Assembly: GCA_027575765.1 (NCBI GenBank)
Contig: JANBPT010000047.1
Span: forward strand, 29,603-93,602
Length of the DNA stretch: 64,000 nt
Reading direction: 5' to 3'
DNA from: Tieghemiomyces parasiticus
Taxonomy: Eukaryota; Kickxellomycota; Dimargaritomycetes; Dimargaritales; Dimargaritaceae
Made by a program: the position numbers and the translations under genes. The notes under the pieces are model-generated. The model saw only the letters and a program-made list of their open reading frames with translations, was not told the DNA's origin and did no database searches. Below, piece after piece: positions 1 to 64,000 of this stretch; the first letter of the stretch is position 1, and every line of letters starts with the position of its first letter.

Positions 1-475
1 CCTCTGGTGCCAATTGGGCCTACAGGTCACTCCAGACAACCTGGCCAGTGAGTTTCACCGGTGCTTTAATAAGCACATGGACCTGGTAGATGCAATGGCC
101 CTGGAGTCCCACACCCACAATGGGCGGTGCAAGGAACTTGCCCAGAGGGTCAAGGATACCAAACTTGAGTTGGCCATGATTGAGAGTTACCAGAACCTCA
201 TCCAGTACAACCAGGCCACCAACTGTACACTCCAAGGGTACCTGATATGCCCCCAGGCCTTCCATCAGTTTGGTGGCATATCCTATGCCTACATCCCTTG
301 CCCATCCAAGCAAGTCTGTCACTCCTGGGAAAGACTACAGCACTTCTACCAGGGTGCCATGCACAAGGCCCTTGATGAGCTGGCCAGACAACAGGGCCAA
401 GTCCACCTAAGTGATCCAATTGCACATGCCCTGCACTTCCTGGCAACAGCTGGGGTGTGGATTTGTGTATATATT
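1..475 (+). CDS. Unrecognised ORF, 5' part outside the window
   Basis: An open frame (frame of base 2) runs in from the left edge and stops at 503-505; the last ~10 residues (VYIILLFFNVCI-like) look like AT-rich non-coding sequence, so the true end or a splice site is probably near 450-475. The readable part is polar and helix-prone, with Cys and His scattered through it. I recognise no domain. Base composition is less GC-rich than the core genes of the window, as expected for a repeat-derived or fast-evolving gene. It could be a transposon-borne ORF, but nothing visible proves that. Confidence 0.35.
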
Positions 476-505
476 ATATTATTATTTTTTAACGTATGTA
501 TATGA

Positions 506-1817
506 TAATAACTTTGCATGATGATTGATTTAATTAGTACATTTAGGATCTCATTCCATTTGTCTAAAACTAAAGATGTTTATAGTAAGTGTTGTTGAGA
601 GGATTATTTGATTGTATGCATAATTCAATATAATTGTAGCTGTTGGTACTGATCCTTATCCAAAGGTATGATGGCACCTTATATATGGCGAAATGGAAAA
701 GGTCAGTATAGGCCCTTACCAATTAGTTATACGACTATAGGTTATGGGAATGATCAGTATACATGGTAGTGGAGAGGGGATCATTGTGGGTCATACAACA
801 TGAAGAGTAGTGAAAGACCATTTTAGTGGATGGGAGTAAATGCATAGGAGTAGTGATTGGTTCCAGTGGCAGGATAATTATTCACAAGTATCCAAGCTGA
901 AGTAATTGATATGATAAACAAGACACACGTTAATAAACCACTACAAGGAATGAGTAGTAGTCTGTTGGCAGGTGATTGAATGACGTGTGGTAGGTGTGAT
1001 TGTAATCCAAGAATACCAGTAGTAAAGGTGTTTTAGCTTATCTTTATTGGTTCTGACTTAGTGCCTTATGTAAGACAGAGACCTATGACTTGGCCTTGTT
1101 GGTATAGTGCTAGTTTAGAGAATAATGGAATCTTAGGGTGGCGTAAGGAACCATGGCAAGTATCGTTCGAAAAGGAGAGGTGGTCTAGATGGCTGTGGTA
1201 AGACGTGGAGGTGGTGAAGTTGGCCATTGTTTTCACCAGGCGCAAGGGTGGCTGATTAGAGGTGTGGTGAGGCCGTTGAGTGGCCACCTCTTAGTGCATG
1301 GTGATGCGAGGTCGTTCTGGGCGACCGCATATAAGAACGTCAGCTGTAATTGCAGACCGGAACACCTATATAACAACTTTTTACCGTCCGCCTCAATAAA
1401 TGAAGAGTTACTATATAACACTATGGGGTGGAGAATACGATATCAGCAAAAATGTACTACACCACACAACCACTAATATTCAAATATTTGACCGGAGATA
1501 ATGCGTCTGATTGGAAATATACGGATGTTAGCAGGCGTGAAAGTGCATCCAAAGAATTCAGAAAATAGGTAACGATGAGGAACAGATGCCAAAGTGTATC
1601 ACACTGCAAGAGATAAAAACGACCAAATTCTCACCAATAGCGGCCGCGTTAAAGCGAAGAGTGTCGAAACAAGAATGTAACCTAACCCTGATAAACAAGG
1701 TGTCAGAATGAAGCAGGCCTAAAGGGTAGAGGTGTGGACCGTTTACAAGTAGTCATCCAACTGCCGAGGGCAGCGCAGAGATATGTACAGACCTTCACCG
1801 TGGTAGGGTATGCTCGC
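506..1817. other. AT-rich intergenic stretch, no gene seen
   Basis: About 1.3 kb of AT-rich sequence with only short, unconvincing ORFs on both strands. It contains the 3' flank of the first cornichon gene (minus strand). No RNA gene or repeat was recognised. Confidence 0.5.
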
Positions 1818-2384
1818 CTAGGCCTCGATAAGCGACGAGATCATGCTGGGCGAAAAACGTAAGGTAGAGGGGAGGACGGTGTAGAAATGGCGACGAATAG
1901 ATTCAGGTGGTTAGCTAGGTATGTTCTGGGCATATGAACCTGGGGAGGGGGAGTTACTACCATTACGGCTTGACTTTTACCAATCACACAATGCGTGCGG
2001 TATTGAAAATACTTACCAGTAGAGATAGAAAAAGAACGAGAAGAAGAAGAAACCGACCTTGATGAAGCCTTCCCGCTTGTACTCGGACAGGTGGCGGAAC
2101 ACAACGGTGGGGTCATAGAGGTGCCGCTTCTGGGAGATTTTGTAACCATTCCAGGCCAACAAGGGTACGTTGACCAGGAAGCAGGCCCACTCACCCGTGA
2201 GCAAAAATAACAGGGTGAGGGTACCGTGGGCCATCACCTCAGGGACCACCCAGGCGTTCAGCGACTGACATAATTCGATGGGATTCATATAATCGGCCTC
2301 CATGTCCACAAAGTTGATGACTTGCCAAATCGATAGGCACATGAAGCCTCCGCAGAGGAGGAGGGACATTAGGTACAGGAACAT
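1818..2384 (-). CDS. Cornichon / Erv14-family ER cargo receptor (A)
   Basis: Cornichon proteins are small polytopic adaptors that load transmembrane cargo into COPII vesicles at ER exit sites. Two exons: 2384-2017 and 1845-1818, joined across a 171-nt intron (GTAAGT donor, CAG acceptor). The product is 131 aa, close to the usual ~138. Visible family marks: three hydrophobic segments, EADYMNPIELC after the first, WVVPEVMAHG leading to the second, FRHLSEYKREGFIKVGF before the third. The short last exon supplies the typical ending YCMISSLIEA; without it the frame stops early at FYLYW. I chose the ATG at 2384 because it starts the first membrane segment and has a GCC-ATG context; the frame is open further upstream (to 2480), but that extension is low-complexity and is preceded by a possible splice acceptor. 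It faces a second cornichon gene. Confidence 0.9.
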
Positions 2385-3618
2385 GGCGAACTGAGGTGAG
2401 TGGATGCGGCGGAGGGAATTGCGGGTTGGGAGGGCTGTTGGGGACGAAGGTGAATGAGAATGACCGAAACTAGAAGGCAAATATATTTGGAAAGGTCAAG
2501 ACCGAAGGTTTAACTGAAGGGAACGGGAATCTCGGTGTTGTGTCGATTAAGAAGCCTATAGGCGTGGGTGCCAAGGTGCGAGGAGGCGATCAGTAAATGG
2601 TGGGGAAGTGTGCGTACAACAGCGATTAGGACTACTGTGCTGCCCGGCTAGCCAGTCGCTTAATGCCAGAGGGGGGAGTATGGATGGCAGTAGGTTTGGA
2701 GGAGACCAGTGGCGAGACCTGCGTGTGAACGTTTTAGGTGTACCAATGTAGGAAGATTTAAAGGTGGGCACTGTCAAGGGCCAGATTGTCGCGTTTTCGC
2801 CTTGGCCCATCTGAGGGATTTCTTTTGGCTAGTAGACAGCGTAAAGCGGGGTTGTATCGACGCCACGGGCCTCTGGTTCACTTTTTAACGGTTGAAGCAG
2901 CAAACTTGTAGACATAGACTGGTATCGAAAGGCCACCGGGTAGACCCAAGTCTGGGTAGGTGCAGCGGAGACCCGTCTGCCTCCACCCTCCATTTTTTTT
3001 TTCCTTCGGATCGCACCCCTTGACCGTCAAGGCACGGGTCCATCAACCCCAACTCTCTGACGTACTGCCAGGGCATCGAAGAATGCATCCCCAAGCGTCT
3101 CTCTTTGGGTGCACAGTCGGCATAGCCTGAACAATGACATCTGCACTACCCACTCCTAGAGTCCAGGGGTCATACCCCCTCCTTTACTTAGCCTTCATTA
3201 CGTGCTGAGTGGGACCCCACTTGCCCCAGGTGGCCAGTCTGGCTGCGACGTAACCGCCCAGAGTGAGAAGCCTGGCGACTACGGCTAGCAGAGCCATGGG
3301 AACCAGTTGTGGTCTGACATGTGACGTAGGTCCCTGCCGAAGTTTTAAGGTACCCCGATGATGACGATGATATCGTTCGCCTGTGGATTTTGTGAAAAGA
3401 CGGTGCGGACCTCAAACTAAACGCTCTTAACTTTGGTGCCCCCAGCTCTGCCAATTCCTTTAGCTCTCTCCTTCTCCCACCATCATTTACTTCCTATCCG
3501 TTGCAACGTTCAGAGGGTCACCCGTCGTAGTCTGCATTACCCGTCTTCAACTGTTCTCCATTTGACCTACGCCTTTCTCCTCAATTCCTGTCCGACCTGT
3601 CAGCCTTATTTGCCCGTC
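2385..3618. promoter_or_regulatory. Shared 5' region between two divergent cornichon genes
   Basis: 1.23 kb separate the start codons of the two head-to-head cornichon genes, so this interval must hold both promoters and leaders. The frame upstream of 2384 stays open to about 2480 and may be leader or a 5' UTR intron. A pyrimidine-rich tract precedes the ATG at 3619. No other gene is convincing. Confidence 0.45.
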
Positions 3619-4187
3619 ATGACGTGGGAAGCGATTGCCTATATGCTCGGCCTCATCGTGGCTGGATTGCTTATGTTCGCCTCCGTGTGGTTTCTTGTAC
3701 AACTGAACGACCTCGAGAGCGATTACATCAACCCCATCGACTTGTGCAACAGCCTGAACCAGTGGGTCGTCCCCGAGGTGTTTCTCCACTCGGGCCTATT
3801 CGCCATGTTCGCCTTTAACTCGCTCTGGGTCCCAGCGCTGATCAACTTGCCCATGCTCGTTTGGAACATCAACAAGTAAGTCCTCGCCCTTCTCGCATGC
3901 TTACCGCCGCCCCTCTGGAAGGTACCTATTTGAGTAGTACTCCGACGGTTATACAAGAACTCGGTGCTAATCACCCGACCGCCTTCTACCCTACCTTCGC
4001 GCTTCTCTCCCTCGGTATCAGGATGGCGAATGGCACCCAAAATTACGAAGCTACCCAGATCTTTCGCAACCTGCCAACGTACAAGAAGGAGGGCCTCATC
4101 AAGATTGGGTTCTACCTGCTCTCCTTCTTCTTTTACCTATTTGGCATGGTCATGGGCCTGATCAACGAGAATGTCACAGCTGTGTAG
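3619..4187 (+). CDS. Cornichon / Erv14-family ER cargo receptor (B)
   Basis: Second, clearly different cornichon paralogue. Exons 3619-3875 and 4022-4187 with a 146-nt GTAAGT...CAG intron give 140 aa. Three membrane segments; family motifs LESDYINPIDLCNSLNQWVV and WVVPEVFLHSG in exon 1, ATQIFRNLPTYKKEGLIKIGF and FFFYLFGMVMGLI in exon 2. The splice joins WNINK to MANGTQNYEATQ, exactly where the family continues. The start at 3619 (MTWEAIAYMLG) begins the first hydrophobic segment; the frame is open upstream but that part is pyrimidine-rich leader. Its intron lies at a different place from that of copy A, so this is not a recent simple duplication. Yeast also has two such proteins (Erv14, Erv15). 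Confidence 0.92.
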
Positions 4188-4668
4188 GCCGCCAGACTTG
4201 ACACCTGATATCAAGTCAGTGTACAGCATGCCTTTTCTAGACGTCCCTGGCAATAGCTAAATTCTTCTCTTATGCGGCACTTCATTTACCTGTGTATATC
4301 TAAACTTGAGTGATACCCCTCATATCATCGGCCCTTCCTTATTAAATATTCTAGCACTACGTATAATCTCCCCTTGATCGGTCGTTAAAGGTACCTGATG
4401 GCCACTATGCGTACCAAAGCAATAGCGTGTATAACCCGGATTGGTAAACAAGTCAAGAAAGACCCATCACTTTTACCAAAAAAAAGTGGATCAAGACTGC
4501 CTAGATATAAATTATCCCACCCACTCGGATTCTCTAGGAATCACGCATGACTAGCTTCCCTGACAGTAACGATTCGCTCGAATTCTTAATATCCTCATTG
4601 TCACTTGACGCATTTCATTCCCTACCTATTTGGCGAAGTAGACCACCACCGTCAATTGCTCGAATAAT
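4188..4668. other. Intergenic, no gene seen
   Basis: AT-rich 3' flank of cornichon B and 5' flank of the first SANT-family gene. Only short ORFs. Confidence 0.5.
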
Positions 4669-5939
4669 ATGCTCGGACAACGTCTCCGAACCCTGGGTCG
4701 TGTGATCCATCCGACGGCTGCATTCCAGAACGCATGCCAGGTCGCCCTCCGCCAAGGCCTTAGCATTTCCCGCCTTGCGCAGGCCAACCCAGTACGCCAG
4801 CTCAACCAAACCCGGATGCCGAATAAGGCTGTCCAGGCTACAGCCGATTTGCAAGGTGAGCCTATATTTTTTTTCCTCCAATTTCTCTTTACTAGCTGGA
4901 TTGACTCATACCATCCACAGCAACCTTATTGACCGTCGGTATTTTATATTTTTGTCTCATCCACCACTCCTCTTTAGATACTTCTCCTGGGCCAGTAATA
5001 GAGACCGCCGGTCATACAGAGCCCGAAGCTAAGAACCCACGCTACAAATGGACGTCTGAGCAGGACGAGCGGCTACTACAACTCGTTGAGGAGCGCGGCA
5101 CCGATTGGGATGCCCTAGCGAACGAATTTCCCGACCTCCTCGGCCCGGCCCTCCGTGGCCGGCATCGATATCTAACGACACGGGCCAAGGCCTGGGAGTC
5201 CGTCGAGCTCGCCCGCCTGAAGGAGGCCCTGGCCAAATTCGGGCCCAGAAAGCGTTGGGTTAAGATAGCTGATGCGGTCGAGACCCGGACCCCACAACAA
5301 TGCTACACGCGGTGGTACAGCGTCCCACTGGAGGGCGAGAAGGCGGGACAGTGGCCCATAGAGCAGGACATGGCTCTCCTTCTCATTATCTACGATGGGG
5401 CGCCGGGTCTGCTGCAACACACCACGGAGTTCCAGGATCTCTGTCGTCAGTACCGCAACTTTACCCCGGAGCCCTACTGCGAACCCTGGCCTCGCACAAC
5501 CTCAGAATCCACCGACGCCGAGCCAACTACGGGCCCGGTAGCTGTGACCAACCCTTCTGTCGATCCTGAGCCAATGCTTTGGCACAAAGTGGCCCACCTC
5601 CTAGGTCGCAGGAAGCTGCGGTCCTACCACCCGCACTACGTCCGCCGTCGTTGGCGCCGGCTACAACGTGCTGCCGGGCAGATGGCGCGGTTACCCAAAC
5701 GCACTGTCGACCGTCTATTCGACTTGAGCCGGCAAAAGAAACGGCTGGACGTCAAGACGGCCAAGGAGATGGGTACCAGCGTGACTGCCAGCGAAATTCC
5801 CAGTCTCCTCCGGGTCCTCGCTCTCACTCGCTACATGGAACATATTATCCAGGCGGCGGCGGCGGGTAAGTACAAGAAGCGTGGGTCCAAAAAAGCTAGA
5901 GCGGTTAAGGCAAAAGCACCCAAGCCAGAGCTCGAGTAA
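4669..5939 (+). CDS. Multi-SANT/Myb protein with mitochondrial-type presequence (M1)
   Basis: Exons 4669-4855 and 4978-5939, intron phase 1 (GTGAGC...TTTAG), 382 aa. Exon 1 encodes 62 residues starting MLGQRLRTLGRVIHPT, with several Arg/Lys, no acidic residue until about position 60 and Ser/Ala/Gln in between: a classic matrix presequence. Exon 2 holds SANT-like repeats: ~87-128 (KWTSEQDERLLQLVEERGTD, core W...W, ending GRHRYL), ~134-176 (AWESVELARLKEAL, ending QQCYTRWYS), a divergent repeat from ~188 (WPIEQDMALLL, GAPGLL) and a last one ~262-295 (LWHKVAHLL, YHPHYVRRRWRRL). A helical tail with TAKEMG and a Lys/Arg-rich end follows. Compared with M2 it lacks the first repeat. SANT/Myb helices bind DNA or chromatin proteins; that this family acts in mitochondria is inferred from the presequence. 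Confidence 0.8.
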
Positions 5940-6615
5940 TCGTGCATACTATGCCAATGTTCTTTGCCTCATAAAAAAATTCATGAACACAGTGTATTCC
6001 CATCAAATAGAAGGGGCATCATGTTAGAAATCCTATGTAGTATTAGGAAGGTACAACGATCTATGCGCCAGGACCCATAGTTGGGGAAGTATCATTTGAC
6101 TCAACTTCTTGCTTACAGTTGACTGGATCGTACCTGTGCAGCCAGCGTGCACTCGATGAAATCTTAAAGGGCAGCTGATAGCACCCTGCGTTTCCTCTGA
6201 GGTTAGCTATTCAACTGACCAATCATCTTGTGTGCAGTGTATCCAGCAGGTATACGCTGGATAATAATGGTAGTAATACTGACGACCCCCACGCTACAAC
6301 TCAAGTGTCACATCAGCCCTTTACCATTGATAGCAAGTCATGACACATACCAGAGTTTCCGACGCAGTATAGGACCTCTTAACCTACCAAGCTTTTGCAG
6401 TGTCGGGATCCAAATGCCAACACCCCACAGAGCCCTGCAAGCCACCACAACGCCACACAGGAACCAATACCGCCGCACCAAGGCCTACAATTGGCCAGGG
6501 TAACGCACCCGGTGCCCTCGTAACTAACTATCTGAGACCCCAGCAAAGACCAATCGCCACACACTTCTAGGGTATATAAACCCATCAATCTAGTCACTAA
6601 TATTCAATATCTATA
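5940..6615. other. Intergenic, no gene seen
   Basis: 3' flank of M1 followed by AT-rich sequence. Several short ORFs, none with recognisable features. Confidence 0.45.
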
Positions 6616-7726
6616 CTATCTTTGTCTTGCGTACGTTGCAATAAAACCACCCCTCGGGGTTTCGCCTACCACGAGGGCCGCTTGTAATAGTAGCTGCAAG
6701 CCAACCCGGTCATTATGCATGGCATAGACCACTTCCGGTGTGGCCGAGTCGGACCTATCCAATAACTGGCCTACCAACCTTTGAGCGAACCACCGGTCAT
6801 CCGAAGCCCACACTCCACGGCACTGATCCCGAACTCAATATACACTGTGCCTTGGCAGTGGATAGTCGCGGTGTAGATTCGGTAGTTCGCCATTAGAGTA
6901 ATTGTGAGGGGGGGGGGGAGCTGCAACGAATGTGGCCTCGTGGGCGTGATCCCTGGTTCAGTGAACATCGGACGAACCGGTTGCTCAGTCTAGGGTTCGG
7001 AAATACGAACTTCCACATAGCTACGTTGGACCACGGTATTGAGAAGTAGCGTGAGCCACCGGCCTCCTGCCCAATAGTTATAGAAGCTAACCGTTCGATT
7101 CGAAGTAGAAAACACGCCGGCTGCCACCCAGGTTTCCCGGACCTTGAGACGCCCCAACTTTGCACTGCAGGGAATGAACCTGACCACGTACGTAGGTTCG
7201 ACAACGGGGCGGAACCACGAACGACGGTCAGATGAGTATAGGGTCGGGTCATCCGGTAGTAGGTTGGAAGGATTGGGCATCGATCTTTGCTATTCAGTTG
7301 GAAATCTAAGGCATTGAACGACTAGGTATTGCTTCCGGAAGCCTGACGAGTCGCTCTGAGGACGATTTCCTCCAAGATTGGTTAGATCGTAGGCCCAAGT
7401 AGCAGTGGCTTACTCACACCCTTGTAACCTGACATTGGCATGTATATGCCTGTGTCACCGGAGCAGACGAGTTTCGTACGCCATTTGGCACTTCTTTCAC
7501 CTAACGTTGACTGGAAGCCATCGTGAGTGAGGACTTGCCAAGCTAAGAGCTCGGTACGGCGGTCACGGTGGTCCAGAGCCTTGTCGAAATTACCGGTAGA
7601 AAGGTGGGTCATGCAGACTGCCGAGGCTCGTAGTTGGAAAGTGGTGAGAGCTTTGGGAGTACGTGCTGACTTATGGAGAATGGTAAGAGCCATGTGCTTG
7701 ATCTTTCGGCTGCTGGACTGGGCCAT
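6616..7726 (-). CDS. Possible multi-exon gene of unknown function
   Basis: Weak call. On the minus strand an ORF from 7726 reads about 100 protein-like residues (starting MAQSSSRKIKHMALTILHKS) and ends at a plausible GTGAGT donor near 7415. Downstream, a second open stretch ~7250-6990 contains RRSWFRPVVEPTYVVRF and VRETWVAAGVFSTSN, and a third ~6810-6616 contains DDRWFAQRLVGQLL and VGLQLLLQAALVVGE. They may be exons of one gene, but I could not fix the acceptors or the frames between them. I recognise no family. It may equally be a decayed gene or chance ORFs. Confidence 0.25.
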
Positions 7727-10001
7727 AGCGGGTGCGGCGGAATGACAGATGTGATTGGCTGGCCTCTTGGAGCCATCGCCTCTGCCAACTTACATGTGAG
7801 AGAGGAGGTGAGGCATAGGCTGTGGCCCCGTTTGGCTCACGCTGTGCCAAGGTGGATGGTCTGCAGGGCAAACAAAATATTTTTGTAATGGGTTGATATT
7901 CATAACGGACATACCCAAGATCTATTCTATCGAGCGAAATGAGGCGTAGGGAATATTTCCAAACGGCTACCAAAGTCATAGAGGAGAAGACGATTGTACT
8001 GACATTCAACGGTTTATACAACTTATTTGAAATGGGAGGGCGAACTGTGAGTCCGCTGCCGCTTCCCTCTCTTTTGGCCCATACCGCACAAAGGGAACAC
8101 ACACCAATGCTTGCGGGTGTTAATTCGTCGAAGGCACACCATCGCCTGTTCCTCCCAACGTTACAAGATATCTTAAAAGGCCCATAAATAGTCAAGCCCC
8201 CGCCGAGCTACTAATAAAACCAATCCAACTTATTTTTACATACTTAATCTTGCTTATATAGAATAATCGGAACAGTGTCTGGCATGTTTGTTCGTCAATA
8301 GCTTGGGAAAATGCACCGCCCTCCTAACCATCATTAGGCGAGGGTTACTGGCCACGTGAGGATTTTCTGTGAACCAAGTACTTCACTAGCCCCTGGCTGA
8401 AAAAATCGGTTGCGAGTCTAAAATGTGTCACAATTCTGGGCAGTAGTTCCTCACCACACGCTTTATGCTCGCTTTCATAGTTTGTGTTTCTATAGCTACT
8501 TGGTCGAGCTTCTAGGCCATAGTTACTGCACTGGATCCCTTCCCCATATGAATTCTTGCGAGCTGGCCGTGCCCATAGTTTGAATTTACCAAACTTGGTG
8601 GGTTACAATTTGTTAGTCAATATCAGCAGCCACTGTGCTTTTAGTAGATATAGTACTAGGGAGGCGTCACCTATTCATCCCACATAGCAACGTATGGTAA
8701 CCCAACCTATTCGTGGTAATAGTGATGGTTAAGGATTGTAGGATCTTGAAGATGTAGTCTTTTTCGTAATTCAGCATTAGGCCAAGACAGCGCTTAGCTT
8801 GAGTGCAAATAGGCGTCCGCTGAACAACGTTGGGTGATATTACATCATAACATTTAGGATAGGATATAAGGACAATATGGCAAGAGAAACATGATAATAT
8901 TTTTTTGTCTAGAAATCTCCAATTGATGATCACTAAAGGATATGGTCCTGATGGCTGGCAGCTAATGTGGTATTAACAGAAAATTCGTGAATGATTGTAA
9001 TAACAAAGCGGCACGATAAATTGCCCTAACCTGGCCGATGAAATACGCCAGCTTTTTATCACGAGAACCAAGGGTACAGTTGGCTGGGAAAACGATCTGG
9101 GAGGATATCTCCAAACGGTGATTATATTTCTCGTGCTTCAAAGGATGGTAACAAGCTAATGAAAGCGCCACTGTGATGCCCGTAAATAGAGTTTGGCACC
9201 AACTGGTCGAGTAGACAGGCGGGTAGGGTGTATTGGAGAGTTGGGGAGTGCTACGCACCGTCGATCAAATACAAGGAGTAGGTGAAAAATCGGAGCAGGG
9301 ACATGAAGGAGGGCCGGGCACCGGATTGATATAGTTTCTGGGTGGTTTTGTCATGATTCCTGGTAGTTAGTGTGCGGCCTCCGGCGGCTGCACATACGTT
9401 CTTGCAGCCTGGGAGGCCAGAAGCTTGGACGTTTCTGCGGTTCTAGGTGCCCGCTTTGTAAGTACTTCATGGAACTGTAGTGGCTAGCAATAGCCATTGG
9501 GTTGCAGCTATTTGGGCATCACAGTCCTTGAGGAAGGTATAGGAACTTAGTATATCATGGGTTGTATAGAAGCTATGAAACGCAAGTATTATATGGTTGG
9601 TATTTAGAATAAATAATTATTTCGCATCAATAGGCCCGAGACAAATGAGCTTCGGGCGGTCGAAAGAATCATAAAGTACTGGCAGAGGGGCTTGAAGTAG
9701 CCATTTGGACCGCCTGGATCACGGCCGCGTTTGCTGCACCATGATAGTTTTGGCTAATAATTCCCAGTGGACTCTGTGCGTGAGGTAAACCACGTGATAA
9801 TATGTGAACTCCCTAGGCGAGACACTCCCTTTCCCAGTTGCGCCCATAAATGAGCTTCATTCAATCACACTTGGCTCCATCCTCATGGCAGCCGCATCGC
9901 GACCGCTACTTTGGCCACCATCACCGAGAAGCTGCCTGTCGTTTGGCCGCCTCTATTAAGCGTCCTACAATCTCCGGAATCAATCTCAATAGGCTGGTAG
10001 T
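7727..10001. other. Long gene-poor, AT-rich stretch
   Basis: About 2.3 kb with no convincing coding sequence on either strand; the longest ORFs (minus strand around 7671-8195 and 8962-9258) show no protein-like pattern or splice support that I trust. The right end is the promoter region of the tRNA deaminase gene. Confidence 0.45.
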
Positions 10002-12622
10002 ATGACGGATGCTAGGGAGCAAACCTCTGCCATCCCGGTGCCGCAACTAAAAGTGTTTTCCGAGGTGGCCAACCGCGTTGCTCATGTCTGCCAGGAACGA
10101 TTCCGTAGGCTGCCTAAGAAAGGCAAACCAGCCACACGGGGTGCTGACAAACACGAATGGACCGTGCTGGCTGGAGTTGTCCTGGAACAAGAAGGAGGTA
10201 CGAAGCGGCCAAGTGTCTCCGACATAATTACAGGATGTAGGCTTATTATTACAAGGTAGAAAAGAGAAATGACAAGGCAGGTTCATTTTCCTTGCTAATC
10301 AAACTCGCAACACCCGTTATGACTCATTCAACTTGCCACTCCCGTATTTTTTCTTACAGACGACCTGGAATGTGTTGCGCTAGGGTAAGTCAAGGCAGCC
10401 GGCTGCATACCAGCCAGTACTCTCATTGTCAATGGCGTAGCGTCGTCCTGCTCACAATCTTTAGCATTATTGTTGTACTCACCTTCTTATAACAACCTTG
10501 CAGCACCGGGTTAAAATGCACCAGCGCCAGCCGGCTTAGCCGTTGCGGAGATTTGGTACACGACTGGCACGCCGAAGTCATTGCCCGTCGCTCCTTTGTT
10601 TGGTAAGTATGGCCTACTCGATATAATTTACCAATCCTGGCTTACTAGAGAGAGCGACAACCATTGGCCCAGATAAACTTTTATAATCTCACTCTAACCT
10701 GGGCTTTCTTATCCTCCCCGCAGTTACCTACTCGGTCAACTGCAGAGAGTACTGGCCAACTCGACCGTCGACAACCAAAACTCTATATTCGTATTGAGCA
10801 GCGATGGGGCCGACGGAAAGGCTCACCTGCGATTGCGACCAGGGATCCGATTTCATTTTTACGTTAGCCAGTCGCCCTGTAAGTGTAATGACACAGCATT
10901 GATATCAGCCACATCAATACGAGTGATGCTACCTGGAATATACACCATTACCTTGCCCCTGCTAACAGCACGCCCTGTGGCTCATGCTTTATTATTCGCT
11001 TGACCAGGTGGGGATGCTACCATGGAAGTCATGGCCGCCGCCACCGCTGAATCCTACGCCAAGATGGGACCAGCCCAATTTAGCCCCACTCTGCTCAGGG
11101 GCAGGCATTCCAGTGATGGAGAACTGGATTCTGCTGAACCGCCCAGTAAACGAGCCAAGCCCTCCGAGGGTGATGCTGAGCAGAGTACGTCCACGTTGCC
11201 GTTCCGACGGGGCCGCGACGACGTGGACTGCTTGACCGCCCTGCGAACGAAGCCAGGTAAGATAGCTGTTTTATAAGGACGTTGGAGAGAGGACCAAGTT
11301 TAGTTGCGTGGTATGATGGATTATCGCCCTACGATAATTACTAGTCCGGCTTTTTTTTTGTTACCACCTCTGATAGTATAATAACTCTGATCTGAATGAC
11401 CACTATTCTGCATACTAATCGTAGCACGAAAGGACGCCGAATCGACGACCAGTATGTCCTGCAGTGACAAGCTGGCTCTTTGGCACGCCGTCGGGGTTCA
11501 AGGAGCCCTAGTGGCCTATTTTACCGATCCAGTCCGGCTGACCTCGGTGGTAGTTGGGGACTGGTTTAGCGAAGTTGGGTTACGGCGGGCCCTCATCGGT
11601 CGCATGGGTGTGTATGGCCAAAGTAAGTTGCGCCATGGCAGATATCAGAAGTAGTCGTCTCTACTATACCTTCTCGCGATTCGAATATCCCAAGGGCCTA
11701 GCTAACTGTGCTCGTCTTAAGACTTGTCATGCGCTTATAATAGCCCATCCACTCCAGATATATCCCACGCAGTTACCGTTTGAGCACAGTCAATTCGCAG
11801 AGCGCGGCAGTGCTGGCCAGACGGTGTACATCCCGGCGGAAGCTGGTAAGTAAGCCGCGGTGGCGACATGCGACTCTGTCGTAAACGTACTACCTTGAGA
11901 GTTTTATCACATGGGGTCATTGCTTTTGACTGGTTTGGGATGAAGATGGATTGCCACTCTGATACCTACTTTTCAGGAGGTTTAAACAAAACATTGCAAA
12001 TACCGCCGACGGTCCGCCTGACACCCCTCCATCTTTCCTACGCTGTTGGTCGCCCACCTAACTATTTGACCGTTCACTGCCCTCCTCCTCCCACCCGAAA
12101 TTTACCACGGGGTTGCACTGATGGCTCTCGCTATTTGGTTTTGCCTACCCTTTCCTTTCGGTACCTGTCCCCCCCTCTGTCGAGGCAGCAATCGGGTGGT
12201 ACAGCGGCGCGAATGGGGCGGAAGTGCTTGTTGGGGGGCGTAAACAAGGCGCCGCCCCCGTGAAGAACAGCTTAATTGAGGGGCAGGGCGCCGTGTACTC
12301 CCACAAGGCCCAGTCACGACTCTGTAAACGGGCTCTACTGACCGAATTCACAACGACGCTCCAAAGGTGGGCTGACTACCTTGAACGCCGGTCAGAATCG
12401 CTCTCGGTTGATAACCCGGGGGCTATTCAGGCGCGGGTGGTACGGGCCGACCTCGCCTCGGTGGCGGCTGCCGGGCCATACCACAGGGCCAAGGACCTGG
12501 CCCACGATTACCAACGACGGAAGGAGGTGCTGCGCTCGACCGTTTGTGCTCGGTGGGTACAGACACCCGCCTGGGTTGACGAGTTTACAGGTCTGGCGAA
12601 TTCCGGGGGGCGGGGTGGCTAA
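10002..12622 (+). CDS. TAD1: tRNA-specific adenosine deaminase 1 (Tad1/ADAT1)
   Basis: Deaminates A37, next to the anticodon of tRNA-Ala, to inosine. Eight exons: 10002-10197, 10360-10384, 10504-10602, 10724-10878, 11008-11256, 11425-11622, 11744-11845, 12189-12622; all GT-AG and total 1458 nt, so 485 aa, close to the family's ~400-500. Exon 2 is only 25 nt. Motifs: LPKKGKP near residue 40; active-site HAEVIARRSF with His96 as zinc ligand and Glu98 as proton shuttle; FHFYVSQSPCGDA with Cys159; DAESTTSMSCSDKLALW with Cys254, then GVQGALVAYF; and a C-terminal GAEVLVGGRKQGA. The three zinc ligands are all present. Between residues ~172 and 240 there is a lineage-specific polar insert. The exon 7 to exon 8 join is the least certain; a further small exon could lie in 11846-12188. 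Neighbours are unrelated. Confidence 0.9.
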
Positions 12623-14379
12623 ACCGCAATCGGGACCACCGCCCCCTCTTCTGGTGACTGAAAAGATGAAATCGATAAGCCACCAACGTCGACCGCACAC
12701 TTAATGAGGGAACAAATGGTATCGAGGGTAGCGTGTGGTCACGCACTTACAAACAGCTGCGGCAATCCTATTCTGAACGGCGCCCAGGTCTTGTGTACAT
12801 CGTCGTCCGTGACCGCTTCATTGGAAGAGAATGCTCTTTCCAGCCTTCTCTGGCACCGCTATCATTCAACTTTTCGTACCAAGCCTTCATTATTAAATAT
12901 GACATTGGTAGCTCGGCTTCAACAGGGTTGTAACGACGACTTGCCCGAGTTGTCTCCCCCCGTATTTGCCAATCTACCACCGGGAGCCTCGACCAGCTTT
13001 AAGTCATTCGATTTACTTGGACCGTAAGTCAGGGGCTGGTGATCTAAAAGCGGGGAAGACGGCAAAGATTAGATGATTTAGCCGAATGGACCGAACGAGT
13101 TGTCAATCCCCCCCGACCACGTTTACTTGCCTTATTTTCTGGGAAGGTACCATTCTAGTACCTATCGGCCAATGTCTATTAAACCGGCGAATCGGCAATA
13201 GAGGTTGATCTGCGGCGGCTAAAGGAGTCAGGCCAGTTACACCGGCTGCTGACCCTTCTTACCGTTCACCAATTTCAGCCACGGGCTGAATAGTGGTCAT
13301 ACATCCATGTGCAATAGTTCATTCACTGAGATCCAGGCGCGGGACGGAGAAAGGGGGTTAGAACAATGGGCTGCAACCGCATTTGGTACCCTCTAATTTA
13401 TAGTCTTCAGGGGCTCGGTAGGTCCTGCAAGCGGACGAAGCCTTGACGTAGAGCACTCAATAGGGGCAAAAAAACATGACGCACATTCCAATTGGCTTTT
13501 CCCCCCTTGGCACGCCGGCCGTGTCGTCTACGGCTTTACATTTGACGCCCGATCGGCCGACCTATTTATCTCAGCGTTGCGATATCTACGACCGTACTCC
13601 GTCATCAACGCTTCCGTGGCCTACCCGCACAATCACGTCCGAGCCGCGTCCCAGCGCCGAGCTGGATTGGCTAAAGTTTGAAGGGGGCCGGTGGCGAATG
13701 GTTGAGGAACGCAGAAAAGGTGAAGCCAGGATTGGGGAGAGAGGGGCATAAAAGGCCAGACGTGATAGGGGAGGAGCCGGTGGGGGCCCGGGTGTGTGTG
13801 GTTGGGGGGACAAGGAGGGTCCACGAGACCCTTTCCACCAGATATATTCCGGGCGGTAGAGGTAGGGCGCTGAAAGAGTAGACGCCTGGGCAATGCCAGG
13901 CAGGCGAGGGGACGAGGGAGGGGTAGGAGCCACAGAGTTGACTGACAGCAGGGCTCTATATAAAAGGCCGCCGGGGGGACCATCCCTCTGCGGAACTGGG
14001 GTTTTCTGTACACCAACCTACTCTCTCACCCTCCCTGCCGCGTCTCTTCAAGTGTCTTACTGTAGGACTCGACCGTTTTTTTATACCTCTGAACCCCACG
14101 GCGTCCTTCGAGTTGCGGCTCATTCCCTCTCGGCTGGCACTTCCCCCGTGCGCTAGCCTCGCTGGTTTTGCTTAAGTAACCAACCTAACACACTCTGAAC
14201 CTACTACGGCCCTCTACTTCGTCAGCACCCTACCTTAATACGAATCCCCCGGGCCTACCATTCGTGGTAGTGTGAGGTCTCGTCAACTTCTATTCTCTCC
14301 CCGTCTCCCATTGGCCCTTCCAGTTACAAACCCACGTCGCCTCATCCGCACCGGTCGTCAATACACCTGCTTCTAACTC
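12623..14379. promoter_or_regulatory. Intergenic and upstream region of the AFG1-like gene
   Basis: No convincing gene. A strong TATA box (TATATAAAAGG, 13957-13967) on the plus strand lies ~415 bp before the ATG at 14380, followed by a pyrimidine-rich stretch that looks like a 5' leader. ORFs at 12704-13027 and 13476-13751 have no recognisable features. Confidence 0.5.
13957..13967 (+). promoter_or_regulatory. TATA box upstream of AFG1-like gene
   Basis: TATATAAAAGG matches the TATA consensus very well and points toward the gene beginning at 14380. It favours the upstream start (14380) over the in-frame ATG at 15150. Confidence 0.5.
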
Positions 14380-17346
14380 ATGAATTCCCTCCGTACATCA
14401 GCTGCCTGCCGGGCCTGCTGCCCGAGCCGGGCTTTCCTATCGGCCGGGCCGGCCCGTTGCTGGCAGTGCGGAATCTTCCGTCCGACAACGGCCACGATCT
14501 CCGCTCCGAGCTCACCTTCAATACGTCCGCGTGGCCTGGCCACTCTGGCCCTAGCCGCCGGTCAGCGTCCCGGTGGGCTTCGCCGGTGGCGGTCGACGCA
14601 TGCTTCTGATCCCTTCCTGTTGGATCTCGGCCCCCACACCAACAGCCAAACCGCCCAGTCTGCTTTAAGTAGGTGCACAATGGAGCCAATACACAATGGG
14701 ACACTTCACTCGTTATGGGAGGGGGCTTCAGTGCGCTAGCCCCCTAGTGGAGGGGAAGGAAAGCTGCACATTTGCGCCCTTGGGTGTGCGTCTCGGAGTT
14801 AGTCGGGTGGCAGAGTTGGCAGACCGGGGCCAACCGGCTCGGTTGCAGCCTATCCTCCCCCCTGGACCCATTCACTCGTAGCCCCTCAATCGGCTCTGCG
14901 GCAGTGAACTGGAGGGGAGGGCGATGGGGCAACTCACACCAGCTGCTGCTGTCCGACAGTGGAATTGCGCCTATCCGCCTATGGTAGTCCAGGCCCAGGG
15001 GCAGAGCGGGCCCTGTCAGTATCCTCCCCCTCTCGTGCTGCTAGCCCGTACGTACAATAGTTGTACCCCAGGGGGCGGTTGGATCGCTGGGCGAATGTGG
15101 CCGTACGGCCTCGCCTAGCGCTTCCTAGGTAGCGCTTTTCAGCCGCTATGTGACTGCGAACCGGGCGGGGGAAGTCAACTGGCACTGCTTAGCCGGTGGG
15201 AGACTCCACGCAAGCAGCAGATGTCCCGGTCGGCAATTGAGGCCCCTCGCGGCACGCGCCCACCCGTCGTTTGTCCCTCGCGACTCTAACACTTCTGTGT
15301 GCACCCACTTCACCCATGCCCTGACTAACCGCCCAGAAGTGCCCACCGAAGGCCCTCTCGCTGTCTACCAAAGTCTGATCACCAACAAAAAACTCCGCGA
15401 TGACGAGTTCCAACGGTCCATCGTCGGCGTCCTCCAGCAGATGTACCTGAAGCTCAAGGATTATCACCCCGCCACTGCCCACCATAATGTCATCATGGAG
15501 AAGGTAAGGACCCGCGAGGACAATCCCGCCGCCAACGTGCTGGGAAGTACCACATTTCGCCACTCAAAACCATACCGGCTATTGTATTAACCTTTCGACT
15601 TCCTCCCCCCCCAACGTATCGGTTTGTCCCGTAACCTCCTACATTACCAGATTGCCAAGTTACTACCGTTTCGGCAGGGCCACTACATCCACCACCATCC
15701 GTCTCCGCCCGACGACACCCATCCAGCCGGTCTGTACCTGTACGGCGACGTTGGTACGGGCAAGACGATGCTGATGGACATGCTCTACGACACCCTCCAG
15801 GTCGAACGCAAGAAGCGCATTCACTTCCACGCCTTCATGCAGGACGTGCACCAGCGTAAGTTTGCCCCTTGGACTTTAGAGCCAGAGCTATGTAATTCCC
15901 TCTTTGGACGTGATACCCTTTTCTCTTTCTACCTATCCGACTCAGCGCGTGCAACCATTGCAGTGCACCAGTCCTTTCCCACTGACCCAGCCTTCACCTC
16001 TGTGCACTGCCTACTTTTATCACAGGCATGCAACGGTACCGCGAGGCCAACCACTCGCAGGGTGATCTGATCCCTGTCATCGCAGAGGAGATTGCTAACG
16101 AGTCCTGGGTACTCTGTTTCGACGAGTTCCAGGTGACAGACATTGCCGATGCCATGATCCTGCGCAACCTCTTCAACGAGCTCTTCTTCCACGGTGTGGT
16201 GGTCATCACAACCTCCAACCGCCATCCGGATGGTAAGTGTCATGCACAGAGGCACGTTTGATGGGCCGACCATGCGGGAGGGGGGCATAAGGTGGGTACC
16301 AGCCTGACACGCCAATTACCTCACCCGCGGACCAGTCTCCAGGTCCGTCATATTAACCCCTCACCCTGCCACTGCTGCCGCTACCCACTCGGAGCACAGA
16401 TCTATACAAGAACGGCCTGCAGCGGCAGAGCTTTCTCCCCTGCATCGATCTACTGAAGGAGCAGTGCCGCGTGGTCTCATTGGATTCGGGCACAGACTAC
16501 CGACGGCTCGAGCGTGAACGCGGTCATCTGTACCTCACCCCTTTGAACTCCGCCACGACCGACCGTATCGAGCAACTCTGGGCGCTGGCCACAGACGGTG
16601 GGACTTGGCGCGCGGCCGCCACCCGGACGCTCAACTTTTTGGGTCGCGACCTAGTCGTTCCTCGCGCGGCGGGTCGGGTCGCCTACTTCTCATTCGACGA
16701 CCTCTGCGCCCAGGCCCACAGCGCCGCTGACTACCTCCAGATCGCCGCCCATTTTGACACCGTGTTCGTCACGGGGATCCCCCGGCTCGACCTCACCATG
16801 AAGAACGAGGCCCGGCGGTTCATCACCCTCGTAGATACCCTGTACGAAAACCACATCGTGCTGGTCATCTCGGCCGAGGCACCTGCCGCCGACCTGTTCC
16901 GGGCCGAGGGCCACGATACGCCGAGCACCGGCGCCGAGGATAAAACCCGGCCGGCCGTACTCGAGGGTCACCAGCTCCAGCTCATGGACGATCTTGGTCT
17001 CAACCACGAAGAGGTAAGTACGGTGGAATCTTGGATCCGTGGGTGGTTTAATGGCGGTGGGCCCGTGTCTGTGGCGCCGGCTCGGCGTACAGATTGAAAT
17101 GCCGTGAACCAACTGCTAAGCTCCACATCCCTCTACACCACCTTTTCAACCGTGCTCATCGTCCCCCCCCCCCTCATCCAACCTACACAGCTCTCAAGTC
17201 CCATCTTCACTGGCGAAGAGGAAACCTTCGCCTTCCAGCGCGCCGTCAGCCGCTTAGTCGAAATGCAGAGCAAACTTTGGGTCCATGGCTCCCGCCAAAA
17301 GCTGGCCAAGGGCTTCCTCGACTACCAACTCCGGTACCACGTTTGA
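14380..17346 (+). CDS. AFG1: AFG1/LACE1-type mitochondrial AAA ATPase
   Basis: Family members are matrix or inner-membrane ATPases that help degrade or extract mitochondrial proteins, including respiratory-complex subunits. Proposed exons: 14380-14668, 15337-15503, 15651-15855, 16026-16232, 16400-17013, 17191-17346; phases agree, 545 aa. Exon 1 ([20 protein letters not shown]..., later [12 protein letters not shown]) is a strong matrix presequence. Walker A GDVGTGKT at ~184-191, Walker B VLCFDEFQ at ~249-256, then [20 protein letters not shown], a family hallmark, with the splice inside it. A divergent central part leads to the conserved end [11 protein letters not shown]. The later exons are secure; the first intron (668 nt) is longer than usual, and an alternative start at 15150 in continuous frame is possible. 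TATA at 13957 supports the upstream start. Confidence 0.88.
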
Positions 17347-17688
17347 CGCTTATCTACCACCTCTAGACCTTGCGGAAATGCTAACCACCTTCTCCTTCCG
17401 TTATCTGCATTGGCTATACCTTTTCCACACCCCTCTACCGTCTTCCATACTTGCTTGCCTGTCTCTAACATTTGCGCCTCTTCCCTACCTTGTCATGCGA
17501 TGAGTCCCATGTCGGTTTTTATGCCCTTGCTCAATGTCCATAAACATAATCATTGACCGTGTAGATATATGCGCCCTCCTATTTCAACCCACCTGAAGCT
17601 CCTAATTTGGAGCACATGCCAATGGGGTGAGGGTTACTAGGGCTGTACTATCTCGCACGGCCTCCACTCATAATCACGAATGTCGAGA
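17347..17688. other. Intergenic between convergent genes
   Basis: 342 bp between the AFG1-like gene and the minus-strand M5 gene; contains their 3' ends. Nothing else seen. Confidence 0.5.
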
Positions 17689-18246
17689 TCACTGTGGCTG
17701 GGCCTCCTCGAGGACCAACGCACGGCGGATTTCACAGAACCGCACCAACCACCGCAAGTCCGAATAATCCAAATCCAACCCCATCTCGGCCGCTATCTGG
17801 GTAGGTGGAGTGAGGCTGTCGTTGACCAGTCGAAGCAAGCGTTCGACATCACCATCGCCGATATCGGTCGGGATCCGTCGGTACCCAAGACGCAACTTAC
17901 GGTAGCGATCGCGGCAGCTACTCTCGGTGCGATCCGGTACCCGACTGGCGATTATCTGCCAGAGTCCCGGGGTGCCAGATGCCGAAGTGTCCTCCGCATG
18001 ATGCCCGCTGTATAACTCGAAGGTTCGGGCAGCGGAGGGCTGATAATCGACCAGCCCGGCATTGAGGCTTGGATGGCGACGACGGCAGAGGTCGGCGTAG
18101 ATAGGCATGCAGTTGAGTAGATAATCGTCGGTATGCTGGATAGACAGTAGGAGGAGGGCATCCTCAGTAGCGGTCCAGTGGGTAGACGCGGACGCTCGTC
18201 GGGCGACGGAGCTGATGGAGTCTGATCGCATGATCGAGGACGGCAT
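17689..18246 (-). CDS. Short SANT-family member lacking the N-terminal repeats (M5)
   Basis: Single ORF of 185 aa. After a short Arg/Ser-rich start (MPSSIMRSDSISSVARRASA) it aligns by eye with the C-terminal half of M1-M4: the repeat HWTATEDALLLLSIQ ... LL ... YADLC, then the last repeat LWQIIASRV ... SSCRDRYRKLRLGYR, then the helical tail with AAEMGLDL and DLRWLVRF. The two central, best-conserved SANT repeats are absent. It may be a naturally short paralogue, a truncated gene whose 5' exons were lost, or a gene whose upstream exons I did not find beyond 18246. The N-terminus lacks Glu, has one Asp and is basic, so mitochondrial import is possible but weaker than for the others. Confidence 0.6.
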   Translation of the reverse strand: MPSSIMRSDSISSVARRASASTHWTATEDALLLLSIQHTDDYLLNCMPIYADLCRRRHPSLNAGLVDYQPSAARTFELYSGHHAEDTSASGTPGLWQIIASRVPDRTESSCRDRYRKLRLGYRRIPTDIGDGDVERLLRLVNDSLTPPTQIAAEMGLDLDYSDLRWLVRFCEIRRALVLEEAQPQ

Positions 18247-19467
18247 CTTTCAAGATGGGTATAGATAAGACAAAAAAACACCTAAGGATTAAACCAAAAC
18301 GATCGAACGAATATCGGGTAATGAAATCAAGTCGTCGCCTTTCTAATAGCTCGTGTATCATTTAAGTATTAAATCTAACCCCCTGGGCAATGCGGAGGCG
18401 GGGAAGGGTTGCCACCACCTTAATATATCCCGCGGGTTATTCGTTGGCCATGGTAAAACTTTGATAGTTGCATGCTGATGCGTAACTTCTAGCACGACAG
18501 TGCCTGCAGAGACGACACTACCTTCGGAGGAAAGGGGGGGGAAAGGAGTCCTTAGGGAGCGTCGGTGATATCCCTAGCTGTTATGGTCAAATGTCACTCT
18601 TGATTATACCGACAGCATTGTGGCCGTGCTAAGGTAAAGGTCACCCGGTTACGTTAATTTGCTGATTGTAAGCCAAGATGGGGTAAAATTTCATGCCGCA
18701 CGGTTAGCGTTAGGCTGTATGGTTGGATTAGGCAAAGCATCTGTAAGGTGTATCAGAGGACTTACAATTTTGCGTATGAGTTGACGTTGCAACAACCTGG
18801 GCTGCTATCACGCGACCTGCAGCGCTGTACAGAATATAAGAAGTGGTGGGTATCAATGGTCAGGCCCCCCCATTCCTGCCCCATTAGTATGCTTACCACG
18901 ACCCAGAATTTTTGTAAATCAGTTAGTACATTATGTCAGAGAGAGGTGGGTGACCCATGCTGACTGCTGCTACGACCATTGCTCCACGCCTCCGCAGGCT
19001 ATTATCTAATCAATAGGGCAGGCAAAGGGAAATGTATTTTGACGGCTGTAAGTAACCAGACGGCCGGCAGTCCGTGTCCGGGAGGGGGCGAAAGACGCTG
19101 CGTTGGAATAGGACATCAGTTATACAAGCCGTAGGATAGGAGTGGCGGGGTGGTGTCTGGTGGGGTCGAGATGAACCTGATAAGAAAGAGACTCCCCCCC
19201 TTCGAATGAAAGGTGAAAGAAAACGAAAGGGGTGGTCGAATTGGCGGCGGCGGCGGATAAAAAAAACAGGTGGAAAAGAGATCAGAAACAATTACAGATG
19301 CGGAAAGCCAGGGTGAGGCCGCTAGAGGCAGGGAAAAAAGACATACCGTCACAGGGAAGACGAAATAAACGTTTAAACTGAATAGAGGCCACAGAGGCTA
19401 CACGATAGGGGGGGGATGGAAAAACAAACACATCAACAACATCGGGGGGGGTGGTTAGGTCAGTCAA
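18247..19467. other. Intergenic, no gene seen
   Basis: 5' flank of M5 and 3' flank of the PP2C gene, both on the minus strand. Only short ORFs; several runs of G or C. Confidence 0.45.
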
Positions 19468-20997
19468 CTAGTGATAGAGACGGACCACCATCACCGTGAT
19501 ATTGTCCCGGCTAAAGTTATCGAGGGCGTGCTTAGTGAGCTGCTCGCTCGCCTTCTGCGGATCGGGTTCGTCCTTCACCAGGTCGACGGCCTCCTGGTCA
19601 GTGCAGACGTCCCAGAGACCGTCACAGGCCAAGATCAGGAACGTGTCCTCGTGATTAAGGTCGGTCTCAGTGGTGTAAGGGTGACCCACGACCACGTCCT
19701 TCATGCTTGAATCGCCTAGAGCGCGGGTCACGGCCAGGACACCGTTGACCCGGTTGTTAAGCACGAACCCACCGGCCTCCGAAATGCGCCGCACCTCGTG
19801 TGGGTCGTCCCCCTTGTGGTCGTAGGTCAATCGCACAGCCCGCCCGCCGCGCGCCAGCACGCCGCGGGCATCTCCGGCATTTCCTGAGTACAGGCTCCAG
19901 GTGTGTGGAGTAGTCGTCGCCGGGTGAAGGGAGGCGGAAGCCGGATGGGTCTCCAAGAATATGACTACCGCCGTACACCCGGAATGCGACGTGAGTTCGG
20001 TCGATATTCGTCGATCGGCTTCGACAAAGGCGTGGTGCATGAGTTCGGTGACGGTAGATTCGGCGGTGATAGGCCGGAGGGCCGAGGCAGCCACCTCCGC
20101 GGCCTTGGACGGGGAAGGACGAGCCGGGCCCCGCGTTTCGGCTACGGAGGGTAGGTCGTCGGAGTCCAACGACAGAGACCGGTTATGGCTCACCAGGGGC
20201 AGGGGGGTCTGTGGCACATCGGTGGCGGCTGGTGTGGGCAACGTGGCCGTGGCATTAGCCGAGCGGGAGGGGGAGGAGGGTATGGCTGAAACAGCGGCGA
20301 CAACGTCGGCGGTAGAGGGCGTTGACGTAGTGTCGATTTTAGGGGTAGAAGCGTGCTGCAGGGCACGCCTCCGGGCCAGATTGGCCAGGAAAATCTCGTG
20401 GAAATGCAGCCCGCACCACTCCGCGGCCTGTTTGCCGGCATGCCCGTCAAAGATGGTGAAGAACCCTTGGCCGTCGGCATCGTCAAACTTGTAAAAAAAG
20501 GAATGCGAGTCCTCCATGGTGCGTCGGCACCGACGGTTTCGGTCAGAGGCCACGCCAACCCGGAAGGTACCCGGCTGGCCCGTGTTGTCTGGGGCTTCGT
20601 CACAGAGGCCAACCGGCGGGGCTGGCGAGGGCACGATGGCGTGCACCAGAGGGGATGGAGTGGCGGCTGTGGTGGTGTTGATGGGCGGCGGGATGCTCGC
20701 CCGTACCAATGAAGCCGACGGTTTACGAAGCAGCGTCTTGATACTGTCGGATGGGACGGCTAGGGTGGCCGAGGGTGAACCGCCGTCTTGGGCATTGGTC
20801 GGTGAGCGCACGGGTGAGGTCGCGGTGGCCGCGGGAGATTGCGGGGTGGAGCCGTTCACAGGGGAGGCGGTCGAGGGGGGCGGGATGGCGGACGACCCCT
20901 GGTTGCCGGTTGGGCCGGTCGAGTGGGCAGGCTCATCCGACTGGGAAAATTCCACGGGGACAGCCGTCCGGGGGGTGGCGGGGGGCTCCTCGGCCAT
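19468..20997 (-). CDS. PP2C-type protein Ser/Thr phosphatase
   Basis: Metal-dependent (Mg/Mn) phosphatase of the PPM family; in yeast the Ptc1-type enzymes damp MAP-kinase stress pathways. Intronless, 509 aa. Residues 1-140 are Pro/Ser/Thr-rich and probably disordered. The catalytic domain shows the expected motifs: RRTMED (~159-163), FTIFDGHAG (~180-188), SGCTAVV (~339-345), SGNAGDARGVL (~371-381), LAVTRALGDSSMK (~421-433), LACDGLWDV (~457-464) and SRDNITVMVV (~496-505). The metal-binding Asp residues in DG, GD and DN are intact. A ~110-residue Ser/Thr/Ala-rich insert (about 210-315) separates the second and third motif blocks, longer than usual. ATG at 20997 is the first in frame. Upstream is a non-coding stretch of ~1.4 kb shared with the divergent Hir3-type gene. 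Confidence 0.9.
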   Translation of the reverse strand: MAEEPPATPRTAVPVEFSQSDEPAHSTGPTGNQGSSAIPPPSTASPVNGSTPQSPAATATSPVRSPTNAQDGGSPSATLAVPSDSIKTLLRKPSASLVRASIPPPINTTTAATPSPLVHAIVPSPAPPVGLCDEAPDNTGQPGTFRVGVASDRNRRCRRTMEDSHSFFYKFDDADGQGFFTIFDGHAGKQAAEWCGLHFHEIFLANLARRRALQHASTPKIDTTSTPSTADVVAAVSAIPSSPSRSANATATLPTPAATDVPQTPLPLVSHNRSLSLDSDDLPSVAETRGPARPSPSKAAEVAASALRPITAESTVTELMHHAFVEADRRISTELTSHSGCTAVVIFLETHPASASLHPATTTPHTWSLYSGNAGDARGVLARGGRAVRLTYDHKGDDPHEVRRISEAGGFVLNNRVNGVLAVTRALGDSSMKDVVVGHPYTTETDLNHEDTFLILACDGLWDVCTDQEAVDLVKDEPDPQKASEQLTKHALDNFSRDNITVMVVRLYH

Positions 20998-22448
20998 TGT
21001 CGCTTGTAAATAAATGGGGGACAGAGCAGGCTACGGTCGGGTAGTTATATTGGTAGGAAGGGAGGGAGGGGGAAAGAAAGGGAATCCCAGACGCGATGCA
21101 GACCGTAGAGATAAAGCACAGCGTGTAAATAAAGAGGTACGAGTGGTGGTGGAGACAGAGTGGAAAGCCAGGAACTGGACAATAGCAGTGGGAAGCAGGG
21201 TCCAGACTAAGAGGGAACAAACGGCGGGGGCGGGGGAGGGAATGGACAGGGCCAGGAACGCTAGCTGAGACGTATCTGAGGTACACCGGTTATAAATAGA
21301 CAGCGCTAAACACAGATGTGTTGTGGCATTCAGAGGGTTTCGGATGGGACAAGTAAGGAAAGAAATGAGCAGTGAGGTTATGCACATCTGTGGGTGGAGT
21401 TTGTGAGAGGAGGAGCGGGCACGCCGATGTGGCTGGGCAGTAGAGTTGGTGGGTATTGGGGTGGGAAGGCGAGGGCGGGAAGCGGGTGGGAACGAACGGC
21501 CAGGTCGCTCGCCCTGGACCGACGGTTGGGATAGGCTGGCGTTGGACCCCGCCGCGACGAACCCACTCGCTTGTAACTGAAGGGAGGGGGCGATAGGGGG
21601 TGTTGGTGGGCGATACGGAGGGGTAGCTAGAGAGATTGGAGCCACCCAGCCATCTTAGCGCGCTTTGTAAAACCGGCCTGCACTCGAGCGTGGCATTGAC
21701 CGTCCAAATTTTTATACCGAGATTAGGGGCGGCGGCTACATGCAGATCAACTCTAAAGAGGGAAGGAGGGAGGCCAAGGCCGTCTATGCGTCGAGACGGG
21801 ATGGGCCTCCTCAATCTGACAATGGAGGCGCGACCCAGGGCGGCACAGTAAGGGCTAGATCACGGCTGCGGACGGCTTCCCGATGCGCATTCAGGGTCTC
21901 CCTATTTTTTCATCACGCGCTCCCCATTTAGTCCGACAGCGGGACCAGCCAGGCATGGAGTGCCAGGTTGTTGTGGAGCCGACCTGCAACCCAGCCATAC
22001 TGGGTTGCTCCTCGTCAACTCGTACGACGCTTGGTTGCCAAATCTCTGTACGGTTGTTGGCGCACCCCGGCACACCAAAGCTGTGCGCCGTGCAGTGCCT
22101 TCAGGGAGGGGGGATCCATACCCACCACCTTACAGTCCCATGCGGCCCTCCTGCCAGTTGGCATATAAGGCGCGTCGCTCTAAACCCTACTCCTTCCTCT
22201 GCTAAAGCCCCGCAGCCTGACAGGTCGCTTGCCGTGACCGTTGTGCCAACAAGCCAGGCGCTCACCAGGGCCTCACTGCCGATGCACTACATACCATCTG
22301 GCCGGGGCCTTAAGGTGTTCTGTAACAGTTGTTCTCATTTCGACCACCCGCAAGCCTTGGGCCCTTACGTTTACCATTTCTCCATTCGCATCATCCACGT
22401 TGAACCTAGTCCTGCTAAGGCCCGCCGCCGGCCCTCAACGATGCAGCC
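20998..22448. promoter_or_regulatory. Shared upstream region of the PP2C and Hir3-type genes
   Basis: 1.45 kb between two divergent start codons. Purine-rich near the PP2C gene and mixed toward the Hir3-type gene; GGCATATAAGG near 22160 could be a TATA element for the latter. Long minus-strand ORFs here (e.g. 21290-21814) are Pro/Ser-rich low complexity and are not called. Confidence 0.45.
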
Positions 22449-25400
22449 ATGATCCGCTTTACCCCCATTAACGTTGAGAATGTCGACGATCTGCCCCAGA
22501 CTCACAACGAGGTGCCCGAATTGGTAAGTGTTTACCGAGTGCAGGCCCTCCAGGTACGGCTTAATAAAAGCGTACCGTAGCCAGGCCGTGTCGTTTCGAC
22601 CATATATGGTATGGCCTGACGTGGCCTGTCTGTTCTGGACGCCTCGACTATACGTGGGGGCCGAATACTGACGGAACGCTAGGCCCCGGTACCTCAGAGT
22701 ACCTAGTAGAACCGACCACAATACCGCATTGAAAGTGCGTTACATTTCCACATCGGTGCCAATACGCAGCCCAGCACGCCCTAGGTTTAACGATTTCACG
22801 GTGCGGACCTAGTAGCCTCACAGTTACCACCAGTGATGGCCTAACCGTTTTATTCTACCTGATATGCCCGCCTGCCTTATTTACGACACCCTCCCTTAGA
22901 TCGATGAAAGCGTCAATCGGTACAACCAGGCGCTGCGCCTATACAACAAAGGCCGCCGGAAGGACGCCCGTGAGCTGCTGGAGCAGGTTCTGGAGGCCGA
23001 TTGGCTCCGGGCCTCGGTCCACGGGTCCGGCGCCGTACCCAACGGTAAGCCGGCCCCCTCCAAGCCTTCCCAGTCCGGTCTCATATTTCGTGACGAGGAT
23101 GAGGCCCGCATCGAGCAGCTCCTCTACAACGTGTTTCGAAACTACGCATCTTTTCTTTGCGACGAGGCTCGCGTGCTGGAACACGACACCCCGCTGCCCC
23201 TCGACGATCATGCCAGGTCGCTCTTGCCTACCAGGGAGCAGGAGCCGGAATCCACCGTGCAGCGTAACCGGGCCCTTGACTACTTGCTGCGCGCGGCGGA
23301 ACTTGATGCATCGGATACCACGCTCTGGCTACGTATCGGCCGACTGGCTCTCGACACCCACCAGCTGGGCCTGGCTCGGGCTGCCCTGGAACGGGTAATC
23401 AATAGTGCCAAGTCAGGCTCCGTGGATGACGGCGACGATTACACAGCCACTTTTACCCCACCAAACTTTGCACGATTCGAACCCACTCAGTGGTGGGCCT
23501 ACCAGGCGCTTCTGGGTCTGCTGTACATCACGGGCGACTTCGCCACCCTGGAGGCCAGCGAAGCCGCCTGTCGAACCTACCTGGACCCACCGCTGTACAT
23601 TACTCCCGAACTACCGCCGGCCCATGCATTCCGACTACCACCAGTGCCACCTACCGCATTTTCTATCGCGCGGGCCGCCGCTGCAGTTCTGCCTGCTACG
23701 CCATCGACGACTCCCCCCGTGACTGCCTATGAATTGGTCGCTCCTACTTGGACGGCCCTGGGCCAACTCCTACTGAGCGTCTACCGTGACCGAGCAGTGA
23801 GTGACCCGGACGAGGTTTTTACCCCAATCACAATTACCCTGTGCACCGCCCAGTCAAATGGGGAACCTGAGATGGAAATTGACGCGGCGAAGCCCGCGCC
23901 TGACGACCCTCAAAGCCCACGTGACTCATCCCACCACCTACCGGGCCTGCCTCCGCTCCCAACCCTTCCGCGGGGCCCTCGTACCAGCCTTATGCCCGTA
24001 CTGACCCGTCCCCGACCGGGCTTGAAACGTAAAATGTCCGATTCGGCCTTGTCAGATCTCGTACTCAGCGCGGCTAGCATTGAACCCCAAAGTCAAGAAG
24101 CCCAGCCGCGCCTCCGGACCAGGAATTCCATGACGCGTTCCCAACCCACCTCACCAATTCTCGGCGCCGCTCCGTTACCGAAAAGCCTCGTCCCATCTCT
24201 CAAGAACCGGCGCGTATCAGACGACGGAACCGGGGTGCCCGTCAGGGTACCATTGCAACGCGCCTCGTCCATGGGGCCTGCTAGCACATCACTCACCCGT
24301 GCCACGTCACGCCAGTCCCCCGCGGTCGGCGAGACACCGGAGAGTCCGCGAACTGCCGCGTATCCCAAGATGAGCCGCCGCTCCGGATCGACCATGCCGA
24401 TTGAGGCGACCTCGGGCCGTACCGCCGCCGCCACCACCATCGCTGCTAAAAATTGGGATGAGGCACTCGACGGGGCCCTCGCCACCCTCTTCCGCTGGTT
24501 CGGTTGGTGGGACTTGGTCGAGGCTGGGGCCTCGCACGGATCGGACCGAGACCATCCGGCAGCCTCGCACGTAGCGTCCGACCAGCTGGCTGACCTGGAC
24601 CGGACGGCCGAACGAATCCTGCGCGTGTGGAGCAAAGCCCCCGTGAGCATCCAGACTGCTCAGCGCCAGTATATCCAGTACGGCCGACCCACCACCCCGC
24701 TTGGTCGTCGCCTCCTAGCGTGGCTTCGCCTGTGCCTCGATGCCGACCCGTCCAAGCCACTACAATTACCGGCACAGGTCGATCTGGTAACCACCCTGAC
24801 CCAGGAATTGGCCGAACTAATGCCCGCTGAAGGTCTCACTAGTGACGCGCCGATCGACGACGGTGAACTGCCGGCCTTCCTGGCCGTCTGCAACGCCACT
24901 CAGGCGGATCCATCGACCTACCTGCGCCATTATGTCATGCGCTTCTTTTTGCCCGATCCGTTCTGGCGCCGCTGGGTCGCTGGGGAGGACCTTGACGGTG
25001 GTAGTGGGGAGCGGCTGACGGAAACTCCCGTTGCCTCCTGGCTCACAACCCGCTGGGCCCCGGATTTCGGTCAAGTCTTGGGGGAGGCGTTCGAAATATG
25101 CCACATGGACCTATTTTGGCTGATCCGCGCCTATGTGGCTGATGAGATCGTCGAGGCCCCGTCCCACCCGGCCCGCCCCGGCGATCTGGCCCTGGTGGGG
25201 GCCTTGCTCGGCACCTGCGAGTTTCTACTTGACGGTCTCTTGAGTATGGCAGCCGACACCTCTACCACGGGTGGCCCGGAAAACAAAGCTGGAAGCCGAA
25301 CTACCTCTGCCACGGTCGATTCGGCCGAGGAAGAGGCCGCCACGGAAACCATGGCGGCCACCCTCGGCCGGCTTATTGTCCAGCTGGACATGGCCTTGGG

Positions 25401-28400
25401 CGCCAAGTGTTCGCCCGCATTGGCAGTGAACCCAGATGCCATGGACAGCGACGGTGCTGGCACTCAGCACCAGTGCCTGGTCTACCGCCGGCACTGGTTG
25501 GGTCTTAAGGTCGGGGTTCTCGACGGACAACTTGGCGCCACCTTGGCCGCCGCCCGCTCCCTCGCAACGTCAGAGGTCGCGGTGGTAACCCTGCCCAACT
25601 GCCGATTCCTGCCGACGCTCGGGCAGACCGTGGCTCGCCGTCTCGCCGATCACCTCGCTACCGAACAGCGTCTTCGCGACGGCCTGGCTGATTTCACCGC
25701 CGGCCATTATGAACAGGCCATCCGCCAGCTGCGACCCGCCGTGGCAGCTGACGCGCAAGGGTTTCCACTGACGATGACACCGGGCTGCACCCCGCGCTTC
25801 CGCGCCGAAGGCGCCGCGGCAGACTCTACCAGTGCGGTAACCCCTCAGGCGACGAGCGCTGGCGCCTCGCTCGACCCTTACCGCCGCCTCGTGGTCTGGC
25901 AGACCCTACAACGGGCCTACCAGCGCAAATCCCCACCCAGTGCGGCCGAGGCCTGGGCCTGCCAACTGGCCGGTCTTGTGGCGCAGATGGACGGGCTGAG
26001 CACGGCGGTCACTGCGCTTGCCACCGAGATTGACCAAGGGCTGCCTGACCTGACTTTCCCGTCTGCACGGAGCGGTAAAGCCGGCGCCGACGCGTCGGTA
26101 CGGCCCAAACCGGGGGCATTGGCCGTGGCTGCCTTGTTTGCCGGGCTGACCGCAATCAACACGACGATTCGCGATTTGACGACCGGGGCCCAGGCAATTC
26201 TAGCCCGGCGCGTGCCTCGTCTGGATGGGGGTGCGGTAGAGACGGAGGGGTACGGAGCCGACCTGGACTCTTCTCGGCCGGTGCCAGCATGGTTGCGCCA
26301 CCTCCAGACGGTCTCTCGGTCGACTCGTCCTAATCCGCATAAGCCGTCCTCATCATCGTTAACTCCACCGCCGGACGCTCTGCTACTAGTCGCCCGCCTG
26401 TCCCAGCATATCATTGCCTACGACGGTCATCTGCAGTCCCTCCCCGAGGAGGAGATCCAGGTACCCCTCTACACTCTTATGGTACGCAGTTGGGAGCTCT
26501 TAGCTGTCGTCCGCCTTATGCAGGAGGCCCCACCGGCGCGCCCCTCCTACACCCTCCCACCAAACCAACCCCGTATTGTCGCGCAACCGTTGCCGATCGA
26601 CGGCGGCGCCGACGAAACCGTCGACCCGCTATCGGATCACGTCGCCCACCGGCGGCAGCGAATCCACATTGGCACGCTTCCGCTGGACGCTTGCGCCCTC
26701 GACGCCGCGTGGCGCACCGCTCCGCCTGTCATGACGGCGGTCGGGGCCCTGCGCGCCTACCTCCGCACCCTCCACCACACCGTAGGCCAGATGGGCCTGT
26801 GCACGGTTGATAAGGGTTCATTCCTGGCCCTGGCCTTTGAGATTATCCACTGGGACGACGCAACCCCGACGCCGCCGCTGGAGACCCATCACGACGCCTT
26901 GCAATGCCTGTACTGCCTCTACAATGTGAGGCTGAATGGCGACCTGGAGGAGCACGACTGCGAGCCTTTAGAATTGGATATCCCGGCCGCGTCGTATCTC
27001 TTTGACCAGCTCCTGCCGCGGATCGCGGAGCGTCTGTTCCGCCCTCAGGCCCATGTCGGCGCCGAGTGGCGTAGCAACCTCGAAGCCATTGTTAGGGCCA
27101 TTGGTGATCCGCACAGAGAACTCGGTAAGTACTTAAACAATACTTGGTCACTTTGGATGTCCACCGGGGCGAGTGGATGGTGTCATCCATTCTCGGTTGT
27201 CCGCACCCCCCCCGTCCCTCGCTAACCCACTGACCCGATTTCCTTACTCCTAATTTACCCGATCCAATTTTTTTTGATATACCCCTGATGCCCAGGTCGT
27301 GTGACGCTAAACGAACGTGACATTGAGGAATACCTCGATCGACCGGTGGATCTGCTGACAGCGCTGAGCGACGATCCGGCCGTCCTGCGCGCGGGCGGCT
27401 ACGCCTACCTCCTACCCGCCCTGGACTGCGGCCCCACCTTGGCGCCGGTCTACTTCCACGCGTATCTACTTCAAGGGTACGCCCTACACACCCAACTGCG
27501 CCAGCGGATCCGAAGCAACGCCACTCGCGACCCGGACGATCTGGACACCGTGATTGATTTGTACCGCAACCAGCTGTCGGTGACTCCGACGGCACCCGTC
27601 GCATGGTACTGCTTAGCCAACGTGTGCCGAGACGAGGTGGCCGAAAAATTGATGCGCCGGGCCAATGCCCTACTCAAGGCCACCGACGACATTGTCGAGA
27701 ACTGCCGACTCATCTTTTTGGCTTACCTACAGTGCTATCGCCGGTCGCGTAACGCATCAGCGGCGGGACCCACGACCGGACCCGGCAGTCACATCCCGCC
27801 ATTGCACCGACCGGCCCTCCTGAACGAGATGGGCCAGTTTCTCTACTTTCTAACGCGTCCCCCGGTGGAACTCAGGGTATGCTTGCCCAAGGTTGGCGAT
27901 AAAACTCTAGCCATGAACGGATCATCGATGTCGGCGCCATCTGCAATTAATGGCACTGCGGAGCAGTCCGGAGAAGAGGCCGAGGTGCAGCGACAACAGA
28001 AACAGCGACAATGGCTGGCCCGTGCCCGGGTGTTACACACGCAGCCCCCGACCATGCCATCCAAGGCTCAGGTGTATCGCCTGGCCGCCAAGTTCTTCAC
28101 CCGGGCCCTCGAAGGCTACGGGCGTAGCGAAACCGAGGACGCCACTTCCGTGCCAACCCCGCGGGCCACCATCCTCAACCAGCTGCACCAGTATCCGCCC
28201 TGGACCGCTGACCTGTACCTGGGTCGCTGCCTCCGCAAACTAGAATCTACCCCGCTGCGGGCTTATGCGTGTCTGTGGCGCTCCCTGCAACGGGCCATCG
28301 CCTCCGCGGGGCCTGGTGATTCGTCCTCGGGCGTGGATGCCCTAATTGAGCCGATGTACACCTTGTTGTCGTCCCTGGCCAAGGATCTCCACCGGGGCCG

Positions 28401-30331
28401 CATTCCGGTCGACGTGGTTGACAGCGTCCTCGACCAATTGGACCGGCTGGTAGAGGTCGACGGAGGCGAGCCCCGGGCCCTACGCCGGTACGCCTCCCGA
28501 CTAGCGCAGATCCAGACGGTGCGGGTCAGTAAGGACCGGTCCCGCCCCAATCGAGCCCCTACCAACAGTGAAGGGGCCGACACCGACGCGTCGCCACGGG
28601 ACCCAGCCGGGCGCGCCGCCTTCGACCGAATTCTCGACTACCTGGAACTCATCCGAGTCGCTATCGACGGTCGCCGCTGGCACCACAAACCGGTCTACCG
28701 GACGGCCTGGATCCGCGCCCGCGTGCTGTGCCAATACTCGTTGGCCCTCGACGCGCTGGCCCCGCTCTTCAACGCTCGGTCCGTTACCAAATCGTTCATA
28801 AGCTTTTATAAGACCGAGATGGAACCACCTGGCCAGCATTACTACTATGTTCACAAGTACCTGCGTCTCCTGTTGGACCTGTACGAAAGGACCGGCGACC
28901 TGGATGGACTCTTCATGGTGGCCCACCGCCTGCGTAAACTCGATACCGTCCTCATCGCCCCGCGCGTGATCGCAGCAGAGCTCTATGTGCACTACCGTCG
29001 TGCCCTCGAGGCCGCCGTCGCCCAACTACCCGCTAACGCCGCGCTAGAGGTATCGGATGGCGATGGCGAGTCGACTCCGACGATGGCCTCTCTGGTTCAT
29101 GCCTTGTGCCTGGAACGGTTTGAACGACTGGTCGCCGACCTGGAGCAATGGCTGATAACGGTGCTGACCAGTACCGCGGACCAATTCTCGGCCTCAGGGA
29201 GCGGCACTCCGGCGGTGCCATCTATGCCCGAGAGCAGCGGGGGTTCACCGGTGAACAGTTCAAGCGGGGAGTGTAACCCGAGTGGCGGGGGTGGTACCAG
29301 CGTTGCCGGCGCCGCCTCAGACCGACCCAGCGGACCCTATCTACCATCTGAACGGTCTTACCGATTACTGCCTGCTAGCGGTGATTTGGTTGTCCGCCGC
29401 CTGTACCAGCTCTTCGCCCTCCTGGTTCACGCCGTGAAACTGAAACGCCTAACTGCGACTGACGGGGAGCAGAAGCAAGCCGTTGAGACCTTAGTCCAAC
29501 GTATCTACGTCGATATCCTGGTAACGTTTACGACGTGGCGCCGGGATCACCCGCCACAAATGCCGGTTCAGGAAAGGGGTTCGGATGAAGCGATGGGGGT
29601 AAATTCTTCGCCGGTTAAGGTAGAGCCCGCCCTATCGGATGTGGTGGCTCCTACCGAGGTTACCTCAATGGACGAGGACCCCACCCCGGCCGTGCAAGCC
29701 AATGAAACGACCATGGAGGCTAAGCCATCGCCATCAACGCCACAGCCGTCACCACCGCCGACTACCCACGACCAGGTTGTCGCCGATGCAGAGGCCAAGC
29801 CGGTGGTCTCCGACTCAACCACTTCTACAGGAACCATGTCGAATCCTGAACCGTCGGCCTCAATCGAATCGGTCGTCGAATCGAATAGCCATGTGACGCC
29901 ACCGACACCTTTCGAGATCTATCCTTGCCAATGCCCCCCACTGTCCAGTGCGGAAACGTCCACAGCGGACAAGGCCCTGCCCTCAGTACTACGGAAATCG
30001 GCGCCCAAGACCCACCTCAAGCTGCTCACCCGCTCGGACCTATTCTCCCGTCTGAATGCGCTATACCTCCTACTACAACCCAAGGTAACGATCACTACTG
30101 TTGAGGGTAACTGATTTATACCGAAAAATCCGCCCAATTCCTACGCAATACTAACCTACCCCTACGGCACTTTTTTCTCCCCTCTCCCCCCACCACGGCA
30201 ACAATCCCCCATTCGCCCTTCAGGATGACGGCAAATCATTGAGCACCGCCTCCCTCGCGGCCAAGTCAGTGGAGAATAAGCTGCCTCCTGTGCAAACCGA
30301 GTCAGCGAGCACGAAGGTTAAGGGTAGCTGA
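22449..30331 (+). CDS. HIR3: Hir3 / CABIN1-type histone chaperone (HIRA) complex subunit
   Basis: Scaffold subunit of the HIR/HIRA complex, which deposits H3-H4 outside replication and controls histone genes. Exons 22449-22523, 22900-27124, 27296-30084, 30224-30331 keep phase and give about 2398 aa (yeast Hir3 ~1650, CABIN1 ~2220). The start MIRFTPINVE resembles CABIN1. TPR-like helices follow: YNQALRLYNKGRRKDARELL, then YLLRAAELDASDTTLWLRIG, which is the conserved block. Around residues 250-420 there is a long low-complexity segment rich in Pro, Ser and Arg. More helical repeats lie in exon 3 (VIDLYRNQLSVTPTAPVAWY), and the C-terminus is Pro/Ser/Thr-rich. The last intron (GTAACG at 30085) is my choice; reading through would end the protein at 30114 instead. 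Family assignment is by N-terminal pattern and TPR context. Confidence 0.8.
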
Positions 30332-30518
30332 GCCCCTTGCCGGGCACGAGCCATGGATCTGCACATGTAGGACTTCGTCGCCTTGCGTGACACCGCCAAA
30401 TTGCGGCTACCTGCTCGGGATGTAGCCTTATCATTCCGTTAGCCTGAGGATGGCCCGGGGGCCGAGTTGAAATTCCAGTATTGCCTTGCAAGGATCCGTT
30501 GCATTACCACCAGTTTGG

Positions 30519-30539
30519 TATATATATAGATATATATAT
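30519..30539. repeat. TA microsatellite
   Basis: Short TATATATATAGATATATATAT run in the 258-bp gap between the convergent Hir3-type and M2 genes. It could take part in 3'-end formation. Confidence 0.6.
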
Positions 30540-30589
30540 TCCATCTAGCTCTGTGAAGGTCTCTTTATTCGCTCTTCAATAAAATCCTA

Positions 30590-32071
30590 TCACACCGGCG
30601 TCAACACCTCAACCTTCTCGCCTTTACGAGCCGTCGTAATGACACGATTCATGAAGGCCGGGAGAGCCAGGGCGCGGAAAAGATAGGGCAAGTCATTTTC
30701 ACTAAGCTTACTGCCGCCCAGATCCTGGACGTCCTGGACGGTCAGCTTCTTCTTTTTCAATGCCTCGCTGATTTTGATTGCGGCAGCCGGCGGCATTTGG
30801 TCCGCCAGTTCGGCTCCCTTGACTAGGCGGCGCCAGCGGCGGCGGCAATAGTAAGGGTGGTACACGGGCCGACCCGGCTGGCTGAGTAAAGTGGCGATAC
30901 GATGCCAAAACATTAAGGGCGGTTCCCTGTCAACGTGGTTATCAGTCGGGACGGCGTCAGCGTCGGTGGGGGTGGCGCTGAGGGGTTCGGCTTCGGCGAA
31001 GGTCAGCGAGGCTTCGGGTAGGGGTGTATTTTCCAGACCCAGGGGCCGGTCCCCGAGTTCGCCTGCTCGGAAAAACCGGGCCGTTTGCACCCGGCGGAAC
31101 CGCTGGCAGAAGGGCCGGTACACGGCCAGCTCATTTAGGAGTTGGGGGGCCCCGTCGTGGACCATGAGGAGTAGGGCCATATCGTCTCGCATCTTCCAGG
31201 CCCCGGCCGGTTCGCCGTCGAACGGACACGAGTACCACCGGTAATAGCATTGAGCGGCGGTACGCGTCCGGACCGTACGGGCCACTGTGACCCACCGGAC
31301 CGCGGATTCATCGCCAGTTTTTTTGGATGTCGCCTTGGCCGCCGCGGCCAGGGCCTGCTTGAGTCGCGCCACCTCCTCCGGCTCCCAGGTGCGGGGTTTT
31401 ACTTTACAGGTCAGCAGGGTGTGACGGGTCTGCAGGGCGTAACGCGAGAATCCCGGGAATAGCTTTTCGAGTTTCACCCAATTGGGACCTTGTTCTTCGA
31501 CCAACTGGATCAGCCGGGCGTCCCGCTTGGGGGTCCATTTTAGGTCAGCTTTGGCCGGATCATGGGTTAGCCGGCGCAGGCGCTGGTTGCATTCGCGCCA
31601 GTCGAAGCCCCCAACGGCCTTGGAAATGGGGCCCCAGTTAAAGACCCCGTGGACTTTGACGGCTTCGAGAAGCCGCTGGTCCTGCTCAGGGGTCCAGTGG
31701 ATTCGCCCGTCCGCAGCAGCGATATCGGGTATCGGACCAGGCGTCAAGTTAGCGGTGACCTCTGAGTATTGGGGAGGAAGGGAATACCGTATAATCGAGA
31801 GGTCGTTAGCCTTCGAGGCCAAGGTGTTAGGAAAGAGCCCAACCCGCCTGGATGGTGATCCAATGGCCGGGATCCTAGACATTCGGCACCACCGGCTCGT
31901 AGCCTAATTCAATTACGTCAATGCGAGAAGGGGTGTATACTCACCTTGCGGGGCCTCTTTTCCAGAGGGCAGGCCTTGGCTGAAGACTCGCATTGAGGTC
32001 GGCTGAGCGCCAGGGGCCAATGCGGCCCGCACCGCGGGCTGGCCCAGTCGCCCGAGCTGTTGGAAGAACAT
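30590..32071 (-). CDS. Multi-SANT/Myb protein with mitochondrial-type presequence (M2)
   Basis: Longest family member and best reference. Exons 32071-31945 and 31761-30590, phase-1 intron (GTGAGT...CTCAG), 432 aa. Exon 1 gives 42 residues starting MFFQQLGRLGQPAVRAALAP; it is basic, with MRVFSQG resembling an R-3 matrix-protease site. Exon 2: repeat 1 ~64-108 (HWTPEQDQRLLEAVKVHGVF, W84); repeat 2 ~117-160 (KWTPKRDARLIQLVEEQGPN, TRHTLL); repeat 3 ~167-220 (TWEPEEVARLKQAL, RWVTVARTVRTRTAAQCYYR); divergent repeat 4 ~230-268 (WKMRDDMALLL, GAPQLL, PFCQRFRR); repeat 5 ~320-355 (FWHRIATLL, YHPYYCRRRWRRL); then the tail with VQDLGG and LPYLFRALAL. A TATAAAT lies ~130 bp upstream of the ATG. The frame in exon 2 is open past the acceptor, so without the intron it would be annotated from 31882 and the presequence missed. 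Confidence 0.82.
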
Positions 32072-32557
32072 GGCAATTGAGGACCGAGGGGAACGACGGA
32101 GTGGTCGGTGGCCGTATTAGAAAATAGGTGCGGGGCGGAAATGCAGTAAAGGGAACGGAATGCCGAGTAAGGGACCGACCAAGTTCGGGGAAATTTATAG
32201 ACTGGATATGGTTGGCAAGACTATTGGCGTAGTGTGAAAAAAATGGTGCATCGGATGACGGTCCAAAATGCGCCGCAGTTTATGTCCAATTGGACGCTGC
32301 CGCAGTCGGATATTTTCTCCCCCAACAACGCTGGTTCTCTATCATTCGGGTACCACCGGAGATTCGTCACCCCCATAGTCGCTAATGATCCGTAACGTGC
32401 CAGCTGTCAAGTTGTGAAGTTATCAAAATAGTCCCGTTATTCCTTATTCTGATTTTCGAGAGAATAAACATTGGCCATCCCACCAGCCAGATCCCACCCT
32501 TTAAACAAAATCTCGAGTGCAGGGGCCAAAACAAACGAGACAGTTCGCCGGTTTCCT
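32072..32557. other. Intergenic between M2 and the subtilase gene
   Basis: 486 bp holding the M2 promoter (both flanking genes are on the minus strand) and the 3' end of the protease gene. CTATAAATTT on the minus strand around 32203-32197 is a candidate TATA element for M2. Confidence 0.45.
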
Positions 32558-35272
32558 TTAGCGGGACACACGGAAGTAGGCTGAGGTCCAGCTGTCGAGG
32601 TCGGTAGCGTTGTTCGGGTTACCGAAGGGACGCAGGGCGGTGATTTTCATGCGGTAAATACCATTGGCTAGACGGGCCAGGTCGCTCTTGCTGGGCTTGG
32701 TGTATCCGTAGCCACTCCAGGTGAAGGTGGTACTGGGGCGGTAACTGATGAAGTTCTGCTGGGCGTAGTCGAGCACGTCGTTGACGAGGGCATAGTACGT
32801 CTTGCCGGTGGCCTGGTTGGTGACATAAACGCGGATCTGGGCCGTGGGATGGTCCTTGACGACAGTCAGGGTGGGAAAACTGTTGACCATGTCAAAGATG
32901 GGGCAGCCCGCCGCGTTAGCGCTCATCGCCTGGGTGACTGCAGCGTTGGTTTGGGAGCTACCCAGGTAGGGAAACTCCGCGGTGTTGGGACGCAGGATCG
33001 GGACGGTACGGTAGTCGCCTTTGAAACCAAGGTACGGGATAGTCAGGGTGCTGTTAACGGCGTTGTTGATGATGATGGTGGCGTTGATAAAGCCGCTGTA
33101 CACCCAGTGCTCCTTGTCGGGCAGACCCCGAGGCTGGGTGAAGGCGACGTTCCAAGAGGTTGACTGGCCGGGTGCGAGGTTGAGCACGCTATGGCTGAAG
33201 GTGACAGAGGCGGACTGTACGTTCCGGCGAGGTAGGTCGGACAGAGACTGGTTGGCGTAGTGAGCCGACACCGAGTAGGCTTCGACAGCAGAGAGGTTGA
33301 TGCGGACGGTCTGTTTGCTACGGTTGGTGAACACGGTCTGGCGATTAGTAACACCACCGCTGAACTTGCCGTTGATCGTGTCGTTGAGGGCGAAGGCGTT
33401 GAGGCTGGCAAACACGGGGCTGTAGAGGGCGCTCATGATGTTGATGATGCCCGAACCCTGGGTGGTGACGGTGTCGCACAAGGTGCTGTTGAAGCAGTAG
33501 GGCGTCGCCGTCTGCATGAGCCGCTGCTTTAGACTGGCGGCAGGGATACCGTATTGCTTCATCAGGGCAGCCACGCCAGTCAACACGGGGGTGCTCATTG
33601 AAGTACCGGAGAGATTGTCGTAGCCACCGGCGTACAACGGGTAGGTCGAGTAGATACGGTCCCCGGGGGCGCTGAGCTCGGGTTTGAGCTTGAGTTCCGG
33701 ATCGGGACCGTAGCTGGAGTATAGCGAAACCTGGCCCGCGTCAGTGTGGCGCCACTTGTGCAGTTCGTCGTCACTCGTAACGGTCACACCCTGCGGATTA
33801 GCCTTGAGCATGGCAAGGATCGCGTTGCCGTCGTTGAGCGTCACCATTCCGACGGCGATCTCATGGGGGGCTCCAAAAACTAGGTAACGAGGAAGATTCT
33901 GCGTGGGCATGGCGAACAAAATACCGGTAGCACCTGCGGCCGCAGCAAGGTCTACCTGGTCGTCCGCTGAACAGTCACTCGTCTGGTCAACCTGGACGAT
34001 GAGACCCTTCAAGGCCTCCGAAGCGTATCCACTGCACCCCGTGTACTTGCCGGCGGAATCGGCCACGCGACGCAGCGGAGTACCGGAGTAGACGAAAGCC
34101 GGCCAGGGGAAGCTGTAGTCGTTGGCACGCAGTATCTGGGTGGTCCGACCGGCGGCGGTCACGTTCAAGGTGTTGGCCCAGATGTATATCGGATTGTGGC
34201 TGGACACCGAAAAGGCGGCGGTGCCAACCGACGGGTCCGAGTCGGCATAGAGATTCTCGAGCCCAAAGTTGCCGTTCGACGCCATGACCGTGATACCCTT
34301 CAGCGACAATGCATTGGCCAACAAGGAGGCCGGGCTGGCGGCCCACTGGCCGGGCTCACCGGCGGAAACGTTGATCACGTCCATGCCGTCGTTGGCCGCC
34401 GCCTGCATTCCTAGCATGATGGCATCCTCGCCCACGCTGCCTTCGCCGGCGCAGCCGAAGACCTTGTAGATGCCGAGGGTGGCATCGGGTGCGACCCCCT
34501 GGTAGACACCGTCACTGCCGGCAACGATACCAGCCACGTGGGTGCCGTGTCCGATACAGGCATCGTAGGGGTAAGGGTTGGGGATGGCGACGGGGTTGGT
34601 GTCACCATCGTAGTCGTTACCGACCAGGTCGGAGCCGTACTGGATACGGCAGCCGGGGGTTTTGAAGCAGGCGCCGAAGGCGGTGTGATTGTAGTCGATA
34701 CCGCTGTCCACGATGCCAATCTTCATGCCCTGACCGCGCAGGTTGAGCTCTCGGTGGGCGCGATCGACGCCGGTCATACTATGCGCCAAGTTCTCTCGAG
34801 GAGGGTTCTGCGGTGGGTTTGGACTGTCCCGAGCTGAGAGAGGCGTTTGCAAGGAACCTTGGCCTTTCATACCCTCGCCCTTCCAGCCGGGGATTTTCAT
34901 GACAGAAACAGGCCAGACCTTGGCCACGGCGTCCAGGCTCTGGATGGGCTGTGTGTCATTGCCGCTGATGACGATGGACGCAGCGTTGAAGTTGGGGTTG
35001 ACGTAAGTGTACTGCACCTCCAGGTCGACGCCGGACTCACTGAGAATTGAGGCGATATCATTGTCGGTCAGGGAAGTTGCGGTAGCTGCAACCAACGGTT
35101 CAAATTGGACGATGTAGCGGCCCGGAATGATGTTAGTCGAACCCAGGTTTGTAGTGATGTCATTATCCGAGTCGCTTACGGGGATAGAGGTGGTGGCATC
35201 GGAGGACGTATCGGCACCGGCGAGGGCGAACAGGGCCAGGCCGTAGAGGGAAAGGGCGGTCAGGCGCGCCAT
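32558..35272 (-). CDS. Secreted subtilisin-like serine protease (S8, PA-domain type)
   Basis: Intronless, 904 aa. Signal peptide at 1-20 (LTALSLYGLALFALAGA). An inhibitor-I9-like propeptide begins near PGRYIVQFE (~50-125). Catalytic triad: Asp189 in IGIVDSGIDYNHT, His242 in GHGTHVAGIVAGSDG, Ser558 in LSGTSMSTP; oxyanion Asn335 in ASNGNFG. A protease-associated (PA) domain is inserted at ~385-495, and a beta-rich C-terminal region (~640-900) follows, as in fungal vpr-type subtilases. Such enzymes are secreted or wall-bound and degrade external protein or host cuticle; which applies here cannot be read from the sequence. Several N-x-S/T sites fit secretion. TTATAA lies just before the ATG. All active-site residues are intact. 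Confidence 0.93.
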   Translation of the reverse strand: MARLTALSLYGLALFALAGADTSSDATTSIPVSDSDNDITTNLGSTNIIPGRYIVQFEPLVAATATSLTDNDIASILSESGVDLEVQYTYVNPNFNAASIVISGNDTQPIQSLDAVAKVWPVSVMKIPGWKGEGMKGQGSLQTPLSARDSPNPPQNPPRENLAHSMTGVDRAHRELNLRGQGMKIGIVDSGIDYNHTAFGACFKTPGCRIQYGSDLVGNDYDGDTNPVAIPNPYPYDACIGHGTHVAGIVAGSDGVYQGVAPDATLGIYKVFGCAGEGSVGEDAIMLGMQAAANDGMDVINVSAGEPGQWAASPASLLANALSLKGITVMASNGNFGLENLYADSDPSVGTAAFSVSSHNPIYIWANTLNVTAAGRTTQILRANDYSFPWPAFVYSGTPLRRVADSAGKYTGCSGYASEALKGLIVQVDQTSDCSADDQVDLAAAAGATGILFAMPTQNLPRYLVFGAPHEIAVGMVTLNDGNAILAMLKANPQGVTVTSDDELHKWRHTDAGQVSLYSSYGPDPELKLKPELSAPGDRIYSTYPLYAGGYDNLSGTSMSTPVLTGVAALMKQYGIPAASLKQRLMQTATPYCFNSTLCDTVTTQGSGIINIMSALYSPVFASLNAFALNDTINGKFSGGVTNRQTVFTNRSKQTVRINLSAVEAYSVSAHYANQSLSDLPRRNVQSASVTFSHSVLNLAPGQSTSWNVAFTQPRGLPDKEHWVYSGFINATIIINNAVNSTLTIPYLGFKGDYRTVPILRPNTAEFPYLGSSQTNAAVTQAMSANAAGCPIFDMVNSFPTLTVVKDHPTAQIRVYVTNQATGKTYYALVNDVLDYAQQNFISYRPSTTFTWSGYGYTKPSKSDLARLANGIYRMKITALRPFGNPNNATDLDSWTSAYFRVSR

Positions 35273-38233
35273 AGCACTGGGTCAAGGCTTTGACAATTAG
35301 TTTATAAGTCGGCTGATGTATTATCGTGTTGAAGGGTCTTGCAGATTAGAGGGGCATATTAGATATCAGTAGATTATAGAGGAAAGCACATGGGCCAAGG
35401 TCGTTACAATGATTCGAGGGTATGGGTTCTCTGGTACGGTAAAACAAAATTGGAAGATAGGTCTGGTAGTGAACCTTGTAGTAGGTGATAGCCTAACGAG
35501 GTGTCAGGCAGTGCCAGCTTGGTAAGTCCTGAACCGAGCTTCCTGGCGGTAGATTATATACAGGTTGCGAGCTGACGCAGAGCCGCTGGCCACCCAACGA
35601 AAGGCAAACGATAATACTGATACAGGATATAGAGGGCAGGAAGGGCGAGGGGATTAGCGAGGCAAAACGCCGCGGAGTGAAAGGCTCTAGTTGGAATGAG
35701 AAGGCGATAAAGAGTGAAGTCAATAGTGTTTATATAGGGGTGCTAGGTGACACGACAAGGATCTGACAATGCCGCTCCTTCTTCCTAAAATGGCAACGGG
35801 GATATCCTTGGCAGAGCGATCTTCTCCATCACCATAAAAGAAGGTTTCATGGCGCCGCTGGTCACTATTTCCTTACCTATAAACCACCTCTACATAGTAG
35901 ATACCAGGAGGTTCACATGAGGTAGCCAGAAGACAGTCACCAACCATCGCACGTCGTGCTTTGGCGGATTTAGCTACACCAATTGACCTAAAATAAGGAT
36001 GATAAGTGATGCCTTGGGCCAGATTAGGTTTTTGCCGGATTCCGCCATGGTTTCCCAGCGCCGTTTCTGTATTTAGCAGGAGCCCCGGTATTAGGTAGTA
36101 TCGAAGAGACCACTTCATTCAGTTGATCATTTATAAGCACCACCATTGATGATCTTGGACGGAACGGGGAAAGTATTACAAGCTGTATCGACGGTCTACC
36201 GATCAGAAGGGACCAGCCGGCCCAATCTCTGAAAGCTCGGAGGATGGAAAGGCCACGTTCGGCACATAAGGTATTGCTTGTCGGTCTTCCGCTGGGGATT
36301 ATCAAGTCTGGGCTGACATGGGGACCCAATCGTGGTCCAGCAGCTTACTTTTGAATTGCAGCAGTGGTAGCGCCACACCCTGGCCCTCCCTCTGGTGAGC
36401 TGTTTAAGCAACCTCATATTTTCCATGTCAATTTTAGATACAAGTAGCCTTGAATTGAGAAGCTCAAGGTCACAGGGTAGGGCCACGCCAATGCCTTGAA
36501 TAGTTTGGTTGGCATGCCTTCCTCAGCACGTCTACGCGCGGAGCTGATCTATTCTGTACTACCTGCCGATCGGTGTCCAACTTCACTTCCCAAAACCTTT
36601 CCACAAAACTAGTTTTTCGCCTCCCACCGGCGCATTGGCAGCCACGGATTATCGTTCCGTTCCTCCGTTCCACATTCTCTCCATATTGACAGATCCACTG
36701 TACTTTGCGATTCGCACTTCCGGGTATACCATGAACCCGCTCGTACAATCCACCTCAGCCGCATTGCTTGGCAGACGATACAAGTCCAAAAATAAGTATA
36801 AACATCCGCGCTTCTAAATTTACCCTCAATTTTCCCGAAGGGCAACTGGTTTTTCACAAGTGGCCTAATGTCGAGCGAATGGTTACAGCTTATAGCCGAG
36901 CCCCTCTTCCACATGGCCATATGCCAAGGTCCTCTGTTATCCCCCGTTACTGAGACCACGCAAGGAAACCACCTCGATGTCGAACATGTTTCCACAGCAA
37001 CTAGATGGCACTGGCCATGCGGACTCCAACCCATTACTCACTGGGGCTCGTTTACCACTGCCAAGCACCTCGATATGCTTTATTATCCGGTTCAGACATT
37101 GGTGTCTTGGTTCGTAATCAAATGGTGACGAAAGGTACTCGCTTCATCGAATTGACCAGCGTGTCATCCGGATGGAAATGCAGTGGCGGCTGAAAATTAT
37201 CCCAAGATTTCACTTTCCAGTGTCCCATTTATCTCTCTAAGTAACGGTGATATCCATTTACAGGTCATAATTTTTTAGAGGTGGTAGTACTGAGCGATGT
37301 CTAGCCCTTGATGCAAGAATGACTAGTTCGACTTAAATATACCTGGAAGAAAAGAACAACATGGGCCAATTGCAATGACATTACAGAGTAGGTCGTTTGG
37401 TATTATGTGTACATCATCTTGTCTGAACCCCATATAATCTGAGCACGCTGAGGTTACTTACCCAGGGTATGCCACTCTAGCATAGACTGGAAATTGACTG
37501 AGATTGACAGGTACTGTTATTAGGGGAAACCGTTCAGCTCCCCTAACAATATAGCGCTTATGACATTGCCAAATTCATGCCACAGTCACTATTCGAAGTG
37601 GTCAAATAATGACGGTATTGTACGATCCTGTGAAGCTATTGGAATTATTAAGGAAGAACACTACTAGACTGCCCAACTATTTAAGTTGCCATCCCTAAAA
37701 TTTACTAAGCGGGTGGTCCCTTCTTTTCCCCACTCTACTTTTGCCGATACTCAACAGATATCCTTGCAATTTGCATGGGTAGCAAGGTATAATTTAGGCC
37801 TACCACTTGAAATGACGGGTGGGTAGAAGTGTGCAATTTTCGGTGTGATTGAAAATACAATACTAAATGTGAAACATTGGGTGGGGTTTTATTTCCACCA
37901 CTCTATTGTGGTATAAATCATTGACGTATACAATGCAGTCGAGCAATGACCGAGGCAACGTTAGCGTGGGCGGGGAGGGTTTAAATCAGGGAATCAGTTT
38001 ACGGCGGTGGTCAACACAAACATAGCTATCGGTACACATCTACCCATTCCGGTGGATATGTGGCTGAGAGGCCTGTCCGACCGCGACCCCATTAAATCGA
38101 GCTGACAGGGAGTGAGTGCGGTATGATTAAAAAAAAAGGAAAGGACGTCCCAAACCTACATACTGGTTACCCGCATCGTCTCGCCAACGCATCTTGGCGG
38201 ACCATCTGACTATTCTGTGGCTTCACTGGTCCT
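35273..38233. other. 3-kb gene desert, AT-rich
   Basis: No convincing gene. The proximal part is the protease promoter. ORFs at 36196-37034 (minus) and 36635-37193 (plus) overlap each other, lack recognisable motifs and are not called. Confidence 0.45.
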
Positions 38234-39488
38234 TTAGAGAGCCACGCCAGCAGGATCCGGCCGTCGCCGGGGCAGCCTGTACCCGCCCTCCGCTGCGGTC
38301 ATCACCATCCGGTGAAAGAAATCGGCGAGGCTGACGGCACGTTCTAAATCCATTAATTCATCTTTGCTTGCGGCTAGTCCCATGTCGCGAGCTTGCAGCG
38401 GGTCGATGCGGCCCAGTCTTTTCCGTTCTTCGCGGAACCGAGCAAGGGTAGACGAGGGATGTTTAGCCGCCACGCGGGCACCGTTGATGAGGACTCGCCA
38501 GCGTTCCCGACACAACTGCGGGTGGTAGGACTGTTTGTCGCTCAATTGGACGGCGACGTGGTGCCAAAACCGCCGCTTGGGTTCGTGGTCGGCATTGGGT
38601 GTCGACCGAAACGTCAGGGGCAGTGCACCGTCCTTGGGTCGTTCCCCCGGTGGGTGGTCTGGTATGGCGCTGCTATCAATGAACTGGCCCGGAACGAAAA
38701 AGGGCTTGGGTTGAAAACGGCGAAACTGCTGACACAGGTGTACGTAGGCCGGCGCCGGCTCGAGCAGGCGGGGGACGCCATCGTGGATACACAGGAGCAA
38801 GGTCATGTCCTGCGGTAGGGGCCACAGACCAGCCTGCTGCCGACTAGCAGGGGTCGTGTACCAGCGGTTATAGCACTCCAGCGGGTCTTGGGTGCCGACT
38901 TCCTCGGACACTGCCAGCCACCGGTCCGTGCCGAACCGAGCCAGGGCAGATCGGAGGCTGAGATCTTCCCGGGTACTCCATCTTTGCGAACCCTGTAGCT
39001 TGACCAGCATGACGTGTCGCGCGGATATGGTGCGTGCGTCGAATCCGGGAAAGTCGTCCTCTAAACGAAGCCAGTTAAACCGGTGCTCTTTGCACAGTTT
39101 AAGCAGTCGGCCGTCGTCTTCTGGGTTCCATGCTGACAGTGGTTTGGACGGCAGGGCGGTGGGTCGGTTCACCGTAGGCTGGGGGGCTATGCAACCAGAG
39201 AAGCGAGGCGAGTGTGTTGGAGGAGACGGAAATGTGAAACGTTGGGGAAGAAAGGAGGATAATCAGTCTGTGCTGTGAGCTGGTTATCCTAGTTACCTTG
39301 ACACGTCGGTCTTCTGCCACGGCCCACATTCCTTGACACTCACCTTCGCTAGTCGCGCCGTCGGGTCGGACGTCATGATTCGAGAGCCGCACGGCGGTAG
39401 TGGTGTAGTAAGCCGATAGCACACCGCGGCAGGCTGGAGCGACACGGACGAAGGGACGGCCCGATGCCCCAATGAGGTACAGGGCCAT
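38234..39488 (-). CDS. Multi-SANT/Myb protein with mitochondrial-type presequence (M3)
   Basis: Exons 39488-39344 and 39186-38234, phase-1 intron (GTGAGT...CATAG), 365 aa. Exon 1 (48 residues, starting MALYLIGASGRPFVRVAPAC, then YYTTTAVRLSN) is basic and has no acidic residue before about position 39, a good matrix presequence. Exon 2: one repeat at ~66-107 (AWNPEDDGRLLKLCKEHRFN, FPGFDARTISARH), one at ~115-157 (RWSTREDLSLRSALARFGTD, ECYNRWY), the divergent repeat (WPLPQDMTLLL, GVPRLL, HLCQQFRRFQPKPF), the last repeat (FWHHVAVQL, YHPQLCRERWRVL) and the tail with ARDMGL and FFHRMVMTA. The first repeat of M2 is missing, as in M1. The M4 gene ends 500 bp upstream, in the same orientation, so the two form a tandem pair. 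Confidence 0.8.
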
Positions 39489-39987
39489 GTTGGGTGGGGG
39501 ATCCAAACTCTAGTGCTACTTGATCAGAATCACGCAGGCAGGCAAATGCAAAGAGGCGGGCGAGCCCAGAGGTCATTTATGGTATAAAGTCTACCGGCCG
39601 CTGAGCAGCGCCAGCGTAAAGGTATGAACGAGGAGTGGGGTGCCAGCTGAGTATGATTGTGTGGACGAGTTGCTCCCAATCAGCATTCCTCGGTATCCTC
39701 AAGGAACCCAGCGCGACACTAGAGGTTGTCAGAAGGCCCAAGGGAATTGTGTACTTGGGAATGTGGTTGGTCGGGTAGCTTCGTGTCTCGGTGGCTCAGA
39801 AAAAGAATCTACCCCTTCTGTAAGCAGTAGAATATTGGAACGATAATCCATCTACATTGTGGAAGGCTGGAGGGGTCAGAGCCGTCGCAAAGGGGCCCCG
39901 CCGTCCGCAGCGGCGTATAGGGCGTGTTGAATTTATTTTACTGCTATCAATGTCGGACGAATCCGACTGTTGAGAATAAAAATTGAT
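39489..39987. promoter_or_regulatory. Spacer between tandem M4 and M3 genes
   Basis: 499 bp containing the M3 promoter (minus strand; CTTTATACC around 39580-39588 is a possible TATA element) and the M4 3' end. No gene seen. Confidence 0.45.
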
Positions 39988-41425
39988 TTAATCCTCTTCC
40001 GTCTTGGGTAACTGGGGTACTGGTGAGGATTTCCTGGCGGACGCCTCCGTGGCCTGGATGATGGCATTTTCAAACTCTTCACGATCGCTCAAGTACCGCA
40101 AAACCCGGGTCAGGTTCAGGTCGTCCAGCTGCGCCCCAGCGGCCTCGGCCGCTACCGTGTCAACGACCTCGCGGTCCTGCCGGACAGCTTCGAGCTGGTC
40201 CAGCGTGACCGGATCCAGAGTCGCGGCGGTGGTGGCACAGTTGCATAGCGTACGCCAGCGCTGGAGGCAGTACTGGGGGTGATGGCGCATGGGTTCCGGA
40301 AGCTGAAGGGCCACGTTGTGCCAGACCTCACGCGGAGGTTCGGCGTTAGGGTCCTCAGGTTCAGGGTCCACATCTTCATCCTCCTCCTCATGCTCCTCTT
40401 TCGATTCACTTTCGGATTCCGATCGACTCACCCTTCCCCGGGCCTGGAACAAACGCTCACAGAGTAAATACCATAGCGGTACCGCCTGTACGATCGGCCG
40501 CGAAAACTCGAATACGGCCATGATCAGATTGACGTCCTCGGTGCGGCTCCACGGTTGCTTCGCCTGGAGCACGGGACTGACGAACCACCGCGTGTAGCAT
40601 TCCTTCGTTGTCCGCGTTTGTACCACCATCGCCACCTGCCGCCAGCTCTCGGTTCCGTGTGTATTCAGGGCTGCCCGGAGCCGGCCCAGCTCGTCAGGAT
40701 TCCACGTCTCCTGACGGGGTACCCGAAGAATTGACCACCGGCCGCGGATCTCTCGCTCCGTGAAGTGCGGGTGTCGGTAGTAAAATTTGGACCAGTCCCG
40801 GTCAATGTCCTTGACGAGTCGCATCAGTACTTCATCGTGGTGGGTCGTAAATACGTGCTTGGGTCGCTGGTGGCGGGTAAGGAAAATGTACCGTTTGTGG
40901 CACTGGCGGGGACCCCCGCCCTTATTGATGACCTTGGATACCGCCTTCCAGTTGTAGAGACCGTAAATCTTCACCGTCTGGAGCAGAAGCTCATCCTCCT
41001 CGGGTTTCCAAATCCGTGTCGCGGGCCTGTAGATATAGTCGGCCCAGGTGCCGTGTGGTCTGACCTTCGGTGCCGAAGCTAGTGGTAGTGAAAGGCAAGC
41101 GTAAGTGAGGGTGGGATCAGTTAAACGTAGATGTTCAAAACCCCTGAGAGGTTTGGCAGATCGTCCGAAAGAGAGATGGGTTTGAACCAGCCTTGAGTAT
41201 AAGCCTTCCTGTCCAAATCAACTTACAGGCTTGGCCTTCAGTGGCCTGGTCGGTACAATCTGTGGGCTCCGCTTTGGACGGCGCATCCGTGCTCTGTAGA
41301 CGGGCAGCGCCAATGCGGGTTATAATCCAGGAAATGGAGGTCGGTGCCCTGGCAAAGTAGTGATCAGAGAGTAGCGTCGCCCGGGCAGCCGGTCGGCCTA
41401 GCTTTACGAGGCACCCGGCTAGCAT
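39988..41425 (-). CDS. Multi-SANT/Myb protein with mitochondrial-type presequence (M4)
   Basis: Exons 41425-41227 and 41078-39988, phase-1 intron (GTAAGT...CACTAG), 429 aa. Exon 1 encodes 66 residues: MLAGCLVKLGRPAARATLLS ... RIGAARLQSTDA; ARLQST looks like a matrix-protease cleavage site. Exon 2: repeat 1 ~89-135 (RIWKPEEDELLLQTVKIYGL, NWKAVS, CHKRYIFL), repeat 2 (HDEVLMRLVKDIDRDWSKF), repeat 3 (TWNPDELGRLRAALNTHGTE, SWRQVAMVV, ECYTRWF), divergent repeat 4 (WSRTEDVNLIMAVFEF, LLCERLF), an acidic run rich in Glu, Asp and Ser near residue 255, repeat 5 (VWHNVALQL, HHPQYCLQRWRTL) and the helical tail. Most diverged of the full-length members. A conventional ORF search starts inside repeat 1 and misses the presequence. 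Confidence 0.78.
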
Positions 41426-42054
41426 GTCGTAGTTACCCGTTGGTATGCACGATAAAGCTAGTCGTGTAAATTGACCAGTGGGAGAGTCAAGTTGGAGAAT
41501 GGGCGAGAGAAACTGAACAACTGTAGTTGAGTGACCATGAGCAATGTCGGGTCTGCGCCAAGTAACCGCCTCTACCTCATTCTTTTCACCCTGGCCTCCT
41601 CAATATCATACACGGTGGGAGAGGGCCTTGGGAGTGCTGAAAGGTGCGGCACGCACTAGCCTATGAACTGAGGGGGGCTTAAATTGTACTAGTGAAAGGA
41701 CATCCCACCATGCTAGCTTGCAGCAAACTCGTCAGGAGGAGGTCGGGTTTGCCATGTAAAGTGGCCAACCTCGCTAGTTACATGATCATAGAGAAATAGT
41801 AAAAAATTCAGGTTTGGCGGAGCTTGAGGTTTCAGACATCGACGTTGTAGACAAAAGTTAGGGATACCGTAGTAAAAGAATCGAACGGTAAAACCCATTC
41901 TAGAACCAACCGTCCCTCACTTCACAACATTCATTTCTATCCCTCTATTGTACCAACTTCCGAAGCCACGATATCCACTTCCCAAACTTACCATGATGTA
42001 TAGATGGTGTAATATATTTGGAGACATTCAAGCCTTAATGGTGTTTATTTGTAA
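41426..42054. other. Upstream region of M4, no gene seen
   Basis: 630 bp, AT-rich at its right end. A 61-residue minus-strand ORF (41713-41898) has no recognisable features. Confidence 0.4.
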
Positions 42055-43165
42055 TAATTACCATCACTCTGTACCACTTGATGAGCTCTTTCTATCCAGC
42101 TATCATATCAGATTCTAGGGGCATGTGGCTGGAGCCTGGCTAGCTCCGATTGCTAGGCGTCCACAATTCGCCTCCAGTGTACTGACCTTTTTACCCCTCG
42201 GCCGCTGTTTGACATGCCTGAACAGCCAGAAGTCACAAGGGGGCCAGGTCAGCAGGATTGTCGGGAGGAGCCAAAAGAAGTTAGAGTTAGGAGGTGGAAA
42301 TGTAGGTCTGGGTAGCTCCAGCACAATGTGGTGGTGCATTATCGTGGTAGAGTTGTGGAGAATAACGGTCCAGACTTCCATGTGCCTCCACCCAGGCCTG
42401 GATCATGAGCTTCAATCTGTACTCTAAATTGAGTTTGGTGGAGACCTGGGCACCAGGGGGGCTTGCCTCTCAGGTGTTATAGGCCAGGCCTGGTGAAAAA
42501 TAAATGGTCAGCATCACCTTGGGTGTGGTATGGTCTCAGCAAGCTTGGGGCGGGATAGGGCCACCTTTAGGGCACCACCTCTGGTGACTAGAGCTAGTAG
42601 GAGGGATCAAAAAGGTACGCCCAAGTCACATTGCCTGTGACAATGGAGTCTAACGGGTAGTCACTAGCCTCATTAAAACTCATCCAGGAACTCAGTGGGA
42701 AAAACGTATCCGCTGGTGGTGCTGGTCGTTGGTGAGGGTGTGAGGGACCCAACGGTTGAAATAGCTGTACAGCCCCGGGTCCTGACACAGGCCATTGCGC
42801 AGGGTACTAGGGGAAGTGTGGCAGGTTTGGGCAAGTTGCTCAACGGTTGTTTGAGGGTCTTCCCCCAGCCATCTCAGGAGTATGTCCCCATAATATCCAC
42901 CAATGTCATCTGATGGGCAATCAGAACAAGGATCATGTGCAAAAGAGTGGTGACCTGTGCAAAAGCGAGCTAGCCATTTGTAGATGGTGGAGTGGCTAGG
43001 GACAGCCAAGCCCAGCTTGGAAGTAAAAACATTAAAAATATCATCTGCCTTGCGGCCCTCCGGATAGCAATTATAAATGAGGACCTGCACATTACACCTG
43101 GTTAACTTGGGTGGAGCGAGGGGGGCTTTAAAAAGTAGCCATGATGGATAATTAAAAAAAATCAA
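42055..43165 (-). mobile_element. Degenerate mariner-type transposon, copy A
   Basis: Minus-strand reading frames, broken by shifts, resemble a mariner/Tc1 transposase in order. The DNA-binding part lies at 43165-42692 (VLIYNCYPEGRKADDIFNVF; EDPQTTVEQLAQTCH; RWVPHTLTNDQHHQRIRFSH), then about 42788-42594 in another frame (LDSIVTGNVTWAYLFDPS, matching the usual IVTGDETW block). The catalytic end is at about 42381-42115 (LHNSTTIMHH in place of LHDNARPHTA; WPPCDFWLFRHVKQRPRGKK in place of the APSDFHLF block). The invariant Asp residues are replaced in two of these blocks, so it cannot be active. Ends and terminal inverted repeats were not found. Confidence 0.7.
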
Positions 43166-43311
43166 GGTGTGAGGTTAGTAATGGTTCCATCCTGAAATGG
43201 TTTGTACCAATCGACTTGGCATCGTTGATTATCCTACACTTTACCTGAACCACTGCAATCTGAGATCTCCAGCTAAATACTCTTTAATGATTTAGTTTCG
43301 CCTATATATAT

Positions 43312-43623
43312 TGTGGCAGCGGGACCTGGGAGGGGGCCCTAACGGACCAACCCCTATGGTCACCCCCTTATTTCCAACCATTGTGACTCACCGGTCACCC
43401 AGCCCGCCGAGCCTCAACAAGATTACAACACCCATATGGGGACTTGGGAAGAGGGGCCGGGCGGCAGGCCCGAACCCCCCTCTCTCTCTCGTATTCCACT
43501 GTTTTCTTTATCCCTACTTTCATTTGTCTTCACGGTGTCCCGTGCCCTCTACTTGCAACCGTTTGGCCTTGTTGACCCTTATTCATAGGCAGCTAGTCTT
43601 CAATAAAAGAGCTCCGCCTAACA
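43312..43623 (+). mobile_element. Possible solo LTR of a retrotransposon
   Basis: About 312 bp beginning TGTGGCAGCGGGACC and ending CCTAACA, with a polyadenylation-like CAATAAA ~20 bp before the end, as in fungal LTRs. It sits between TA-rich flanks (TATAT before, TAATA after), so the target duplication is imperfect or masked by the TA run. No second copy was seen in the window, so this is only a suggestion. Confidence 0.3.
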
Positions 43624-43711
43624 TAATATATATATGAAATTAGTAGTTTAATGAAAAAAAATGCTAAACCACAATATAATCTGAGGAAAATGGACGCCAA
43701 TATACTTAATG

Positions 43712-44089
43712 TTAATGGTACAGGTCGATAAGGGACATGCGTTTGGGCACTGGAGCACTGGTTTTCTTAGCATTGTGGGATTCAACAGCAAACTGTTTAG
43801 AATTATTCCACTCAACCTTCGCTAAACCTTTAATCGGTTTGCCACCACCGGCTTTCAGAACCTTTTCAGTTGCACGATTTTCCTAGTGATTCTTTACAAA
43901 CGTCTTGGCAGTATGGGAAAGGATGGATACCTTTTCCTTCAAGGTTGGTTTTTTGGTGGTGGCAGCATCTGGTGGGGCAGCAGCAGCCAGTTGGACAGCA
44001 ACCAAGGTAAACAGTAGGAAGGGGACGATAAGGTGAAGACGCGCTAGAGCACGTGAGGAGCGGTCCATAGTGTTTGGAAATGCAGACAT
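43712..44089 (-). pseudogene. Small secreted-protein gene interrupted by in-frame TAG
   Basis: From 44089 (or the second ATG at 44068) the frame gives a hydrophobic leader (LHLIVPFLLFTLVAVQLAAAA) typical of a signal peptide, then PPDAATTKKPTLKEKV... and stops at TAG (43885-43883) after 68 residues. In the same frame a further 56 residues follow without a stop (ENRATEKVLKAGGGKPIKGL... to ...RMSLIDLYH), ending at TAA 43714-43712. The tail is basic, protein-like and continuous, so the TAG is probably a single nonsense change (for example from CAG). Alternatives are stop-codon readthrough, a very small intron (GTAAAG...AAAAG, 36 nt, much shorter than others here), a genuinely short protein, or a base error. 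No family recognised. Confidence 0.5.
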
Positions 44090-46175
44090 GCTGGGTGGAG
44101 AGGTAGTTAATTGGGAGGGGGACGGGGGGAGGAGGATGAAGATAGTGCCGATAGCAATACGAAGACTGTACGCAAAGGATAGGGGGGGGGCGGGATAGTG
44201 AGGCCTGTAATGAAAGCAGTGCAGTTGAGATGAAGAGGCAGAATTGATAATAACCTTGAAACCTCGACATCCCCTCCTATCTAGATACTCTCCAAACCAG
44301 GTAGCTACCCTATGAGGACGGATAGAGCTGAAAGGGAGAGAAGAAGGTTTATGTGGATGGAATGCGACACTTGAACGAATAATACCGGCTGGGTGGGGAA
44401 ATGAAGGCTGAGGGTGGGCACAAAGGAGGACGCCAAGGATTAGTATATATTACATGGAGACTATTATCTGTGCAAGGGTGGTTCAAAAAGGAGAGTAAGT
44501 TTGCCACAAAGGTCGAGGATAAAGCCGGGCGTATAAAATGTGAGGGAGTGAGATGAGATTGGCAGGAGTGGTAGAGATGGCAGAGGCCTGGAATCGAGAG
44601 GATGCTGGAAGCAAACTAAGCTGTGTGGTCAATATTTTTAACGCGCCGACTGGTACAGGACGCCGCTGCTAATGGGGTCGTTTATGGACGAATTGTCTGA
44701 GCGACAACAATTGATGAAAATGGTAGCCGGGTCTTCCTATTTACTCAACGAGCGGGGGAATCACCGAAAACCCTTCGGTTTGTCTAACCGTGAGCAGCCG
44801 GCTGTGAATCTCCTGAGAGCCTTCCGGTATTGATGTCCCGAAATAGCCCTAAACTCGAGTTTCTCCAAGCTTCTACCAAGTCATTTTGTAGGGCGGCTGC
44901 TGTAGATTGTTAGACCAAACCCATCGAGCATATCGCGACGATGACGGGTATCTGGGAGCCACCGGGCTCTCGAGTGGAACTATTGGCTAATTTTGACACT
45001 ACTGGTTGAACGGCAAAGGAGTATGGCACGGATTCGGACTTGTAACTACCGGCAGTACTGGCATTGAACTATCCGACGGTCTAGAGCAACCGTGAACCCG
45101 CACATTAACTGGCCGTCCACAATGTAGGTAGCAAGGTATACTCCGCTAGAAAGACCTGAAACGGGGCTGTATCTCTATAGTGACAACTAGCGAATACCAG
45201 TCCCTTTTGCTTTGTACTCTTTCCCATGGCCGTCTTGTACGTTTTGGTCATCTAGAGATGCAGGGGCCGCGAAATTTTTGAGTCCGACGGCCCTCTAACT
45301 AGCCTGCAAGACTTTCGGGTGGCCCCTTTTCATCCCACATCGGGCTGACTAGTCTCGTCCACTAGAGCCGTAAGTCCATGGTCTGGGAAGCCTCAATCAA
45401 AACTCAGTGGTCATCGCAACGACGCACTAAAAAAAATTGGCAATAAGAGATGGTGGAGTGTCCCGCTCCATACCTTATGCCACCGCATCGACGACAGGGG
45501 TGTCAATAGGTTCCCGTCGTACCATCCCATTTCCTGTCAGCTAACTCTCTTCTACAATCACTTCTTAATATCCCCCAAACCATGACCGCACAAACGGCAG
45601 GAATCGACTTGGCCAGGAAGTTAAAAGTCTCCCCTCCATCCCCCTTCTCATGGTGACCATCGAGATGACAAAGTACGAAGGAAAAGAGGGTTGAAGGAGA
45701 GAACTGGCGATCCTCCAGTATGGTTGTTGCTAGGATCAGATTGACCCCGGCTACCGCCCTTTACCTCCCTGTCCACTCACCCTACAGAACCAATGTTTGG
45801 CAATGAAAGACGGTCGTATGAGGAGTGCCCTTTGTCTGATGATAAATTCAATAGCTTGGCGGGATAAAGGCTCAATGGGCTGTCCGATGGGTCAGAGAAT
45901 TAGCGGTTGGACCCTTCCGATCTAACGCCGTCTCTCACTTCGTGCCAAGCTACGAAATCTACCTTGTGTAAGCATATTTATCCGCAATATAAATAGTACG
46001 CTCCGTAATAGCATCTGTCATGCCACACAACTCACCTCCACCACTCTTACACGCCTATCCTGCGGCCCTCCTTCATTCTACGCGCCACACGAGTCCTTCA
46101 GACACCCACCACCCACCTCCACTCTCGCATAGACCTGTCATTAATTGACACCCACAGCACCTACGCCTTCGTACC
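44090..46175. other. Gene-poor stretch with a TATA box near its right end
   Basis: About 2 kb with no ORF that I trust. TATAAATAG at 45988-45996 points at the small secreted-protein ORF that starts at 46176. Confidence 0.45.
45988..45996 (+). promoter_or_regulatory. TATA box for small secreted-protein ORF
   Basis: TATAAATAG, ~180 bp before the ATG at 46176, followed by a pyrimidine-rich stretch rich in CCACC and CTC repeats, like the leaders of other genes in the window. Confidence 0.4.
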
Positions 46176-46328
46176 ATGCGTTCCTGGACCTTCACTCTCT
46201 CCATGCTTGCCATCGTCCTTGTCGCTATACCCCAGCCCGGCTCCGGCCGAGTTATAGCCGACTCTTCAAGGCCCGTTACCCGCTGCCAGGCCCTGATGCC
46301 CCAATGCGGGTATTATCCTCGCCATTAA
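46176..46328 (+). CDS. Candidate small secreted peptide
   Basis: 50-residue ORF, ATG in ACC-ATG context. The first ~24 residues (RSWTFTLSMLAIVLVAIPQP, ending GSG) form a good signal peptide: basic n-region, hydrophobic core, small residues at the end. The rest is short, with two Cys (TRCQALMPQCGYY) and ends PRH. An alternative is a longer protein with an intron starting at GTATTA near 46310 and ending CTACAG near 46346; I cannot decide. No homologue recognised. TATA box and leader-like sequence upstream support transcription. Confidence 0.4.
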   Translation: MRSWTFTLSMLAIVLVAIPQPGSGRVIADSSRPVTRCQALMPQCGYYPRH

Positions 46329-46564
46329 AAATCGCGGCCTCTACAGTGAATTTACGACGACCATGTCCCAATTCCCTCCCGCAGCTTCCCATCATAAATG
46401 TTTCCAAGGGCGTGATTTTTTTTCCTTGCTTCCTCTTTTATCCGACGCAAAGTCAGTTCAGATAACGTGGCCCCTTGCCCGCCGTCTACTGCCAACTCGA
46501 TGGTGAATGATGCATAGAAGGTCCCATACAGTCCCCGCGTTCTCTATTATTATTGACGTTTACA

Positions 46565-47349
46565 TAAAATGATGGTCATCACTCTGTACTACTTGGAAAG
46601 CTCCTTCAACCCATTAATAATAACAGGGTCTTAAGTCATTTGGCCAGAGCTTAGCTAACTCCAATTCCCAGGCGTCCACAGCTGCCTCCCGTGTGGTGAA
46701 CTTCTTACTCCTCAGCTGTCATTTGAGATTCCTGAACCGTCAGAAGTTGTAGGGGCCCAGGTCAGGACTGTAAAAAGGGACTGAGAGAAGTTTGAGACCA
46801 GTAGTGGAAATGTAGACATGGGTGGCTGCAGTACAATCGGGTGGTCCATTATCATGGTGAAACCACAGGAGAATGACAGTCCAGACTTCCACATGCCTCC
46901 ACCCAGGCCTGGGCCATGGTCTCCAGCCCGTACTTTACGTAGAGTTTGGTGGAGACCTTGACGCCAGGCGGCTTGGCACTCAGGTGTAATAGGCCATGCC
47001 TGGTGAAATAAATAGTCAGCATCACCTTGGGTGTGGTATGGCCTTGATGGGTCTCAGTTGGGACAGGACCACCTTTAGGACACCACCCCCGGCAATTGGA
47101 GCCAGCAGGGGGATCGTAAAGGTACACCCAGGTCTCATCACCTGTGACGATGGAGTCCAGCAGGTAGTCACTGGTCCCATCGAACTCCTCCAGGAACTCG
47201 GGGGAAAAATGTACCTACTGGTGGTACTTGTCATTGGTAAGGGTGTAGGGGGACCCAGCGGTTGAGGTAGCTACACAGCTCCTGGTCCCTGCGCATGGTA
47301 ATAAGGGAGGTGTGATAGGCATGGGCCAGCTGCTCAGCAGTGGGGTATG
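46565..47349 (-). mobile_element. Degenerate mariner-type transposon, copy B (truncated)
   Basis: Clearly related to copy A: the segment 46892-47040 matches 42380-42530 at roughly four bases in five, with shared blocks such as the stretch around TCAGCATCACCTTGGGTGTG, and the CATCACTCTGTAC block recurs near both left ends (~42062, ~46575). Frames are broken many times; remnants include WVPLHPYQ, EQLAHAYHTS and SWRSSMGPVTTCW. Homology stops near 47349, so the region encoding the transposase N-terminus is missing. Both copies lie in the same orientation ~3.4 kb apart. Confidence 0.65.
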
Positions 47350-49424
47350 AATATAGCACGAGGACGAGGAAAATCGGATCCCTCTGATTATGTCCACTAT
47401 GGTTAGACTTGGGTTGCATGTAGAAAAGGGAAGTGAGCTCTCGGGTGCAGCTACGGCTGTGTGGTAAGTGGGTGGACGGATGTGCACCGAGGGCTACGGA
47501 GCGTAGGCTGCCGGGCTTGAAAAGTGGATATGACAAGCCGACCTATCCCTCTCGAACGGCCCACTTTCCCCCATTCCCGTATCGCACTCCCTGGCGGCCG
47601 ATTGGCTGTAGGCAGCTCCTGCAGCGGATGATCTGGAGTGGGCCCTGAGCGAAGAATTGACATGTATCGTCTGGGGATCCGAAGGGCAGTGTGATAAGGA
47701 CTCCCTTTCACCGCATCAGCCCTCCGGGCGGTACCGGATGGGACGCTCGATCGCTGCTACGGCCGCCGGAAGATATCCACCAAGCCAGCCAACCCGTCAA
47801 CTCTGACGGGTGCGGGAGATAGAGTGACCATAGCGCGTCGGCCTTCTGCAGCCAATGAATAGTGCACACTGTGCCTGTGTTCCCGTGACCGTTGGAGCAA
47901 GCGGAGGCCGTGGTGACTGACTGCCATGCGGCGGGGCTCCCACTGATGTCCTGCGCAAAGTGGGAGGGAGGGGGCGTCTCCCTCCTTCCCGCATACCCGC
48001 TGCCTTTGGCTGCCGCCTTACTATTACTGCATTTGGGGTGGGCCCGTTTGCAGCCCTGTCCTTTCGCCTGAAGCACCTTGGTATATGCTCGCACCAGGTC
48101 ATTACCTCTAGCCCTCAAGCCACGGGGCTACTCTGCTCTTTCTCTCCCTACCGCCTCGCCCTTGCCATTTAGTATTTCCAACCGTACCGCGCGCCTTCCC
48201 CCGAGCTGGTTGCGGAGCCCTGGTATCGCATTGTCCCCTGCTTCGCGCTGGCGTTCCACGTCTGCGTTCCAACCACACCCTTGAATAGCCGACACGCGCA
48301 TTCGCCTTGGGCGGCTCATTCCCGAGGACGCCTATCGAACCGACCGCACTGTGCTGACTTCCGCACGCTTCTTGACCGTTTGGCTCGTCACTTGCCCTCC
48401 GTCTTCCACTTCCGGCCCCGGGTGGACATACAGCTCGCTTAATCCACCGCAGCATACGCACCCTCCAACGGGTCGGAAAGACTTGGACCTTCGCTGTCTC
48501 CGCCCCCTCTGTGCGTCTCACTGCACAGCCTTTCCGTGCCCACGCTGACACAGCTGGCCACACGGCCGGGTGCATCTAACCGTCCCACACCCACACGCCC
48601 GTCTGCCATTTTCACACCTGGTCGGCTGGATTGGGGTTTTCCGCCTTTCTAACCTGCTCTCCCCCTTTGCTCGCCAACCGCGCTCAAGCCATTTTGCTCT
48701 CCGCCAAGTGACGGTTTTTCTTGGGCACCACCGTGGCTGGCCCACAGACACTGTCCTTCTGGCCTCCGGGCAGCCCGGTCGCCGTCGCCACCTTGCCCCG
48801 CTACCGATTTTCGACGGAGACCAGGCTTCTTGTGACCTGGTTCCAGTTGCTCGGTCCTTTATTCTCTCCCCTATATATCTCCCCGCTCCCTCCCGTTTGC
48901 CTGCTTTTTAACACACAAATATTTTCCTACTGCGTCCGCGCCTCCATCGTATTTATCGGTAGATAACACCCACTTCTTCCCCTTCCGCTCGCAGCTGCCT
49001 TCCAGACACCCCCTGCCCCCCCCTCCTTCCCGTCGCCTACCGCAGTTCCCTCCCCCGCCATTACCCTTGGCGCTGTTGCCTCTTCTTGGTACCCGCGCCG
49101 CTGTCCCCGCCTACCCACCTCTACATAATAGGATTCCCGGCCCATACCTTCGCATTTGCCACGGCCTAGTTTCTCCCGCTCTCCCCCATTTGTTCCGCAT
49201 TCTATCAATCCTCCGCACTCCGGCTCCCGAATAGCTGCCCTTGTGACGCCTCTCTCTTTCTCTTGCCCCATTCAACGCCCTTTCGTTCCCCCCCTTCCTC
49301 CCTGCATTCCGCCCCGCCCCTTTGCCCGCCTACCTTTTCACTTCGCCTGCACCCCAAAAACCACTCCACCACTGCGGCTTCGCCCTCCACCTTCTCTTCT
49401 GCCCCCCTCCCCGTCCTCTCAGTT
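47350..49424. promoter_or_regulatory. Upstream region of the Ssh4-like gene
   Basis: 2 kb without a convincing gene; the right half is strongly pyrimidine-rich on the plus strand and looks like promoter and leader of the gene at 49425. Overlapping ORFs on both strands (47708-48118, 48108-48575, 48927-49271) are low-complexity. Confidence 0.45.
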
Positions 49425-51332
49425 ATGCCGTTCCCCCCGGGCGACGACAATCCGGACGTAAGCGAGGCGGTGGTAATCGTCGTGGCTGTGGCCTCGGGCC
49501 TCTTCTTTCTGGCCGCCATCCTCTTTGCCGTGTTCCTACCGCGCCTCCCACGGTGGGTGACGTACCTGGGCTGCTGCTGCCACTGTATCTGCTGCCCGAC
49601 GACGGTCCGGCGCGCGTGCCGCAATTTCCTTGACGACTCATACGCCTATGGGGGCTACTTTGGCGACGACGGAGACGACGACGAGTTTTACATCCCAGAC
49701 GAGCTGCGCCAGTCGTTGTTTCAGAACGACGCCTTCCGCCAGAGTTACGAACTGGGCCGGGCCTTCGAAGCCGCCCACCCGTACGGTAGCGTGGCGACCG
49801 CCCTGACCGCTGAGCAGAAGCAAATGATCATGGAGAAGGGAGTGTCGGCCTGGCAGTTTGATGTGTCTCCGGATGCCAACTGCATGCCCCAGATGGACGA
49901 CCGGACCGAGCTCATCTTTTACGGCGGCGAGAATTGCGTCCCGACGAACCTACCGCTACCCAAGCAAAACCCCGTCTACTACTTTGAAGTCAAACTCCAG
50001 GAGAAGCCCCAGGAAACCAACGTGGCTGTGGGCCTCGCCACCAAACCCTACCCGTCCTGGCGCCTGGCCGGCTGGAACAAGTACTCGGTCGGGTACCATT
50101 CGGAGAGCGGCCGGGTGTTTCACAACAACCCGTTCCGCGGCATCAACCTCGGTGAACCTTGCTTCGAAGGCGACATTATCGGTATCGGCTACCAACCCCG
50201 GTCGGGCACGGTCTTCTTTACGCGTAACGGCCGGCGGTACCGGTCCGTCACCTCTGGCCTGCTCTACGATTTGTTCCCCGTGGTATCCGCTGATGGATAC
50301 TGCGTGTTGAGCACCAATTTCGGCCAGCGGGGGTTTGTGTTCATCGAAGCCAACGTTAAGCGGTGGGGCCTGGCTCCGCTCGAAGGGACCATCGTGCCGC
50401 CCCCAATGTACGGCCAAGATCAGGGCACGTTTCTGGTGGAGTCGAACCGTCACGGGTCCGAGGCGAATGGTGCTGGCGGCTCGTCCGCGGCGGCGGCGGC
50501 CGGCCCTTCGTCATCCGCGTCAGCCACTACACCCTACTACAATCACCACTACCAGAGCTTGATTGAACGCGAGGCCCACGCCTTCGCCCAACACCACCAG
50601 GTGCAGCGCACCCCGACCATCCACCGTAACCATTCGCAACACGAGCTACCGGAGAACCCCAGCTTTGGCAACAACTACCCTCGGCCGTCGCTCAGCCCGC
50701 TGGCTACCGAGTACGGCCAGTCGATTGGGTACTTGCAGGCCGGCGACAACGATGAACACCACGTCGGGACGTCACCTTCGTCACCTACCGCCTCCCGCGC
50801 CGTGCCCAAATCGCAGGCTCTGCCACCCAACACGTCCATCACCATCAAGGGAAACAACATGGCCAGTTTTGTAGTCAGTGTCCCCCGGTTCCGTCCGACC
50901 TCGGACATGAGCGGCGGTGGAGATCCTATACCCTCCTCACCGGCTTCACCAGAAACCGTACCTTCCCCGCACCGCTCTACTCACGCCACTGCCAGCACGG
51001 TCCCCGTGACGCTGACGGCCCTCGCCAGTCCCACGGCACAAGTCGACTTTGCCATGCCCCTCGCCTCCCCACCGGCGTACACCGAACGTGACCCGCACCC
51101 TGACGTGTCCGGTTCACAACTGACCGCCGACGACTGTTACGCCCAGGCTCAACTACATATCGCTGACGCCCTCACGCCGAACCCCCGGTTCGAACCTACC
51201 CCACCAGCTTATCCTCCGCCAGCCGCTCGGCAGCAACCACAACAACGACCATCAGAGTTGTTTGACGCCGTGGCCGTGATGGTGGCGAGCGATTCCGAGA
51301 CGTCTGGTGACGGGGATGAGGTTCGGTCATGA
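49425..51332 (+). CDS. SSH4: Ssh4/Ear1-type SPRY-domain adaptor for Rsp5 ubiquitin ligase
   Basis: Ssh4/Ear1 are endosome/vacuole-membrane proteins that recruit the HECT ligase Rsp5 to cargo for multivesicular-body sorting. Intronless, 635 aa from the ATG at 49425. One membrane segment at ~14-38 (VVIVVAVASGLFFLAAILFA), then a Cys cluster CCCHCICC (~50-57) suited to palmitoylation, an acidic stretch, and a SPRY domain (~160-310: VYYFEVKLQEK, NVAVGLATKPYP, SVGYHSESGRVFHNN, GDIIGIGYQPRSGTVFFTRN). The C-terminal half is Pro/Ser-rich and carries two PPAY motifs (SPPAYTERD, TPPAYPPP), the WW-domain ligands expected for an Rsp5 adaptor. The frame is open upstream to 49263, but that extension is Ser/Pro low complexity and I take it as leader. 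Confidence 0.88.
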   Translation: MPFPPGDDNPDVSEAVVIVVAVASGLFFLAAILFAVFLPRLPRWVTYLGCCCHCICCPTTVRRACRNFLDDSYAYGGYFGDDGDDDEFYIPDELRQSLFQNDAFRQSYELGRAFEAAHPYGSVATALTAEQKQMIMEKGVSAWQFDVSPDANCMPQMDDRTELIFYGGENCVPTNLPLPKQNPVYYFEVKLQEKPQETNVAVGLATKPYPSWRLAGWNKYSVGYHSESGRVFHNNPFRGINLGEPCFEGDIIGIGYQPRSGTVFFTRNGRRYRSVTSGLLYDLFPVVSADGYCVLSTNFGQRGFVFIEANVKRWGLAPLEGTIVPPPMYGQDQGTFLVESNRHGSEANGAGGSSAAAAAGPSSSASATTPYYNHHYQSLIEREAHAFAQHHQVQRTPTIHRNHSQHELPENPSFGNNYPRPSLSPLATEYGQSIGYLQAGDNDEHHVGTSPSSPTASRAVPKSQALPPNTSITIKGNNMASFVVSVPRFRPTSDMSGGGDPIPSSPASPETVPSPHRSTHATASTVPVTLTALASPTAQVDFAMPLASPPAYTERDPHPDVSGSQLTADDCYAQAQLHIADALTPNPRFEPTPPAYPPPAARQQPQQRPSELFDAVAVMVASDSETSGDGDEVRS

Positions 51333-51941
51333 GACCTAGTCGTGGGTTATCCTGGTCATTTTGGAGGGGCGGGGAAGCGCGTTTGATTCGCCCCATGGCG
51401 ACCATGGCTTCTTGCTAAAAATGAATTGGGAGGAGTTTTTTTTTTTGCAGCCCTCCTCCCCCCTCGTGGCATACCCTTGCTTTGGTCATGCGTGTGTGCG
51501 TTATTGACTCGGATTAAGGGTAGGGTAAGAGGAGGTGGGTTTAATTTAGCCCTCGTCCGATGTGGGGAGAAGCCAGCGTTCGGCCATTCGGGTAACCGAA
51601 CGATCCGAATAAGTGCCGCCTGGATTTACCTTTTGAACCCTGCATCCTTGGCTCAAATCCCCCCCTCTCCCCAACCAATGATTATCGCGGCCAGGGAGCG
51701 GCCCGAAAACCTCTAGTTTTGGATCCAGGTCACCGTGCCTTATCGGTTCGCCAAAGTCCGCCAACCGGGCTGTTTTTATCTGTTCTCCTCTACCTCTTTA
51801 CTGACGCGTTTCTATAGACATAACCCCCCTTCCTTTCTGGGCCCTATTATCTTATCCGATGCCTTCTGTACTTGCCAACCATACCTTACCAACGCTTTCC
51901 CTTTTACTCTCTGCACCTACTGTACTTCACCACTCACTCCA

Positions 51942-51962
51942 CTCTCTCTCTCTCTCTCTCTC
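51942..51962. repeat. CT microsatellite
   Basis: About ten CT units in an intergenic region. Confidence 0.8.
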
Positions 51963-52809
51963 GACACTATCACATTTGGTACACCTTGGTTCCTCAATAC
52001 ATGTAACTGTGCCCTGTATAGCTGCAACATTTGCTTGTGTCCCCGATGCGGGTAAATTAACCCCGTGGTGTGACTCTTAAAGGTTGGGAAGAGATGACAG
52101 CACCTGACCAAACGCTTTAGTGCCATGTTTGGGCTGTTGACCCAGAGAGACTTTTTTTATCTGCATGACCAATACGGGAGAGAGAGGAATAGTGAGGTTG
52201 TAATGTGAGGCATGCGGTGTACATTGGATGGCTTATTTGCATTACCGCTCTGTACGAAGCGCTAACCAGGTATAGCGCTAAGTGAACAGAAGTCCGATTA
52301 ATCTGAAGTTGGTGAGAGGGGGAAGGAACCAGCTATACCACCAAGCCAGGTTTTCAGTACCCTTCCCTTCCCTCCCCCCCACCCATCCCCGGAGGTGGAG
52401 TTCAGAGACTGGTGAATTTAGTAGTTACCATGCAGGCCCGGTTGAGAGTACTCTACATTGCTACTATTGACAGAGCCAGCCGGAAACACTGGCTGGGAAT
52501 AACAGTCCGGCGGCCGGATGGGACATACTTCTCATGCTGGCTAATGATGAAGGCTCCCCGAGACACTTTGACAGGCAAAGCGGAGTAATAATAAGGGGCC
52601 GTGCTATAGAGCGATTATCGCGCGAAAAGACAACAGGGGTCAATTCCTGGGGGGGGGATTTTTTTGAGCGACGGTCGAACCACCTCTGCAGAACCGTCTG
52701 TGGGAACTCCCCGCGTGGCGAGGCGCGCGGAGAGGTATAAAATGTAGCGGGGTTCGACGTGGGGCAAAGGAACCAAATGAAACGCTTCGAAGGTATCACC
52801 CGATTATCG

Positions 52810-52830
52810 TATATTTATATATATATATAT
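52810..52830. repeat. TA microsatellite
   Basis: TA run with one interruption, intergenic. Confidence 0.75.
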
Positions 52831-54801
52831 CCCGGGTTGGGTAAAGTGGCGGGAAGGAAAGATGTTCAACCTCCCCTATCATTTCCTACCGAAACGGGCC
52901 GAGAGAACTCCCTCCCTCCCTCCTACCCTAACCCTTCGTCACCTGTGCGTTATATGGGCTGGCAGAAGTGGCCGAATAACCCGATGTGTAATCTGGTAGG
53001 TAGACAGGAGTGAGGTTGGGATTGGGGAAGCCGTCTAAGCCATATTGATCATGGCCAACGAGGTGTAAATACATGGATATCTGCCGGCGTGTTAATGATG
53101 GCATGCGTGATGGAGAAACACATAGGAACCCAGGCAATGGCGGTTAAGTCGGTTGTGGGAATATGAGGAGGGGCGCGAGTGGGTGAGTGAGGCTCCACGG
53201 TGTTAAGCTTGGTTTGATTGGCCGGCTATGTTTCGTGACTGCTACGTAAACTGTGGCAAAATGAAGGTGGTGGGCGAGGGAGAAAGCGAGGCGAGGGATG
53301 GAAGTCGCGAAGGGCGCCCGCCTCCCTCCCCCTCCCCCACACCATCAACCCTCCCCCAACACCGTCAGCGGGTCCTCCTGGTTGCTCGTGTAGTGTTTCC
53401 GGAATGGGGGAAGTGGCGGCAAACGATCCTTATTACTCGGCCCTCCCGGTATATCGCCGCGCCTGTATGCCGGCACGTCCGCCATACCTGCCATTTAAAG
53501 CTACTGGGCTGTCCATCTAACTAGCCCCCCTACCCGCCATCCTCAACGGCTTCTCCCTCGCCGTCCCCGTAAATTCATTTTGTATTGGATTACTGATAGG
53601 CACTTCTTGTCGATGCGCATGCATGTACATGTACTCGGGCCCATCATTGAATGCCCACTAGGCCTTCTGTTTCTTCATCTCCATCGTGCGTGCGGGCCCG
53701 AAGTTAGGTTTCCGTAGGGCTATATGCTGCTTGAGGCTGCGCTCTTTCTTCATCGGGCCGCCTTCCGCTATGCTATATGTATTCCAACCCTTGTCCTGCA
53801 GACTTACCCCGTATGTAGATCCTTCACTCCGCCCCCCTCCCCTCCCTTCTATCTTTTTCGCAGGCTTCCATCGGCGCTACCCGTTTCGCATCAAACATCA
53901 TTGGGTATAAAAGGATCCGTGGCCTCCCTTCTAGTGCCCAGCCCAACGTAATTTTTATAACTCAGTCGCGTTTACTTCTACTTATCTTGCGTAGCTATTA
54001 TCTTCTGTGTCCCTCCCTCTACCCATCTAGCCTACCACCAACCTACTGCGTCGAGCCCTAACTTATTCATCCCATTCCACCTCACCCCCCCCCTGGGTCT
54101 AAATATCCCTGCCCCTCTTCTTGCCTAAACCTGCTTGTTGTCCTACAAAATACAACCTTGAGGTGAAAACAACCTTCATACCCCCTCCCATCACCCACTG
54201 TCTTCCTGAGACGTTCCGCCTCGCCCCTGTAAGGGGTTGAACTGTTTCGCGGCACTGCCCTTGTTTTTTTCCTACCACACGCCACCTCTTCCTCTCCCCA
54301 TTCTCGATTTCAGCACGGCCACACCAAGGTACTCATTCTTTCCTGCCGCCCTCCCCTCCCCTCCCCTCCCCGCTTTAGACCACCAGGATTGTCGTTGTAT
54401 CAAGCTCTCTCCCGGTCTGCGAATATAAATGGACATTTCATGCCTCGATTAACGGGCCACTTTTGCCACTCCCTCCTACCTATACCGTCGCCATCATTCA
54501 ACCCTGGCCTCGTCACTCGCTGGATAATTCTCCCTCTCTCCATCTGATAGATTTTCTTCAAATACAGTTGCTCCCCTCCCCTCGACTGACACCCTTTTCA
54601 TTTACCATCGTACACGCATCGACTCGGCTGCACTCAACCATTACTGCCTGCACACCCGTTCACTACCACAAACCCCCCTCAGGAATATATCACTGTTCCC
54701 ATCCTCAACCATCGCCGTATGCTGCAGGATACGAGCTAGAGTCTCGTACCGAACAATACCTTACTCCGCATCACGACTTCGGCCCCGTTGTTTCACGCAC
54801 C

Positions 54802-55707
54802 ATGTCAGGTAAGACCCGGCTCCTGATGCCATTGAATATGCACCGTGCCGCTTGAGGGCCCGTTTCCGGTTACACTGTCTTCTGGTCAACGTATCTGACT
54901 CTGGCTATTGTGACAGGGGACCCTTTTCTTACCGATTGATTGCACCGATGGGATGCGGTGGGGACCGATAGCGACTGGTGACCCATCGGCAGTAGCGGCA
55001 TACCGGCGCTAGTAACTATCCCCTCGCTGCCCTTGTCACCTCATTGTGGGGGGAGGTATAGGGTTGGTTAAATCGTCCGGTCTCAGTCGGCCGTCCTCAT
55101 ACCCTATCCCCCTCCCATCACCCTCTTCCTGCATCGGATTGCCAGGCCGCGTCTGGAGGGAGGAATGTTACGGAATGTGTCGGAGAAAGCAACGATGTTC
55201 GATGGCTGTGCGTCAGTTATCGCTCACCGAGCATCATCACTTTCTGCCCTCCCTTTCCCTACAACTGATTTCCCCCAATGTGGCCCGCTACCACGCCTTG
55301 CATTACATGATTTGATTGGGGGCGGTGGCTACTAGTTTGATTACGGTGGGAACGGGTACGGCGGTGATGAAAGAGAACCACGCCATTCTGGCCGATCGAT
55401 GGGGCAAGAAGAGTTGTTAAAACCAGACGCGGGTCGGGGAGAGGGGTGCTACCTCACCGTCTATGGTCTGCGACTTAAACGCTCGCCACGCCGTGTGGTG
55501 ACTGGGCTTATCCGCCGATTGCTATTCCAGAGGTTGTCATAACTTTGGCAAGAGCTCTAGCGGCGCAAATATCTACTAACCGCCATGTCAACACCCTCAC
55601 ACTCATATCTCACATCGAAACCCTTTATATACATTTCCCACTCGATACGCCCCTGCCTTTGCCCCCCGTCACACCCACGTCACCCCTGATTGTTTTTCAT
55701 TCCATAC
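54802..55707. promoter_or_regulatory. Upstream region or first intron of the next gene
   Basis: ACC-ATG-TCA-G followed by GTAAGA at 54802-54814 could be a 7-nt first coding exon that splices in phase to 55715 (CCAG acceptor), giving MSG-SSACLVLRV instead of MPGSSACLVLRV. The eIF4B gene in this window has the same tiny-first-exon design. Otherwise this is plain upstream sequence; TTTATATACA near 55624 is a TATA candidate for a start at 55708. Confidence 0.35.
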
Positions 55708-57291
55708 ATGCCAGGTTCCTCGGCCTGCCTTGTCCTCCGCGTTGAGGCCACGTCCCTGTTCAGCAAAGACCGCAAGGTGGTTGATGACCGCACCGGCGAG
55801 CTCCTGTATACCAAAACCGGCCCCGCCGCTAAGGACAGCCGTACCCTCTTCTGTAACGTATGGTGCGGCCAGACATCGCTGGCTGAGGCCCTACAGCGGG
55901 CTATCCAGGAAGCAAAACCGGTCCCAGCAAGGGAGGCCATCCCTCACGCACCGCTGCGCAGTTGCACAGCCCCTGTCCTGCCGACAACCTCCCGCCGTGG
56001 ACGGCGCGACCCCACAGGCTACGCCACGCCGTCGATGGAGGGTGGTGATGACCCCCTGGACGTTTTTGATCGCTGGGACTCGACCAGTGGTCGCCACCAG
56101 TCGCGTCATGGTACAGAGCCCCCCGCCCCCGGCATGGACCGCCCGCGGGCCCAGACCCTCGATGTGGTCCCCACGGCCACCTTGCCCCGGCCTTACCGAA
56201 TGGGGCGCAAATTCTTAGACAATGATGACTACCTCGGCTGCTATGACTCCCCGAGCCTTGAGGTCAATGACGATGACACCAACCCCTTCGCCAACCCCGG
56301 CCCCTGTCCCGAGTACTATGGCCAATTCTCCCCAAAACGGCGCTATCCGTATACTCCACAGCACGCGTTCTACATGCCGCACGAGGGCCTGCCGACATCC
56401 ACGGCTACCGTGGGCCGGTCGGGGGCTTATCAACTACCCCCGTCTCCGCCGCCGTCCCACCTCCCGTCGCCAGTGTTGGCCAGTAATCGCCGTGCCACGG
56501 TCACCACCCATACCCCCGGCCCGGTCGGTCGTACGTACTCGGAGCCGCTACTGGCCCGATCAACAGCCCCGCTCGTACTGTGGGATGTGACCACCCGGCG
56601 CTGGCGCCAGCAGAACCGGCTCAGCTTCATCAATCCCAACGATTCGGTCGTTTCGTGGGTTCAGGTCGCCCGCGATAACTGGACCAGTGTCAATCGTACG
56701 CTCTACCGCTTCGTCTGGCCCGCTCAGGATTCCCATACTCGCGCGCGCGGCGTGGTCAATTCGGGTATGCGGCCCCTACCAGCGCTCCCCGCTGCCACTA
56801 CTTCCCAGCGTCGCTTCCTCGACCCGTCCCCCCCGCCATCGCCTGCCACGACGGCCGCTTTTCCGTCGTCGTCGTCATCGTCGTCCTCGCGTGGGTCGTC
56901 CACTTCTCCCGCACCCTTTCAGCTATCATCTTCCCCGACCCCGCATGTCACTGTCACATCTGCGCGGTCGCCCCTGTCCTCGGTACCGACCCCTAATGGC
57001 GATGGTAGCGGGGGTCCCGGTAGCAGCGGCAGTGGTGAGATCGCTTTCGAAGGCCAAGGCAGCGCTGTGACAGGTTCGGCGTACTTTTGGACGTACGAAC
57101 AGAAGGGAAAGCTTCTCACTTGTTACCATGCGGACCACAACATACCCATCGCCCATTATCGGCCAAAGCGCATGGCCCTAACTTCCGGTGGCAAGTTTAT
57201 GATCCATACCCGCTACCTGCCCTCGGCCGAGTTTATGGAGTTTCTCGTTTTTTCGTGCCTGGTCATCCTTGACCTCGGCGAGAAGGATTAG
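55708..57291 (+). CDS. Unknown protein, possible tubby/DUF6593-like fold
   Basis: 527 aa from the ATG at 55708. Three separated blocks look like pieces of a beta-barrel of the tubby-C/DUF6593 kind: N-terminal ACLVLRVEATSLFSKDRKVV ... TGELLYTKTG; central APLVLWDVTTRRWRQQN ... WTSVNRTLYRFVW; C-terminal SAYFWTYEQKGKLLTCYHAD ... PIAHYRPKR ... FMEFLVFSCLVIL. Between them are long Pro/Ser-rich linkers, including a Ser run near residue 390. In fungi such domains occur in many uncharacterised proteins and may bind membranes or lipids; no function can be assigned here. Similarity was judged from the strand pattern only, so the family name is tentative. An alternative start through a tiny exon at 54802 is possible. 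Confidence 0.75.
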   Translation: MPGSSACLVLRVEATSLFSKDRKVVDDRTGELLYTKTGPAAKDSRTLFCNVWCGQTSLAEALQRAIQEAKPVPAREAIPHAPLRSCTAPVLPTTSRRGRRDPTGYATPSMEGGDDPLDVFDRWDSTSGRHQSRHGTEPPAPGMDRPRAQTLDVVPTATLPRPYRMGRKFLDNDDYLGCYDSPSLEVNDDDTNPFANPGPCPEYYGQFSPKRRYPYTPQHAFYMPHEGLPTSTATVGRSGAYQLPPSPPPSHLPSPVLASNRRATVTTHTPGPVGRTYSEPLLARSTAPLVLWDVTTRRWRQQNRLSFINPNDSVVSWVQVARDNWTSVNRTLYRFVWPAQDSHTRARGVVNSGMRPLPALPAATTSQRRFLDPSPPPSPATTAAFPSSSSSSSSRGSSTSPAPFQLSSSPTPHVTVTSARSPLSSVPTPNGDGSGGPGSSGSGEIAFEGQGSAVTGSAYFWTYEQKGKLLTCYHADHNIPIAHYRPKRMALTSGGKFMIHTRYLPSAEFMEFLVFSCLVILDLGEKD

Positions 57292-57916
57292 GCGATAAGG
57301 TTACTCCATGACTGGTAAGATGCGGGGCCCTAAGGGTTCGTTGTCTTTTCAAACTGTAACACTGGGCAGCCGCGCTACGTTCTTCTTTTTTTATAGGGTT
57401 TACTTTTTTTTTCGTTTCACCTGCCTTCCTAACTGTATCTGTACCTGTGCTCTATATCGCTGTGGGGAGGGAAGCTTCGTGTATAATCCGTATACTATTA
57501 TAAATACACCTAACCTTAATCAGGGAGTACCGCGTAGTGGCTTTGGGATGTAGCGTTGCGCTTTGGTCATCAAGGACAGGAGTGAAAAGTGTGGAAGGGG
57601 GGACTTTTAACGGCGGCCCGTCGTAGATTCCGCCTAGGCGAGGGATCCCGTGAAAGGGTTGCCTTGTACCTTAGGAATGAGAGTATCGAATGTCTGCACC
57701 CCCCCCCACCACCAACCTCCCCCCCCTCACACACACACATGCGCACCTCGATCGCGTCAGCCACCTCTTGTAGCTATTAAGCTTCTGCTCACATCGCCGT
57801 GCCTGTAACAGGTGCTCATCCCTCATCCCTCTCACATTGTTCATTCCTCCCTCTTGGACCATCCCACACTTTCGCCCGTACGTACGCATTCCGGCCCTGC
57901 TGCCCGTTTAACCGCC
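57292..57916. promoter_or_regulatory. Upstream region of Arp9-like gene
   Basis: Intergenic, containing a C-run and ACAC repeats near 57700-57745 and a pyrimidine-rich leader before the ATG. No gene seen. Confidence 0.45.
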
Positions 57917-60207
57917 ATGAGCATCGTACGCGAAGATTCCTATGTCATCATCGACCTGTGCTCGTACATGACGCGGTGCGGCGTGGGTGTCAACGATCCC
58001 AACCGGCTACCAGCCTACGTAAGTTTTTTTTGCCAGGGCGAACTACGCGTGAAGTGCCGTGGTGGGGCGGGCAGCTGCAGCAGCTCCCCATGTAAATACT
58101 CCCTGTATAAGCCCTACCGCCCCCCTCTCCATCACACCGCTTCGTCGCGGAGAGTCCGGTGGACGCCAGCGTGGACACATTTTTAATTATATATATATGT
58201 ATTGGGCCACCGTGATACCCTGGCTATGCAATTTTTCCCTGTCCCGGACCCTTAATCCCTCATGCACTCCATACTGACCACTATACACACACGCACATAT
58301 ATATATATATTTATAGCTAATACCGACCGTTGTGGGTGAATTGTCCACCGCCACTGTTGCTTCCGGTGCCGCCGAGGAAGCCGCTAAGGATGACACGACG
58401 CCGAATGAGGCCGAACCGGCTGCGGAGACGGGCGACAGCGAAGCGAAGCCGACCGTCGGGTCCACTTCCCAACCTACCTACGTTGTGGGCGAATCAGCCC
58501 TCCGTAAACTTACCGATAAGGATTCGGCCCCCGTGTGGCCGATGGCCAGCGACCACGTTGACGATTGGGACCGGATGGTCATTTTCTGGTAGGTGATCAC
58601 CCGAGGGGTCCCTGCGTATTGGGGTTCGTGGTTAATTCTTGCGGCTGCACCTCCTCCTCCTCCCTCTCCGCCTTTTCTATCAGACCCGACACCACTTGGG
58701 CACCCTTTCATGCCCTGCGACTTGCCTAACCCATGGACATTCCCCGCACCGGCGTAACTTTCCCACCCCACCCCTCCTCCTCCCACCTCTTCATTCTCTT
58801 TATTTAGGGAGTACATACTCGCCAAGCGATTCAAGCTCAAATTCGATAACATGGAGAGCCCCGTTCTTCTGTCGGTGCCCACACAGTGGTCGCGGCTAGA
58901 AACGGAACGTACCGCGCAAATCTTCTTTGAGCGGTTCAACGTCCCAGGCCTGTACATTGCCGAACAGCCACTCCTGGCCGCTTACGGGTCCGGGGTGCTC
59001 ACCGCCCTCGTGGTGAAGATTGGCCATCGGTATACCGGTAAGTACGAACCAAGGCCCACCGCATCGTGCAGGTGCCCGTGTAACGAGGGGTTCGGAAGGC
59101 TAGATGCCCGCGCGTGTCGAACACACAGACACGCACACAGCGACAGTCACAAATACACGCTTGGTATTCTGCCGGTCGGCGCTTCTAATGATGCTTACCC
59201 TCACCGCCCCTCATCTTCCCCTTCTCCCCTCCCGCCCTCTTGCTGCGTCGCCTGTCAGACATCACACCCGTCATCGACTCCAACATACAGTACCAAGCCG
59301 CCCAGCGTCTAGAACTCGCCGGTCAGGATATTGACCAGCGCCTCCTCGAACTGCTGCGTAAGGACAAGGCGCTGGTGGAGCTCCTAGGCGACGACCTAAA
59401 CCTAGCCTTTAGCCAAATGGTCAAGGAGAACCACCTGGATTTGTCCCCCCTGACCGAGGACGACGAGACCGTGCCGGCTCTACCCACCGCCGTGGCCGGG
59501 GCGACCGCGCTGGCGGCAGCCAGTAAAAAGGAGGCGGCTGATAAGGCGGGTCCCCAGCGGATCGAGTTTGAATACAAGGGCAAGAAGGTAGGCTATAATC
59601 GTGGCAGGTTTGGGCCGAATGGTCGTCCATGCATGGCGTGGCAGGGAAATTGAGGCCACGACATGGACTGTTTGAGGGGTGTGTTTTTTTTTTTAAAAAA
59701 AAGTAGTGCACTCTGAACTAACCCCTCCCCTCCTACCCTTTTTGTTTATACGCTCCTATATTGCAGATTTCCTTGAATACGGACGTGGCCAAGAGTGTGG
59801 AGGTCCTTTTCAACCCGGAACTGGCCCCTAAGCGCAGCCTAGACCTCGTTACGGCGATCGAGCGGGCGGTGTTACAGTGCGACGTAGACAAGCGCATGGC
59901 GTTGTGGGACTGCCTCCTCCTCACGGGCGGTCTCTCCCTTACCAAGGGCCTCCCGCAACTGCTCGAGCGGCGCCTGAAATCCCGGGTCCTGGCGCAGTCC
60001 GACAATGCCGGTGATACCCAGCCCCAAGAAGTCAAGTTTGGCCGGATTCCCGAGTACTTTTCGAGGTACAAAGACCGCCCGGACTACATGGCGTACCTGG
60101 GCGCCACCATCGCGGCTAAACTCGTGTTTAATGACCCCAAGAATTATGTCCACAAGGCCGACTACAATGAGATGGGGCCGGCGGCGATCTTTTGCAAAAA
60201 TAATTAG
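57917..60207 (+). CDS. ARP9: Actin-related protein, Arp9-like (SWI/SNF and RSC type)
   Basis: Arp7/Arp9 form a module on the HSA helix of fungal SWI/SNF and RSC remodelers. Exons 57917-58018, 58317-58588, 58808-59037, 59259-59587, 59767-60207; phases agree, 457 aa. The start MSIVREDSYVIIDLCSYMTR matches the Arp9-type opening, followed by LIPTVVGE (the actin IPS-VG block). WDRMVIFWEYILAKRF, ESPVLLSVPTQWSRLETERT (actin LLTEAPLNPK..REK region), LYIAEQPLLAAYGSG and LLLTGGLSLTKGLPQLLERR (the actin LSGG block) follow, then HKADYNEMGP near the end, like actin's ISKQEYDESGP. The phosphate-loop Gly residues of actin are degenerate, as in other Arps that do not hydrolyse ATP. Acidic/Ala-rich inserts lie in exons 2 and 4. 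Arp9 rather than Arp4/7 is my best guess from the N-terminus. Confidence 0.85.
58296..58310. repeat. TA run before the exon 2 acceptor of the Arp9-like gene
   Basis: ACATATATATATATAT directly precedes the TTATAG acceptor of intron 1, taking the place of the usual pyrimidine tract. Confidence 0.5.
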
Positions 60208-60284
60208 GTTGGGGTCTGCGGAGAGGGGCAGCTGTAGGGCGCCGACTGTGGCTATAGCCAGCTTGCTTTCAGCATATGTACCTT

Positions 60285-60326
<42 letters not shown>

Positions 60327-61846
60327 CCTCATTAGTGTATTTTCCCTCGTCACCATCCTCCCGGTTTGTAGACGCCTCTGCCTTTTGGACGCTTTGTTCA
60401 GATAAATCTTTTCTCTAGTGCAATACGCAACCTAATAAAGATGTACATTCTCTGTCACGATGGTGGCAGAAAGTGAGCGAGGAATGGATCGAGGGGGGAG
60501 GGGGGAGATGCATAGTATCCAGATCAAAAAGGGACGGTGGTAACTCAGGGTCGTGCTAATCTAACCCGCAACACGATAATTCATTTGGGGGGTGTGAAGG
60601 AGGAGGGAGATTCAGGGAACTCACTACATGTTTGAGAGTGAATTCTAACGTTGTCCATGGTGGCCTCCTGTGATCTGCAAATATAGAACGAGGACGAACT
60701 TGGGGTAAAGTCTCACGTGATTGTAAATTGCTGTGAATATTCCCGAGACCTGGGGGGTAAGACAGGCACCTATAGTAGCCCATAGTAAAATCTCTCATCA
60801 AAATTTTACCGGCCATAAGCCGCCTCAGTTACTACCACTCTCATCTGCCCTGGAGAGGGAGAGGGGGAGAGTTTCGACCAGCGCTATAAACATGCTGCTG
60901 AGGGTTTATCCTATCAGGCCAAAGGGTCCGTGCGGGTTTGGCTATGAGTTGGGTATTGCATACCTAACCTTCCCCCACGCGCCATCCCCGGGCTTGGCAG
61001 CCGGGGCGGGGGCTCATGCCACTATCATTGCCGAATCTGCATCAACGTATAAGAAAGGAAAGCGTGACCAGGTCAGCTGCCCTTGAATAGCGAGGAAGGA
61101 CGGGGGGAAGAGATGCGTAGTAAGGGTGCACAAGGGTTACACGCTACACAGCGGTACGCGGGTGGGGTTGCGGTGAGGGTGTGGGTGATGAGATGGACAG
61201 GGGTCTCTGATCATGACGTTAGTCCATCACACTGTTGGTTATGGATGGAAAAGTTGGCTAGTGCTTGAGGGGGGGGAAAGAGATCGGGTATCGCCAGAGG
61301 CAAAAGCCGGTTGTCGTGGTTAGGCCGGCTATGCCGCAAGGGTGGTTATCCTGAGCCAGAGGCTGGAGAGTAGCCTGGATTCGTCTCGGGGAGTAAGGGA
61401 CTCTCGATTGCCTGCACACCAGCCATTTAAAGGGGCGGGCGGCGTCGACAACCCGAGATGTAGGGAGTCAGTGCTAGTGGGATTGGATGACAGGTGCACA
61501 CACAGTCCGGTGTGGGCCATGGGCGCGTCAGCGGGGAGGGGGGGTTTCGGAACGAAAGCCTGGGCCCGCCCCCTACCACCAGGTAACATCCTTCCCCCCC
61601 ACTTACACCCATCCCCTTGGCCCACCTGCCTCCAGCCCAGCGCCCTCCCACACAGACTTCCGGCCTATCTCCCCAGCGGTCTGACCTCACCCTTAGCCTG
61701 TCCCTCCCCCCTTTCCCCTTGGCCAATCTACATTATCCTGCTTCTGCACACATTCCGGGAATCTTCGCTACCCGTCTACACCTCCGACAATCCGAGCAAG
61801 TTCCTTTCGCAACTTGTCCCCCTTCCCGACTCCGATCTCACCCAAC
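60208..61846. other. Intergenic, TC repeat at left
   Basis: 1.6 kb between the Arp9-like gene and eIF4B; CCTAATAAAG near 60430 is a likely polyadenylation signal. The right part (61.5-61.85 kb) is pyrimidine-rich leader. No gene called; the 170-codon ORF at 61342-61854 is Pro-rich and overlaps this leader. Confidence 0.45.
60291..60320. repeat. TC microsatellite
   Basis: About 15 uninterrupted TC units, starting ~85 bp after the Arp9-like stop codon. Confidence 0.85.
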
Positions 61847-63565
61847 ATGACTAAGCAATGTAAGTCAGCTTGAGCCCCGTCGACTCGGCGACTCCGGCTT
61901 AAGAATACCACCCGCGGATCCGGCACGATCGGGCCCCGCCAGCGTATTTGCTCCCCTTTCGCCTCTCGTCCTAGCCGCCCTCTACTGCTAGACAACTTGG
62001 GACTCGTGAATACGCAAGCTCTGCAGCCGTAGGACAGCGATCCAGACGTTGGTCGGGGGCAGATGCCTGCCATTCCGAGTATTCCGGTGGAGGGGAGCGA
62101 CGGGTGACAAAACACCCCGGTTCCGGTTGTATATTCTGGGTCTGCCGTCGTCAAGTTGTCTGCCGGGCTCCCTGAGACGTCAAGGTCGGAACCAAGTCGC
62201 GCATGCTTGCCTAGGGCGGCCTGGGTTTCCCAGGGCCCAAAAACAAACAACACGCTGCTAACCTACACATTCGGTAGAGATTAAGAAGGAAGGAGAGGGC
62301 TAAAGGCGAAGCGTGCCGAATCGCTGGTCCCCACAATCCCTGACCCCCCCAGCCGCTAACCACCCGCTCGCCCCACACCAACTTAACCATTTTCAGCCAA
62401 GAAGAAGGGCCAGTCCATGAGCCTGAGCGATTTCCTCAAGGACGATAAGACCGGCTCCTGGGCGGACGAGACCACCGAGCTCCCGAGCGCCCCGGCCGCG
62501 TCGTTCGCCGGTGGTTCGGCGGCCAGCGGCCGCGGGTTCGGCCAGGGCTTCCAGCGCTCTAGCTACGGTGCGCGTGGCCCGGCCGCTCCAGTGGATCTTT
62601 CGGAGCTCCCCAAGGACCCGCCGTTCACCGCCTACGTGGGCAACCTGCCCTTCGGCGTCACCGAGGAGATTCTAGCCGAGTTCTTCGCCCCGGGCAAGAT
62701 TGCCGGGATCCGTCTCATCCGCGACCGCATGACCGACCGGCCCAAGGGATACGGCTACGTCGAGTTTTCCGACGTGGAGTCCCTGGCCCAAGCCCTAGGC
62801 CTCTCCGGGGAGGGCCTCCAGGGCCGTCCCATTCGCATTAACCTGGCCGAGCCACCCAAGGAGGGCTTCGGCACGGCCATGCGCAGCAACCGTGGTTTCG
62901 AGGATGAGGACCGCCTTAGTGGCGTAAGCAACTGGCGCCGGGAAACCCCGCTGCCGGCCGCCGAGAACCCGGCCATGGCCGCCAGCTCCGACTGGCGGGC
63001 TACCGCCGGGGCCGCTCCGGCCGGTCCTCCTCGGGGATTCAACGCCTCGCGTGACGGCCCGACGCCCCGCGACGGAGAGGCCCCCCGTCCCCCCCGGTTC
63101 CAGCCGCAGCCCTCCATTTCTGACGACGCCGGTAACTGGCGCGAGAACCGCCAGACGCCCCAGCCCTTACCCACTGCTACCGGTCGCCCGGGTCTGCACG
63201 GTTCCGATTCCTACAGCTCGCCACCCACCACCGCCTCGGCCGGCCTGCCACCGGTTAGCACCGTCCCCTTGGTGCGCAAGAAGCTGCAATTGACTCCGCG
63301 CACCACCCCCGTCGCTACCGGTAGCGAGACGAACGCCCCGGCCGTCGCCGTCACCTCCCCGCACCGCAAGCCCAACCCTTTTGGTGAGGCTAAACCCCGC
63401 GATGAGCTCGAGATGCAGCGTCGGGTCGAGGAGCGTCGTCGTGAACGCTCGAGCAGCACCGCTAGCAAGCCCGGTACCACCACCAACGTCGATGCGTCGT
63501 CGGCTACTTCCACTCCCGCCCGTGTCACCTCCCCCGCCCCTGCGGCTAAGCCCACCGAGGCATAA
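61847..63565 (+). CDS. TIF3: Translation initiation factor eIF4B (Tif3-like)
   Basis: eIF4B is an RNA-binding cofactor of eIF4A that aids unwinding of mRNA leaders and ribosome loading. Exons 61847-61859 and 62397-63565, phase-1 intron of 537 nt, 393 aa. The 13-nt first exon encodes MTKQ plus one base; exon 2 continues SKKKGQSMSLSDFLKDD, the conserved N-terminal motif of the family. One RRM at ~80-155: RNP2 YVGNLP (~84-89) and RNP1 KGYGYVEF (~121-128). Then Arg/Gly/Pro-rich segments with repeats of the type SNWRRETP, SDWRA and GNWRENRQTP, and a charged ELEMQRRVEERRRERSSSTA helix. If the first exon were ignored, the start would be placed at the internal ATG 62417 and lose the lysine-rich N-terminus. 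Confidence 0.92.
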
Positions 63566-64000
63566 GCATATCCTTTTGATCCCGATTTCATTGATACTCG
63601 CCCCTCCCCTCCCTGCCCTTCCCTTTGCCATCAACCCACTGTGTCATTGAAGTGTACCCTTGCCTCTCAACTTCCATCCCGTCCGCTACTGTCCATTCGT
63701 CTGCCTATTCCCTGCATGTTTTAGCCCCCCCCCCTCCCTTCGCCATCCTGACCACGAAGCCTGCCTTTCCTTTCCTACTGCTCGACCTCCCCTCCCATGA
63801 ACTTGTCTGTTTGACATCTAGATACTATTGAATCGGCCGAGTCTAATCTCGTGTGTGTGAACCTTTATGCCCAACCTGCATGCCCTGTGGCGTTGTCGGT
63901 GGCCGGTACCTCCCCCCCTTTCTATTTGGCTTCTCAGAGACTAGCTATTAAGTGCGAAAAGCGCTGGTTATACTGGAGCCCATCAGCGGAGTGTGTGTGT
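63566..64000. other. 3' flank of eIF4B
   Basis: Pyrimidine-rich 3' UTR-like sequence and intergenic DNA up to the window edge; no gene seen. Confidence 0.45.

Follow-up and report, generated by a model that had tools for sequence, protein, structure and literature searches.

The mycoparasite Tieghemiomyces parasiticus carries a large and old family of multi-repeat Myb proteins, encoded at at least 16 loci, a number that is a lower bound after the merging of haplotypes. Four members, here referred to as M1-M4, lie within the window, i.e., the whole stretch of 64,000 nucleotides that was analysed (contig JANBPT010000047.1). The chances appear about even that M1-M4 belong to a nuclear-encoded family of mitochondria-imported proteins that act as site-specific regulators of the mitochondrial DNA (mtDNA). 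The family is real and bigger than an earlier note on this DNA had stated. Myb/SANT proteins have been studied as nuclear factors, and such a family, if the reading is true, would constitute a new route of nuclear control over the genome of an organelle, one that does not depend on PPR, mTERF, or HMG proteins. It would also allow the contact residues of the recognition helix to be tested individually, and would reveal folds that can be recruited to organelle gene control in early-diverging fungi.

M1-M4 follow a common two-exon plan. The first exon is short and basic and is separated by a phase-1 intron from a long SANT exon, which encodes two or three complete Myb/SANT repeats, followed by a final one (R4) that an insert interrupts and by a C-terminal region. 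In M1 (forward strand), exon 1 (4669-4855) encodes the putative presequence (MLGQRLRTLGRVIH...) and ends at the phase-1 donor GTGAGC; exon 2 (4978-5939, acceptor uncertain) has no in-frame Met ahead of the first SANT repeat and encodes R2 (5049-5174), R3 (5193-5327), the split R4 (5352-5456 and 5574-5669), and the C-terminal region (5694-5858). The deposited model P0001, an M1 allele, employs the same exon 1, and the deposited acceptor sits 24 bases further in than the one chosen here; in general, the donors of M1-M4 are clear and the acceptors less certain. On the reverse strand, M2 consists of a presequence exon with a cleavage-like site, RVF/SQ (32071-31945), and an exon for the SANT repeats and C-terminal region (31761-30590) that contains R1 (31696-31568), R2 (31537-31412), R3 (31387-31223), and the split R4 (31198-31091 and 30913-30818). 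M3 (reverse strand) has its presequence exon at 39488-39344 and its SANT exon, again with the C-terminal region, at 39186-38234, including R2 (39130-39005), R3 (38980-38849), and the split R4 (38824-38717 and 38572-38483). In M4 (reverse strand), the presequence exon (41425-41227) is followed by a SANT and C-terminal exon (41078-39988) with R1 (41010-40879), R2 (40851-40726), R3 (40704-40573), and the split R4 (40551-40450 and 40326-40240). M5 (17689-18246, reverse strand) is a short single-exon relative without a presequence, in which the split R4 (18177-18076 and 17964-17890) is accompanied only by the C-terminal region. All five paralogues bear SANT repeats at the positions given in the earlier note, with M5 being truncated. 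Contrary to that note, they differ in repeat order: M2 and M4 contain R1-R2-R3 and the split R4, and M1 and M3 lack R1. The C-terminal module is indeed common to the five, but it starts with the insert-cut Myb repeat.

Domain searches agree with this architecture. The Pfam profile PF00249 exceeds its curated cut-off of 24.4 bits in M1-M5, matching in M5 the second half of the split repeat (profile positions 23-45), and Myb-type families are the only Pfam families above the curated cut-off in these five proteins. Both PF00249 and PF13921 match all 12 members of the family set A2 at E ≤0.1; the 12 modelled proteins are 361-521 residues long. No PPR or mTERF repeats were matched in M1-M5 at E ≤1, nor are they among the nine Pfam families listed for A2 at E ≤0.1, and NCBIfam gave nothing above its cut-offs for the six proteins scanned.

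Relatives of M1-M5 are scattered over many T. parasiticus contigs. Tree tests reject M1-M5 as a single clade (p 0.0007) and weakly reject M1-M4 (p 0.032), and a recent local tandem amplification of the five was rejected on this basis; the earlier description of the family as locally amplified is not supported. M1, M2, and M3 may be close kin, being grouped in one tree with a support of 81/85; a fuller tree groups only M1 and M2 (91/86). M5 groups with the family loci F15 and F17 (82/78). By these trees, the five window copies belong to several deeply separated lineages of a family that is spread over the genome.

Among solved structures, the best match of the family profile is SNAPC4 (SNAP190), the large subunit of the snRNA-activating complex (E 2.1e-32, profile positions 22-240), which is also the best match of F7 alone (E 3.6e-19). 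SNAPC4 is a nuclear protein that, like the family, contains a chain of several Myb repeats. An orthologue of SNAPC4 would presumably be a long protein with further regions, encoded by a single nuclear gene. The solved SNAPC4 sequences comprise 1469 and 1519 residues, in addition to a 522-residue construct, whereas the family models have 361-521 residues and the family, unlike SNAPC4, occupies at least 16 loci, carries a predicted presequence, and has its last repeat interrupted. The Reb1/TTF-I terminators, which have a nuclear rDNA role, also contain several Myb repeats, but the Reb1 match (5eyb, E 2.2e-8) is far weaker than that of SNAPC4. With c-Myb and the R2R3 and 3R Myb factors the family shares the repeat fold and the recognition-helix scaffold, and differs from them in its predicted mitochondrial location, its split R4, and the variation among paralogues at the positions matching base contacts. 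A protein search that required shared exact 5-residue words found no orthologue outside T. parasiticus, which is not evidence of absence because this search is insensitive and missed known paralogues (for one query, the best 8000 candidates were scored). The queries returned 1, 9, and 1 proteins. Three matches (P0001, P0002, and P0010) are from T. parasiticus itself, and seven others, four of them metagenome proteins and the rest from a chytrid, a plant, and a diatom, resemble general Myb proteins, judging from the four sequences inspected.

In the favoured reading, an ancestral gene had a SNAPC4-like Myb chain joined to a presequence exon through a phase-1 intron, and this gene duplicated and diverged deeply, its repeats keeping the folding core and altering the putative base-reading residues. 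The protein would most likely be imported into the matrix, where it would shed the presequence, and each mature protein would bind a short site of its own on the AT-rich mtDNA to regulate the expression or maintenance of mtDNA in a gene- or site-specific manner. The R3 recognition helix is consistent with such a function. Across 12 members, the scaffold residues C, Y, and W have an entropy of 0-0.4 bits, and the three positions that we take to match the base contacts of c-Myb reach 2.4-2.9 bits, with one non-contact position exceeding them in variability (3.19 bits). Variability at the contact positions tends to favour site-specific binding over packaging. The basic pI of most members (8.7-9.8 from residue 46 onwards in 11 of 12) also speaks for this reading, and the charge of individual repeats, which is close to neutral (R2, -6 to +8; R3, -3 to +5), speaks against it. 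An inverted repeat lies at the end of the mtDNA contig C970. The repeats found in the mtDNA contig C970 are, by position, largely copies of LAGLIDADG coding sequence, and no binding-site motif was identified among them; the binding of mtDNA ends, which the earlier note had considered, receives no specific support among the findings.

It is also possible, if rather unlikely, that the imported proteins are mitochondrial RNA-binding or RNA-processing factors that aid the splicing, stability, or translation of, e.g., cox1 RNA in a PPR-like manner. The cox1 gene on C970 occupies more than 14 kb and contains numerous LAGLIDADG frames as well as a match to a group II intron, and many site-specific RNA factors could therefore be useful; in addition, several members have a strongly basic second R4 half (up to +10). 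Against this, R3 retains the helix scaffold of DNA-binding Myb repeats, and Myb arrays are known mainly as DNA binders.

The prediction of import concerns the first exon. In 20 of 27 allele rows the first SANT repeat is preceded by no in-frame Met, which calls for a coding exon further upstream. At 12 of 16 loci, in at least one allele, the presequence exon is chosen in phase 1 on donor strength alone (the second allele disagrees at M3, F8, and F13); F10, F15, F17, and F19 do not fit. Alignments of the exon-1 N-termini beat every shuffle (500 of 500 for 13 members, 1000 of 1000 for M1-M4), and the exon is included in the deposited models P0001, P0002, and P0010. Hence the presequence exon is a well-supported feature of the family, with its splicing being predicted. 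The claim that exon 1 of M1-M4 is basic and poor in acids was borne out, as the first 35 residues contain 3-5 basic and 0-1 acidic residues and the exon can splice in phase 1. Presequence features (at least 3 basic and at most 1 acidic residues, moment ≥0.45) are present in 13 of 14 scored family N-termini (F15 and F19 left out). Among random ATG-to-donor segments drawn from the window and the fetched loci they occur in 24 of 155, a null that is conservative because it was not purged of every family allele. F11 lacks them through its acids. M5, with 3 acidic residues among 35 and a single exon, also lacks them and was rejected as a full presequence-bearing member. In a control set of long frames, 0 of 15 N-termini starting at the first Met show them; two rows of this set, L018 and L023, are internal starts within family members, and L001 and L002 are alleles. 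The N-terminus read as the organism's HSP60 is presequence-like, as in the family, and the two read as cytosolic chaperonin subunits are without presequence character. A cleavage-site pattern (R-3-like, by our own definition) occurs at only 6 of 14 loci versus 22 of the 155 segments of the random null.

The core of the earlier proposal, that a diversified multi-SANT family is targeted to the matrix, is well supported as a prediction by the shared exon 1, the phase-1 intron, the exon-1 likeness, the acid-poor amphipathic N-termini, and the deposited models. That the proteins are instead ordinary nuclear transcription factors, with basic N-termini that mimic presequences in a GC-rich genome, is distinctly unlikely. 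In favour of this alternative, presequence-like segments are not rare in the random background, F7 contains, past its presequence, a basic stretch that might serve as a nuclear signal, and constraint on exon 1 is weak (pooled pN/pS 0.66 over nine allele pairs, with single pairs above 1 for M1, 3.59; F6, 3.36; and F14, 1.31). However, the members share exon 1 and its intron phase, their likeness exceeds that of shuffles, and none of the control N-termini qualifies. In the first 40 residues of exon 1, F13 being left out, 0 of 34 amino-acid differences involve an acid (expected 2.7, P 0.06, not significant).

An analogy exists with the PPR proteins (including the restorer-of-fertility-like ones) and mTERF, which likewise form large nuclear families addressed to organelles, with repeated nucleic-acid-binding modules and diversified contacts, but have an unrelated fold. 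By this analogy the family might be a Myb counterpart of the plant PPR/restorer system, in which imported repeat proteins with their own base-reading residues manage or silence selfish mitochondrial elements along with ordinary genes. This is regarded as doubtful, and the selection data give no support for a strong current arms race. The selfish elements meant here are the LAGLIDADG introns of cox1 and a plasmid-type RNA polymerase region, which was reckoned among such elements. Neither PF03175 (plasmid DNA polymerase) nor PF00033 (cytochrome b) had a match in the assembly, the mtDNA of which is evidently incomplete, and PF03175 was matched in none of the control genomes either.

A role as general nucleoid packaging proteins, comparable to mitochondrial HMG proteins, seems very improbable. 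From residue 46 onwards, 11 of 12 members are basic (pI 8.7-9.8), as packaging would have it. M4 is the sole acidic member (pI 5.9), however, and at least 16 deeply diverged paralogues with differing contact residues are more than packaging requires.

Finally, the SANT exons are under purifying selection. The allele dN/dS values are 0.28 for M1, 0.07 for M2 and M3, 0.32 for M4, and 0.22 for M5, and 11 of 12 allele pairs fall at 0.07-0.35, compared with 0.02-0.36 for 11 other ORF pairs; F10 has a value of 0.69. General positive selection on these exons was rejected on the same values. That the family is decaying, with copies that are mainly functionless relics, is hardly credible given that 11 of 12 pairs lie inside the range of the other ORFs, even with the truncated M5, the F10 value, a stop within exon 1 of one F8 allele, and two broken relatives, L018 and L019.

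The Myb/SANT family to which M1–M5 belong is most likely, at about an even chance, a set of imported regulators that bind mtDNA at specific sites: the proteins would enter mitochondria and then regulate there by site-specific binding of mtDNA. Taken alone, mitochondrial import is predicted with good confidence, and putative nucleic-acid binding is judged quite probable. The literature searched, as titles and the starts of abstracts, yielded no account of a Myb/SANT family in mitochondria; the modules are known, and within that literature a large family that combines them under a mitochondrial address appears to be new.

Tieghemiomyces is placed in the Dimargaritales, Kickxellomycotina. The window corresponds to bases 29603-93602 of contig C776, its right edge being the contig's end at 93602, in an assembly of 46.5 Mb in 1363 contigs. 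The majority of the Myb loci were found two times in the assembly, as expected for two unmerged haplotypes, and a protein search returned the M1 allele as 'Myb- protein A' of T. parasiticus. When the SANT exon of M1 (the long second exon) was used as a protein query against the assembly, 37 matches came up at E up to 0.01, and the weakest of them were to other Myb genes. Candidate loci were fetched and scored with a profile of M1–M5; the fetched loci L022, L033, L034, L038 and L039 gave no family-profile match at E up to 1e-3. The tree was built from 17 representative loci; the alleles and F17b were kept out of it, as were L017/L018 (an F6-like copy), L019 (broken) and L036 and L037 (both partial). 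Since F15 and F17 may be alleles, the family is counted as at least 16 loci.

In this tree, M1, M2 and M3 grouped together (81/85), M4 with F11 (93/88) and M5 with F15/F17 (82/78); in a fuller tree, M1 and M2 formed the only grouping among M1–M3 (91/86), with M3 apart. Long end branches in the 17-locus tree, with a median of 1.24 changes per column, mean that the paralogues are old. On the same tree, M1–M5 as one group was rejected (p 0.0007), and M1–M4 as one group more weakly (p 0.032). A second family cluster lies at L011 and L012, where F10 adjoins F13 on the opposite strand. Two broken copies were also seen, namely L019 (C1180), F7-like and carrying a TAG, and L014 (C540), an allele of F8 whose exon 1 contains a stop.

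In each of M1–M4 a phase-1 intron of 122-183 bases separates a short exon from the long SANT exon. An upstream coding exon is needed by most members, because in 20 of the 27 allele rows, including M1, M3 and M4 in both haplotypes, the SANT frame contains no Met before the first repeat. Such a Met occurs in M2, where it sits inside the intron and is absent from the other allele, and in both F10 alleles, one F12 allele, one F13 allele, F15 and F19. In a donor test that scanned 450 bases upstream for any ATG-opened segment, left M5 out and ranked by donor strength alone, the top segment was the presequence exon, with its donor in phase 1, for one or both alleles at 12/16 loci (M1–M4, F6–F8, F11–F14 and F16). 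The second allele disagrees at M3 (an overlapping ATG read in a different frame, within the same region), at F8 (an exon broken by a stop) and at F13; F10, with its presequence in the same frame and no intron, is off-pattern, as are F15, F17 and F19. The same exon 1 is contained in the gene models of three deposited proteins: P0002 is identical to the F14 model built here, P0010 is F7 begun at an internal Met, and P0001, an allele of M1, shares the donor but has its acceptor 24 bases further in than the M1 model built here.

The presequence test asked for 3 or more basic residues and no more than 1 acidic residue within the first 35, together with a helical moment of 0.45 or higher. It was passed by 13 of the 14 scored loci (M1–M4, F6–F8, F10–F14, F16 and F17, the last scored on an exon other than its best-donor segment; F15 and F19 lay outside); F11, whose start Met was chosen among several, fails with 2 acids. 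M5 also fails. Random ATG-to-donor segments from the window and fetched loci passed in 24/155 cases; only those matching a listed member over the first 20 residues had been removed from this null, which therefore still contains some family alleles. Among N-termini that begin at the first Met of a long frame 0/15 passed, two of the 15 being inner starts of family members; an N-terminus read as HSP60 passed, and two read as cytosolic chaperonin subunits failed. Exon 1 looks homologous across the family, since among 13 members, F16 excluded, the N-termini are alike beyond all shuffles (pairwise mean score 3.04 vs a shuffle mean of -3.38, reached by 0/500); the M1–M4 score was reached by 0/1000. 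Counting against a presequence, the cleavage-site pattern fits just 6/14 scored loci, the constraint on exon 1 is loose (pN/pS of 0.66 when 9 allele pairs are pooled, and as high as 3.59 in single pairs), and one F8 allele carries a stop there.

The best solved match of the family profile is SNAPC4 (E 2.1e-32; E 3.6e-19 with F7 alone). Scored by eye on the 12-member alignment A2, the first repeat, R1, is present in M2, M4, F6, F7, F11, F12 and F14, degenerate in F8 and F13, and missing in M1, M3 and F10. R4 is split by an insert into a first helix (W...D..LLL) and then second and third helices (WH.VA..L, HP.YC..RW..L). The core residues C, Y and W of R3 are near-invariant, and the positions that we take to be equivalent to c-Myb base contacts vary widely (2.4-2.9 bits). 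A neighbouring position is more variable still (3.19 bits), so this variation shows that the positions are free to change and does not prove new specificities. Of the 12 proteins, 11 are basic from residue 46 onward, though in many of them the single repeats R2 and R3 are close to neutral.

Factors for mitochondrial RNA, which would share the predicted import and nucleic-acid binding, are an unlikely alternative to mtDNA-binding regulators. Action in the nucleus is less likely again, and packaging proteins, with which basic chains would agree, are somewhat more doubtful still. That the copies are relics is very improbable: the family genes are kept, with SANT-exon dN/dS of 0.07-0.35 in 11/12 allele pairs (F10, at 0.69, is the family's highest) beside 0.02-0.36 in 11 comparison ORF pairs, not all verified genes. 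Taken together, the 12 pairs do not point to an arms race.

Candidate targets of mtDNA-binding regulators would lie on C970 (27,272 bases, 20.6% GC), the only contig on which the searches found mitochondrial genes. The assembly search gave no cytochrome b, so the mtDNA on C970 is incomplete. Its cox1 spans >14 kb (about 6163-20929), split by many introns with LAGLIDADG frames; all 15 LAGLIDADG_1 matches in the assembly search fall on C970, which also has a group II intron match. What C970 carries offers possible targets and is no evidence of targeting. C970 also holds a phage-type RNA polymerase, of which two nuclear copies, alleles by appearance, exist besides; the match lies in an 805-residue open frame at the contig's left end (406-2820, L048), of the kind carried by mitochondrial plasmids. 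An exact 60-base inverted repeat (27056-27115 and 27213-27272; L050:7056-7115 and 7213-7272) ends at its right end; it may be a true hairpin/inverted repeat of the terminus, or else a fold-back made in assembly.

Among the neighbours in the window, all on the plus strand, two long open frames (22900-27225 and 27289-30114; 1441 and 941 codons) gave no Pfam match above cut-off, and an adenosine-deaminase (editase) domain piece at 12122-12619 scored 26.2 bits, just below the Pfam cut-off of 27. Exons of an AFG1-like ATPase, a family whose known members we take to be mitochondrial, lie at 15591-17094 between M1 and M5.
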